In this document: piece after piece, positions 1 through 64,000 of the stretch
Layout of the letters: the number at the start of each line of letters is the position of its first letter
Position numbering within the stretch: position 1 is the stretch's first letter
From: Macrocystis pyrifera
Lineage: Eukaryota; Sar; Phaeophyceae; Laminariales; Laminariaceae
DNA: 64,000 nt
Direction: 5' to 3'
Assembly: GCA_031763025.1 (NCBI GenBank)
Contig: JASSKH010000009.1
Coordinates: forward strand, 6,206,512 to 6,270,511
Program-made: the position numbers and the translations under genes
Notes under the pieces: generated by a model
Told to the model about the DNA's origin: nothing
Database searches by the model: none
What the model saw: the letters and a program-made list of their open reading frames with translations, nothing else

Positions 1-345
1 CCTCGGTGGCTTGGAAAACCCTGAGGTCGTCTGCCAGACATTGGGCCCAGGTTTTTTCCGGTCGGCCTAGTCCTGGGTTCTCCCCACCAGCCATCGTCTC
101 AAACATCACCCGGCGGGTCAGCCGCTCATTGGTCGCCCGCTGTACGGCCCCCGCAGAGAGGAGGCGTCTTTTGCGGATGGTCGTCTCAGCGCTCTCGGAT
201 TGTGCCTTTTTGAGGGCCTTGGCGTACGACATGAGGTGGTCAGCGCGTTGCCGGCGCTGGAAGCCCATGATCCGTAGGCGGAGTTTGTGGTGTGCCGTTC
301 GGAGCTCAGAGGAGTGCGGTGCTGCGAAAAAAAAGTTACAGCAGT
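1..345 (-). mobile_element. C-terminal fragment of a non-LTR retroelement ORF
   Basis: Read on the minus strand, an open frame runs off the left edge of the window without a stop. It encodes an arginine-rich stretch (for example LRLRIMGFQRRQRADHLMSY) followed by KTWAQCLADDLRVFQATE. I associate this segment with the region downstream of reverse transcriptase in LINE-like proteins abundant in stramenopile algae; that is recognition from memory and not a database hit. No host gene is seen beside it. The 5-prime end of the fragment is not defined because the frame is lost near position 345 at an A-rich run. Confidence 0.5.
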
Positions 346-950
346 AGTATGCGTACATCACCCAATGGGAAATGTCACCGACCAATCAACACATTGACCG
401 CGGGGTACTATAAATACGTAACATTTCACAGAAATGAGATTCGAGCTCGTCTTGTGAGAACATCGGCATCATTCGTGAGGTCATACGCACTCCGTAGCAC
501 TGGCGGTCGAAGTATTAATAGAGTCGTAATAATAGTATCACACGCAGCTTTCACAGATGGGTTTTGACGGGAAAAAAAGGATGTCTCACAGCTGAGGCGC
601 CTCTTTTTCTCTTCCTGAAAAACACAATAATAATAGTCGTACGACGTACGTAGCAGCTTACTGCTCACCGTGACCGAAAATATGTATTGTTTTGTAGTTC
701 GGTTCGCCACTATTTTCATTTTCTCTTTTCTTTTCTCTCGTCATTATCTTGTTCCCTTTTGCCGGAAACATTAAAACATCATCACTGCTACATGTAGATA
801 GCTCTCGCTTCTTTTTTTTCTCATCTTGCGTGGTGCAAAATAACACCCACACAAGAAACAAACGCGCTAACAAACACACGAAAGTCCAGAACACACACTT
901 ACGTGCGGTACACAAAAAACAGTTTCAAAAGAAGAAAAATAAATCGTACT
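346..950. other. No gene recognised
   Basis: AT-rich DNA with short open frames only. None shows a domain, a biased composition or a convincing splice context. Confidence 0.5.
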
Positions 951-951
951 G

Positions 952-1060
952 GGTGTCATGCCATGCCATGCCATGTCATGCCATGTCATGCCATGTCGAG
1001 CCATGCCGGTTCTATTTCCATCATGACGTCCGTCGCATCATGCCATGTCGTGTCATGTTT
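952..1060. repeat. Pentanucleotide microsatellite, GCCAT/GTCAT
   Basis: Degenerate tandem CCATG/TCATG units run from about 957 to 1000 and resume near 1040. A related CCATG/CTATG array lies at 45056-45125. Confidence 0.8.
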
Positions 1061-1125
1061 TCTACTGTAGGTCGTGTGGTACGGCGCGCACAATGAAGGC
1101 GCTGCATCCTCACAAGGAGAAAAAA

Positions 1126-1330
1126 AGACAGCAGCAACAACAGCAACGGCAACAGCAACAGAGAAATCAACTTGTAACGGTTATTTGCCACAGCAACGCA
1201 ACCGCCACAGCAAAGGCAGCGGTAATTGGCCAGCGCAACGGGAAAAGTAACTGCAACAGCAACCCAACGGTAACCGCCACAGCAACGGTAACGGCAACGG
1301 CAACATCAACGGCAACATCAACGAAAAAGA
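1126..1330. repeat. CAG/CAACGG simple repeat tract
   Basis: Interrupted CAGCAA, CAACGG and ACGGCA units give poly-Q or poly-T/A in translation. There is no sign of selection on one frame, so this is treated as a degenerate microsatellite. Confidence 0.7.
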
Positions 1331-1499
1331 GGGGATCCTACCGCGGTGCGGCGGCCGTCCGGTCGTCCACCATCCCTCCGTCCACCCGTCGGTCGACGGG
1401 CAGCGAGCGAAAACGGGACCTAAATAAGACGCGGTATCGCATCATGTCTACGCGACACTGCGTGCAAATAAATGGTCTGCAACCAAGACAAGGACGAGG

Positions 1500-2536
1500 C
1501 ACTCAAAAAAAAAAAAAAAAAAGGCCCTGTGCCAAGAGGAGGCGTCATTCGATCTCACCGCCTCCCCCCCCTCCCCGCACCGAGGCCTCCAATCTACCCA
1601 TCAAAATCCCGCGCGTCTACATACCCCTCTATCTGTTATAACGATACACTCTCCCCATACCCGCCCAGCCCCCGCCAGCCCCCGCCAGCCCCCGCCAGCT
1701 CACGCCCTTTCACCCCTCTCCGTAACTCGTACACCCTTCGACCCCTAACCTTCCTCCCCCCGCACCCCTCGGTTTCCCTCCCCGGTATCGTCACCACATT
1801 TTCGGGGGAATCCGGGAGCCCCCAAGGGTTGTCACTTTGGCGCACGCACGAGCGTCGTAGGGTCGTAACCATATCTAGCTAGCTAGACGAGGATGCGCGC
1901 GCGTGCGTGCTTCCCTCTATCGTATAGTGCGCGCGGCCTCTCGCCCTGGACGACATGACAGCCCTGAATCCCGGTGAACACCCCCCCAGCCCTAACTCCT
2001 TCCCCCCCCAGCCCTGACTCCTTCCCCCCCACCCCCCCCCCACACCCACTCTCTCCCGGTCAAGAAATAACAGGGGCCGGGATAATAGGGGAGGGGGTAT
2101 AAAGCGTCACACGAGTCTACCCCTCATTCCTCTCAATCATCTTCAGGTCGGGAGGAAATTTCGTAATACAGAAGGCGAATGACCCGGGCGGTTCATGTAA
2201 TCCAATAACCCTCACCCTCCCCCTAAACCCCCCAAGTCCCGCCTCGGTCAAGAAAGGGACGTGTAGGGGGGGATGGCAAGGGGAAGGGGATCTATCCCCC
2301 CCCACCCACCGACCGCCCCCGCCCCCACTGTCCCATAATAATCTCCGGGCCGAGGGGGGTGAACATACCGTGCAACCTCAAAACTTCACATCCTGGCAAT
2401 AAAACACATGACCGCACGGGCGGAGGTCGTGCATCCTCGCAGGGCGGTGCCGAAAAACGAAGGATTTTCACCCCGCCCCTCCGCCCCCCTCCCCCCCTTG
2501 AAAAACCCGAAGCCTTTACTACCCCCAGGCTGCCGG

Positions 2537-2567
<31 letters not shown>

Positions 2568-2640
2568 AACAAAGAAAACCCAGGTGCCGAAAAGTAAACA
2601 GCCCAACCGAACCAAACAGCATCACACCCTGTCGTAACGC
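1500..2640. repeat. Low-complexity C-rich and A-rich DNA
   Basis: Includes poly-A at about 1506-1521 and 2537-2563, repeated CCCCGCCAGC units at 1666-1700, and long C-rich stretches up to 2500. No gene is supported. Confidence 0.6.
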
Positions 2641-2708
2641 TATCGATCAGGTGGAGGTAGAGATAATAGGGATAGAGGTGCGAAGGTGTATACGGTCTAC
2701 ACGTGCCG

Positions 2709-3348
2709 TCATTGAAGCGACTGGCGCTTGCCGTACGACAAGACGAAGTCCTCCGGTTCCTCCTCCCCGTCCCACAGCAAGCGGCTCAGGTGCTCCAGCT
2801 GTGTCGCCTCGCGGCTGTTGGGCTTGGGCTCCAGGTCCCCGACTACGGCACTGCCCGCCCCGTCTCCCACCGGGATGGGCCTCAGCAACCGCTCCCGCTC
2901 CTCCTTCTCTTCGCGCTCCCTCTGCCACCTCTCCATCTCCCGCCGGCGCTCCTCCCTCTGCGCGGCCAGAGCACTCGCGGAGCCAATCTTGCCGCCTGCA
3001 CTGGCGGTGGTAGCACCGGAGGTGGTGGTGGTGGCGGGGTTGTTGCCGCCGGTGCCCGATTTTTTCCGACTCCTGCCTTTGGCGAGCCCCCCCTTGCTCC
3101 ACTTCCTCGTAGTCTTGCCCCCCCCTCTCCCGCCCTCACCTCCGCCTCCAGCTCCAGCTCTGCCTCCAGCTCCCTCCGTCTCCCTTGCCTCGTTTATCCT
3201 GTGCTTGCGAAGGTACCGCGACAGCTCGTGCTGCAGCTCTTCCTGCCCGTGCTTCGAGAAGTCCCAGATGGTGGGTTCGATTTCTTCTTTCTCCTTCTCC
3301 TCGTGACTGCCGCTGCTACCCATGCTGTCACAGCCGCCGTCTGTTCGG

Positions 3349-3397
<49 letters not shown>

Positions 3398-3527
3398 CCT
3401 CAGGCCGCTCACCGCCCTTGAGCGTCTCCGGCTCGTAGAGGGAGAGATAGGACATGAGTTTTTTACGCTCCTCGGGTAGGCACCCCTTCCGGAGCTTGGA
3501 CACCGCCTGCAGAGATATCGTTCGCAC
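2709..3527 (-). CDS. Sigma factor exon D (end of region 4.2 plus long C-terminal extension)
   Basis: Acceptor CCTTAG precedes VRTISLQAVSKLRKG, which aligns with the region 4.2 pattern VRQIExxALxKLR and is in phase with exon C. A typical sigma factor ends shortly after this point. Here about 255 residues follow: a 13-residue poly-Q, an acidic/serine stretch, WDFSKHGQEELQHELSRYLR (a helical segment), glycine/lysine-rich linkers, and a charged coiled-coil-like QREERRREMERWQREREEK. The stop is at 2709-2711. The tail has no domain I recognise. Confidence 0.75.
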
Positions 3528-4457
3528 CTAAGGTCACGGTCGGCAAAAGGAAGACGAGGAACAGGGGGGGGGCGTACTCATTTATTGCTTGCCTTAGTCA
3601 TTTGACCATTGACCCCGCATCCCCTTCGAGACGGAGCACCGTTCCTACTCCTAATAGAGACACCTCCAACAATTGGGCGCTCCTTACGTTGTTTCCGTAT
3701 ATTACATAGAAACTTTTTGCTGATCTTGTCCCCTTCCTGTTTGGCCTCCTGTGGCCACCATCTATCTCCTAAGATAGCGATCGTTTTCTCGCTGCTATTC
3801 ATTGTATCAAACTCCTCCATGTCACATTCGTCTATTTCCCTTATCTCCTCTTTTAACACTATGTGAGTTCTACTCTCTATTGCTTTGCCACACGGGCACA
3901 TCTGTGCATCTACTTCCTCCTCCTCCCGGCTACTGGTGTACCTCTTTCTTCTTTCTGGCAGGTCCAGGTCCCCTACACGAAAGCGCAGTTTTAACGTTTT
4001 CGCGAAGTCCATTGAGCCGTGCAAATACGTTTTCATTCCTATTCCTTCCCTCAGTCCCCCGTATATCTCTCAAGTGTGGTTCCGATTCCACCTTGTTTCT
4101 TAGCGCAAGCCTTTCCCTTCTATCTATCCTTTCTTCTACTTCTGCCTTGCACCTCCCAAACTTCCCGGCGGACATCATCTCTTCTTGGGAACAGGGGGGG
4201 GAGGAACTAAGAGGAAAAGAGGTAACATTCGAATGGGGAAAATGAGGAGGAGGGGGGGAGGGGAAGGAGGAAATAGGAGAAGGAGGCATTTTTGACAAAG
4301 AAACGAGGAGAAGAAGGTATAGGAGGAAGGGGGAAAAGGAGAAGGACGAGAAAGGACGAGACTTCACGCATGCGGCTTTCGGGCAGGGCAACGCAACTGA
4401 CACGGTGTTTGGTCGAGGGATCGGGTTGGGTGTCGCTGGGATGTCGAGCATATACGG

Positions 4458-4492
<35 letters not shown>

Positions 4493-7400
4493 GCTCATTA
4501 TCATGCATGGCCGTAGTCGTATGACCACAGACCCTCGCATCCCTACAATGCCGGGATGGAGCACGTCGGGTTTTCACCGACCAGGCAGACATTGCTTGCA
4601 CCAAGCGCGAAGCGCCGGGGGAGGGGAGCGTACTCATTTGATGCTTGCCAAAGTCATTTGACCATCGACCATCGACCATCGACCACGCGTCCCTTTCGAG
4701 ACGGAGCACTGGGGGGGAAGGGAGGTTGAAAACAAGCAGGTACGGGGTGAGGGTTACTGAACGCCCTGTACCACTTAACACACCAAATCTCCAGGCGCTC
4801 GAGGAGGGAGAACTAGCGCCCGACCCACACATATCATCACAAACAATAGTGTGGCCAGTTAATTCTATCTTACGGGCTTCCTCGCTCTGGCTACGGTACC
4901 CGATAGAGGCGTCCGAAAAAATCGCTCCTGCTACCATAATGAGTCAAACTCTCGCGTGGCAACAAAGCGTGGCGGGTGGCAAAAGGCGACCCATCTTAAC
5001 CACTCGACTCGACATCCCTCCTCGCTTTCGTACGGTGACGAGGGGGAAAGAAAAAGATTTCCCCCTCGCTCCGACCGTCCCGACTCCCGTCTACGCCCAC
5101 GCACAAAAAAAAAAAAAAAAACTCACCCTCGCCAGAAGAAACAAGACATTACCCACGCCTGACAAAAGACGCCCGAAACTCACCACCGACACAGACACCA
5201 CTCTTCCAGCATGATCCCTTCAGTAAAAACAGTACAAACTATCATGTTACGAAAAATATATATATATAAACACGAGAGAGGGGTGAAAACGAGAGAAACG
5301 GAGGGGGGGGGGCGTACTCACTAGTTTGCTTGCCTTAGTCATATTACCATCGGCCACGCTTTCCGTTCGAGACGCAGCACTGTTCCTACTCCTAGTAGAG
5401 AGACCTCCTCCAACAGTCGGGTGGTAATTACGTTCTCTCCATATAGTTTCTAACTCCCATTCAAGTCAGCGCTGACTGAGCAGGCTATCAACAGCAGGCC
5501 ACGAACCCTCCTAGCCAACACTCACGTCGTCGGAGTCGCAGAAGTCCATAATCTCCGCGGTCTGCTCCACCGATTTCGGCACCCCGTCCAGGAGGCCGTA
5601 CCGCAGCACGAGGCACTCCCTCTCCGTCGCATCCAGCAGCCTCAAGAACGCGTTCGAGAGGTCCTCCCTAAGCGACACCTGAAGGAACTCTGCCCCCTGC
5701 GGGGTGGCCGTCCCGTGCTTGCCGCAGAGCCCGGAGGGCGGCGCCAGCGCGTCTACCACCACGATGGAACCTTCCCCCCTCTCGGCGCTTCCCACGCCGC
5801 CGCCCCGGGTCCGGCTGAGGCCCGTCAGGCGGTCGAGGCTCCTGACGCGCAGAGCGCTCTGCTCGAGGCAGGCCTTGACCTGCTCCACGCTGCACCCGGC
5901 TCCCGACGCCAGCTCTTCCATCGTCGGCGTGCGTCCCAGCTCGTTTTGCAGCTCGTTCCGCACGCGGTTGACCTTTTGTTCGTTTGTTTGTTGTTGTCCA
6001 TTCATGTCAGCGTTGTTGTTGTAGTGGTGATGGGTGTAGTGGTGGTGGTGGTGGTCATCGCAGATAGAGGGGACGGGAGGAACAGACGTACGGTACGCCA
6101 TTATAAGGGGACGGTCCGTGAGGGCGGTTCGCCGGTCACTATTTATCTATCGGCCGTCAAACATCAACCTGTCTTGAGACACCAAAAACAAAACCAGAAC
6201 CAAACCGAGTTTTTCCATTTTTTGGAGTTGTTACGCACTCGCTTGAACTGCTCCGATGCTAAGCGGCGCACCGATTCATTTCACAGCACGTAAAGCATCA
6301 AAACCACCAACATTATCCGCTCAACACTCTAAACACGAAGTTGCCGGGGCGACGTCATTACGAATGCCCCCCTCCCCCGCCTCCCAACCGCCTCCATCAA
6401 ACACCACTTCATTCCCGTCAAGACGACGCCCCCCTCCTTCCCTTCCTCGTCCTCACCTTCGAGATTCGGTAGGCCAGGCTGACCGGTATCCGGATCATTC
6501 TGTTCTGGTTCTGGACTCCCTCGTTGAGGTACTTCCTCACCCACCACTGCCCGTACGTCGCGAACCGGAAGCCCCTGGTGGGGTCGAACTTCTCGACGGC
6601 GCGTATGAGGCCCATCGTCGCGTCCTGCACGAGGTCTGTCTTCGTGAACTCCCCGTACTTCAAGGACCGGACGTAGCCCGCGACGATGCTATTCACCATG
6701 CCCAGGTTCAGCACCACTGTTGTGATAATTTCGTTGGGGTGAGGTGGGGTTGGGTGGGTTTGGGTTTGGGTAGGGTAGGGTAGGGTAGGGTAGGGTAGGG
6801 TAGGGTGGGGTGAGGTGCGTGGAGTTGGTGCAGTTTTTAAACCGCCTAGTGGGGAAAAATGTCCAAAGAAAGTGCCGGATACAGCAGAGCATCGGACACG
6901 GCTGTCAAGGCAGTCCGGGCCGTCTGCTGGGCCATGGCATGCCGCACATACCTCGTACCCTCCTCACACTGCAAGGAGTTGTATCATGTACGAGACACTT
7001 ACACCTGGGCCCGAAAAGTTACCATCACCATCACAATCAACGGTTTACCCTTGATCACAGCCAAATAGAACGCCCAACAGAAGAGCGGTCTAACCCGGTA
7101 TCTGCTTTCTATTACGGGGGACCATAGTATATGGAACCAAATATTGTTAGTAAAAACAGGTAAATATATAGGTGTTTGTGTGTACCGTAGGTGCTATTTA
7201 CTATGGCCCTCCGCAATAGAACGAGAGATAGCGAATCTGCAGTATCTGCCAAGTAGTTCCCCTCGCGGAGGAAAGCCGGTACAAAAACGTAGCATCTCCT
7301 GCAGGAGCTTGTGCTACTGAAGTTGCCGTCTACTACTACAAACAGTAGTGTAGGTTCGTCCTTTGTCACCTCCCAAGTCCTTCAAGGGCTTTCGAAGTAC

Positions 7401-8000
7401 GTATGATACGCATCATCTGATATCGTATCAAGGTGCGCAGCCTCTGCTGTTGTCTAAACACTGCGAGGGAAACCGGTTATATTTTACACAACAGCATCCG
7501 ACAAACCCAGTGTGTCCGTACGTTACAGACTGTTCACCTTCCAAACAGAGAACGAAATGAGATACACACAGGTGTGATGTGGTCTACTATACTCATCTAT
7601 TACGTATTTGCAAGTTGTGGGACAAAATGAAAAGAGGCAAACAACAGACACAACATATTGTATCCAACGCAAATGAAACGAACGACGTTAAACAAACTGA
7701 GTCCCTACAAATAAGAACTACGGTAGACCCATATGTGTGGGACAGACACCAACTGCACCTGGTACTATTAAGAGTACATAGTAGAAATAGAGGCCCATAG
7801 AAAAGCCTTCACACAAAATACAAATGTCAGCTCCTTTGGCTCACCAGGGCCTGCTTGGCGTTCGCCCCTTCCTCCAGACTTCGACGGAGAGACTCTACGG
7901 TCTCTCCGGCCGCCTTGGCCCACGTTTCGTCAGTAACGCCTCCGTCACCGTTTCGCGAAAGCTTCTTCTTAAGTTTTTGCAACCGTACGGACCTCTGAAT
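2709..8000 (-). CDS. RNA polymerase sigma-70 family factor (probably plastid), four recognised exons, 5-prime end missing
   Basis: Exons (minus strand): A 8000-7845, B 6716-6457, C 5972-5526, D 3527-2709. A carries the helical stretch just before region 2 (ETWAKAAGETVESLRRSLEE). B carries regions 2.1-2.4, with DLVQDATMGLIRAVEKFDP and GFRFATYGQWWVRKYLNEGV, the core-binding and minus-10 recognition/melting segments. C carries region 3 (VNRVRNELQNELGRTPTMEEL) and region 4.1 (LLDATERECLVLRYGLLDG). D opens with the end of region 4.2 (VRTISLQAVSKLRKG) and then a tail of about 255 residues. In an alga such a factor would direct plastid RNA polymerase to promoters; a plastid transit peptide should lie upstream of 8000 but was not found. 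B-C and C-D join in phase 0 with GT-AG borders; A-B is off by one base. The introns hold a LINE end, SINEs and a MITE. Confidence 0.85.
3564..4200 (-). mobile_element. LINE 3-prime end with poly(C) tail
   Basis: On the minus strand this encodes the end of a non-LTR retroelement protein. An upstream piece near 4180-4030 holds RIDRRERLALRNKVESEPHL; after a frame change the main piece (4036-3578) holds LKLRFRVGDLDLPERRKRY and a zinc-finger-like CPCGKAIESRTHIV, typical of the segment after reverse transcriptase. The reading frame ends NGQMTKASNK and the sense strand finishes TGAGTACG followed by nine C (plus strand G-run 3564-3572). It lies in the sigma-factor intron between exons C and D. A second, shorter copy is at 5303-5460. 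Confidence 0.75.
4459..4615 (-). mobile_element. SINE-like element, truncated copy, with 33-nt poly(C) tail
   Basis: The plus strand shows a G-run at 4459-4491 followed by TGCTCATTATCATGCATGG and the repeat body up to AAGCGCGAAGCGCC. The same body occurs at about nine other places in the window. Truncated at the 5-prime end relative to the copies at 36132, 47215 and 53112. Confidence 0.8.
4617..4713 (-). mobile_element. Short LINE 3-prime end copy
   Basis: GTACTCATTTGATGCTTGCC and the following CATTTGACCATCGACC match the LINE terminus at 3573. The ATCGACC motif is triplicated. It abuts the truncated SINE on its left. Confidence 0.75.
5303..5460 (-). mobile_element. Second LINE 3-prime end copy (5-prime truncated)
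   Basis: Matches 3564-3720 over the G-run, CGTACTCA, TTGCTTGCCTTAGTC and the region holding TTCCTACTCCTA. This is what 5-prime truncation during target-primed reverse transcription would leave. Confidence 0.75.
5526..5972 (-). CDS. Sigma factor exon C (regions 3 and 4.1)
   Basis: Starts after ACAAAAG with VNRVRNELQNELGRTPTMEE and ends at donor GAC/GTGAGT. About 40 residues (SRTRGGGVGSAERGEG and following, up to TPQGAEFLQVSL) are inserted between regions 3 and 4 compared with bacterial factors. Region 4.1 reads ATERECLVLRYGLLDG. Confidence 0.85.
6457..6716 (-). CDS. Sigma factor exon B (regions 2.1-2.4)
   Basis: Encodes VLNLGMVNSIVAGYVRSLKY through IPVSLAYRISK. The region 2.3/2.4 signature FRFATYGQWWVRKYL is intact, including paired tryptophans. 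Acceptor ACAACAG, donor AAG/GTGAGG. Confidence 0.85.
6731..6822. repeat. TAGGG/TTGGG microsatellite in a sigma-factor intron
   Basis: Seven or more tandem TAGGG units at about 6770-6806, flanked by TTGGG variants. It is internal to an intron, so it is not taken as a telomere. Confidence 0.85.
7112..7216. mobile_element. MITE (TACGGGGGNCC hairpin family), copy 1
   Basis: Begins TTACGGGGGACCATAGTA and ends in the inverted complement CTATGGCCCTCCGCAA, flanked by TA. The family has at least ten copies here, each about 105 bp with near-perfect terminal inverted repeats and a TA target, the pattern of Tc1/mariner-type (Stowaway-like) MITEs. Confidence 0.85.
7845..8000 (-). CDS. Sigma factor exon A (before region 2.1)
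   Basis: Encodes IQRSVRLQKLKKKLSRNGDG and on to GANAKQAL, matching the usual spacer helix with a TDExWA motif ahead of region 2.1. Acceptor CGGCAG sits just before 8000 and donor CTG/GTGAGC just after 7845. The canonical ends give phase 0, but exon B needs one extra base. Confidence 0.75.
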
Positions 8001-8261
8001 CTGCCGATTCAATGCGAGTGGGAGGTGGCGGTGGGGGTACGGGCAGGGGTGGGTAAGGGAGAGGCGGTAGGAAGGGGTCGGGGGCGATCGGGAAATAAGC
8101 GAAACGAGCAAGATGTCAATATCGGATCACACGGGTGGTAAAATAACACATCTCCTGGGACGAGTTTCTGGGCCGAGTTTTCTCCGTCCATAGCAAGGGG
8201 GGGGATCACACAAACGGAAAAGGTGGCTTTAGAAAGATATCGACGATATCAACCTACTTAC

Positions 8262-9025
8262 AGATATATTTCTCTCTGAGCGTGCTCGGTTGGTACATCC
8301 CTGGCCTCTCAAGGCTCCCACTTGGACACCGCACCTTTCTATTACTTGCCGGACATTTCCAGCCGTTCTTTGTTTTCTCCATTTTTTTTGCACTTTCGCT
8401 TTTCTTTTTTTTTTCCTTTTTTCTTTTTTGGTTCCTGTGCGTGCGTGTACTCAGAGCACGGCACCGTGGGCGAGCCCGGCGCCGTCGCTGGTGTTGGCGG
8501 GTAGAGGGGGAATTGGACGGAGCGCGGTCGCCGTTTTTGTGGATAGGCATCGCGTGTTTATCGAGACACGAGGGAAGCATGAATGTGCTCTGTCTAGCCT
8601 TCTTCTGCGGAGTTGGACAGAATATGTGCGAGTCTGTAAGGGTCGTTCGGGATTGCAAAATAATATTCAAGCGGTGCTTATTTTCGCGACCGAGCTGATT
8701 TTCACATAGAGAGCATCGCAGTCTGAGCACCAACATTGTCGAGCTGGCGAACGAGGGCCACGATGAGCACCGAGCTTCACGCGAGGCGGGCGACGGGGCT
8801 CACTGTGGCAGAGAGGGAGGAAAGCTTAACCCGGACCGAATCGGTGGCGAGGTGGTCGCGAGAGGGAGGTGGTCGCGAGAGGGGCGGGCGGCGGACGAGG
8901 CCTAGCGAGAAGCTCTGCTGTTTGATTTTTTCTCCTTGACCGATGCAAGGTGTTCCAATCACGCAGAAAAAAATTACATGAGAGAGGACGGGGATTTTTT
9001 TTTCTTTCTGATTTTTTCGGCTTCA
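8262..9025. repeat. Dispersed repeat R1, copy 1
   Basis: About 750 bp sharing GAGCGTGCTCGGTTGGTAC, TACTTGCCGGAC, GTGCGTGCGTGTACTC and AAGGTGTTCCAATCA, in the same order, with 25033-25780. Translation on the minus strand gives related but broken peptides in both copies, so a decayed coding element is possible. No transposon domain is recognised. Confidence 0.75.
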
Positions 9026-9035
9026 AAAGCAGAGA

Positions 9036-9240
9036 GTACCCTACCTGGGGTACGTACGTACGTACGTACGGCATGCCGCGTTTGGGTTCTTTTCCTGGAT
9101 GGAGCATGGAGTGCTTGGCATTTGCAAATCGCCTGTTTGCACCTACATAATTGTTTGGACCGCCTGTTCCGTTTCATTCTTCTTCCTCGCGAGCGAGCGT
9201 AGCGGGCGGAACCGCCCGCGACGCGAAGCGCTTGAATTTT
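9036..9240. repeat. CTACCTGGGGTAC repeat with (GTAC)n and a GC-rich palindrome
   Basis: Contains AGTACCCTACCTGGGGTACG, tandem GTAC, then GAGCGAGCGTAGCGG with the inverted complement CCGCCCGCGACGCG. The same order recurs at 31865-31955, with related GC palindromes at 32107-32150 and 35135-35160. Confidence 0.65.
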
Positions 9241-9339
9241 CCATATCAGCTGCATTGCTCGGCGTTTGAACCTTCCCTTATGTCGAGAATATCAGTGTCA
9301 ACTCGTCCGAGGGGGTGTGTTATCTTACCACCCTAGTGT

Positions 9340-10385
9340 GATAGTGTGATACGGTATGTTCCGATTGAAGCGAACGTTGCAGATTTGAATACCGCTATAT
9401 ATACCAGGTGTCTATGTGTGATTAGCAGTCCTCAGTATTATTAATAATAGTGTGAACGATTTGGCCCAGATTCGACAAAGTGGATGATATCAACACACTC
9501 TTCGTTACAAATTTCCGTGCGGTTGGGATTAGGTTCAGGATTGGTGTATGGAAGTCACATGTGTGCATTGGTTAAGTACGATATATCCTACCTATCTGTT
9601 CAAGCTGTGCTGGGCCAAGGTTTAATATAGAGCAGTATTAACATAGCCCTCATGATTTTGTGGCACGTATTGCGGTGGGAATGTCGAAGCCTCATTACGA
9701 GGTGTGGGGTAGATGTCAGCTCCATTTAGTTTGTTTCGAATAGCCGCACCTTCGACTCCCCTTTGCGATTTCTGGGATGACATGCTCGTCATCCTTTGAT
9801 CGTCGTGTGGTCTGCATCTGCGACCTCTTCAGGGTGGGCTAATGTGATGATATCACGTACCAGTAGCTGTAAGGCGATACAATAGGTACCGGTATGAAAG
9901 CACGTGACGTGCTACTAACGGAAACGTCTCTTAGATTGTATCGGTATGAGAAGGTAGGCAGATACGAACTACGAGTATGAGAGCACGTGACGCGCTACAC
10001 TACTAATAGCAACGGAAACGTCTACCAGCTAGCAATAGTAGATTGCACATGCATGAATATACATGGTTCAGGGGACGGCCTGGTACTCGTCTGTCCCCTC
10101 TGTCGCACTCTGAACTCGCTCTCTTTCAATGAGCTCCCATGAGATAAGCGACAAGAACAACTTTACTAAGAAGAAGCGTGTCCTCGACAGCATTGACATT
10201 CCCGCGTCCTCCTCCCTGTAAGGCACATAATTACGGTATGAGGTACCGGTACACATGCATAGTTGACCAACGAATAAGAAATAACCTAATGCTGTCACAA
10301 CATAAAAGCTCATTTTTGGAGGACGCCAAGAGAATCGGATCAAGAAATCGTTCAGCGATAATTAATAGCGCTACACAGTAAGTCC
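9340..10385. other. No gene recognised
   Basis: AT-leaning DNA. One minus-strand frame at 10343-10068 has a hydrophobic start (FYVVTALGYFLFVGQL) but no further support. A GCACGTGACGTGCTAC motif occurs twice (about 9900 and 9983), which suggests a small local duplication. Confidence 0.4.
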
Positions 10386-10398
10386 TATGAGAACCTAT

Positions 10399-10670
10399 TG
10401 ATTGTGCTCAGAAACACGGAGACGTTACATCTAACATTAGGGAGTTCCATATATTGATATGGGATTATAGGAGAAGGATATTTACACGAATATTCGGGGG
10501 GATAAACGGGAGGTTTATTCCCGCAACCTGGTGGATAATAACCTGCATACGATGCATGAGCTGTCACTCGACAGCTCGGATAAAATACAAGAGGAGTTCC
10601 GTGTTACTGTCTGGAGTCAACCACGCGTTCCCGTGCCAGCTGCGCCTATACCTTTAGAGATCAATCAACA
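10399..10670 (+). repeat. Left LTR of the copia element
   Basis: Starts TGATTGTGCTCAG and ends ATCAATCAACA. The boundary comes from alignment with the right copy. Confidence 0.75.
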
Positions 10671-12216
10671 CACTAGTGTAACCGGTGATCTTCTATTGGC
10701 AAGCGTAGCCAAGGCCAACCTAAAGAGGTGGGAACCTGCTTCCGGCATGCCTAGTTTCGAAGATGTGCCTAGTCAAGAAGCCAGCGTGGCAACTGAGAAG
10801 ATGATGATAGAAGAGATGAGGGAGAAGATAGAGGTCCTGGAAAGGACGATGGAGGAGCAGAGACTGCGCGCCGAGAGGGACGCGCAAGGAGCAGGAACGG
10901 AGGGGGAGGGCGGTGGGGGGGGGACGAGAGGAGAAGGAGTTGCCAGACAACAAGCAACGTCGACTGTGCCGGCACCTGGGCTGGAGGCCCAATCAGGCAT
11001 GTCATTACCTTTTTTTTCACCGCCCAAGCTTATCCCAGTCGAGACCCCCGAAGTTCGATAATATAGAGGCCCACTTTAGCACGTGGAGTAGCAAGTTTTT
11101 GACATACCTACATCGCTTGGGTGCCGGCATGTACTTAGTAACACAGCGAACCCAGTTATGGTAGGCGACATGAAGGTGTCGCCGGAGGAACTAGCCTCCA
11201 GACATTCCCCCCAGGAGATTAGGGACGCGAGATTGGTGTATGGATTGATGATGGAGGCAATGACGGGATACGATATGGCTGAACTTAGGATGCAGAAGGC
11301 AATGTCTCCGAGTGGTGCTTAGAAAGAGTAGGAGGACTACTACATGCCAAAGACTATACCTGCAACACATAGGTTGAGGAGAGAGTTTGATACCACCCGG
11401 ATGGCTGAGGACGAGAACCCCTTGCTGTGTCTAGGAAGGGTGGACAAGGCAGCAGATGAGCTGGCGATGTTGGGATGTGGTAAGAGCGCAGAGGAAGTGA
11501 ACCGTCACATAGTTACCAACCTCTCGTCTTTGTACACTATACAAAGCAAGTCAATTCTTTCCCGCCCTTCCATCCCCCGTTCCGAGATCGATGAGTTCAT
11601 CCATGACGCGTATGCAAACGACAAGGTAGAGAAGGAGATGGTTTCTAGGGCGTTGGGCGTGCAGGGAGTGGTAGATCAGTATGCCTTGTACGCCGGAGGT
11701 GCGCAGCCTGCCGGTGGTGGAGGTGCGGGTCCAGGAGGGGGAAGGAGGAACAGGAGAGGCGGGAGGTTCAAGGATGAGCAGCAGCAGCAGCAGCGGCAGT
11801 ATCAGCAGCAGCAGCAGCAGCAGCAGCAGCTCCAGCTCCAGCGACAGTATCAGCAGCAGCAGCCACAACAGCAGCATCAACGGCAGCAGCAGCAGCCCCA
11901 GCAACAGCACCGTCCCCATCAGCAACGTGGCAACCGGGGAGGAGCTTCGTCGGGGGGGATAACCGGCCCCAAATGGCGTTGGGATGCCGTGGCCTGCAGG
12001 TACCGTTGGCATGACTCAGGCCCAGACCCCTTCGGTACGGGTGGAGTAGTCTCCTCCATGGGTTGGGTACCTACTGACCCACCACCAGGGACGTTGCCGC
12101 CGATGCCCCCGCCGCCCGTAGCGACTCCGGCAGGCTGGGGTCCCCCACCGAACAACACGCCATGGAGGCGCAAGGGACTCTGCTTCCGGTGCGGCAGACT
12201 GGGCCACCACGTCTAG
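10531..12216 (+). pseudogene. copia gag (broken)
   Basis: Three frames are needed. The first (10531-11061) has a coiled-coil-like EEMREKIEVLERTMEEQRLR. The second (to 11164) has FDNIEAHFSTWSSKFLTYL, the copia gag core. The third (11344-12216) continues with a gag helix region, a glycine-rich part, a glutamine-rich tract at about 11780-11920 and a zinc knuckle CFRCGRLGHH. A TAG falls inside the knuckle, before its last cysteine; the frame then continues into protease. Confidence 0.75.
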
Positions 12217-12240
12217 GAATGCCAGGTAGCTCCCGCGCAA

Positions 12241-12960
12241 ATGAACGTCGCTATCCCGGGTGCTGCTGCTCCTCAACCCGCCCAACAGATGTACTACGGA
12301 GGTGGCTGGCTGCAGGAGACGCCCTACGGCAGTGGTGGGTATACCTCGGCCGGAGCTTCCCCGCCACAACAACCCTCCTTGAGCACTTCCTCTTCCCCTG
12401 GCCCATCGAACAACGGCAACCCTACGCCTACGTTCGATCCGCACCTCCTCACCGCGCAGTTTGCGCACCAAGGCAAGGCGACTGATATTTTTTTTGGGGT
12501 TAATGGGAGAGAAGAGTGGGTTGCGGATTCGGGAGCAACCTTTCATGTGACTGATAACCCTTTTGGTATGGTAGACTGTACTCCCCCTCCCCCTGGTAAG
12601 AGCAGTTTGGTGGTCGGTGGTATGAGGTCACTGAAGATAGAGTACTTCGGCCAGATTCCAATCGTGATGCACAGCTCTCAGGGTGACGTAAAAGTTAGGC
12701 CGATGGACGTAGCATACGTACCCGGTGTTCGCTTCAACCTAGTTTCGCTTCATGCAGTAATGTTGAAATGGCTGGTGATACTTGATGCTCAGGGAGCTCA
12801 CACGTTGAATGGGCAGTTGTCCTTCGTGCGTAGGGACGCGGGTTCATACGTAGACGCCACGCGGATTGTAGAGACCCCGATTGCTGCCGTTGTTTTGGCT
12901 CCTGGAAAAATGAGGAGCATTGATATTAACGACCTTCACGTAACGACCTTCACGTTGCCC
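12241..12960 (+). pseudogene. copia aspartic protease region
   Basis: Contains EEWVADSGATFHVTD, the DSGA active-site motif of copia proteases, and VAYVPGVRFNLVSLHAVM, the usual segment before the integrase. The frame is shared with the last gag segment. A frameshift occurs after about 12930. Confidence 0.85.
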
Positions 12961-13900
12961 TTGCCCACTCCCATGCTGACACTCTCCGTGAGACGGCACG
13001 CCAGATGGGCATTAAGGTTTTTGGGTAGTGCGTTCCGTGTGCTGGGTGTTCTGAGGCGAAAGGGAGGAGGATGGCGGTGCCGTGGACGACCGAGTGCCGT
13101 TCTACCAGGCCTCTGGAGCGTCTGTTCGTGGATCTGTCGGGACAACAGCCTACGTCTGCTGGCGGTGCGCAGTACTTGATGATGATCGTCGACGACTACT
13201 CGTGACTGGCGTGGCCGTATTTCTTGAAGCGGAAGTCCGACGTCCCGAAGGTCTTCGCTGGTTTTCTGGCCGACATCAACGCAAAGGGTGTGCCGTCCAT
13301 CGTGGAGTGCCTTCGCTCGGACAACGGCACCGAGTTCACCAAGGCGGAGTTCGTGGAGTTGCTCAACCATCACGGCATCCGCCGCGAGCACACGCCCATC
13401 GATTCTCCGAAGCATGACGGGGTGGTCGAGCGACGGATCGCCATGACGCTGGAGCTTGCAATAGCGTCCCGCCTGGAGGCCACCCGCCTGTTCGGCGATG
13501 CAAGGATGCCGGCGACGCAGCCCCTCTGGGCTGAGTCATGCGTGTACGCGAGCGATGTGATCAACATGACGGCGACGGTAAGGACAAGCCGGAAATGCAC
13601 TCGCCGTACCGTAAATTCTACGGAAGACCGCCGTTTGCGCGGTTGCTCCCGTTTCTGAAGCCGGGCTTCCACCACGTCTGGAGGGCCCTGAAGACCGAGC
13701 CGAAGTCGCAGGCTTGCTTCTACCTCAACGGCGGCAACCACCATGCAGCTGACTGCAGCAAGATCCTGCTGGTGTCCGGCCGGATGTCGTTCTCCCGTGA
13801 CGTCACTTGGGAACACCCGAGGAAACCGTTTGTGGGGTTACTGCCTTGGGAGGAGGAGAGCTCCCCGCCGCCGCCGTCGTCGTCGCCACCGCCGCCGGGT
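12930..13900 (+). pseudogene. copia integrase (broken)
   Basis: After frame changes the catalytic-core landmarks can be followed: RLFVDLSG (first Asp), IVECLRSDNGTEFTKAEF (second Asp), and PKHDGVVERRIAM (Glu). A TGA interrupts the VDDYS stretch near 13203. The C-terminal part (13600-13850) has the usual SPYRKFYGRPP and GRMSFSRDVTW, then a proline-rich spacer. Confidence 0.8.
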
Positions 13901-14479
13901 GCGCCGGAGCCTCTGAGGGGCCCCGACGTATGGCCCGAGCCACCGTCCCCATCTCCACTGCTGCCGCCGCAACCGTCGTCATCACCGCCGCTACCGCCGC
14001 CGCCACCGCCGTCGCCGTCGCCGTCGCCGTCGCTGCCGCCGCCATCGTCACCGCCGCCGCCGTTGCCGCCGCAGCAGTCACCGCAGCCATAGCTTTCGCA
14101 GCGTGTTGCCCGGGTACTGGGTTCTTATATCCCGGACCCGGAGGATGGCGATGTGCTGAGGGGACGGACAAGGGGGGAGACTGCACGACACCAGGAGAGC
14201 GGTGGCGCTGTGCAGAGAGGGCGGACGAGGGGGGAGACCGCACGACACCAGGAGGATGGTGGCGGTGTGCAGGGTGATCGGGCCAGCGGGGAAGCTGGGC
14301 GACACCCGGAAGATGGAGATGTGCTGAGGGAGCGGACAAGAGGGGAGACTGCGCGGAACCGCGAGGCTATGGGGCACGGGCTGCTGTCGTTGATGGCAGC
14401 GCGGGAAGTAGGCCATGTACTTTTCCATCAAGACCCACCGCGCAAGAACCCTCCCCTTCCCACACGCCCGTCGAGCGAG

Positions 14480-15175
14480 CTTTCGACGCCGAACTCGTAT
14501 GCTGAAGCGTGTGCGGACGAGTATTCGGCCATCTGGAGGCAGGCGATGGACAAGGAATACCATGGGCTGGCGGACGCGGGGTTTTGGAGCGACGTAGTAA
14601 CCAGAGGGGCTCAACGTCATCTCGGCGAAGTGGGTGTTCGCCTGGAACTCCAACGAGCATGGTGATGTGGTGCGGGCGAAAGCAAGGCTGGTGGCACAAG
14701 GTTTCAAGCAGCGTGAGGGTATTGATTTCTTTGAGACTTTTGCTCTGACGCCTGCAGCGTCTTGTTTTCGTTTGTTGGGTGCTATTGCGTGCGAGTTGGG
14801 TTTGAATTTGTGTCACTTTGATGCTGAGCAGGCGTTCGTGCAGTCGAGTTTGGATGAGGATGTATTCATGCGACTACCCCCTGGCTGCGGCGAAATGTCT
14901 GGTAAGGTAGCCAGGTTGAATCGCAGTCTCTACGGCTTGAAGCAAGCGTCGAGGTCGTGGCAACCACCTTCTCACTCACATGCAAGAGTCTAGGATTTGA
15001 GCAGAGCCCCGCTGATGCGTGTGTCGTGGGGTTGGTCGAGTCGGGCTCTGTCTCCAATGTAACAGTATCATGTGGATGAAATTTTTGCTGTAGGACTTAA
15101 GGCTAGGTGCGATCAGTTCTGTGAAGACCTGAACAACCTTGTTCCGATCAACAATCTGGACGAGTAGCGGTGGTA
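14480..15175 (+). pseudogene. copia reverse transcriptase (broken)
   Basis: Recognisable pieces are AMDKEYHGLADAGFW, VRAKARLVAQGFKQREGIDF, FDAEQAFVQSSLDEDVFMRL and LNRSLYGLKQASRSW. The catalytic YVDD position reads HVDE near 15068, so the active site is lost. Several frameshifts separate the pieces. Confidence 0.85.
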
Positions 15176-15191
15176 TGCTGGTTGTTGTTTT

Positions 15192-16007
15192 TTGAGGGAT
15201 TGGGATGCTGGTACTTTAACGATTTCGCAGCAGGCGTTCGCTGAAAATACCGCGGCGAGGTTTGGTGGTAGTTCTGGGAGGAATAACCCGCTTTCGACTG
15301 GTGTGAAGCTTGAGGAGTTTGACGAGAATGAGCCCGTGGGTGATACGCCTTTCCGCGAGTTGGTGGGGTGCTTGATGTGGCTTGCGAACCAAGCACGACC
15401 GGATATTGCGAACGCGGTGAGGGCGATAGCTAGGTACACGAATAGGCCGAGGGGAGTACACTGGAGGACAGCAGTCGGTATTTTAGAGTATGTATTTTCT
15501 ACGAGTGATTTCGGCATTACGTTTCAGAAGGGTAGCGGGCTTGAGCTGGTGGCGTTTGCAGATGCAGACTATGCCAACAAAGCCACTGACAGGAGGTCAG
15601 TTCCGGTGGGGCTATCATGTGTGCTGGGGCGTGTGTGCTGGTTTTCTAGGACGCAGAAATGCGTCACACTCTCAACCACTGAGGCCGAATACGTAGCACT
15701 GGCAGACACTATCAAGGAGGCAATGTTCATGCGCTATGAATGGAGTTTTATTTTTCCGGGGTTTGGGGAGAGATGCACTACGGTTTTCGAGGATAACGAG
15801 GGGGCAAGGCACCTGGCACCAAATCCAGTGTGTACGTCGAATTCGAAGCACATCGACGTACGACACCACTTTTTGCGGGGGCTTATTTTTAAGGGGGAGT
15901 TTGTTATTGCCCATGTAGAGTCGGAGGAACAGCATGCAGACTTCTTGACAAAGCCGCTCAACAACACGGTGTTGCGTTACCACCGGGTTTTTCTGATGAA
16001 TATTTGA
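15192..16007 (+). pseudogene. copia RT connection and RNase H domain
   Basis: One open frame with FRELVGCLMWLANQARPDIA, ELVAFADADYANKATDRRS, VTLSTTEAEYVAL and VEDN-like VFEDNEGARHL, ending HADFLTKPLNN, the standard copia RNase H landmarks. This domain is intact by eye although the element upstream is broken. Confidence 0.9.
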
Positions 16008-16651
16008 CGCGGTTTTTCCGAGGTAGAAGGTTTTATCTTATTTTAGGGTGAAAGATTTGTCTGAACTACGTACTAGTATAAATCCGAAGATGCCGCCGTT
16101 TTTCCCCGGATAATTCCGAGGATGATACCATTTAGTTTCTTATGATGGATTTCGAGAGTTTTTGGTGTTTTCGAGTAGTTTCAACGTCAAATAAAATTCA
16201 AGTGAAGGACTGTATGCTATCTCGCATTACCGTCGCGATCTGTGTATCTATGGCGGGAGTAGGGGACAAGGGGAGACTCTTGTCCGGAGGAACGGGGTTC
16301 CTTGCGATCTCTGGCATCTAATTTCATGGCTTAGTTTCTATTTTGATGAGTATGACTACTGTGATATTTTTCATGATTGGCATTAATTCCTCATGAAATA
16401 GAGAAAGAGGTTTTGGACAAGGCTGAAGAGAGACTATGAAGCGCCTGGGGGCGTTTTCTGAGTTGGAGGGTTTGGACAGTATTTTGGAAATTGAGAGTTT
16501 CATTTTTGGTTCTAAAAAAATTGTGTTTCTGAATTTTCATGTGAGTTGGTCATAATATTAAGATCTTTCAACCCAGCGGAGTCGTGCATTGTAGTGTACA
16601 GAGCTGGGGGGATATTAAAGTATGGTCGTGTATAATGAGCAGGGGGGATAC

Positions 16652-16819
16652 TGATTGCGCTCAGAAAACACGACGGAGACGTTACATCTAACATTAGGGA
16701 GTTCCATATATTGATATGGGATTATAGGGGAGGGATAAAGAGGAGTTCCGTGATACTGTCTGGAGTCAACCACGCCTTCCCGTGCCAGCTGCGCTTATAC
16801 CTTTAGAGATCAAGCAACA
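16652..16819 (+). repeat. Right LTR of the copia element, internally deleted
   Basis: Starts TGATTGCGCTCAG, jumps from GGGATTATAGGGGAGGGATA to AGAGGAGTTCC, and ends ATCAAGCAACA. Confidence 0.75.
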
Positions 16820-17119
16820 GTACCTGAATAATAGCACTACCTATGCTCAGGGTTGTTCGAGGAAATTGTCACAAGAAATTCAAGTCTTCCTCACATCACG
16901 CTCGTACGAGTACTGCTGTACAATGTACGCGTTTCTTTTGGGGGGGTTATACTCTGTACATGACATACTGCTGTTTGTACAATATAACATGATGCTTGAT
17001 GCTCTTGAATCACCAGGACATGACCTCTACGTGACGGTTTTCTTTATTTCTACGTAATCAATCTTAATATTTTAATTTACTTTCGACAAACACGGCATCA
17101 GGGCGAGGAGCGAGGAGCG

Positions 17120-17379
17120 GGGGGGGGGGGGGCGGGGGGTGTACTCGATAGGAGAGATGTACTCGATCTCATGTATGGCCGTAGTCGTATGACCATAGAC
17201 CCTCGCATCCCAACAATGCCGGGACGGAGCATGTCGGGTTTTCACCGACCAGGCAGATATTGCTTGCACCAAGCGCGAAGCGCCGTGAGGTGTTGGGCGA
17301 GTCGCATGAAGGGTGAGCTGCATCCTACTAAGAACCGCTTGTGAGGCGGACTTGCATATGTATGACAGCTTCAATGAGT
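17120..17379 (-). mobile_element. SINE-like element copy with poly(C) tail
   Basis: G-rich run 17120-17139 then TGTACTCGAT, a small GATGTACTCGAT duplication, and the SINE body (CATGTATGGCCGTAGTCG through AAGCGCGAAGCGCCGTGAGG to TGACAGCTTCAATGAGTG). Confidence 0.85.
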
Positions 17380-17466
17380 GGGGGGGTTGGGGGGGGGGGG
17401 GGGGGGGTACTCATTTGTTGCTTGCCTTAGTCATTTGACCATTGACCACGCATCCCTTTCGAGACT
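17380..17466 (-). mobile_element. LINE 3-prime end copy with poly(C) tail
   Basis: G-run with one TT interruption (17380-17407) followed by TACTCATTTGTTGCTTGCCT and TTGACCATTGACCACGC. It is inserted at the 5-prime edge of the SINE just before it. Confidence 0.85.
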
Positions 17467-17469
17467 TAA

Positions 17470-18000
17470 TAGTCCCAAAAGGAAAGGCCGGTGAATGACG
17501 TGTGCTGTGGTGCTGTGGTCTGTGCTGGGCTGTGGACTACTCAACATTCGACACTTCCTCGAGTCTCATGCGCAACGTACGGTGGGCGGAGTGCCGCCGA
17601 CGAAACAAAAACAAAAAATCTTTTAATAATATTAATAGTACGACGTACGACCCCTAAAGGACAACATGTACGAATGCAAAAGAAAAACACAGAAAAATGC
17701 GAAAACACGAAAATACAAGTCCGAACGCACAGGTGGCGACTCTCACACGAAGAGAAATACGTGTGCGAGTATAATAACCCGGGTACAAAAATACCAGGTA
17801 CCTCAAGGGTACCTACCTGGTACACGTTTGCTGTGGCATACTTGTACCGGTAATACAATGCTCGTAGTGTCTCTTTCATGAAATAGAAAGCCAGCCATCT
17901 GGTCGTGCTGGGTAGAAGAGCAGCGGCCCTGCGGCCTGCGTAGGCAAACACCAACACATCGATTCGTCCTCACTCGCCTCCCTTCCCCGATCCGAACCGA
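17470..18000. other. No gene recognised
   Basis: No domain seen. If the exon at 18223-18008 is real, part of this stretch would be its intron. Confidence 0.4.
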
Positions 18001-18007
18001 CACTCAC

Positions 18008-18223
18008 CCTCGTCCCCAGCACTTGCTCGCGGTCTCTCCTGGCGCTTTGCTCCTTCGTCAGCTCTCTACCGGGCTCGTGGTTCGGCCCTGTATAGACCAC
18101 AAACTCGCTCTTGTGCTTGCCACCACCAGCACCACCACGAGTGTTCCTCCTGCTGCCGCCACTAGGAATCCTGTCCCTGTTCCGCCGCAAGCCTAACCCC
18201 TCGGCCGTATCCGACGACGACAT
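18008..18223 (-). CDS. Candidate first exon, unknown protein
   Basis: An ATG in good context (CACCATGTCG) opens a 72-codon frame of hydrophilic sequence (MSSSDTAEGLGLRRNRDRIP through NHEPGRELTKEQSARRDREQ), closing at a strong donor AGG/GTGAGT in phase 0. The charged composition and donor suggest a 5-prime exon. No family is recognised and no downstream exon was identified, so this remains tentative. Confidence 0.35.
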
Positions 18224-18599
18224 GGTGCACGCCGAGCTGGACAGTAGAGAGAGGAAACGGGGTTGCAACCTAAGTTCGCTGTTTATCACTTACAACCAGA
18301 ATGTATACACGAAGTACGAGTACTCGGTAACGACTTGTTATGCTTGTTGGTTTCGAGACTGGAGAGGGATAGGGAAGGTCCAAGGCTCGCTTGGGAGGAG
18401 CAGACGTAGAGAGAAGCAAGAGAGAGGGAGATAGAGAGTAAAAGAAGGCGGCGGCGGGGGTGGGGGGGGGGGCAATTGCTGCTGTTCGCTTTTCACTCTT
18501 CCAGCTGCTGTACGAAAATACAACACCAATTTCATCTCGGTGTCGGCTGCTCGATGCACTCTGCTCTTGAGCAGATACAATCCGGTTGATACTACTGCT

Positions 18600-20480
18600 G
18601 TTGTCTATACCTGGCTATATGAAGGATGACATGTATCATCGAGAGAGCGAGGTGCTACATGCTACATGTACTCGGTAGGGAGAAAAGGTGCACCTGCTGT
18701 GTACTGGTACCAGGTATCCTCTGCGGCTGCTCATGTTCATGTTGATTCTGTTCTACTATATACTGCTGCTGCAACACGAGCGAGATTCGGTTTTGAATTT
18801 TGATCGACGTCAGAAAAAAAGAGGCTCCGAGAGAAATACCTACTCGTACTGGGTACTCGTATAGGACAACGAGTGGATTTTGGGTCCTTGTCTGTCTCTG
18901 AAGATGTACGTACGTACTCGTATCAAAATAAGGGAGTAGTTTAGTTCCGTCTGTTCATCGCTAATGCCAGCGTCGACGTGGTCGAGTGGGATTAATTAGG
19001 AGATGCGAGGCCGGCGCAGGTGGAGACAGGGGTGGAGCTGGCCGGGGTAGACTATCCGCTGTGAATTGTCAAAGGCCGCCGGCGTTTTTCCATCGTCCAG
19101 CAGACTCAGACTGCAACCCTCCGCAAATTGACGTAACACCAGCACAGAGAACAAGAAACAAGAAACAATTATTTTGCTATATGGGTACGTACGTACAGGG
19201 TCGACCCCTGGGCCACCGCACGGACTCAACCCTACAAAAAAAAATCGATAAAAAAAACGAGACAACCGAGAGTACGCAGACCACCAGCGGTCAAGCGGAG
19301 GTGGCGGGTGTTCCGTGGTCGAGGTGGATCAACGGCCTGGCTCGCATGTCGTTGATCCTTGGTGGGATGCGAGCTGACCGCCCGAGGCAGATGCTGTTCG
19401 GCCACGCGACGTTTCCAAGATTGATTTTCCGCGCTTGAATGCGACTTGGGGAAAGAGAGGATTTCCGATAAATTGTTATACGCACGTGAAAACAAAAAAA
19501 AACAAATGAGACGATGTGCGCACGTGCGGTGGTTGTATGATCTCTTGACAGCGGACAGAGGGAGAAGCTCGCTGGCTGTGCTCCCTCTCTTGCCAGCGTC
19601 GCTGGGTTGAGTTTGGGCAACGATCAATCGCGAACTTGTTTTCTCATGGAGAAATACAAGTGGCAGAAGGGAAACGGAAGGTGAAAAATATCGCATGTAC
19701 TCGTACTGGCTCACCGGTTTGCTGAGGCCAACCCGCTGCCGCTGCCGCTGCCGCTGCTGTTGCCGCTTTCGTGTTTGCTCTCAAGGCCGCCTTTCGACGA
19801 ACATGAGTGCAGCCGCTGCAACCCGGAAGCCGGGGCTAAGAAAGCGGTCACCGCACTCGGCCCTCCACACCACTCCAGGCACGGGCAAGACATCCACGCA
19901 CAGAGCATGATTCGCCGGGCGATAGACGGCGTTTGTCTTTTCGTCCTCCTCGTCATGGTGCCTTGCAAGAAGCGATGACGTTGGCGGGTACCACAACTTC
20001 AGACAGACGAGCAAGGCCCCACAGCCCACAAAATCTACAGTCTAGCGAGTACAGCCACAAGAGGGAGAGCCACCAGAGATCACCGCTCAGATCTACGCCC
20101 GATCATACAGTGGTCTTGTGCTCCGGTGATCAGCAGAGGGGGTGGTGTTAGGATGAGAGACGCGGCGCGTGCGTCGTTGCTGCGAAAATACAGGCACGCG
20201 ACGTAAGCTTTTAGTCTGCTACAGCTCGTATACGTGAGGCTTTTGTGACTGACATGGATGAGGTAAAAAAAAGCATGCGCAATAGTTTTTTGGTGCTGGC
20301 TCATCCATCTTTGACTTGGTTTTTGAATACAGGAAACAGGAACGGACACGGCGAGATGTCTCAACTCTGATTGGCTAAAGGTTTTGATCAGCCCCTTAGA
20401 TAGCGCCCATGCATGATAATCGAAACCCATGATTGCTCTTTTTGGTGTGCAGTCATTGCCATTGATGCAGGAGGACGCTG
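18600..20480. other. No gene recognised
   Basis: Contains a purine/G run at 18440-18472 and short frames without domain features. The last part is presumably upstream sequence of the F-box gene. Confidence 0.4.
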
Positions 20481-20501
20481 GCAGTGTGCTTGTTGTGGCA
20501 G

Positions 20502-21695
20502 ATGTCTGATGGGGCGCTGCTGCCCATGATAGTGGGAGTGATAACACTCGCTTGTGGCTTGGTAGCAGTGTTCACCAATCGTAGATTCGGACACCCGACG
20601 TTCTTCGCTCCCCATCATGAGCAATCGAAGTGGTTGGTTCCGATTCCCAACAACTCTGACGAGAAGAACAAGAACATTTCTCGCCAGAAGCGACCACCAC
20701 CGCAACCTGAACACACGAACCTTCCCCGGGAAGGACCCGCCGTTGCCGCAGCCGAGGGAAGCCTTGGCAGAAAAAAAAACAGCAGCAGCATCGTATTCGC
20801 CGACCTGCCTGCGTCTGGAGTTGTGGAGTACATCGCCTCGTTTCTTTCGCCTGCTGACCTTGTGGGAGTCGCGCCGATCTGCGTCGACCTGTCCCGAGTG
20901 AGCGCTTGTGAGGCCTTGTGGAAGGCTCACTGCGTGAGGATCTTCGGCAAAGTAGACTCAGTGCTTGGGGAGCCTTGGCGGGAGGCGCAGCATCGGCAGC
21001 AGCAGAAATGCGAGCAGTCGCAGTGTCGCGAGCTGGGAGGTGGCGATGAGCAGGCGGATGTGACAGTAAGAAGAGGTCGAGGGCAGCTGCGACAACGACA
21101 ACTACTACTACTACGGTTGGTGCAACAACAGTTACAGCTACGACTCCCAAACTTTCAATTCCGCTGCAACACTGCGAGTATCCATAGCAGCAGCAGCATC
21201 GGCCGCAACAGCGGCAGCAACAGCATCAGCACCAACAACAACCTCGACACCAGAGCCCGAACGAGCAACAGCACCCGCACCTCCTCACCATCGTCACCAA
21301 TATCACGAGTCCCGTCTTCCCCCCATCTAACCTGCTCCTCCTACCACCCCTCCCGCCCCCAGCCCCCCCCCTCCTGCTCTTCTTCCGTTTCCTGGAAAGA
21401 GGCGTTCTTCTACGCCCACCGCAAGCGCCCCCGAGACCTCCTCAAGCTCGCCCGGTCATCATCTTCGTGCGTTGTACTGGTCCATGGCAGGGTGCACGAC
21501 CTGACCGATTTCCTGCCCTCCCACCCAGGCGGTTCCTTGATTTTGAGGGAACACGCCTCCACAGACGCGACAGGGGCGTTCGAGCGTTTCTTCCACTCCC
21601 GCGAGGCCCGCAGGATCGCTCAGAGGTTTGTGGTGTGGGATGGGGTCGAGGCGATGGGGCGGGAGGGGACGCTTTGGAAGGCCACCCTTTTGTGA
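20502..21695 (+). CDS. F-box and cytochrome b5-like domain protein, single exon
   Basis: A 397-residue frame from the first ATG. Residues about 5-24 (LPMIVGVITLACGLVAVF) are hydrophobic and could anchor it in a membrane. Residues about 101-149 (FADLPASGVVEYIASFLSPADLVGVAPICVDL and following WKAHCVRIFG) fit an F-box, the module that binds Skp1 in SCF ubiquitin ligases. A low-complexity Q/S/N/P region follows. The C-terminus (VVLVHGRVHDLTDFLPSHPG, then ATGAFERFFHSREARRIAQR) matches the cytochrome b5 haem-binding fold, with HPGG near residue 341 and the second haem histidine in FHS. The usual start of the b5 fold is poorly conserved. Function is inferred: possibly a haem- or redox-responsive ubiquitin ligase adaptor. 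Confidence 0.75.
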   Translation: MSDGALLPMIVGVITLACGLVAVFTNRRFGHPTFFAPHHEQSKWLVPIPNNSDEKNKNISRQKRPPPQPEHTNLPREGPAVAAAEGSLGRKKNSSSIVFADLPASGVVEYIASFLSPADLVGVAPICVDLSRVSACEALWKAHCVRIFGKVDSVLGEPWREAQHRQQQKCEQSQCRELGGGDEQADVTVRRGRGQLRQRQLLLLRLVQQQLQLRLPNFQFRCNTASIHSSSSIGRNSGSNSISTNNNLDTRARTSNSTRTSSPSSPISRVPSSPHLTCSSYHPSRPQPPPSCSSSVSWKEAFFYAHRKRPRDLLKLARSSSSCVVLVHGRVHDLTDFLPSHPGGSLILREHASTDATGAFERFFHSREARRIAQRFVVWDGVEAMGREGTLWKATLL

Positions 21696-21699
21696 CGAT

Positions 21700-21775
21700 A
21701 GTAGTTGTCGTGACTCGTGACACTGCTTGCTGCATATGTGTCTCGTGGCTCGTGACTGCTGTCGCCGCCGCCGCC

Positions 21776-21806
<31 letters not shown>

Positions 21807-24080
21807 TTGCCGCTGTGTCAATGTAACGCCTCCGGGCCCTATAGTTGTTGCGCGTTCATACGCATGCAGTACTAGTGCTGCTGCGTACGGTGGTTGCTGG
21901 GATAATTGAGTTGTTGGTCTGCTGGTAGATGCATGGTGTCCGTGATATTGAGAGGTAATTAATTATCAGGTACCAGCACCTAGTATGGTAGCTACCTGTT
22001 TTATCGGAGGTGAAAACCCTGATGTTTCTTCGTACCGTAGGCTACAGCAGCAGTAGTAGTAATCAACTACTTCACAGTGCATCTACATTACCCGCGGGTA
22101 CTTGGTGTCAATCAGGTGACAGGTAACACAATGAATCATGAGTTACACGACAGGTTGGAAAGGGTATGTCGGCCTGGCAGATAGCGTTGGGCTGTTCAGG
22201 CGTAGCAAGTCCGGTGGAATTCGTCCCTCGAGCGCGCCTATTTGATGTGCTCGCTGCCCTGCTGTTGGACGTGTATCTTCATTCGTGGTTGGTGGTCGTC
22301 GTCGTATGGTTGGTTAGCAAACAGAGCGGCCCCGTCGTACCGGTAGCCGGTGCAGTAGATACCAAAGTTCGAACCCAACGAAACCGCAGCCGTCAGTGAC
22401 TTGGCGCTGTGATGCCTTACGTAGGGGTATTACGTATCATGCTCTATGACGCTGGTACTATTTTCTGTTTTTAGTTGTGCTCCTGCTTTTACGGGGGTTC
22501 ATAGTTAACGGGACCAAATTTTGTTGGTAAAAATCGGTAAATATAAACCTGGTAGGTTTTTATGTATACCATAGGTCCTATCAACTATGTACCCCCGTAA
22601 TATGTATATTATGAGTACCAGTCAGTGTGACTTGCGATCTTGGAGTACAGTAGATACATCATAAATTAGGCTCCGTACAGGCCAGTAGTAAGTACTTTGA
22701 GCAATACCTGTACGCGTAGCGAGGTCTACTCGTATCGTACGGACGTGTGTGGTATTTTATATTTTCCATTATTCAGATATCGCAGTTTTACTCTTGAACA
22801 CTGCTGCTGCTTAAAGCTGTCGTTGTGGAAAATTTTGTCTTCAGACGTACGCACAGGGAAGCTCTTGCTGCTTGTTGTAGGTCTTTTGTGTTGCATTTTG
22901 TTTTGTGTTGGTTTGGATTACTTTGGTTTGCGTAATTCCATTCAGTTTTTTGGTGGATGGTGGGCGGTCATTTGGGGCTGTCGCAAAGATTCCATGTGCT
23001 TTTCTGTGTTTTCTCGTTTTCATTTCAACATTTTAACAACGATTAAACCTTTTCGACGGTTTTTAATTGGCAAAGTGCTTCTGCCACCACTACACTTACC
23101 GGTATTACTATAGTGCTGCTAGTGTCGTAGTGCTCAGTTGACGCACATAGAGCAGTAGGAATTGTGCCGTGGATGACTGTGTCAGCGGAGCGTGGCCGGC
23201 GCACGTGTTTTACAGCCGCCGCATGGGTTGTGCCTCTGCACAGCAGCAGCAGCGGTGTTGACCCTTTTGCTTTTGCGATAGTTTCCCGCACTAGTTCCAA
23301 GTGGTCTGTCCCCCAAAAAGAGTGTTCAAAAGGGGTTAGAACCTCTAGGTTGGCGATCAGAAAAAAAATCAAAAAGTGCGGTACTATGAACCGTATCCTG
23401 TCAGCGCACAACAGCGCGGGTGTATGGTCGTAGCATTTCATATGTGTTTCGCGTGTGTCGTACAGGCCCTGCCTTGTTGTAGTTCGGACACCTATTTTTT
23501 TTCTCCCAGAAGCCTAGACTGGTTGGTTTGGCCGATTATTTACGTACTTGTTGTTTGTTGTCACTATTTCCCTCTCAAAAAAGAAGGAACGGAATTAGAG
23601 GAACAGGGGTAGACGGCGCGACAGAATCAGCATTACGGCGACCGCGCGGCGTGGTGCGTTCCCTCCCTCAAATGAATACGCCCGTCAAACGAAAAATAAA
23701 CCAAAGGGATGTACAACACGAAACGTACAAAAATAATAAACCAAAGGAACAGGCACGTCCGTGACAAGGAGATAGTGACACACCACACCCCCAGTGGTCG
23801 AAATGGAAAACCGTTGCAACCGTTGTGATCACATAATGAAAATAAGAAAAAGTTTTGTTTCTTCATTTTTTCATTTTTTTCAATTGGTTTTAGTAACCCC
23901 CCTCCTGCCTAGCGAAAAAAAAAAAAATTGAGACCGTTCACATTTTTTTTTCCCGGACGCCCTTGCATGGAATGTAGAACACGAAAACTACAAAAATTCT
24001 CAGATTCTCAGTTTGTAAAACTGAGTCTCAGCTGCGGCAGTTGCAGATCTGTCTGTCCGCATGGCTTGTATATTTTCCAG
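21700..24080. other. No gene recognised apart from one MITE
   Basis: Holds a GCT/GCC run at 21760-21810 and the MITE at 22489-22600. Short frames on both strands show no domains. Confidence 0.4.
22489..22600. mobile_element. MITE (TACGGGGG hairpin family), copy 2
   Basis: TTACGGGGGTTCATAGTTAA at the left pairs with CTATGTACCCCCGTAA at the right. Confidence 0.85.
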
Positions 24081-24091
24081 GGCTTTTAGCG

Positions 24092-24900
24092 GGTCATGAC
24101 CCGACCCGCGGGTCGGGTCACGGGGTGTTCAAAATGTCACGGGTCGGGTCGAGTCAGGAAGTGTTCAAAATCTCACGGATTGGGTCGGGTCGGGTCAAGA
24201 GGTTTTCAAATCTCACGGGTCGGGTCGGGTCGGGTCAAGAGTCTTTCAAATATCACGGGTCGGGTCGGGTCAAGAGTCTTTCAAATCTCACGGGTCGGGT
24301 CAGGTAATGACCCGCGAGAAACGGGTCACTCGCGGGTCGGGCCAGCGTGACCCGCGAGTTATCTGCTGAGACCCGCGCATCCGGCCCGCGGATCCGACAC
24401 TCGAAACCCTTCCCGCTCTCTTACTCCAAGGCTTTTCTCGTACAAACACTCAATAATACTCCTTTGGGATCTTATTCAAACATTAAAACACTGCCAAATC
24501 CATATACGAATGCCCGCATCCATTTATACCCACTACAGCCAGGCCACATATCTCCTGTGGGCACTAAAATGGACATCAAATTGTTTTTGAAGTGTCGACC
24601 CACGGGCCGGATCCGCAGGTCGGACCCGCGGGTCAAGATAAATAGTCTCGCGGGTCAAGGTGACCCGACCCGCATGAAACCCGTGTCTCACGGGTCAATC
24701 CGAAGGTGGCGGGTCGAGTCGGGTCGGGTCAGGAGGTTTTGAAATCTAGCGGGTCGGGTTGGGTCGGGTCAGGATATTTTCAAATCTCACGGGTCGGGTC
24801 GGATCGAGTCAACAACTTTTTAAATCTCGCCGGTCGGGTCGGGTCGGGTCAAGAGGCTTTCAAAATCTCGCGGGTCGGGTCGGGTCAGCGACGACGTACC
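24092..24900. repeat. GGGTC minisatellite, two arrays
   Basis: Higher-order units of CACGGGTCGGGTCGGGTC followed by AAGAGNNTTTCAAATCT, about 36-45 bp each, run at 24095-24310 and 24700-24895. The spacer holds scattered ACCCGCGGGTC palindromes. In one frame the units read as GRVGSGQEVFK-like peptides, but no start, codon bias or domain supports a gene. Confidence 0.85.
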
Positions 24901-25032
24901 ATCATACCATACCACATTCCGTGTTTTTCCCATATACCATACCACCAACATACCATATCACATACCGTGTTTTTCCCATATAATATATCAAACCGTACCA
25001 TCATACCATACCACCAACATAGAACTACTTTT

Positions 25033-25780
25033 AGATATCTCGATCTCTGAGCGTGCTCGGTTGGTACCATCCCCGGCCTCTCAGAGCTCCCACTTGAAAA
25101 TCGCCTCCTTTTAGTACTTGCCGGACCTTTCCAGCGGGTGATTGTTTTCTCCATTTCTCTTCGTACTTTCAGCCCTTCTTTCCTTTTTTCTTCTTTCGTT
25201 TCGTGTGCGTGCGTGTACTCCGAGCACGGCGCCGCGGGCGAACCCGGCACCGTCGCGGGCGTCAGCGGGTGCTGGCGGGTAGAGGGGGAGTTGCAAGGAG
25301 CACGGTCGCCGCTTTCGTGCCTAGGCGACGCGTGTGCCTCGCGACACGAGGAATGCACCAATAGGCTCTGTCTGGCCTCCATTTGTGATTTTTTATAGAG
25401 TACGTACGAGTATTTAAGGGTCGTTCGAGATTGTAAGAAAACATTCAAGCGGTGCTTATTTTTGCGACCGGGCTGAAAATTAAACCCAGTCTGAGCACCA
25501 ACATTGTCGAGCTGGCGAACGAGGTCCACGGTGAGCACCGGGCTTTAAGCGAGGCGGGCGACGGGGCTCACCGTGGAAGAGAGGGAGGAAAGCTTTACTC
25601 GGAGCGAATCGGTGGCTAGATGGTCGCGAGAGGGGCGGGCGGCGTACGAGACTGAGAGCTCTGCTGTGTGTTTTTTTATTTTTTTATTTTCGACCGGTGT
25701 AAGGTGTTCCAATCAGGTAGTAAATTATTGCACGAAAGGGGACGCGGGGATATTTTTTCTTTTAGATTTTTTTTGTCTCA
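25033..25780. repeat. Dispersed repeat R1, copy 2
   Basis: Collinear with 8262-9025 at roughly 80 percent identity by eye. Confidence 0.75.
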
Positions 25781-26028
25781 TTTTCATTGTTTTTGCTGTG
25801 TTGCTGTGCCGTGCTGTGCTTTATCTTTCGTACAAACGAGTACAAACACAGAGCATATTATTATTCTTATTATTATGCTTGCCTTCTGACAAAATAGCGT
25901 AGATGCCGTTCCTATATAACCAAATATCCTTCCTTAAATCAGTAGTATCCCTCATACACTTCTCTGCTTGTCGTTTCCAAATTCCCATTCCCCACAACAT
26001 TTCATTTTAGCTACCAGTATAGTATATT

Positions 26029-29000
26029 CTATTCGTCATCGACGTTCCATCCCCATGTCATTGGCCGCATTCCTCCGGCTTCTTCCTCCCTTCCCCTAGC
26101 GGCCTGGCGGTCCCTCGGGGCAAGTTTATACCTGTGTACTCTGCGTGAAATTGCGACCTGTGTGGTCACGGAGATGATCTGGAAAATGCGTTTTTTGCAG
26201 ACGCCCTTCCGCGCCAGGGACGATCCGTCCGTCCCTCCAACTACACTTGTCGCCAACTGATCAATTAGATCGCTGCGTTCCTTTCCTAGGCGTCAAAAGC
26301 TTTCCACCGCGAGGGTGGCGAGTTTGTAGCTGCGCTCGTCGAAGAACACCTGTCCCGGACGAGCGTAGTGACTGCGCTTGCGCGCCTCAGAAGTGGACGC
26401 AGCTGATCCGTCTCGGTCAGCGCTGCCTGCCCGCATGTGGATCCCCGCTTGTGGATCCGCATACGTGACGTCGAGGAGTATCGCTTTATCGCGATACTCT
26501 GATGCCGTAGCATCTCGGAGTCCTTCTGCCTCGATGACGATGTCCATGGGGAGATCCCTGTTTGCGTGGAAAGGGGCTCCGCTTTCCATTTGGTGGCGGA
26601 TGGGCATCCTCTTAAAGGTGCGGGAGGGCGCGTGCACCAGAGGCTGGTGCTGGTTTACTTGCGCGCCCGATCGATGACATAATCGTGCATGTCGCGTATT
26701 AGCCTCCGCTGCACCGCAGCAGGGGCACCTTGCCGCTAGAAACACCTCAATCCCCAGAAACCGCCTTCCCGCAGCCACAGACTCTGACGGTGAGATGACT
26801 CTGGCCGCGTCGACAGGTCTCGCCCTTAGGAATGCAGTAGCCTTTGGTCCCGATTGGCTCCGTTGCCGGGCCTTGGTCAGACCCCTCGACTCTTTCTCTT
26901 CTTGTGGGTTACCCGTGCCTCGCTGAGTCGTCGTCTCGACGAGGAGCTGGTCCAGTGAAGCAACGTATCTCTCATAACGGACCCCGTTTACCAGCTTACC
27001 TAGTCTATGCTGCACTTTGCTGGAGCTGATAGATTCGGCGTCGTGTGCCGGCAACACTTCCGCAACCGACAACCCTGAGGCCTCTTGTTCTCCTCCTCGA
27101 AATGCTCTATCCCGCCAGCTTTCCGGCACGATGTTCGCCATGGCTTCTTCTGAAACCCCATGCACATCGCGGAGGTCCCTGATGCTGTTCCAGATGCGCC
27201 GGACGAGGTCTGAATCGGGGAGCTCCCTCCGGACTTTGTCTCCGATAGCGCCGGACAGGTCAGCAGGCACCTCCGGCACCGTTCCGACGGACGCTGACAT
27301 CCTCCGGGCTTCAGCCGATGCCAGTCCAAACCCTCCGGCCCCCGTGGTCAGTCTTGCCTGCGCCAGTTGGTAGGGCTGCAAGACCAACTGATTTGTTGGG
27401 TACCCATTCTCGAAGAACGACGTTTCTTCTGCTGTCCCCGGGAGATCAAGCAATTTCTCCAGCATCCACATCGCGTTTCCGTCTGCTTTTAGGCATGCGG
27501 GCAGGGACATTTCCGGGTCCATCACTCTTTCTATATAGGCGGTCCGTTGCACCATAGAGCCGGTGGCGATCAGGTTAGCTGCTTGCTTGTCTGGCATACG
27601 CGGTAGCATCCGCGCGAGTTGTTCCGCTCCCCCATTGTGGACTATCTCCACTGCGCTCTCCATCGCGTATTCGTCCGTGCCGACGGGAACCCCAACTACC
27701 TTTACTCCACCCCGTTCCGCGATGCGGACGCCAATACCTTCAAGAAGGGCGATTTGTTTCGGCGTAGGTACCTGCCCCTTTGGGGGCAAGGCAACCGATT
27801 TGCTCGGATTGATTGCAATGACAATGTTGGACAGCTCACGCTGTAGGAAAGGCACAACTTCCACAGTATCGGGTGTGATTTCCATCATTCCGATGCTGAT
27901 GTCGTCTAAGTAGGCGAATGCCTCCACTCATTTTGGCTCGAACTCCGCTCGGGTCCGCTTCAGCACCGGTAAGAGAGGCATGCAGAACAACGCCGGCCCC
28001 ATGGCATCCCCTTGCTGTACCCCACTGGAGCATTCGATCTTGCGCCTTTCTCCCGATTCCATCTGGAAGAACACGGGAGCAGTTCTTTCCCCGCGACACT
28101 TTGTCACGAACGGTGTAAGCACAGGCGCGCAGGTGGCTACCTCTGCAAGCACAGCCGTCCGTTTCACCGTGTTGAAGGCGTTGGAGCAGTCAGTGAGAAT
28201 CAGCCAGTTTTTTGCCTCGTGGTGTACCCGGGCGCGTAGCGCTACCTGCTCCACCCCCCCTCGTACTCCGACTCCAAACTGTCTCGCCTCGCGGTTGGTC
28301 TCCTCCAGTGGTGGTCGCCACTACCGCATGGTCCCGGCTGTGAGAAGGCGTCTCCATGTCATCCCTACGCGGACGGGGTGACATTTTTCACCCAAGGAAG
28401 TGAGGTTGGATTGCAGGAAAAGCTGCCAGAATTCCGGCGGAAAGGCGTTTGGATCGTCGATAATTCTTCTCCAGAAGGCTTCAATGCCAGCCCCGATTTT
28501 TTCGCGCCCAATGCTAACCCTGATAATTGACTGCAGGTACGAAAAGCGCAAGCCATCGCTTCCTGCGCCTGATAGCGCGTTGCGAGAGTTGATGACCTCG
28601 AGGGCCACCTGTGGGTCGAATTCTTCCTCCGGGCGCCACTTGGGCCCACTCCCTTCCTCCGGGTCGGAGGAACTTGCAGCCACCGCTGCCGCTGCTGCTT
28701 CGGAGACGGCGGTCTGATCCTCCTCCGGGAACTTTTCTTTCACTCGCTCCCACGTTTCCTCGTTCCCCGGCGCGTGTGGTTCCGCGAGGAGGCTGCGTGC
28801 TGCGACAGTCACCCCCCCTGGATGGCGACATGCTGAAGACGCCCTCTTGAACAGATCAGCGTCCGTCACTTCGCGAGCTTGACCCCTCTGTCTTCTCGAT
28901 GTTCGACGGGTATACTCCATTAACCACGGGAGTAGAAGGGTGAGATAACCGCGTTCGACAGACGCGAACCTCTCGCGCCGCTTCAATCGGCCATCCTGCG

Positions 29001-29060
29001 AGTGCAGTAGAGCCGGGAGGATGTACCAAAGCTTGATTGACCTCAAGAGTGAGGTCGGCG
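26029..29060 (-). pseudogene. Retroelement reverse transcriptase and C-terminal nuclease-like domain
   Basis: Starts around IKLWYILPALLHSQDGRL. RT landmarks are NALSGAGSDGLRFSYLQ, LTDCSNAFNTVKRTA (first catalytic Asp), SSGVQQGDAMGPALF and FAYLDDISIG (catalytic YLDD). A Cys/His finger CPCCGAAEANTRHARLC follows. The C-terminal part has DIVIEAEGLRDATASEYRDK, AILLDVTYADPQ and STSEARKRSHYARPGQ, which looks like a PD-(D/E)XK restriction-like nuclease; assignment of catalytic residues is inference. All segments share one frame, with TAG or TGA at three sites. Confidence 0.85.
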
Positions 29061-31860
29061 TCTCCGATTGTCTGCGTGGGCGATGCTCTCCCAGGGCGTG
29101 GTTTAAGGAGGCCAAGCACGTGGGCGATAAGCTTGGCGTGAGCAGTAGCCAGTCTTGATTGCACTTTAATAACAGTGACGAAGCGTTGTTGGAGGTCCTT
29201 AAGGGGAACATCGTCGAGTGGTCCTGCGATCCCCAACGTATTTTGGTCCCAGGGATAGAGGAGCCCATCCCGGCGCCCATCCTCGCGGTCGTCAGGTCTC
29301 CCTCCGAGTCCCGCTGCCGTAACGCTCAGTCCGGGGTCTGCCTGAACTGCCGCTTCTAGTGCTTCCCGTCTTCCATGACGAGCTGTGCATCCCCTAGCGC
29401 CACAAAGCAGCGGCACCTGCGCCCCGCCTCGCCTGACTGCATTCACCACGCACCTCGCATGCATTGCATGTTGACGTCCACAAGGTAACCCCTTCACTCG
29501 GTGTCCCCGAGCAATCGTTGCCCTACAACCCCCGTAGGTCGTACCGCTTTGGTCGTCTGCGATCAAATGTTGCGATACGCTCTCTGGTGCTGGACCTCCT
29601 CCTCCTCCGTCCCCTCCTTCCCTGCGAGATTCACTCTCTCCTTCGCCACCCCCTTCCTCGCCAAGGGCCATGGGCGGCTCGCCGCCCCCAGGTGGAGAGA
29701 TTCTCTCCCGGCTCGTGGCGACCCTGCTTCCACTTATCGCCGCTCGTGATCCCCTTCCAGATCCGCGTGGTCGACCTCGCCTGCCTCTTGCGCTCCCCCC
29801 ACCCTCTACTGCGCCGGTGGGCGTGGACGCAGTTGCTCCAGTTATTGCCGGGGTGATACTGGGCTGTGTCAGAGCAGGGGGCGAGCGTCCCGGCGCCGTG
29901 GCCTCCCTGTCCCTTGCGGTGTGGGGGTTCTCCGGGGCTACCGAAGCAGCATGTCCTGGCTCCGCCTGCCCTCTTACCCCCGGTTCGCCTTCTGGCGACG
30001 GGGCTTCACCTTCCGGTGGTGTCACTCTCGCTGCTAAAGGGTTGCTCGCCTGCGCCGGTTCCGTCCCTTCCGTTGTGGCTCCCGCCGTCGTTGGAGTGGC
30101 ATTGGGCTGTCTCGGGAGGGGGGGCAAGTGTCCCGGTGCCGTGGTATCTTCATCTCCGGCTGTGCGAAAGTTCTCCGCGGCAACATAACCAGCATCTCCT
30201 GGCTCTGCCTGCCGCCTCACTCGCGGGTCGCCTTCAGACACCGAGGCCTCTCCTACTGACAGCGTCACCCCCGCTGCTAACGGGCCGTTATTCAGTGCCG
30301 GGTCCGTTCCTTCCGCTGTTGCCCCTACCGCCGTTGGAGAAGGAGGCAGCGCGTTCGTTGGCTCAAACACGTTTATGGATCCTAGGGTCCCCGCCTCCGT
30401 CGGGAAAGGAGACAGCGCCTCCCCTGCTTCCAGCGCGTTTCGGACCCCTAGGGTCCACCTCGTCAACCGGTCTTCCCATGTGGAGTCGAGGCCCGCCAGA
30501 AACTCTTGGACATGGGGTAGGGTGCGGATCCTCCGACTCTGGAGCCGGAGCACTATGTTCTGCGGTCGGATACCGTACGCAGCGAAACCCTCACGGTAGT
30601 GACCGGCTGCCGCTCGCCATTCCCTCGGTCGGGGAAAATCGAGGTAGGCTCGCTGGGGCAGGCCGAAAGCATCGCTGAACAGGGTGCACAACAGAAACGA
30701 AGAGGTTGGACTTCCCCCATGGGCCCTCACCATCTCTTCCCAGGTATTGTGGGAACCAGTCGTGACGTAACTGGATGGCTCCAGCCGGGGGCCGTCCTCC
30801 TCCAAGAGTTCTGCGAACCGCAAGGCTCCTGCTACCGCAGACCACCTTCCCCCTAACCGTGGCCTTGGAAGGTCCTCTGCCAGCTCCGCTGGATGGAGCG
30901 GCCGATTTGTTGACGGCCATTCAGAGCGACACGCAGCGCATGGCTGTGGGTCTGCTTGCCCTCTCGCGAGGCATTCCGCACGATCCAGCATGCAGTGGGC
31001 ATGCACTTGCTCTCCGTGGGGGCACGGAAAAGATGCCCATAAAGAGTCTACCGCCAAATCTCCAGTAGATTCCTCTAGAGCCCGCCCGCAGTACGTGCAG
31101 GGAGAGACACCCCTGTTCCCTACATTCTGACGCCTTTCTACTTCACTCCTAGTGTCACCTCCCTGTCCCCCCGGTCCCATCTGTAACTGGTCACTCTCCG
31201 GCGCCCTGTCCGTTCTCTCCGACGTGGTTGCCACCGCCGCCAAAAAGGGAGGAAGCGCGTCACCCGTTTCCAACGCGCGTTGGACCCCGACGGTCCACCT
31301 CGCTAAGCGTTCTTCACACTCGGCGTCAAGGCCTACCAGATACTCTTGGGCATGTGGTCCGATGTAGAGTCTTTGATTTGGAAGCCGGAGCAGGACGTCC
31401 TGCGGTTGAAGGGCATATGCCGCGAACAGCGTACGGTAATGGCCGACCACTGCTTCCCATCCCCTCGGTCGGGGGAAATCGAGGTATGCACCTTGAGGCA
31501 TGTCCAACGCATCGCAAAACAGGGAGCACAGCAAGAACGAGGAGGTCGGGCTCCCACCATGGGTACGTAGCATGAGCTCAAACGTGCCGAAAGCGCCAGT
31601 TGTAACGTAGCTGGCTGGCTCCGGTTCGGGGTTGCCCCGCTGAACCCGGGCGGCGAACTGCAGGGCGCCCCTCACCGCCACCCACCTTGCATCGTGCTCA
31701 TTCATGAGTAGCCCTCTAGCTAGCTCTGCCGGGTGGGGAGGTCGGCTTCCTTCCGGCCATGCCGAACGACACGCAACGCAGGGCCTAGGGTATGTATGCC
31801 CTCTCGCGAGGTGTTCCGCGCGGTCCAGCATGCAGCGGGCGTGCACAAGCCTCCGTGGGC
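28856..31860 (-). pseudogene. Retroelement N-terminal region with repeated RING-like modules
   Basis: Two related modules lie in tandem. Each has a cysteine/histidine finger (complete in the second copy: CTYCGRALEES, CPHGEQVHAHCMLDRAE, CAACRSEW) followed by a shared domain (SSYVTTG, HGGSPTSSFLLC, PQRAYLDFPRPR). A proline/threonine/glycine-rich linker and a third, divergent finger (GLPCGRQHAMHARCV, CGARGC) come next. The finger spacing resembles RING zinc binding; ubiquitin ligase activity is not shown. The frame continues past the shift point into LSHPSTPVVNG, which is out of frame with the RT. Confidence 0.8.
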
Positions 31861-31864
31861 ATAT

Positions 31865-32150
31865 CGAAAGAAGACAATAAGTACCCTACCTGGGGTATGT
31901 ACGTACGTACGATATGTGAGCGAGCGTAGCGGAAAACCGCCCGCGACGCGAAGCATATGTGGCGTCCGAGCTGTTTTCTCCTGAAGCATGGCGGCGGGAC
32001 TCTTGGCATTATCAAGTCGCCAGTTTGTAACTACAACCATGAAAAAAACAATGTTCAATCATGGACCTCTGTCCGCTTTGCATAATTTGATGTATTTTTC
32101 CTGCCTGAGGGAGCGTAGCTAGCGGCGTAGGCCGCCCGCGGAGCGAAGCG
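31865..32150. repeat. CTACCTGGGGTAT/(GTAC)n repeat and GC palindromes
   Basis: Matches 9036-9240 over AGTACCCTACCTGGGGTA, GTACGTAC and GAGCGAGCGTAGCGG...CCGCCCGCGACGCGAAGC. A variant palindrome is at 32107-32150. Confidence 0.6.
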
Positions 32151-33770
32151 CCTTGTATACCATATCACATACAGTGTTTTTCCATTTAGTATATCAAACC
32201 GTAGTACCATCATACCGGGTACCATATGCACCAACATACGATATCACATCAAGTACACAAGAAGAGCATACGTTGAAGGTGCAAGGTGATAGGGTGATAA
32301 GTGAGGTGAAGGTGCGAAGTGGTGAGGTGATATATGCGGAGGTGAAGGTGCAAAGGGAGGGCGATGGTCGATGGCACCAGTGAGCAGCAGGAGCCGCAAC
32401 GGCGGCAGCAGCCCCAGCAGCCACGTCTGCAACAGCAGCAGCAGGACCAAGTGGGTCTGCTAAGCGCTTGCGACGATCGCCCCGAAGAACAACAGCATCA
32501 ACAACAAGTGCACAAGAGATTGTCATCGCTCGTTAAATATAATACTGCTGTACCAAAACGCTTGCTGTGGATCTCTTGTATGACGAGCGATGGCAGAGCG
32601 TCAAGTGTACAAGAAGAGCATAAGCCTTCAGGGCGACAGAGCAGGAACGAGCATAATGATACCATACTGCTGTTCCAGCACGACAAGTACACAAGAGCAT
32701 GCGAGCGGGCGACGAGCACAACACAACAAGAGCATCCCTTGAGGGCGACAGAGCAGGAGGAGCCGAAAAAAATAATAACCTTACCACGACTTTGCAGTCG
32801 ATTACTTTTTACTTCTCCTTCATTTCGTCTCCCCGAATTCGGAAAATAAATAATTACCGTTCTACTGGCACTTTGTGTCCAATCTGTATTATAAACCGTT
32901 ACTTAAGACTCGTATGAGTCTCGACGAAGTGCAAGTCACTCTTCTACACGCACGTTGGTATCATCCAGTATATGCTTTCAATTTTCCTACGTACGCCCCC
33001 CCCGAATGCGTGTCATACACTGCAGAGCATACAAAAGAAGTACCTGGTACTACACTATTAATATTAATATATCGTATTAATATTAATAGTACAACAGAAA
33101 AAGTACCAGGTCGACTTGAATACTTATTATTACTACATTTGTTTTTCGATCCTCTTCGCATGTTTTGGTACTCTCGTAAATACCCCCGCTGTTGAAAATA
33201 CTTACCTGTCAATGTGTCATTTGTTGTGTACACAAACGGAATGTTTTTCATCGGCCAACAGAGCGCCGTCAGCTCTCTGACTGCTTTTTGGGGATCTCTT
33301 ATATTTCGCGGTCTGGGACCGCAGAGTCCACCGGGCGGCTCGCCATCGTGTGAGCGCTTACTACTCGCCAGTTGATCTTTAGTTGGGTTGGGCGTTGGAA
33401 CTACGGCCTGTGTGCCGGGTTGTGTGCCTGTGCAGTGTGTGGTGGTATTTGTTGTGCTGCGTGTGCTCGATATAGTCGGGGAAATATTGTGGTCGATCAT
33501 TTCCAGTTACTGCGACAGGCTGTCGGTTGAGTCACGCGTGCTGGATCGGGGTGTCCATCCACGCCGCGAACACTGCTGCTGTTGTAGGGTGATAGCTGCG
33601 ACTTCATACTACACCGATAAGAGGTTTGTACTTGGGTTGGGGGTCTGAATCGTATGGCGGTAGCTTTATGTGCGTTGTTGCTGCGGAGCTGTGGCTGCTC
33701 CTGCTGCATGCTGCGGGAGGGCTGTGTGCTGTACGATGTGCCACACCATGAAAATAAAATGCCCGGAAAA
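32150..33770. other. No gene recognised
   Basis: Contains CATACCATATCACATAC motifs shared with 24900-25010 and a CAG-rich stretch at 32385-32510. Short frames only. Confidence 0.4.
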
Positions 33771-33775
33771 TAGTA

Positions 33776-33840
33776 GGTTCATTCTTATCGGAGAGCTTTC
33801 CAAAAGTTATGGAAAAAAAGCTCTCCGATGAGAATGACCC
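33776..33840. repeat. Hairpin-forming inverted repeat
   Basis: TTCTTATCGGAGAGCTTTCC at the left pairs with GGAAAAAAAGCTCTCCGATG at the right around a 9-nt loop. No gene ends here. Confidence 0.75.
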
Positions 33841-34144
33841 TTAGTACCAACTAATATTATACGTACTCGGTCGGAAAAGTGCCCATACTTATTTTGGGGA
33901 AAAACATATTTAACGCTGGTTGTTACATATTTTGGCACCGTGTAATACTCGATATGTGCTTTTTTCTCCAATCTTGCATATTCGTAGTCTTAAATGTGAA
34001 TATTAGTCGGGTGCGATCACGAGTAGTGTGGATTACTTTTGTAACCGTCGTGCGTACAAGCGCAATAATTGTCAAGAAACCAAACCCCGCTGCAGACCAC
34101 TGTGCCGCCGTAGATCTGTCACTTTCGTCTGGTAATAAATAATA

Positions 34145-34250
34145 TTACGGGGGTCCATAATTAACAGGACCTATGGTATACATAAAAACCTATATATTCA
34201 CGTATTTTTACAAACAATATTTGGTCCCGTTAACTATGGACCCCCGTAAT
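34145..34250. mobile_element. MITE (TACGGGGG hairpin family), copy 3
   Basis: Near-perfect palindrome between TTACGGGGGTCCATAATTAA and CTATGGACCCCCGTAA, flanked by TA. Confidence 0.9.
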
Positions 34251-34815
34251 AGTAGGCTGTGAAAGAGTCTGGTGCATCATTATTTATTAATACTACTATT
34301 AATAGCATGAAAAAGTATATTTCGCGTTCATTTTGCGATCCTCTGTGTGGTGCGGACATCTTCAGAGTCTGTATATTAGGTCTATTTTCGTTCGTCTGTC
34401 GATTACTTTGTAACTGCTTGTTGGGGGCATATTAATTCGCTTCTATTTTGCGATCGTCTGTGTGGTACGGACCGGTTCTGTCTATTTTGTCTGTCGATTA
34501 CTTTGTGACCATCGTAGATTTCGGTTCTCTTGTATTTCGCGGTACAGAGATCACTTGCCAATAATCTGTCGTTTGCTTTGTAGTAAAGCACGCCGCAGCC
34601 GCAATATTAACTTCAAGAAAAAAAAGTAAGTCGCTTTTACTTTCCAATCCCCTGCGTGGTACAGACATGTATGTTCTGTCTAATCGTCCGTCGATCAATT
34701 TGTTATCGTCGCACGTTTCGTCTCCCCCCGATTTGAAAAAAAATAAATACCTGGTGAATATTATTTCTTGCAAGCTGTACCTGCTGATCCGCCACCGCCT
34801 GGACTCTACATGGCG

Positions 34816-35331
34816 TCATGATAGCATGCTTCGTAAAAGGCGTGTATTTCCGTACGGACAGTAGGGACGCCTAGGCTTCAGGCTTCCATCGTCGCTCGGA
34901 ACCGGAGCCGTGAGCCGTGGGCTCTTCTTAGAGGCGAGGGGAGACATTCTACGATATATAGATGTCGGCAGAGGTGGTTTCCCGTATACACTACCGCCGT
35001 ATGGACCAGGCAAGCCACAACTTATTGGTGGCTGTTGGGGGGTGGGGCGTCTTGCTCTCGCCGTGCTATTGTACTGCTGTTCTGGCAGACCACTCTGTCC
35101 CGTAAAATAGTAATCGTTCGGATTTAGTAATGAGGCGCGCGAGCGCGAAGCGCCGAGCCTTTTGTTCTTGGTCTTCCAAGGAAAAAAGCAGACGTTCAGT
35201 CTGAGCCAAACTCCGCCTGCTGGGGTGCCGCCTGTGCCGGTGCCGACTGGTCTCTCTCGACACTCGCACCAACTCCAACTGCGACTCCACAAGAAAAGGT
35301 CAAGGAAACTGACAACAGCGCTCGAATGCAT
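34816..35331 (-). other. Long open frame of uncertain status
   Basis: A 171-codon frame with a proline/serine-rich middle (for example TPQQPPISCGLPGPYGGSVY). It includes a GAGCG/GCGAAGCGCC repeat motif, has no clear splice signals and matches no family I know. It may be chance. Confidence 0.2.
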
Positions 35332-35674
35332 TTCATCGAGGGCAATAACAATTTTCAGACACTACCTCGCACACAAAAAAAACAGAGACAGAGCAAATCT
35401 ACACTACTAACTTTTAGCTCACGCTTATGCGACCGACCTCGCGATGCCACGCGCGTTCGTGTAAATGATACCGGCAAGACGCACAGCAGCATCCCCTTCG
35501 TCGAACGCCCCCCCCCCCTTCCCCTACCCAGCCCGAACACAAGCTTATTAATGAATACAACAAGTTTATGAATCGTACGATGGATGCCACCTTCAACAAC
35601 GCCTTTGACACCGAACGCATCGTCGGGGGCGGGCGGGTTCCCTAACAAAATTCGACGGCCGACGGGGTTAACGA

Positions 35675-35677
<3 letters not shown>

Positions 35678-35709
<32 letters not shown>

Positions 35710-35710
35710 G
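35678..35710. repeat. Poly(G) tract
   Basis: About 30 consecutive G. No retroelement body directly follows. Confidence 0.9.
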
Positions 35711-35760
35711 GGTCTCCACTCCCGACCTAGGCCCTTTCATAATCGAAGGCATCATCGAGC

Positions 35761-35850
35761 GGGGGGGGGGGGGGGGGGGGACTCATGTCATCCATGGTCA
35801 TGGTCGTGTGTCCGTAGACCCTCGCACGCCGGGTTTTCAGACAAAGCAGG
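35761..35850 (-). mobile_element. SINE-like fragment with poly(C) tail
   Basis: G-run 35762-35780 then ACTCATGTCATCCATGG and GTAGACCCTCGCACGCCGGG, a diverged and internally deleted copy. Confidence 0.65.
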
Positions 35851-35900
35851 GAAGGGGGGGGGGGGGCATCCTCTCCCCCCGACTTACGTACAACAAAACA

Positions 35901-36082
35901 TTATTTGACAAGGCGGTACTCTCCGTCCGTCTGCTCCAGCTTGCCCTCTGAGCACAGGCGCCACAGCAGCTGCTGCAGCTCGGGCAGGGACTTGTCGTAC
36001 TTGCTATCTCCGCCAGCCATGAACATTTTAAGGCTATTGTGGATGCGGTTCAGAGGCAACTTGACCAGATTCGTGAGCATGC
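35901..36082 (-). CDS. APC2: APC2 exon 14 (C-terminal winged helix WHB)
   Basis: MLTNLVKLPLNRIHNSLKMF MAGGDSKYDK and LPELQQLLWRLCSEGKLEQT DGEYRLVK, then TAA at 35903-35901. This is the C-terminal winged-helix domain of APC2, ending at the usual place. Acceptor CCGTGCAG. Confidence 0.95.
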
Positions 36083-39000
36083 CTGCACGGGCGAAGCGTT
36101 GATGAAAGGGACGGGGGGGGGGGGGGGGGGGTGTACTCATCATCATCATGCATGGCCGTAGTCGTATGACCATAGACCCTCGCATCCCTACAACGCCGGG
36201 ACGGAGCGCGTCGGGTTTTCACCGACCAGGCAGACATTGCTTGCACGAAGCGCAAAGAAAGCGCCGTGAGGTGTTGGGCGAGTCGCATGAAGGGTGAGCT
36301 GCATCCTACTAAGAACCGCTTCTGAGGCGGATTTTCTTGCATATGGATGACAGCATCAATGAATTGATTTAATTTCTGATGTGGCCACTTCCAGAGACAG
36401 CAATGGGTATACCATGTAACTGCCTCGTGGGTGCCTCAAAATATACACACTACGTGATACGATCATCCCCCTTGTGCGGAGAAAGGGTTCTCCCCGCACA
36501 AAATTGATCTAACTTGACCGCCAGCCGTCGCAAGACCTTTGCCAATGGGAAAGCGAAGTATCAATAAAAAGTTTGAATTTCAAAGATACCCGCCAAAAAT
36601 AATTAGAACACGCTTCCTATGGGCACGTTTAGAAGAAAAAAAAAATCCCAACTTTTGGAAAAGCCCGAAAAAAACAAATCTGGGGCCGATGTTGCGCCAA
36701 CATCGGCTTGAGAAAAACTCAGGCCGATCTTTGGTTCGAAGCAGCGAGATTCCGAGTCCTCGACAGACATCGATCGACAAAACCAACGACTGCGTCATGA
36801 ATTCTGAACGGAGTGCGCTCGTTAGGGGCTCCGACCCACCCTGCTGTAGGGTCACCGTGTTCACACAATGGCCGGCGATATGTGGCGGGCGCTGGCCAGG
36901 CGTACGGTAAAAAAACAGTTGACCGCTGGTGTGCACAAAACAGAAGACAAATTTTCTCGATCTGTCTCGAATGGCAAAAAACAGGCTTTTTTTCAGGTTT
37001 GGGAGGATACCATAGGACGCCGCCGGCAGGCTCTCGCCCCCTAGAGCATGGATCCACCTTCTATCTGCGAGGTCGTCATCTTTACTCGTTGGCCTTGTCC
37101 GGCACCAAGCGGGTTGGCCATGGGCTGAGTCTATATCGAGATCGAGCGTCTATCGCCGCGGGAGCTGGTTTTATCAGCGTGTTGACAATTGGCAACGAGA
37201 AAAAAAAAAAAAATGTGCCGCCTGCAGCCGTTAGAAAAAGAAAAAAAGAAAGAATCAAACATTTTTTTTCCCTTATTTTCAACAGCGGCGGTACGAGAAT
37301 ATGTTGCGGCTGTTCATTTAAAGCAATATTTGGTTGAAGAAAACTTTTGGACTTTCGCGTTTCCATTGGCATAGGTCTAACCGCCAAAAAAAAAAAAATC
37401 AAAAAAATGTCACCCTGGCTGTCTAGCTCACGCAGTGAGAGGCGTGTTCTACAGCGTCGTCGAAAGGGAGGGGCGGGGTGGGGGGGGGGGTTACCTTGAG
37501 TGCCTATTTTTCTTCTATCAACAGATCGACAGCCAATTACGGGCAATGGTGTTTTACAGTAGTGCACTATCACGGCAAACGAGCCCGTGGCAATCGAGAC
37601 GCGATTCACAGTAAAGCACCATCAAAAACCCTCCTACGGAAAATATCAACTATCTACCAGCAAGCATCATGACAACAGACCACATACAACCAAGCGTGAG
37701 GTTTTCACAAGGACCTCCGATCAACACAACCAAGCGGACAAAACATGAAGAACACAACCGCAACAAGCAGCAGCAGCACAGCACCAACAAAAAAATCTCA
37801 CGACGTACACGCGAGAACACAAGGAGGCCAAAGACGTGGCAAATCGTCGAATCACATTAAAATCCCGGAAAAAAACTGCACCCCCGCGACACAGATGTGG
37901 AAGGCCGGTGGACTACAACCTTTTTTATTACCCGTCCGCCAGATGATTAGAACAAAACCAAAACATTCTTTGGGGACAAGCTACTTCCAATCGGTGTGGA
38001 ATCATATTCACAATACAGTGCACCATATACCAATACGGGGGTCCATAGTAAATAGGACCTATGGTACAGACAAACACCTGTATTTTTACCTATTTTTACT
38101 AACAGTATTTGGTCCTATTTACTACGTATGATCCCCCGTCAAAACCCTTTGGGGGACTCACTCTGTCCCGAAATATAATCAACTTTTGGTTTAACAATTA
38201 GTGTAGAACCGGTTCTTATATGATGGGGCAGAGTGGTACTGACAGTTGTGCAGCGACCGTCCATGCTGGAAAGAGGGCAGCAGGACAGGCGTGTATCGCC
38301 ATACCGCGCGTATGTTGAGGCGCTTCATAGATGTTTACTTGTAGCAGTCCGGACACACAACCCTATCCCCAGCAGCCCTGTCATATCTACCACTCACACG
38401 GTACAGAGTAGTGGTCCAGCCAGTGCCGGTATAGCGCCTGTTGATTAGGTATAGTGCCGGCTGCCCGCTATAGTGACCGCTGTGGCATCGCTTGGCGCAT
38501 GCAGATGGGAGTATCTACGAACCAGTGTGGCAGTATGCGGAGTAATTAGTGCCGGTTGGTCGCCGCCATTGTAGTGCCGGTTGGTTGCCGCCATTATAGT
38601 GCCGGTGTGGCAGTGTGCGGAGTAAATAGTGCCGGTTGGTTGCCGCTATTAATATATATAGTGCCGGTATTGTTGTTGCCTGGCGCATACATACCGGCAC
38701 TATCGAGGGATCGGCACTGCTACTGCTGTACACGAGCTGGTTCCAGCCACACACATCAAAATCCACCTTCGGGCAATAAACACCGGAATACGTCGTCGAA
38801 ATTTTCAACGCTACCACAAAGATATCCACATGTGCCCGCATGGACAAGGGGAACACATCGCTGGAAGAGACTTTTATCGTTCGAGTTGTAGTTCGCGAGA
38901 TATGGGCAATGTTCATAATACTCGTGGAGGCGTTTTTGCATAGGGATTTAAACTGCAAATATTAAAATTCGTATAAATTCGTATTTACCTGGTAGGCCAT

Positions 39001-40704
39001 AAATTGGCCAATACGTCGAATAATTCGACACTACTAAATAGAAGTGTTTGCATGATCGTATCAACAAGGGGAAGACACCTGTGACGCTTATTTGGTTCTG
39101 CGAAACATGCAAGGCTGTTATATTTAACGGCTGCCAAAGTGCTAGAAAAAAAAAAAGTATTGAACTTTTCGAGCTTGTCAACAACCCTGGGGATAAAAGA
39201 AAGGGTACTATCGACGAGAATAACTTTTGCACTTTGGTTTTTGAGATATGAAAACTGAAGTTTGGCATGGTGGTGCGTCATGACAAGACAAAAAAACTGG
39301 CCACTGGTCTTCTTTTTTTTTTCGTGGCCAGTTTTTTCCTCTTGTCATGACGCACAACCATGCCAAAATTTCGTTTTCCAACTCTGAAAAACCAACGTGC
39401 AAAAGTGTAAAGGCTGTCGCTGGAACCAGCTCGTACCCGGTATATATACCATGGTATATATTAACACAGTAGTGTGGAGCTACTTCGTGTGGCCGATGTA
39501 AAAAAAAATCATCTAGTTTTATATTTATTTTCCTTCCGAATACCAAAATAAACACGTGAACCCCCAGAGGGGTTACAGTACAACACGGGTGATAACACTA
39601 TCATACGGGTGATAACACTATCACACGTGTGATAAGATCGCGCACAAGTCGGACGAATTCCCAAGCTGGTTTTCTCGACAGCGTGGAAAATTGAAAAAAA
39701 AAAAAAAAAAAAAAAAAAAAAACGCTTGAGCGAAGCGCCTGTTAAGAATTTGCCTATTAATAGCAAGAACTTCAGGCCGAGTTAATATAAAGTTCAAATA
39801 ATTTAGAGCTACTGCTGTAGGCATTTTTTGTGCTCAGCAAGGACGCCACTCTTTACCCTATACAATATTGTCCTTAAGAGCCTGTGCTCAACGTTGACAT
39901 CACAATAAGCCACGAGTCTTGGCCACACTATTACGGGGGACCATAGTAAATGGGACCAAATATTGTTATTAGTAAAAATAGGGAAATATGTAGGTTTTTG
40001 TGTGTACCATAGGTCCTATTTACTATGGTCCTCCGTACTAGAAGATTCTTAAACGCTGTCGATTACTGTACGCGTATTTCCATGTATCGGGGATACCGAT
40101 TCGGTTTATGGTATTAAAAATAAAATAAAAATGAAACCTTAAAATGTTTGACGATTTTTAGCAAGAATGTATCGTGTACATGGGGAGGCCGACGAGATCA
40201 AACGCTTCCAACGCCACGCCTTTCACTGTGAATGCATGCATGCATGCATGCATGCATGCATGTCTCCTTCGCTTCAGAGCCAAAACGCCTCCGAACACAC
40301 CACCCCATCGGGTGTGCTATCGTGCGCGCTACGCACGGCATGTGCAAATAGCAAAAAATCACCTGTGAGGAATTGCTCGATGACCTTGTCCGACTCTGCA
40401 TCGTTCGCGTCCGCCGACACGGCTGCCTCGGTGTTGTCCTCCAAAGCCATCGCATCCATCCCCTCCCCTCCTGGCCGATGTTGCGCCTGCCATACATAAC
40501 CCGGAAAGAGCAATGCCACGGTATATAGAGGGGTGGTGCCGTGTCGGGGTGGCGCCTTACTGGGGCGGTGCCTTCACGTGAGGGCCACAGCTTTTCGAGC
40601 AAACCGATCAACATTTTTTTTTATGCGCTACAGCAGTACAGTAGTAGTCCTAACAAACGTACAGCACTACAAAAAAGTGTCATATTAAGCGGCATGCTAC
40701 TGCG

Positions 40705-40750
<46 letters not shown>

Positions 40751-40979
40751 TAGTAAATAGGACCTACGGTACACGCAAAAACATAATATATTTAATTATT
40801 TTTACTACTGTAACAATATTTGGTCCTATTTACTATGCCCCCCCCCCCGTAATAATAGTTGCTCACTTGAGAGCTCAACCGGTCAGCAAATATTGCTTCA
40901 GAAGACAACAAAAAAAAAAAAGTGCCACCCCTACCGCGGGATGAGCCGAAACAAAAACAGGGTGGATACCACTCTGCGT

Positions 40980-41065
<86 letters not shown>

Positions 41066-42142
41066 ACGTATTTGTTGATTGCCTTAGTCAGTTGACCATT
41101 GCCCACGCATCCCTTTCGAGACGCAGCATTCCGGGGGGGGGGGGGAGGGGGTATTCATGCCATGCATGGCCGTAGTCGTACGACCATAGACCCTCGCACC
41201 CCTATTATATACAATGCCGGGACAGAGCAAGTCGCGTCTCCACCGACCAGGCAGACAAAACACTGCAAATACCAAGCGTGAAGCGCCGTGAGGTGCTCGG
41301 CGAGCCGCATGAAGGGTGAGCCGCACCCTCCTGGGAACCGCTTTAGAGGCGGACTTTCTTGCGTCTGGATGACCGCGTCGAATTATTACTCGGAGGGGGG
41401 GGGCCGGGGGGGTTGACCGAGGACATTTAATACAGACCCCATCTAACACAGCAGGGCTCTCCTGGAGATGAGGAGGCATGGGTGCGTTTCAGCGCCCGCC
41501 CCGCCTGCACCCAGGAGGGCGAACAAAGGTGCACACCCACGATAGCCCTTATGTTGTTAGACATTTTTTGCCCGCGGGGACTACGGGTGCACATTTTTTT
41601 TTTTTAATATCTCAACGCACCTACACCTAGCGCTGAGATGTTCAACGCCCCCGGGAAACATCTCCAATAGTACCGTGTCTACGTAGGCACCCTTATCCCT
41701 CTCCCGGCACGCAAGAACAACCTGCTCAACCTCTCAAGAACCGCGCCCACGTGTGTTGGAAACCGACGACTTGGGCTCAGCGCGGGTAAGTTTTTCGCAG
41801 TAACTTAAAAGTAATACAGCAGTGCTTCCAAGCTGAGTGTTCTCCCAAACCAACGCTCAGATGGGTAGGGTAGGGTGACTCGTGTACTGAGTCAAGCTGG
41901 GGAGGCTATCGAGAGGTTTTAGCGGGTTCAACTCCTACACTACCCGCGTCGGGAGAGATAAAAATCTAGACTCCCTCAGGCGCCTACATCCTCGGAGTAA
42001 ACCACAGCAGTTACTTTGATGGCGGCACGGTAAGAGGCAGGCCCGACTAAGGTGGAAGAAACGAACCGGGTTCGAACCGGTACACGAAAACTTGAGAAAT
42101 AAGTGTGGACAGGGGTTTCCTCTCGCTCTCCGGGGAGTTAAA

Positions 42143-42182
<40 letters not shown>

Positions 42183-42562
42183 GTCCTCCCAAAACGGGGT
42201 GCAGTGTTAAGCAAGCACCAAGGGTAAGGTGCTTGTGCCGGGCGCGGGTGCGACTTAGCTGCCGCTGCACACGCCCAAAAATTGAAACTATTACGGGGAG
42301 CCATAGCAATTAGGACCTAGCTAGGGTACAGACAAAAGCCAATATGTTTCCCTATTTGTACTACTACGGGGGGGCCATAGTAAACAGGACCAAATATTGT
42401 TAGTAAAAAAATAGGCAAATGTATGGGTTTTTATGTATACCATAGGTCCTATTAACTATGGACCCCGTAATATTGATAACAACGTCGACGACGACGACGG
42501 CGCATCAAGAACAATACCTCGTACAAACGAATATCATGCTGTATGCAGGTAAAAGTCAGGTC

Positions 42563-42638
<76 letters not shown>

Positions 42639-44534
42639 TGCTCCGTCTCGAAAGGGATGCGTGGTCAATGGTCAAATGACTAAGGCAAGCAACAAATGAG
42701 TCCCCCCCCCCCCTCCCCCTCCCCCCCCCCCCCCCACCCCCCCCCCTCTCTCTCTCTCTCTCTGCTTTATCCCCGACCCCCTCTAACCCTCACTTGATCT
42801 TGAATAAGGCGGTACACAGGTCCGGGGCTCTCGGATATCACCCCCCCTCTAAACCTCACTGGTTGACCCAGAGCATCATCTTCTTCTGCACAACTCCGGG
42901 GGGAAGGTCCACCTCCTTCGCCAGGTCGCCCAAGCGCCAAGTCTTCACCCACAAAACAAAGCGAGGCAGGAGCGCACCGCGTGGGAGTCTAAGTTGGCGG
43001 AGTTCAAAACTGAAAAAAAAAAAAAAAAAAAAGAAAAAGTGAAAAATTGAAGAAATGAAACGTATCGAAAAAATGAAAAATTGAAGGGTTGAAAAGTTGA
43101 TCACAAACATGAAAAAAAAAAATGGAAGTTGAAAGTTGAACAATTGAAAATTTGAAAACTGAAAACTTGAACAAAAAAAAACCAGCAAAAATGTTGAAAC
43201 GAAGGGGCTGAGCGTTCCCTCCGAAGGCATTTCTTTGTATGAAGACACCCTCGGAGGCGTTTTTGTTTGCCACGTATTCGAGATAATTGTCGAGCGTGCT
43301 GAAACCTTCTTAGAACTTGAGAGAGAGGGGGGGGAAATGACGAAAGTAAACGTCGATGACAGCGCCGCCCACGCGGAGCGACCGGGCTACTCTCGGGATC
43401 GAGGTTGGCAAAAAATTGCGTCCGTACTACTGTTACCGCATGCAGTGGCTTGTTTGGAACATGACGCTTCTCGTACGTACGGCTGCGCGCTTCCACCATT
43501 CAACAGTTAGTCGATTAATACCTGGTACCACACAGGCCACATCTTGGCGCCACAGCGGTATAATACCGGTCCCAAAGGGGGCAGAAGTTCGAGGGAATTA
43601 TTTTTGGTCAAGGCCTTCGGAGGTTTTTGTTTGCCTTTCAAGGAACTTGCAGGCGTCTGTCTGTCTTGTGTTCCAGGGCCTTCGCAGGTCTTTTGTGCGC
43701 GGAGGCCTCGAAAGGCGTGTGCTGCTGCTGCTGCTGCAAGGCCTCCGATTCGAAAAGGTATGTCTTATTGGCCAAGGCTTTCGAAGGTTTTTATTTTGCC
43801 TTTCGAGGAACTTGCAGGCGTCTGTTCGTGTTTCAAGGCCTTCGAAGGTATTTTGTGCGCGGAGGGCTTAAGAGGCGTGCGCTGCTGCTGCGAGGCCTCC
43901 GATTCGAAAAGGTGTCTTACGCCTCAAGACCCCCGAAAGGCGCTGGTTTCAAAGCTCTCGGAAGGCGTCTCTCCGTCGAGGCCTTCGGACACGTTCGTAT
44001 TTCGAGACCTCCGAAACGCGTCTCTTTCTCAAGGTATTCGAAGGCATTCCTTTCAAGGCCGGGGTTCGGGGATCGTGAGCTGAGACATACCATTTGATGG
44101 GCTATCGTTAACGCGGACGCAACCACCCTAGGCATTTTCTGTTCAAGCGTGGAATCAAAATATACAAGAAAAAAAAAAAAAACACAACCAAAACGAAATC
44201 TGACAAAAATGCAGAGCTTACCCCAGAAGCTGCAGGCAGCCACACGCGCACCCCGCAGGGAACGCGGGGTTGTGCACGCGCCCACTCGACGAGCCAGCGG
44301 TCGAAAAAAAAAAAACGAAGAAAGAAGATGGGCTGCAAGCGTCAATCCCCCCTTGAAGACTGCACCCGCGTTTCTTCGGGCATTACATACACACGTACGC
44401 TCCGGCGTGCAAACTGCTTGGGGGGATTTTTTTTAGTATAATTAAGTTCGCAGCTGTGCCAGGGGCTACACGAGAAAAAAAAAAACAGACACCCCACCAA
44501 TCCATTTTCGAGACCAAAGACAGGGGGAGAGGGT

Positions 44535-44565
<31 letters not shown>

Positions 44566-46561
44566 GGCGGCGGGTGGTACAAAAACGAAGGTTACAAAAA
44601 GTTTGGATTTTTTCGTAAATTCGTCGAGAAAATCTCTCACCCCACTTTTTTTTTTGTTTTTGCTCATTGCGCCCTTTTTAGGAGGAGTATGGTGCCGCTT
44701 CTCTTTCTTTCTCTTTTTGTTGTCGTGAACCGGTCGTTAAGCCCTTCCGGCACTAGGGTTTATCAACCCCGAAACATCGAGCAGAGCGGTGGTAGCAGCA
44801 GCCCCCGCTCAGGAAGAGTGGGCAGGCAGCAGCACGGGCCCGGACCGCCATGCTAGGGTGCGTACCTGCTGCGATCGTGTCTGACGGTAGAGGCTGGCTG
44901 CTTTCTTTCATTGGACTCCTCGTGGCTCAATCAATACCTCACCGCACGAAAACATGCCTTATGACTCTAGAGCTTTTTTTCTTCTTTCGGAGACAACCCG
45001 GGCAACGCCGACCGACAGCAGCCATATGCGCTTGTCCCAAAACTGAACAGGCCACGCTATGCTATGCCATGCCATGGTACGCCGTGGTACGCCATGCGAT
45101 GCCATGCTATGCCATGCTATGCTACGCTTGTAAACCTATCCTAAAATATATACCGGTAGTGTGCTCACTTGGCGACCTCAACAGGTCGGGAAAAATTAAC
45201 CCAAAAAAGTGGAAACATACCCCTGCCGCCGGCCGAGAGATTGCTCGCTCCTAAAAAAAACTTCCTTCTTTTAGAACTGGTTCAGTTTTGGGGTCGAACC
45301 ACTCTAATTCTAAGTAGTTTTTTCCCCGAAACGGGACTGTAGTTCTAATTTTTTTTTTTTTTTTCAGTTTGGACCCCCTCCCTCCCCGCGCTGTTATACC
45401 CCAGCATCCCGATCGGGCTGCTGCTTGGCATGGCTGGCCGTCGAAGCAATCGTCGTTTGTTTTGAAATCTTACACCGGAAAAATATACACCGGTACCTTA
45501 GTTCACCGGAAACATGTATACCGGTACCTCAATTCAAGCGGTTTCTCGGCAGGGTGCAGCTCACTCACCCTTCATGCGGCTCGTCGAACACCTCACGTTT
45601 CGCTTCGCGCTCGGTGCGAGCAAATGTCTGCCTGGTCGACGAAACACCCGACGTGCTTCCACCCGGCAGAGTAGGCATGCGACGGTCTATGGTCATTACG
45701 ACTACGGTCATGCATAATATCGACTACACCCCCCCCCCCCCCCCCCCCCCCAGCCCCCCTCTGTGAAGCCTCACAGGGGTCAATTGACCCTTGTACTCCT
45801 GCCAAAAAACAAAATCCACTCAAATTCCGAGTAGCTGTTCTCCCCTTGTCCCCCCCCAAAACGTGTACATACCAGGTATGCAGCAGCTATAGCTCTACAA
45901 CGGTGTGAGACGTTTTTTTTTTAATAAACAAAAAGAAAAACTCATCATTAGCCATGAATCACCTCAAGCTTGCCCTCGAAGTGCATGATGAGCGTCGCGT
46001 GGAGCGGCGAGACAGAAAACGCCCTCTCCACGTTCCCGAACTCCAGGGTGAGCTGCACCACACCCAGCTGTTCCAACGAGGAGAAATCGCGGTGACAAAA
46101 AAAAAAATAGCCAATATTCCAGACGTTCACATCGGGGAGGCGGCAGGGGGGGGGGGGGGGGGGGCGCGTGGGAGCAGGGGAGCGCGGGGATAAGAGACCA
46201 GTCTACTACTAGAGTCAGCACGTTTCGCGATGACGCTTAAGGTCGGAGTACATTAATGACTCCAAACACGCCAACTTGCAACTATCACACCCGGGCAAAT
46301 TCGTAGGGGGGGGGGGGGGGGTTACTTATTGTTATGCATGGCCGTAGTTGTACATATGACCATAGTCCCTCGCATTCCTGCATTGACCGGACTGAGCACA
46401 TCGGTTTTTTACCGATCAGGCAGACACTTGCTTGCACCAAAGCGCGAAGCGCCGTGAGGTGTTCGGCGAGCCCCATGAAAGGTGAGCCGCATCCTACTAA
46501 AAACCGCCTGGGACGCGGACTTTCTTGCATACGGGTGACAGCGTCCAATGACGGGAGTTAA

Positions 46562-46597
<36 letters not shown>

Positions 46598-49500
46598 GTG
46601 TTCACTATAGGGGGGAAAAAAGCGGTAACACTTGGGGGGCGCTGCAACGCACACGTACACGTACGCAGGTGAGGCAAACCAGCAGGTAAAAGCCCACAGT
46701 ACTGTGACCACTTTTCCCTCTGGAGCGTCTTCCCCATGGCCCAACGTAGAGTGCTTGCTGCGACGCCTGGCGGTGAACAAACAAATGCGACGATTGCTGG
46801 GTACACTTCAAGCACATCCGCAGCGCAAAAACACACCTGCCTAACGAACGGTGCGTCACTCACTCGCATTTCTACGTACCGCGGTCGACTAAGAGGCAAC
46901 GCGAAGAGTCACGCACGCACCCACGAGCGTTCACGCGACCCCCGACGGCCCACTCAACCATCCCCCCTCACCCCCCCCCGCTCCGTCTCGAAAGGGATGC
47001 GCGGTCAAAGTAAGGCAAGCGAATAAATACCCCCGCCGCGCGCGCCCAACTCCCGACCCACACAACCCTTTCCCCCCCCCCCCCCCATACCCCCCCCAAC
47101 ATATATAATATATATTATATATGGGTTGGGTTGGCGTCAGTTGGCAACGACACTGTAAAACATGCCGCTCACTACGTGAGCTAGACATCCAGGGTACCGT
47201 TTTTGTTTTTGTTTTTGTTTTTGTTTTTGGCGGTCGCCCACAGCTGGTCGTCTAGTTAGATCATTTGTGCGAAGTAAGTAATCTTTACTCTGCACAAGGG
47301 AATTGATCGTATCGCGTAGTGTTCAAGGTAAGGCACCCAAGAGGCAGTTACATAGTTCTCCCATTGCTGTCTCTGGAATTGGCCACACCGGAAATTAAAC
47401 TAACTCATTGAAGCTGTCATCCACATGCAAGTCCGCCTCACAAGCGGTTCATAGTAGGATGCAGCTCACCCTTTATGTGACTCGCCGGACACCTCACGGC
47501 GCTTCGCGCTTGGTGCAAGCAATGTCTGCCTGGTCGGTGAAAACCCGACATGCTCCGTCCCGGCATTGTAGGGATGCGAGGGTCTATGGTCATACGACTA
47601 CGGCCATGCATGAGATCGAGTACATCTCTCCTATCGAGTACACCCCCCGCCGCCGCCGCCGCCGCCCCATAAAAGCGTCACGTGCGCGTGTGGCGATCGC
47701 GCGCGAATAACCCACCTGCTTCTTCCAGACAAGAAGTCGAGGGTTTTTGATGACGGAGTAGGCTTTGCTGAACTCCGCCAGCTTCTCTTGCATGGAGGGG
47801 TGCAGCCGCATGTCTTCCCCGAGAAGGTGAGGCCAGAAGTGCTGGCTCACCATGACGGCATCCAGGCATCTGAGTTTCATTCGACACACATCACGATGGT
47901 GGGAGGGGGGAGGGCATCGCGGGAAGGGAGGGTACGGAGGAAGATAACGGCGGAGGGGCAGGAGGAGCAGGACGAGGAGGAGGACAAGAAACACCAAGAG
48001 GAGGAGGGAGAGGGGGAGGACGAATAAGGGGGGGGGACAGGAGGAAGAGGAGGAGGAAGAGAGGAGGAGAAGAGGGAGATCTTCGGAGTGCTACGTCATG
48101 GATGCACCACATCACCTATTTTTCAGACCGGCAACTATCCAACACCCTTGCCAGAGAAAACAACTCACTGGGATTCCTCCTTCGTCGCCGTCGTCCCTTG
48201 CGACCCCTGAAGCTGCGACAGCCGGTCGTGCACATTCGTATTCACCCGCTTCGACTCCTCCACATCGCGGACCTGTTCCGTCGCGCCATTCGTACGAGGT
48301 TGGGGGAGGGGTGGGGGGCGGGGGCGGCGGGGGGGGGGCGCAAGCGCGCGGTCAGCGTTCAGCCTTTCACTCATCAGCTCGAGCTCTCGAGACCCGCGAT
48401 AAGTCAGCCGCGGCCATCACATGAAACAGTAGTTGGAACTTGCCCGCCCGACAAAACAGCAACAAACCGGCGGCGAAGCGACTCCGAAACACAACAGTGA
48501 AACGCGAAGAATCGTGAAGCAAAAAGTCAAAGTGAAAACCGAAGCTTGGGGCCAGCAGGGCGGGACGAACGAAACATAAAGAAATGTTGGCCCTAAAGAA
48601 ACCACTCACGGCGATCGACCGCACCATAAAAAAACTAAGCTTCCGTCGACAACTCTACCTTTTGGCCTCCGCACTTAGCCTCCATGCCCCCCTCCTACCC
48701 CCATCCCTCTCCTCCCCGCCCTCCTCCCATCCCTTCCCTCTCTCCCACCCAGCCCCAACACCTCACGGCGCATCGCGCTAGGTGCAAGCGAAAACCTGCA
48801 TGGTCGGTGAAAACCCGACGTGCTCCACCCCGGCATTGTATACGTCGTATATATATATATATATACACAGGGATGCGAGGGTCTATGGCCATGCGACTAC
48901 GGCCATGCATGGCATGAGTACACCCCTACTCGCGCGCTTGCCCCCCTTCTCCCATCCTTTTCCCTCCCTCCATCCTCCCATCCCTCCCCCCCCCCCAGCA
49001 TCCACTACCAACAGCTATGAGCACTCAGACCGTGAACATGGTCCCCGTTCTATGTTCCTATCAGACTTTCAAAACGGTGACTACATTCACGGCATGGACG
49101 GCCAGGGGGACACGTTCACCATCTTCAAGCGGCCTGGCCTCACCATGATGTCACAGTGGTGCATGCTAGACTCTCCGAAGCGCAGCTTGAGCAGCTCGAG
49201 GTTCTGTATCTCCCTGGCAGTGTCGTAGGCCAGGTTGTTCACCAGCTTGTCGGCAAGCATCAGGCGGTACTCCGTCACGAACAGCTCCTGTCTCCCCGGC
49301 GCGGTTGGATGCGTTACGTTACGTTAAGTTTCGTTTCGTAGTGACGGTTACAGACGGCGACAGACGGTTACAGGGAGGGAAAACCTTGGGAGGCGCGTTT
49401 GTTGCTCCCTTGCGTTGTTGGCTAGACTGGGCATTTACAGGGGTGTGCGTCTTGACGCCTACTTTTTCCTCGCATTTTTTTTTTGTTTTTTCGTTTTTAC

Positions 49501-50791
49501 AAAAAGGAGAAGGGAAAGGGAAGACACCCACACACACACCTCCGTTGTATGTACGAGTTGAGCTGGAACCTAAAACTGATGAACGAAAAATACAACACAA
49601 TAATAAAAAATTCCGGTGCAAAATAAAAACGATATTCTGGCACCACGACTAACAACCTTTGCGTGTTGCGTTTTATGGGGTGCGTGTGTTATCCCGTGCC
49701 ACAAAAAAGCTACACTCCCTGTTAGCACTACTACACATGTACGAAGCGGGTTGTATTAAGGGAGCACACGAAAAATAGGACGCCCAGTCCCAATGGGGAC
49801 CGCACGGCATTGTTTGTTGTTTTGGCAGAAAAAAACAGATCCAAACGACTTTTGAAACTGTGCCCAGACACGTCACGCTGATGCTATTAACTACGATCTC
49901 TTTCGAAACGGCTGAAACGATCGACCGATCGACCGACCGGCCATCAAAGCTAAAAAACGGAAGTCAGACTCACTCAGTGCCCGATCCAGCCTGCCTTCGC
50001 TACCAAACACCTGGCAACCTACGACCAAGACCCCAACCGTAACGGCAACCACACGAAACCGATCCCCGAACATATCCAAGTTGAATACAATCGACCGATT
50101 CGAACCGAAGCGAACCGCACCGCACCGCACCGAACCGAACCGAACCGAACCGAACCGAACCGAAACCGAACCGAAACCGAACCGAACCGAACCAAACCGA
50201 GCCGAACCGAGCCGAACCGAACCGAACCGAATGGATCTGAACCAAACCGCACCGAACGGAACAGGACCGAACCAGAGCGAATAGAGCACAATTCAGTGAA
50301 ACGGAATTACTGCACCTTGCTTCCGTAGATGGACACGAGCATGCTCAAGATGTCGCCTCCTCCCCTGCTCCCACTAGCTGGGTCGGCGTCGCGAGAGGCC
50401 GGTTCCCAATTGGGAGCCACGGGGCTACCGTCGTCCTCGTCACTCACATCGTCTCGGTCCAGCGGTCGCGCATCCTGCATGATTGTGAATGAAGGAGGGA
50501 AGGAGGGGGGGAGGGTGGCAGGGGGGAGGGGGGGGGGGGGGGGGGGGGGGGGGAGGGACACATCAATAACAAGCTGAATTCAAAACAGCAAACAAAACAA
50601 ACAAGTCAACCTTGTCGTGCGAAGTACAACGCATATGTTGCAATTTCACTCACTCTACAGCAGTACAACGTTACCCGTACGCGCAAAGCGAGAGCGTCAA
50701 GGGAGAGCGGGAGCAAGCAGCACCTGAAAGGGTCGTGCGATGGAGGGAGGGCGTCCACGATAGTCAAGCAGCCGGAAAGATGAGGGCAGAA

Positions 50792-50832
<41 letters not shown>

Positions 50833-53800
50833 ACACAGGCACAGCCCTGGTCGGTGACGCTGGAAAAAAACGCTCTCGGCGGTCTGTGCCGGCTATCACA
50901 CTGCTGTTAGTCACCTCAACACCGAGCAAAAGCTTGCGTGCGAGCGCGTGAGCCGGCGATCTCAGTAGAGCGGACAAAACACGTGTACCACTCTGGACGG
51001 AAATATAAGGAGCATTTATATATAAAATATGAATATTAAACGTTTCTTATATTTACGTCCATTGTGGCATATTTTATTTTTCGGTTTCGTTTTAATACGG
51101 AGGACCACAGCAGTGAATAGGACCTACGGTACACACAAAAAACCTATATATTTTTAGTGACAATATTTGGTCCTAATTTACTATGGTCCCCCGTAATTGT
51201 TGAATTTCTCTACTTTTTGTCCAGCCCAAAGGTACCCAAGTTTCGCGGTAACGTACCAGGCACAGAACACGACAGCACTCCCAAAAAACAAGCGAGTTGA
51301 ATAAACTATTGGCTCGGCGTCTGCGTGCAACACACCAAAAGTTAGCGTAGGTCACACCATGCCTCACATGACAACAACCTAATTCGCTCGGTCCAAAACA
51401 AGAGCATATCATGTTCGATAGTTTTTTTTTCTTCTTCAACTTTTTACCATCCCGCGGGAACATGGTAATCAGAACCAAAAATTTCGGCGCGCAAACATGG
51501 GGAGATACATGCTGTTCGGTCCCATCGTGGGTTCTGCATACCATGCGCCCCCCCCCCCCCCCCTCCCCCCCCCCCCCGTAACACTGCAAGTATCATTCCA
51601 CACGAATTCCAAGCAATCTCCCAAAAAAAAACAGAAAAAGTGTTCCAAGGAAAAGAAGAAGAAGAAGAAGGAAAAAAACGTGGGTGCGGTTCTAAAAAAG
51701 GGTCTTATAATGTTAACCCTCTTCGGGACTCCAGAGGAAAAAATTGGCGACGAAAAAAAAAATTACCCGTTACAGCGACGACGGCCACGGCATGGAATGG
51801 GTGATGAAACAAATTGGTGTCTTGACCCTTTTACGACTGCAGTTTCCGCCGTAAAGTGTTTTCTGTGACTGACGGGGGGGTACCTTAACCCAAAATCGTC
51901 GGAATGATGCCAATCTTGTTTCGAAAAAACGACGTTTTTGCATGCTTGGGCTGTACGGGGTTTTTCATCGGGATGAGATTTGATTTTTTCGGCTGAAGTC
52001 AGTTTTCGGGTGAGGTATGGAGCTCCTTAAGGTCAAGTGAGGAGCCTCAGAAAGTATAGGGTGAAACTCTATCGTAGAACGCCTCAGTCCCGTTTGGGGG
52101 ACAAACCAGTCAAACTATAAGTATTACGGGGGTCCATAGTTAATGGGATCAAATTTTGTTAGTAAGAATACGCAAATATATAGATTTTTATGTATACCAT
52201 AGGTCCTATTAACTATGGACCCCCGTAATAGTTTGTCCCCAAAACTGATCTAGAGAGACTGGAAGGGTTAAGCTACCATGCGACGAGTCGTGCAGCACCG
52301 GTGCAGCAGGACCCTAGCGGTGCCTGTGGACCCTCACGCGCTGCTTTCAGATGGTTGACAACACTTGAAGCTAGTTTTTTTTTATAGTCCCGGAAAGGGG
52401 TCAGGAGGTGTCGTAAGTTATGCGCATTATCACTGCCTTGATCAATGCACGTCCCTGGTATTATTTAATACGCTCTTCTCAACAAGGGTGCACTGACAAA
52501 TAGTTGGAACTACGAAAAAAAAAAAAACTCAAACGTTAACCTGTCGCACACGCAGGCAGGCAGACGTACAGGAACAAACCACGAGCAACAAAAAAAAAAA
52601 AAAACGTCGCAGACCAGAGTAGACAAACGGTCGAAGCAGACAAAAAAAAAAAAAAAAAAACAGTCAAGACAAACACATACATGCGCAACCGGAGAAAAAA
52701 AAAGGCAGCATGTACAGGCAGCAAACAAAGCAAGACAACGTGAGCAAGCAGCTTGCCCAAACAGGCAACGACAACAGACACCCGAAGCAGGCAGCCTGAG
52801 CAGAATAGCTCGCCAGGCAGCCGAAACAGACCAGCGAAACCGACAGGCTAAAAACAGACAATCGAACCGACCAAAACGTGCAGAAGATAAGCGTGCAACT
52901 CGCCTGCCTCCTGAGCTCGTCGTAGAGCTCGCCACTGGTTTCGTCGGTGAGAGAGGCGACGATGCACCTCACCGTGTCCTTACGGCCCTGCAGATACAGC
53001 CGGACAGGCCCGGCCACGGTTTCCAGTAGCACATCCTGCGATGAGATGAACGGAGGGAGAGAGGGGGGGAGGGAGGGGGGGGAGGGAGGGGGGAGGGAGG
53101 GGGGGGGGGGTCTCATTATCATGCATGGCCGTAGTCGTATGACCATAGACCCTCGCATCCCTACAATGCCGGGACGGAGAACGTGGGGTTTTCACCGACC
53201 AGGCAGACATTGCTTGCACCAAGCGCGAAGCGCCGTGATGTGTTGGGCGAGTCGCATGAAGGGTGAGCTAGCTGCATCTGGCGGAATTTCTTGCACGTGG
53301 GTGACAGCGTCGAATGAATTGACTTCTTTTCCGGTGTGGCCACTTCCAGAGACAGCAATTGGGGCAGTATGCAACTGCCTCGTGGGTGCCTTACCATAAA
53401 CACTACGTGATAAGATCATTCCCCTTGTGCGGAGTAAAGGTTCTCCACCCCTCACAAACGACATACCTCGATCGCCAGCTGTGACCGACTAGAGGGGGGT
53501 CGGAAACAAAAACTATCTCAAGGCATACGATCACGAACCGTCCATCGGGCATCGCCTACCTTGGGGTCGAGGATGCGGAGGACCTTAATAGTGGCGATGT
53601 AGACGTCGATGATCTGGTGGGTATTGGCCCCCGGGTGTAGCAAACGCTTCCTTACGCTCTCGCGCAACAGCACGGCCAGCCGCTGGTGCTGCTGGGTCAC
53701 CCCGAGGGCTGTCTGAAAGAAGGTGTTTTGCGGGGGTATTGGGCGGGGATGGGGAGGGAGAGAGGGAGGGTACGGTAGCGCCGAAATCCGTTTGCTTTCT

Positions 53801-56800
53801 GGCGGCACCGGGTGCTATGCACTTCGTACAAGCAGCAGCAGCAGCAGCAGCAGCACTCACTACTGTAGTAACAGCAGCAATGGGTGACATTAACAACCAG
53901 CAGCTGCAGCTGCAGCCGAAGCAGTAGCAACGACACCAACAACAGAGCCAGAGGCCGCAGCAGAGGCCGTCAAAATCAGCACCGACACAGCAATGGCGGC
54001 AGCAACTGCACCCCTGTCTGAAACCCACCAACAAACAAAAACCCATCGCACTCAAAACATCCCTCCTCTCGGCCCTCTTAATTATTTGCGCCCTCCGTGC
54101 CTCCCTCCCTCCCTACCTCCCTCCCCCGCAGCAGCCCCCCCCCCCCCGCCCCCTCCGCACCTTGAGCTCCCCTATTGCCACGGCGCTGTCCGGATAGTCC
54201 GCGATAATATCGAACAGTTCCGCTATCCTAGCCGAACAAAACGCCTCGTGCACCGCAAGACCCAGCCGTTGCGCCCACCCGTAAGCGGCACCATGCCCCC
54301 CCCCCCCCTCCCCGTGCCCGCCTCGCCTCCACTGCCGCCGGGCACCGCGGGCACGCCCGTGTCGCTGGAAAAAGACGCGGCCGTTGAAAGTCGTGGCTCC
54401 TGCCGTGCTTCGCCGGTGCGGTAGAGCTTGCCGTTACCGTTAGCGTCCGTGGTGGTAGTGGTGGTCGTGTGGAGGGCCGAAGGGTTGCCGTCGTCGAGGA
54501 GGAGAGCTATCCATCGCATGAGCACTTGGTCCTTCCACGCCATTACGTGCTCCAACACCGGCTCGTCGTACACGCCGTCGCATCTGCGGTTAGGTTTCAG
54601 TGTAGGTTTAGGGTTTAGATTTTAGTTCCAAGCTTTTTTTTCGGTTTCAGGTTAAGGCTTGGTGTGTTGTTACTAAGTACTACTGCAGGTTCAGCTGTTC
54701 GTTTGTTCGTTCGTTGCATTGCTTGCTTAATCTCGTCTGCCTGGATGATGTTCGGGGTTGTGAACGGCTGTTAGGCAGGAATATGTTTCTCAACGTGCCT
54801 GCAAATGACCTCTCTCTCGTTCGTTCGATGGCTTGTTTGATTTTAGGCTCGTTTGCTCGAGAGTGTTGGGCGGGTTCTTGGTGACCCGGTTCCCTCGCGC
54901 CCGCAATGATCTCATCAGTTCAGTGCTGCCTCCCGCCAAGCGCCAGATGACGTGTATCGTGACGGTACGTCTACTCCCAGGCTCGCAAGAAGACGAAAAA
55001 AATGAGCCAAAAAATGCAACGCCCATTTGACGATGGCCGAGGTTAAACTACGTCAAATTCAGAATCTAAAAGATGAGCCCGCGGTCGGAACGCCGGCTCA
55101 AACGAACTCTGACAAGAAAAAAATAACTTTATGACGGAATACAGCAATCAACCTACATACCTGGTACCAGGTATGAGACCAAAAACAAAAATTGACGCTG
55201 CAACTCGTCGGCCCTTATCACAGTTCTCCCTGCGCGAAAAAAAAAAACTAAAAAGCGCAACGCACATACTTGAAAGGGGGAAAAAAAAAAAGGTACACCC
55301 AGCAGGGGCACGAACAAGACACGCCTCCTCCGCCTCATCCAAGGCAAGGCAAGGCAAGGCAAGGCAAGGCAGGGCAGGGCAGGGCAAGGCAGGGCAGGGC
55401 AAGGCAAGGCAAGGCAAGGCAAGGCAAGGCAAGGGAAGGCAAGGCAAGACAAGGCACGGCAAGACAAGGCGAGGCAAGGCGAGGCGAGGCGAGGCGAGGC
55501 AAGGCAACGCAACGCAAGGCAACGCAACGCAAGGCAAGGCAAGGCAAGGCGAGGAGGAGGGCCCGTCCGGCGCACCTTTTCCTGACGTACGCGAGCACGT
55601 GAGAAAAAGTCACCCCAGAAAACGCGTCCTGCAGGAGCGAGAACCAGCCCAGCCGCCTCAGAACGCCCCACAGCTCCAACAGCTCCTCCCGGTTCATGTC
55701 CGAAAAATCGTCCTCCTCACCATCGCTGCCCTCCTCCTCCTCCTCCTCCTCCTCCTCCTCCTCCTCCTCCTCCTCTTCGTCGTCCTCCTCCTCCTCCTTC
55801 TCCTCCTCCTCGTCCCCTTCGCCTTTCCCCTCTTCTTCCCTTCCCTGTGGTGGGCGTGTTATTTGTACGCGGGACGGGACACGCATGGAAGCATTACGAG
55901 GGCGGGGGGGGGGGGGAAGGGAGGCATGCGAACTTGCTCACATTCATGTATGTATTCCTTGCGGCGCGGTGTATGCTTGCGGGTTTTGAGATGTGTACGC
56001 TGCCGCTGTGGACCAGTGGACCCTTAACACTTACCCCCCGCCCGCCCCCGGAGGCCGAGGCATTGCAGCGGTGATATCTCAAGGAAACCGGGCTTCGATA
56101 TCGACGGTGTCGCTATTCTTCCGATTCCTGCGGCCTATATCTCTACATCCGCACCTGTGTCGCAGATCGTACCACCAGTCGGTTTATCCTTCTATGTTAC
56201 AAGTACTACTTGGTACGGCACTACTAATAATAAACTATTACGGGGGTCCATAGTAAATAGGACCCACGGTACACACAAAAACCTATACATTTACATATTT
56301 TTACTAACAATATTTGGTCCTATTTACTATGGTCCCCGTAATACGAACTACTACCTGGTAAGGTACTATCATACACGGTATACCAGGTACCTGGTACTAG
56401 TTGTTTCGAAAAGACCAAAAAAGGGGGGGGGGGGGGGGGGTAGGTATGTCTGCTTCGTACCTGAAAACTCTGCTCCACCTCTCCCCCCGGCTCTCCACTT
56501 CCACTGTCTTCCTCCATAGCACCACCCCCTCCTTGCACCCCGCCTTCCTTATCACTAGCAGCAGACACATCCATGCCCTTATCACTAGCAGCAGACACAT
56601 CCATGCTGTCCCCCTCCTCCTCCTCCTCCTCCTCCTCCTCCCTCCTCCTCCTCCTCCTCTGTGTCACGCGTCCCAGAACCCCGCCGCCGCTGCTGCCGCC
56701 GCTGCCGCCGCCGATCCTCCAACCAAGTGCGGTGCCAGAACCTCAGATTCCGATCGAAAAACGCCCGCATGGTGCCATGGAAATCCCCCCTCGCCCCGGC

Positions 56801-57679
56801 CATGACTTGCGCGGTGAAGGCGCAGCGGTATCGAGCCTCGATGTTGCGGGTCGATGAGGAATGGGTAGACGGTGGAGGCGGCGGCGGAAGCGGCGGCGGC
56901 GGTGGTGGCATCTGCGTACAAGAGGATGGCGAAGAAGCACCGAGAGGAGTAGATCGGTCGGTTGTTGTACCGTCGGCGGTGGTGTTGACGCCGGTGTTGG
57001 TGTTGGTATTGACGTTAACGGGGGCGTTGGCGTCGTTCGCCGTTGCGGCCTCGTCCAGCAAACGGACCAGGTTCAGGTGGCCGTCGACCTCTCCCGCAAC
57101 GTACAGCAACGCGCGCTTGACCCGAACGTACGATCGACGCGATGGCGCCATCCCGCCCACCCCTGCCCCCCCCCCCCCTCCTCTTCCTCTTCCTTCTACT
57201 CCACCTTCTAATGCTCCGTCTTCGACCTCGACGGAGGACTCGCCCCCCTCCGCTGTCCCAGCCGCAGCATGGCCTCCTTCGCTGGCACTGGCGCTGGGTG
57301 CGTTATCAGCATCAAGCAGAGCCCAAAAATGCGGCGCAACCTCGTCCCTGACTTTCCTGTCGAGGATTGCCAAGACGTAGGCCTGGAGGACGTCTACCAG
57401 CCCGCCCGCTCTCAGAATAGATACGCTGGTGCCCAGAGGTACCGTCACCTTTCCTACTTTGTTGCTGCTACCGCTGCTTGTTGCCTCGGACACCGTTGCC
57501 TGTGGAGCTGTAAGCGAAGATGGGAATTCGTCGATCAGGGCTATCACCGTTGTCCAAGCCTCGTCTACTGAAGCGATGGATGGTGGCTGGACAGAAGGCC
57601 GAGAGCGCGGCCCGTGAGAAATCGCAGCGACGGCGGTGCCCCCCGACGATTGACTTTGCGCTACCCCTGCAGACGCCAT
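35901..57679 (-). CDS. APC2: Anaphase-promoting complex subunit 2 (APC2), 14 coding blocks
   Basis: APC2 is the cullin-like scaffold of the anaphase-promoting complex, the nuclear ubiquitin ligase that drives mitotic exit; its C-terminus binds the RING subunit APC11. Coding blocks (minus): 57679-56461, 55844-55576, 54583-54161, 53712-53560, 53035-52904, 50474-50316, 49287-49144, 48272-48169, 47869-47716, 46067-45963, 42942-42860, 42848-42794, 40486-40363, 36082-35901. They total 3306 nt, about 1,100 residues, longer than animal APC2 because of acidic and low-complexity insertions. They follow the family order throughout, and phases match except for one-base discrepancies inside simple repeats in blocks 1 and 3. 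The start ACCATGG has strong context. Introns reach 4.3 kb and hold most of the repeats of this region. Confidence 0.92.
36114..36530 (-). mobile_element. SINE-like element, near full length, poly(C) tail
   Basis: G-run 36114-36131 then GTACTCATCATCATCATGC and the whole SINE body, continuing past TGACAGCATCAATGAATTGA to CCACTTCCAGAGACAGCAAT and GTGCGGAGAAAGGGTTCTCC. It lies in the last APC2 intron, 32 bp from exon 14. Confidence 0.85.
36540..38020. other. APC2 intron, no other gene recognised
   Basis: AT-rich with poly-A runs at 37201-37213 and 37386-37398. Frames here are short and featureless. Confidence 0.5.
38034..38139. mobile_element. MITE (TACGGGGG hairpin family), copy 4
   Basis: TACGGGGGTCCATAGTAAAT at the left; right end GTCCTATTTACTACGTATGA TCCCCCGT is slightly rearranged. 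Confidence 0.85.
38520..38670. repeat. Minisatellite with TAGTGCCGGTTGGTTGCCGC unit
   Basis: At least five imperfect copies of a 25-60 bp unit containing AGTGCCGGT. Confidence 0.8.
39222..39405. repeat. Large foldback element
   Basis: Arms of about 80 bp face each other around 39308-39325: TTTGGCATGGTGGTGCGTCA and TGACAAGACAAAAAAACTGG on the left pair with AGTTTTTTCCTCTTGTCATG and ACGCACAACCATGCCAAAAT on the right. No coding capacity. It lies in an APC2 intron. Confidence 0.85.
39583..39632. repeat. 20-bp tandem repeat, three copies
   Basis: Units of GGGTGATAACACTATCANAC. Confidence 0.8.
39931..40038. mobile_element. MITE (TACGGGGG hairpin family), copy 5
   Basis: TTACGGGGGACCATAGTAAA pairs with TTTACTATGGTCCTCCGTA. 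Confidence 0.9.
40226..40262. repeat. (TGCA)n microsatellite
   Basis: About nine uninterrupted TGCA units next to APC2 exon 13. Confidence 0.9.
40363..40486 (-). CDS. APC2: APC2 exon 13 (acidic linker)
   Basis: AQHRPGGEGMDAMALEDNTE through ANDAESDKVIEQFLTG fits the acidic linker and following helix of APC2. Acceptor TATGGCAG, donor CACAG/GTGATT, phase 1. Weakly conserved, but phase and position fit both neighbours. Confidence 0.75.
40708..40853. mobile_element. MITE (TACGGGGG hairpin family), copy 6, with expanded G-run
   Basis: The left end shows about 41 G before CATAGTAAATAGGACC, and the right end TTTACTATG followed by 12 C and GTAATA. Other copies carry five G, so the terminal G tract has grown here. 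Confidence 0.8.
40981..41064. repeat. 84-nt poly(G) tract, tail of a LINE copy
   Basis: An uninterrupted G-run ending at TACGTATTTGTTGATTGCC, the LINE 3-prime terminus. It is the longest homopolymer in the window. Confidence 0.9.
41065..41132 (-). mobile_element. LINE 3-prime end copy
   Basis: TACGTATTTGTTGATTGCCT through TTTCGAGACGCAGCA, about 65 bp, tailed by the 84-nt tract. Confidence 0.85.
41133..41395 (-). mobile_element. SINE-like element copy with poly(C) tail
   Basis: G-run 41133-41151 then TATTCATGCCATGCATGGCC and the SINE body to GGACTTTCTTGCGTCTGG. Confidence 0.85.
41483..42285. other. APC2 intron, no gene recognised
   Basis: Includes a poly-A tract at 42150-42180 and an isolated palindromic ACCGGGTTCGAACCGGT at 42055-42071. 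No complete RNA structure could be drawn. Confidence 0.5.
42290..42360. mobile_element. Partial MITE of the TACGGGGG family
   Basis: Left half only (TTACGGGGAGCCATAGCAAT), directly followed by an intact copy. Confidence 0.75.
42365..42470. mobile_element. MITE (TACGGGGG hairpin family), copy 7
   Basis: TACGGGGGGGCCATAGTAAA pairs with ATTAACTATGGACCCCGTAA. Confidence 0.9.
42566..42740 (+). mobile_element. LINE 3-prime end copy between two C-rich tracts
   Basis: A C-run of about 70 (42566-42635) precedes TCCTGCTCCGTCTCGAAAGG and the LINE end through AAGCAACAAATGAGT, which is followed by another C tract. The downstream tract is the element tail; the upstream one may be the tail of an earlier insertion. 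Confidence 0.8.
42794..42848 (-). CDS. APC2: APC2 exon 12
   Basis: GGVISESPGPVYRLIQDQ matches the GVLREExPGTFxVIEE segment. It is in phase with exon 11 only if the 11 nt at 42849-42859 (GTGAGGTTTAG) are removed. Donor CAA/GTGAGG. Confidence 0.8.
42860..42942 (-). CDS. APC2: APC2 exon 11 (winged-helix region, first part)
   Basis: TWRLGDLAKEVDLPPGVVQK KMMLWVNQ matches WTLEELxKxVxMPxxLLxRRMxxWxQQ. Acceptor GGGTGAAG. Ends CA/GTGAGG in phase 2, only 11 nt before the next coding block. Confidence 0.88.
43610..43913. repeat. Tandem duplication rich in GGCCTTCGAAGG
   Basis: Two units of about 150 bp: 43610-43763 and 43776-43913 share GCCTTTCAAGGAACTTGCAG (one substitution), TTTTGTGCGCGGAGG and GAGGCCTCCGATTCGAAAAG. 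The flanks (43225-43270 and 43925-44060) carry further CCTCCGAAGGC-type motifs. Confidence 0.8.
45056..45125. repeat. Pentanucleotide microsatellite, GCCAT/GCTAT
   Basis: Tandem TATGCCATGCCATGGTACGC-type units. Confidence 0.8.
45264..45345. repeat. Foldback element of the CTAAGTAGTTTGTCCCC family, diverged copy
   Basis: TTTTAGAACTGGTTCAGTTT and CGGGACTGTAGTTCTAA form the outer arms around ATTCTAAGTAGTTTTTTCCCC. Related to 58602-58686. Confidence 0.65.
45536..45751 (+). mobile_element. SINE-like element copy with poly(C) tail
   Basis: SINE body from GGGTGCAGCTCACTCACCC to GTCATGCATAATATCGACTA CA, then about 22 C. Confidence 0.85.
45963..46067 (-). CDS. APC2: APC2 exon 10
   Basis: LGVVQLTLEFGNVERAFSVS PLHATLIMHFEGKLE corresponds to the LGxVxxxVE...SVxPxQAxILxxFQ segment. 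Acceptor TTGGAACAG, donor GAG/GTGATT, phase 0. Confidence 0.92.
46305..46558 (-). mobile_element. SINE-like element copy with poly(C) tail
   Basis: G-run 46305-46321 then TACTTATTGTTATGCATGGC and the SINE body. A separate 35-nt G-run (46562-46596) lies on its other side. Confidence 0.85.
46979..47032 (+). mobile_element. LINE 3-prime end copy
   Basis: GCTCCGTCTCGAAAGGGATG through AAGGCAAGCGAATAAATAC, followed by a short C run. Confidence 0.75.
47185..47228. repeat. (TTTTTG)n microsatellite
   Basis: Six to seven GTTTTT units immediately before a SINE copy. Confidence 0.85.
47229..47646 (+). mobile_element. SINE-like element, near full length
   Basis: Begins around GGCGGTCGCCCACAGCTGGT and runs through TTGCTGTCTCTGGAATTGGC, AAGTCCGCCTCACAAGCGG, CACGGCGCTTCGCGCTTGG and GACTACGGCCATGCATGAG to GTACACCCCCC. 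Length is about 420 bp. Confidence 0.85.
47716..47869 (-). CDS. APC2: APC2 exon 9
   Basis: CLDAVMVSQHFWPHLLGEDM is the SxxFWP segment of APC2 and cullins; it continues HPSMQEKLAEFSKAYSVIKN to VWKKQ. Acceptor AAACTCAG, donor CAG/GTGGGT. Confidence 0.92.
48169..48272 (-). CDS. APC2: APC2 exon 8
   Basis: VRDVEESKRVNTNVHDRLSQ matches the KDMxxSxRxNxN segment that follows exon 7 in the family. Acceptor GGAACAG, donor CCCA/GTGAGT, phase 2. Confidence 0.85.
48762..48925 (+). mobile_element. SINE-like element copy, truncated, with internal (TA)n
   Basis: CACCTCACGGCGCATCGCGC to GGCCATGCATGGCATGAGTA CACCCC. A TATATATA tract interrupts the body at 48848-48866. Confidence 0.8.
49144..49287 (-). CDS. 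APC2: APC2 exon 7 (cullin homology core)
   Basis: Encodes ELFVTEYRLMLADKLVNNLA and LELLKLRFGESSMHHCDIM, near-identical to the family pattern. Acceptor GAGACAG, donor ATG/GTGAGG, phase 0. Confidence 0.95.
50030..50285. repeat. CCGAA pentanucleotide array
   Basis: Degenerate CCGAA units over about 180 bp beside APC2 exon 6. Confidence 0.9.
50316..50474 (-). CDS. APC2: APC2 exon 6
   Basis: Acceptor CATGCAG. An acidic stretch (DRDDVSDEDDGSPVAPNWEP) leads to DILSMLVSIYGSK, the conserved SLLVSIYGSK at the start of the cullin homology domain. Donor AAG/GTGCAG, phase 0. Confidence 0.92.
50797..50831. repeat. Poly(G) tract
   Basis: About 34 consecutive G in an APC2 intron. A similar tract is at 50527-50552. 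Neither is followed by a recognisable element. Confidence 0.9.
51095..51197. mobile_element. MITE (TACGGGGG hairpin family), copy 8
   Basis: TACGGAGGACCACAGCAGTG at the left; TTTACTATGGTCCCCCGTAA at the right. Confidence 0.85.
52084..52250. repeat. Foldback element split by a MITE
   Basis: GTTTGGGGGACAAACCAGTC at 52090 pairs with AGTTTGTCCCCAAAACTGAT after 52229. Between them sits MITE copy 9. Confidence 0.8.
52123..52230. mobile_element. MITE (TACGGGGG hairpin family), copy 9
   Basis: TTACGGGGGTCCATAGTTAA pairs perfectly with TTAACTATGGACCCCCGTAA, flanked by TA on both sides. Confidence 0.92.
52904..53035 (-). CDS. APC2: APC2 exon 5
   Basis: Acceptor CATCGCAG. Encodes DVLLETVAGPVRLYLQGRKD TVRCIVASLTDE, the conserved REDTVRxIVxxLT region. 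The only phase-compatible 3-prime border is CAG/GCGAGT, a GC-type donor. Confidence 0.9.
53097..53500 (-). mobile_element. SINE-like element, near full length, poly(C) tail
   Basis: G-rich run up to 53110, then TCTCATTATCATGCATGGCC and the SINE body to TGGCCACTTCCAGAGACAGC and TAAAGGTTCTCC. Lies between APC2 exons 4 and 5. Confidence 0.85.
53560..53712 (-). CDS. APC2: APC2 exon 4
   Basis: Acceptor TTCTTTCAG. Encodes TALGVTQQHQRLAVLLRESV and RLLHPGANTHQIIDVYIATI KVLRILDPK, matching the highly conserved LLHPG and IKxLRxLDP segment. Donor AAG/GTAGGC, phase 0. Confidence 0.92.
54161..54583 (-). CDS. APC2: APC2 exon 3
   Basis: Acceptor ACCGCAG, phase 2. Starts CDGVYDEPVLEHVMAWKDQV and ends RIAELFDIIADYPDSAVAIG ELK before donor AAG/GTGCGG. 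The two ends are in different frames; the switch most simply falls at the C-run near 54296-54308 (one-base length difference), giving WAQRLGLAVHEAFCSARIAE. Confidence 0.85.
55342..55555. repeat. GGCAA pentanucleotide array
   Basis: Around 40 tandem GGCAA/GGCGA/CGCAA units, starting about 20 bp past the APC2 exon 2 donor. Confidence 0.95.
55576..55844 (-). CDS. APC2: APC2 exon 2 (acidic run and helix)
   Basis: Acceptor CCACCACAG in phase 0. A long poly-Glu run from a GAG repeat precedes FSDMNREELLELWGVLRRLG and SLLQDAFSGVTFSHVLAYVR, then donor AAAAG/GTGCGC (phase 2). Confidence 0.85.
56237..56342. mobile_element. MITE (TACGGGGG hairpin family), copy 10
   Basis: TTACGGGGGTCCATAGTAAA pairs with TTTACTATGGTCCCCGTAA, flanked by TA. 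Lies in the first APC2 intron. Confidence 0.9.
56461..57679 (-). CDS. APC2: APC2 exon 1 (N-terminal cullin repeats)
   Basis: Includes LRAGGLVDVLQAYVLAILDR and PHFWALLD, matching the start of the APC2 family, then RVKRALLYVAGEVDGHLNLV and GTMRAFFDRNLRFWHRTWLE. A GAG repeat at about 56600-56660 carries one extra base near 56640, which moves the frame; the second frame stays open through SMDVSAASDK (duplicated) and EVEQSFQ to donor CAG/GTACGA. Confidence 0.85.
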
Positions 57680-58089
57680 GGTGCCTACAGTGGAACGGGA
57701 CAGCTCCTTCTCTGTGCAGTATGCGGCTGGCGCAGTGTGTCGCCGCTGCTGATAAATACGTTTAATTTCGCCCGAGGAACAAACGCCTCGACGAAACAGC
57801 GAAACCTCTCCTTCGACATCTTCAAGAGTACGATCCTCTCCCCTCTCCCTCTACTGGCAACTGGCAGCCGTGGTAATACGGGGTGGTACGGATCACGTTG
57901 CAACACGACGCTACGCGGAAGCTTGGCTCCCCGTGTCGTTGCCACTTTACGCTGTCGGCTTTCATCTGGTCCTGCGGTGCGCGTTGGAATATCGAGTCGA
58001 CGTACACAGGCACGTCGTAACTGCTTGTTTGGCGGTTTGGGCGGGTACCATCTGATTGGCGTCACTACTCCTGAGCACTCTTGACTCGT

Positions 58090-58123
<34 letters not shown>

Positions 58124-58590
58124 CAGCAGCAGTAGCAGTAGCAGTAACCAGGTAGTGTAGTACGGGAGACCGCGTTGCTGCTCGAATGACCTCAGAGCCA
58201 CCTAAACTTCCACCACCTCCGAAAGCACCAGCAGCAGCAACAGCACCAGGAGGACGAGCAACATCAACAACAGCGGAACACACGAGCACACGAGATCATC
58301 TGCATCCCCAGTGTCTCGTAATGTGTGGTGATGTGTGATGATGATAATGACGGTGGTGGCAATGCGTTTGAAGACCCCGGCGGCTTTCACGACGACGCCA
58401 GAGAGTCGACGAGTAGGCCAAAATTGGCAGGATCAACCGACGACGACGCCGGCGGCTGCTGTCATTCGTCGTCGTGCCCGCCTAGCTTCGGGGACGGGAA
58501 CGAGGAGCCGGGCGGTCACCTGCAGTGCTGCTGCTGTCCAGGGTGCGCATTTCGTACTGCAAGCTTTCGCAGGTGGGTGAAAAGACAAAC
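57680..58590. other. APC2 upstream region, no gene recognised
   Basis: Presumed to hold the APC2 promoter. Contains (GCA)n at 58092-58140 and GAC/ACG-rich DNA. No promoter element can be called with confidence. Confidence 0.4.
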
Positions 58591-58601
58591 AAACGCGGTT
58601 T

Positions 58602-58690
58602 CTTTAGTACCGCATTCCCATTTTGGGGACAAATCAGTCAAATTCTAAGTAGTTTGTCCCCCAGAAACGGGAACTGCGGTTCTAATACCT
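58602..58690. repeat. Foldback element of the CTAAGTAGTTTGTCCCC family
   Basis: TTAGTACCGCATTCCCATTT and TGGGGACAAA on the left pair with TTTGTCCCCCAGAAACGGGA ACTGCGGTTCTAA on the right around TCAGTCAAATTCTAAGTAG. Confidence 0.8.
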
Positions 58691-58743
58691 GGTATGAGTG
58701 GACACTAACACTTGCAGTGAGTACCGCGAGTTCAGGCTGAATC

Positions 58744-59172
58744 TTAAGGGAGCGGAAACCGGAAAACAGAACTGGCATGCACTTCTGTTTTTCGTTCGTA
58801 TGGCCCAGATTCGCATATGTATCGAGTTTCGTCTCCTCTTCCTATCTCACGGTGTTTTGTGTCAAGTATGCCGGGGTTTCGTTTTAAGTTGGGAGGACGT
58901 TGGAGGGAGGAGTTACCTCTGAACGCAATATTTTCGAATTCGGCCTGCAGTACACGGCTCCCACGCATCCTGTTTGGTGCCCGCCGGGTAGCATGGGACT
59001 TGCTTTCGCAGACTCGAGCTTCCTGGACAGGGTTGGCTTCCTTCGACGAAGGGTCCTCAACCTTGGCAGTCTGCTGCAGCATCAAGGAGCAAGTGCCTTG
59101 GCATTGCAGAAAGCTCAAGCACACAACGACAATCGCCAAGAGCATGCGGTGTAGTCGGTTGTTTGCCATCAC
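58744..59172 (-). CDS. Putative small secreted protein, unknown family
   Basis: A 142-codon frame whose N-terminus looks like a signal peptide: MMANNRLHRM, then hydrophobic LLAIVVVCLSFLQCQG. The rest is hydrophilic and basic, with scattered cysteines. No domain is recognised. Against it: frame length alone is not decisive in this DNA and no splice or expression evidence is visible. Confidence 0.35.
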   Translation of the reverse strand: MMANNRLHRMLLAIVVVCLSFLQCQGTCSLMLQQTAKVEDPSSKEANPVQEARVCESKSHATRRAPNRMRGSRVLQAEFENIAFRGNSSLQRPPNLKRNPGILDTKHREIGRGDETRYICESGPYERKTEVHASSVFRFPLP

Positions 59173-59254
59173 CGGAGCTTGGAGTCTCTCTAGCTACCGC
59201 TATATGCCGGGATACCGTGTCAGAGATACCGAGAGAGTGCGGCAGTCGTAGCGG

Positions 59255-62200
59255 TGATACGTACAAGTATTACTGTAGGCCCGCCACGTTATGCCTCCTC
59301 TGTGGGGTTCAAAACCTCAGTTTCGATCAGCTCTAGGACCGTACAGCATTGGTGTCCGGTTTCGTCTGGCCAGGCCGTTTCTGGTCAAAGTACAGAAACC
59401 ATCTTAGAGAGTTCTGTTTTTCGTCCATCGATATAGTTCGATAAATCGGATTTGGCACGAAATCTTCTTGGATCTGTTCACAACCTGTTCTGTTTTCCGG
59501 TTTCGGCTCCCATAAGAGTCAGCCTAAGAAATATTGGTTCGAAGTTTTCACAAAACCTAAAGAAATACTTTGTATACCAAATATATTTATATTTACACTG
59601 CAACTACAGTACAACAGGACAGGACACCTATTGTATGTAATATAACAGGAAAGCTAACCCAGGCTGGATTTCTTATTTTGAGAGAGGCTGCTTTTTACAT
59701 TAATTTCAAAATAACGACTCTCGAATTTCTTTTTTCCACCCAAATCTCAGCCTGGCTTTCTCATTGGCCTGTTTCTTATCAGGTGTTCTGTGCTGCTGTA
59801 GCGTACCAGGAGAAACCCTACCTCGCCCAGGAATTTGAACCTAGCACCCAAATAAGACTTTCGTGCGTAAGTGATGTCATTGTACCCAAAGTCCGACCAA
59901 GAGATACGTACGGTGGTTCTCCAGAGATTTGCTGGACATGTAACTGACGTACTTCTCTTAAGCAGAAATAGAAGAATCAAGAATCACTCGGTCTTCATGT
60001 TAATGTACAAACGGTCCTTACAGTAATGCCTATTACTAGAGTCGTCGTACCACATATGAATATGTTGAACGCGTGACACAAGTTAGTCCTCCCCGCCCTT
60101 GTCTTCACCCGGCTTTTCCATCCGATGTGCGAGCGTGCTTGCTTGCGGACGGCCGTTCACCGATTTGCAAACAGGCCTCCTGCCACACGTATACCACGGA
60201 CTGGCCGATAACAAAAGCTTGGTTCTCTGGCTTCACCTCTTTGTAAGCATTCCTCCGTGTACCGCCGACCGACAGACAGCAGTTTGTTTCTAGCCTCACC
60301 CCACCTTGCAAACACGCCTCCTATGTGTACCATTTGACCGATGAAACAGGTTGTTTTGGCGGCCCTGATCGGCGCCCTCATCATCGCCACCGTGGCGTCG
60401 ACCTTTTTTTGAGCGAGGATCGGTCGCCAGTGTCTTCATCATCATCATCATCATCATCGCCGTCATCATCGTCTACGATGAAGACGTTATTTAGGTTCCA
60501 TGGGTGTTCGTTGTCTTACCGTATACCGGTTGGTGTGGCCCAGATGTTTGTATGGCTATGGCATGAGTAGCCGACGTTTATGCCGCAATTTTTCGGGTGG
60601 TGAGCATTGTAGATGTCCCTTCTGCATTTAGTATTAAGATGATACTGCTGTGCATACCAGGTACAATTTACCTGGTATTGCCTATCTGGTACGCCCGACA
60701 TGGCGCTGTTTTTTTTGTATCACGAGCCACATTGCACTTGTGTATCTGGTGGACTTAGGGCGACGATTGAAAACGGCAGATTCTGCGCCTGCCTGCCCTT
60801 TTTGTTTCGGAGGCGATCAACGCCATACCCTAGTATCGGTCTATTTTTACGCGACTGCGATGTCGACCGGCAACTCGGCCCACGCCACGCCAACACCACC
60901 ACCTACAGCAACAGCAGCAGCAGGAGTACCGTGTAACACGAGATAAGATAACACCCACCCTTCGGACGAGTGTCACCGGGACTACAGCCCATTTTCTCGA
61001 CAAGGAGGAGAGTGCAAACGCCGAGCGACGCATCTATGGGAACAAGATCTTGACAAGATATTCCCCAAGCCGCCATTTTCGTTGTGTGCGCCCCCTCTTT
61101 GGTTTTGAAGAAAATTGGCTCTGAAATCCATCCCAGGGGGTTGTGTTATATCATCACCCGGGTGTTTCATATGGTAAACACGGCAACACATTGGGATGAA
61201 ACATCCATAACAGCAGAGTCACCCCCCCCCCTCCTCCCCCCCCCCCCTCCCTTTTTGTTCATGCCTTCTTCGGAAGAAAACCGCCAGGCCACTGACTCGG
61301 CACAAGCTCGTACATAATTGTAGACGTCTCATTCCGTTTGGGGTGGCGTATCACGCTCAAAATTGCACGACCTAAAAAAAAAGCTCCAGAATATACTCAG
61401 CGTTCTCCGTTTTTCGATATCCAACTTTTTTTCTCATGCAGCAAAGAAAGGTGGGTGTCCGCATTACACGGCAGCGATGGCAGTGGGGTTATGAGTGGCA
61501 CAACACTCCCGGCAGCTTTCTCCATCTATCGGAACAAAGAGTTGCCGTCAACGCCCAGGCAGGCGTATCACCTGGGGGGATGATCTTGCGATGTCATACT
61601 TGGCTTTGGGCTTTGGGACGGCGACATGGGGTTTTCAACACTTTCGTTACAAAACGTGTCCTGGGGGAGGGGGGAGGCGGGGGGGCGGCACATTAGACTT
61701 CCCCTTCGGGTGATTTCACGGTGCCATGCATAGGCTTTGGGCCGGAGAGAGGGGTTTCGACACTCTCGGTACATAGTGTGTCGGGGGGTAGGGGGGGGGG
61801 GGGGTATCGGACTGCCCCAGGCCACAGCCCCGTGCCGGTAGCCAAACGACCTAAGAAAAACCCGAGAATATAGATCTGCTTGCTTGTCGAATTTGTTCGT
61901 TAAAGGCGCAACCATTTCTTACGACAACACGACATTTTTTTTTTTTTCTTTCAACCGCTCTCGTTCTCTGTTGCGTGAAGGAACAACAGGAACACCTGCA
62001 AACATTTAAAAAAAAAAAAAAAAAATCGCTTCTCGAACTCGTTCGTATAAGTTTTTTTTATGTGACTAAAGACTCAGGTACTACTTTTACGCCCCCCAAA
62101 ACATCTCAAGTGGGTGCAGTTTATCGAAGTATTACCTGGAAGGAAGCAAGCACTACCACAGTGGTACAGAGTAGTTGCTCAAACGCAGCAGCAGCAGTGT

Positions 62201-63120
62201 TGCATCAATATCGCTCCATAAAATAACGTTTACTGGACGACCTCGGCCTCGCATGCCAATGTTGCAAACCTCCAGCGTCATATCATACCCTCGCCTCGCA
62301 CCGTCTATATAAGCGACGCAAATAACTAGCGTCACCATCCACATCACCACCAACACCAGGCAGGTGGCTTGAAAAAGACCATTACGATCGCCCCCCCAGC
62401 CATCACAAGCACGGCGTGGCTAACCGCCCACTCTATTGCAGCTGTAGTGCTAGACAAGCAAGCAACGTGGAACGCGGGGTAAAAAAACTCCCAGCAACAA
62501 CCCACAAAGCGCTTGGTGAGGAGCACAGCAGTCGCGAGATTTGCCCACAACAAAACCCAACGCTAAGGGTCCACTACACGTTTGGTGGGGGGGGGGGGGG
62601 GAGTGCAAGGCGGGGGAGAACAGGAGGGGGAAATAAAGGAAGAGAGGGAGGGAGGAGGTAGGGAGGGGGGGCGAAAATAAACCAACAGCGAGGGGAAAAC
62701 CTCAGCAAAGTAGAAATAAATGCCAACATCGGAATCTCAGACCAGGCATCGATCAGAAGACGCAACAAAAAACGTACAGCACTGCCCGTACCCATGGCGC
62801 ATTGCCTGCACACCACACAAGACCATAATACCACAGGTACATGCTTAACTTAAAAAAACGATGCACAACACGTTGCCCACCCCCTCCCCTCTCTCTGCCT
62901 CTGAACGCCCTCTTTGCTTTGGGGGGGCACGTCGCCCCGAGCCGGAAGTCCCGCTGTCCCATAAATCCAAACGACGGCCGTCTACGAACTAGACGCCCTT
63001 CCCCCCCCCCCCCAACATCTCTACCCCCCTCTACCCCTCGTTACCTCACTATCAACCCGTCCCATCCCAGTCTACCCCCCTATACCTCCTCCCTAACCCC
63101 CCCCCCCCCTCCCTCGACCT
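59255..63120. other. No gene recognised
   Basis: AT-rich in 59450-60100; contains (ATC)n at 60438-60465, G-runs near 61670 and 61790, poly-A at 62008-62025, and a G-rich run at 62585-62601. Short frames without domains. Confidence 0.4.
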
Positions 63121-63123
63121 GCT

Positions 63124-63228
63124 TCAGGCAGTAAAGCCTCCGTCCAGCTTCCAGCTGACCTCCCAGCCGTACTTGTAGAGTGCGTCTAGCGTGGTCGAGA
63201 AGGTCCCGGCTGACACGTGCGCCCGGTA
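63124..63228 (-). CDS. Candidate terminal exon of an unknown gene
   Basis: After acceptor CACGTGCAG the frame reads YRAHVSAGTFSTTLDALYKY GWEVSWKLDGGFTA and ends in TGA. The balanced composition and pyrimidine-containing acceptor make it look like a real 3-prime exon, with earlier exons at higher coordinates or beyond the window. The family is not recognised. Confidence 0.4.
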   Translation of the reverse strand, partial: YRAHVSAGTFSTTLDALYKYGWEVSWKLDGGFTA

Positions 63229-63689
63229 CTGCACGTGGAAAAAGGTACACAAGCAGAGAGACCGGGTTAAACAGGTGAGCATCAACATATCATACCCCAA
63301 GGAAAAGGTATACGCACGCCAGGCAGACCAACACACAAAAGCACGTGGAAAAAAAGGTGCACACACACCCTCGTGAACTGACATGAAGCCACATGGAAGC
63401 GTACACCCACCACATAAACACGGCAAACACGCAACGTTGAAAAAACACACAAACAAGGCACACAACATAAAGGTGCACACGGCGCGACAAAGGTACACAC
63501 GATTCACCTAAAAAGGGTACACAGCACACACCACGTGAAAAATGTGCCCACGCACACACGTAACACACGTATATAGGGGGAGGGCGCGGGCGGAAGAGGC
63601 CGGAGAAGGGGCAAAGCGAAGCGGGCCGTGAGGGTTGTGGCACGGAGGTGCTGGTGTTATTGTCGCGATTGTTCCATCTTGCCGAATGA

Positions 63690-63985
63690 GCGAAAAGGAC
63701 CGACCGGCCGATAGACTCATAAACGCATCAAGATCGTCCATGGGGCCCGATCGACTTACCGACTGACCTACCGAATAAATTAATCGTCCGGCTGATGGAC
63801 GAACTCACAAAACCGACCGACCGATCGACCGATCGACCAACCGACCAACGGACCATCTGAAGTTAAGGATGAACCCGACCGATCGGCCGAACGATCGATC
63901 GACCAACCCACCGAACTTACGAATGGAATCGATCGACAGACCAACCGACCAAAGTAACGATTCAAAACGGAAACCGACCGACAGC
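63690..63985. repeat. CCGAC/CGATCGAC simple repeat
   Basis: Degenerate ACCGACCGA and GATCGACC units to the right edge of the window. Confidence 0.85.
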
Positions 63986-64000
63986 CTTAATCCGAACCAA

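Follow-up and report, generated by a model that had tools for sequence, protein, structure and literature searches.

A LINE and a non-coding partner family of about 400 nt, alike at their 3′ ends and followed by C-runs, lie in C-tracts more often than chance

Does the C-run behind the copies of a LINE belong to the element or to the site into which it inserted? The window, by which we mean the whole 64-kb stretch of DNA analysed, holds 17 copies of two families, ten of a non-coding SINE-like family of about 400 nt and seven LINE 3′ ends. The two families have a common 3′ end, a sense-strand C-run follows most copies and precedes about half of them, and some copies are stacked head to tail. Systems with a short 3′ UTR, non-A repeat tails and a SINE that carries a LINE end are a known kind among RTE and RTE-X elements, as passages of PMC2887409 and PMC3747384 describe; the new point is a preference for existing C-tracts, which is well above chance in this window and rests on 17 copies. 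On balance we favour, by a modest degree of confidence, the proposal that an RTE/RTE-X-like LINE and its partner of about 400 nt insert preferentially into existing C-tracts, with a G-ended nick as primer.

The ten SINE-like and seven LINE places listed in a preliminary description of this DNA were all recovered. A blastn search with one copy per family as query returned the same 17 places as nhmmer, whose profiles were built from the copies they recover, so that their E-values are partly circular; the weakest blastn matches are 35826–35781 (E 1.4e-5) and 46980–47028 (E 1.5e-6). The non-coding family exists as described, and its length, put there at about 420 bp, measures about 400 nt. Most copies are truncated at the 5′ end, and SINE-like copies of full length stand at three places, 47231–47648 on the plus strand (profile match 47231–47624) and 36540–36134 and 53490–53111 on the minus strand. 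Each of the three has a long predicted 5′-proximal hairpin (47265–47297, plus; 36470–36503 and 53424–53458, minus), the letters of which differ among the three copies (z −1.2, −2.3 and −2.2, respectively, for stretches of about 110 nt). Just upstream of the copy at 47231, a stretch of about 75 bp (47147–47221) is 83% similar to 37386–37460, which sits near a C11 run at 37480.

The LINE is represented in the window by 3′ parts, and no full-length LINE was found there. The longest copy (3573–4193, minus strand) contains an open frame of 163 aa (3581–4069), and its stop codon TGA (3580–3578) is followed by GTACG and then by C9 (3572–3564), in agreement with the frame end at 3578 and the C-run behind it that had been described. 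Only 5 nt separate the stop codon from the C-run, so that in the LINE most of the common end is coding sequence. In blastn and in profile cross-matches the two families are alike over their last 65–75 nt or so only, which bears out the common end of about 70 bp noted before and, with it, the arrangement of a SINE that uses the end of a partner LINE.

Behind the 3′ ends, a sense-strand C-run of at least seven lies within 15 nt of the boundary in 12 of the 17 copies, against 1.75% of window positions (p=5e-18 in a binomial test which, like those given below, treats the 17 copies as independent although they all come from a single 64-kb window and several are neighbours); C-runs are thus far from equally frequent at random sites. 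A G-run is found in this position in none of the 17 copies, and an A-run in the 15 nt behind the 3′ end likewise in none. Besides C9 in the longest copy, the LINE ends carry C10 (5312–5303, behind 5313–5447, minus strand), C19 (17407–17389, behind the short end 17407–17469, minus), C84 (41064–40981, behind the short end 41064–41129, minus) and C12 (42702–42713, behind the short end 42639–42701, plus). Of the SINE-like copies, the full-length ones at 36540 and 53490 are followed by C19 (36131–36113) and by C12 (53110–53099) with a further C/T-rich tract, and the weakest copy (35781–35852, minus) by C20 (35780–35761). The 5′-truncated copies contribute C33 (4491–4459, behind 4492–4617, minus), CCCCCT C13 (run 41145–41133, behind 41152–41387, minus), C23 (45729–45751, behind 45533–45728, plus) and C16 (46321–46306, behind 46323–46561, minus).

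The homopolymer C of the preliminary description therefore stands as a run of at least seven for these 12 copies; in the other five the C behind the 3′ end is shorter, interrupted or later (four to six C's or a broken run), and other sequence begins after a few C's. The full-length copy at 47231 has a duplicated terminus and then C6 (47643–47648) followed by G, and the 5′-truncated SINE-like copy at 17133–17381 (minus strand; profile match to 17158) has a doubled terminus, ATCGAGTACA...ATCGAGTACA, followed by C6 G C14, in which C14 is 17132–17119; in both, the C's come after the duplication. The 5′-truncated SINE-like copy at 48754–48919 (plus) ends GTACACCCCTACT, with C4 only, the short LINE end at 4629–4711 (minus), which consists of the unit of about 65 nt with a local triplication, is followed by CTCCCCTCCCCC, and the short LINE end at 46980–47028 (plus), which has an internal deletion, ends AAATACCCCCG, with C5. 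The letters right before the C-run vary (for example, GTACG, GTACA, GTA, GCA, GT and GA). Directly behind the runs no common sequence was found except in the stacks and in two sister copies, by a flank blastn that reported matches of less than 100% identity only. Copies 47231 and 17381 have CCCCCCGCC in common after GTACA, and part of the C tail therefore seems to be RNA-borne.

What argues that the C-tract is a target as well as a tail? In 9 of the 17 copies a C-run of at least seven also precedes the 5′ boundary, at a distance of no more than 15 nt (p=3e-12 against the window); a G-run does so in none. When the stacked copies are left out, the upstream C-run is present in 7 of 14, against a background of 4.2% for the same strand nearby (p=6e-7); in 20-nt bins over the 300 nt upstream, 7 of the 14 have one in the last bin, and 0–3 of the 14 in the other fourteen bins. 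By both counts the copies lie in C-tracts more often than chance. One of the seven non-stacked runs precedes the longest LINE copy; the others are C7 before 4711, C13 (35866–35854) before 35852, C9 before 41387, C71 (42565–42635) before 42639, C35 (46596–46562) before 46561 and C9 (46971–46979) before 46980. All seven belong to the 11 non-stacked truncated copies, and the profile search shows no copy directly in front of any of these runs. Strand biases of 12:0 behind and 9:0 in front, together with the probabilities against the window background, speak against mere C-rich sequence or homopolymers collapsed or stuttered in assembly. We consider this explanation very improbable, although C/G runs abound in the window and the lengths given here for runs that reach 84 C may be wrong, such runs being difficult to assemble.

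Three pairs of copies are stacked head to tail. SINE-like copy 4617 lies directly behind LINE end 4711–4629, LINE end 41129 directly behind the C13 tail of SINE-like copy 41387, and SINE-like copy 17381 directly behind the tail (C19 AA C7) of LINE end 17469; the compositions are LINE+SINE, SINE+LINE and LINE+SINE, with a single orientation within each stack. The stacks and the upstream C-runs together tell as much about the target as about the tail. The C-run could instead be a tail only, which the RNA brings along or the reverse transcriptase adds; insertion would then occur at unrelated sites, and the upstream runs and stacks would arise by template jumping, in which the enzyme at the end of one RNA continues on the C tail of another and sometimes stops inside it. 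Three stacks are what template jumping would lead one to expect, and it explains them equally well; the seven isolated upstream runs are less easily explained, since with no copy in front the enzyme would have to have stopped inside a C tail each time.

The copies that have no upstream C-run of at least seven, eight of the 17, count against insertion into C-tracts and in favour of the tail-only explanation, as six of these eight have a C-run behind. They include all three full-length copies, of which one has C6: an upstream C-run is absent at 36540 and at 47231, and CCCCCCTCT stands just upstream of 53490. Upstream C-runs are likewise absent at the LINE ends 5447 and 17469 and at the SINE-like copy 45533, and the sequence upstream of 48754 is C-rich with no run of seven. 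The CCCCCCGCC common to two copies also suits a tail borne by RNA. Moreover, passages of PMC2887409 describe RTE insertion as not sequence-specific and argue that the RTE repeats, which lie between the target duplications, are made by insertion.

The longest LINE copy, however, speaks for a target. The same 14 nt, CCCCCCCCTGTTCC, lie on both sides of it, at 4201–4188 and at 3571–3558, and include the letters TGTTCC, outside the C-run, behind both C-runs. The C-run there thus looks, from the flanking letters, like part of a duplicated target, and if TGTTCC at 4193–4188 is duplicated target, the element would start at 4187. This counts against a tail alone, yet only six letters lie outside the C-run, and coincidence is possible, as none of the other copies extends far enough upstream to tell TGTTCC from sequence of the LINE itself. 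Among the 17 copies no second convincing target duplication was found, and target-site duplications do not emerge as a general feature: with the 14-nt case set apart, common flanking words show no excess (sum 73, mean 71.4; 437 of 1000 shuffles of re-paired flanks reach the observed sum) in a test that needed at least three non-C letters and to which nearly all-C duplications are invisible. Nor did a blastn of the flanks, which returned matches of less than 100% identity only and would lose an exact match, find a paralogous empty site in the window. Taking the two sides together, we regard the tail-only explanation as unlikely, yet as the strongest of the competitors to insertion into C-tracts.

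It is also conceivable that the elements end in a few C's, that the long runs grew later by replication slippage and that the upstream runs are chance or likewise grown. The window contains 44 C/G runs of at least ten, of which 17 are near a copy (on its sense strand, at most 40 nt behind or 16 nt in front) and 27 are away from one, as slippage would allow. Similarly, C-tail length shows no relation to divergence (Spearman 0.05, p=0.84, n=17). A short inverted-repeat (MITE-like) element with ends TACGGGGGTCCATAGT served as a slippage control; its ten copies lie at 40749–40837, 7123–7205, 22500–22589, 34156–34238, 38044–38124, 39942–40027, 42376–42460, 51112–51185, 52135–52217 and 56249–56331. 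Eighteen of its 20 ends have 2–7 C/G, and the remaining two, both of the copy at 40749, carry G41 and C11. Slippage growth of C-runs thus seems to occur in this genome. Only 3 of the 20 control ends reach seven, though, compared with 12 of the 17 element ends that reach at least seven, and growth does not explain runs at the 5′ boundaries, where C-runs precede nine copies and G-runs none. Slippage can explain the length of the runs and not their placement at 5′ boundaries, and as a full account it is improbable.

With 27 of the 44 long runs away from any copy, free C-tracts exist, and these runs may be empty targets or the tails of decayed elements. Long C/G runs in which no copy was recognised lie, for example, at 50528–50553, 50797–50831, 46146–46164, 44549–44567, 56423–56440 and 51548–51577, and two of the 27 flank the inverted-repeat copy at 40749. 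When C-runs of at least nine were compared by the 250 nt that precede them, with the low-complexity filter on and with the first match per pair only, no other C-tailed family emerged; the comparison returned pairs of known copies and the self-overlap 61222/61236, and missed the two runs on either side of one inverted-repeat element.

How might insertion into C-tracts proceed? We propose that the reverse transcriptase of the LINE would recognise the 3′ module of about 65–75 nt that is common to the LINE and its partner, the latter being a non-autonomous element of about 400 nt and a SINE in the broad sense. The LINE RNA would end 5 nt past the stop codon with a short C stretch, and target-primed reverse transcription would take place preferentially at existing C-tracts, where a nick in the G strand would leave a 3′ end of G's to which the C's that end the RNA could pair. 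Copying would then pass through the shared module and into the body for a variable distance, the product would be joined to the C-tract in front, and slippage, during priming or later, may lengthen the C-run. Each copy would leave a C-tract that is a target for the next, and in this proposal the stacks follow from that. Whether the system as a whole seeds itself in this way, with insertion into poly(C) tracts through pairing of C end and G nick and with insertions that make or lengthen tracts and stack head to tail, is a more tentative matter, to which we give slightly less than even weight. If it does, homopolymer C would serve this non-LTR element as both target and tail. Should insertion into C-tracts hold genome-wide, the tail and the target of a LINE would consist of one and the same single-letter repeat. 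The contribution of RNA-to-primer pairing to target-primed reverse transcription could then be tested directly, and the elements could account for some of the C/G homopolymer runs in a genome.

The starts of five of the seven LINE copies fall within a span of six model positions (553–558), with a chance of 2e-4 for six copies drawn from model positions 500–600 only, and this cluster coincides with the point at which the similarity between LINE and SINE begins; the truncated SINE-like starts cluster more weakly (three of seven within nine positions, chance 0.05). The cluster reflects either a discrete unit of about 65 nt that moves by itself or a strong stop of the enzyme. A conserved RNA fold of the shared end was considered as evidence and set aside: the LINE and SINE end composites fold alike, closing on GTGCTC/GAGTAC at the start point, with z of only −2.0 to 0.04; RNAalifold predicted no pairs on a gappy alignment of the 17 sequences of the shared end; and the predicted closing pairs are broken, by eye, in several copies.

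To which clade does the LINE belong? The LINE fragment, of which only the last 163 aa are in open frame, has no Pfam match at E 10 and no PDB match at E 1. It does have the very short 3′ UTR of RTE-type elements (TGA, GTACG, C9), if the frame is, as it appears, that of the reverse transcriptase, and a simple-repeat tail other than poly(A), as a C-run of at least seven in 12 of the 17 copies. Given that a short 3′ UTR, repeat tails and a partner element occur in RTE/RTE-X systems, comparison of these traits makes RTE-X membership likely. As for the partner, the SINE trait of a 3′ end in common with a LINE is present (profile cross-matches, blastn). No RNA polymerase III promoter (tRNA, 5S or 7SL head) was found in the family: ARAGORN, which reports whole genes and would miss a worn box A/B, gave no tRNA gene in the window, and Rfam gave no match at gathering in the window and one chance-level match (E 1.4) within 47200–47690. 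Searches of outside collections found no relatives: the ends of SINE and LINE, as exact patterns, gave none in viral and prokaryote contigs, the LINE protein gave none among six pattern stretches in viral contigs and 32 in genome contigs, and nothing came from a SINE copy (DNA) against phages or from the LINE protein against plasmids. As these collections hold viruses and prokaryotes, little follows from such negatives for an element of eukaryotes.

The closest parallel is RTEX-N1_Ec32 of Ectocarpus, a family of about 600 bp that has its 3′ end in common with RTE-X LINEs and is the commonest single family there; in the account of PMC12477816 its 5′ origin is unknown and the authors regard it as a possible SINE. 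Like that element beside RTEX-1 and RTEX-2_Ec32, the family described here is abundant, non-autonomous and a few hundred bp long, with the 3′ end of a LINE that is probably of the RTE-X type; it is shorter, at about 400 against about 600 bp, in a comparison of descriptions only (PMC12477816). A word search of the main text of PMC12477816 returned no mention of a C tail or a C-tract target for RTEX-N1_Ec32. Likewise, the RTE elements of Lepidoptera combine an extremely short 3′ UTR with a simple-repeat tail and many 3′-partial copies, made up of the end of the RT frame and the repeat, but their units are often di- or trinucleotides and their insertion is described as not sequence-specific (passages of PMC2887409). 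In the tobacco TS SINE and its RTE LINE, about 100 nt of 3′ end and the same terminal repeat are held in common, as here; there the tail is (TTG)n, whereas the present family differs also in that no Pol III promoter was found (passages of PMC3747384).

The preliminary description had called the C tail unusual and a sign of an odd priming or tailing step. The unit is indeed unusual: green-algal RTEX tails in Table 3 of PMC3747384 are (CA)n, (CAA)n, (CCAT)n, (ACAATG)n and (CTTGTAA)n, with (C)n not among them, and a literature search at the level of titles and the opening lines of abstracts found no C-tailed LINE or (C)n tail. Tails of simple repeats other than poly(A) are, however, usual in RTE/RTE-X elements (PMC3747384), so that (C)n seems to add one more unit to a familiar type of tail and does not by itself prove an odd tailing step. 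Insertion at simple repeats that were already there also has precedents, Dong in (TAA)n and TRAS in telomere repeats, both as cited in PMC2887409; unlike in these, the proposed target is a mononucleotide tract, which the element's own tail would also make.

Finally, we note several features of the surroundings. The window has a GC content of 0.533, and we read it as a eukaryotic nuclear fragment from its sigma-70 frames, a copia-like region and the inverted-repeat element. At 5514–6963 (minus strand), two separated frames contain sigma-70 regions 2 and 3, which score above the Pfam cut-off, and region 4, which scores below; they may be parts of an intron-containing nuclear gene for a plastid sigma factor. 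The region at 10471–16007 (plus) is, by eye, a copia-like retroelement, with an integrase core match at 13206–13655 (E 3.4e-5) below the curated cut-off. Long frames at 26293–31885 (minus) belong to what we take to be a CRE-type LINE, with reverse transcriptase and restriction-like endonuclease motifs recognised by eye; they gave no Pfam reverse-transcriptase match at E 10, and the roughly 700 nt behind the frame contain no C-run. A repeat of about 380 bp is present in two copies, 8487–8866 and 25265–25634, which are 79% and 92% alike in the two parts of the repeat.
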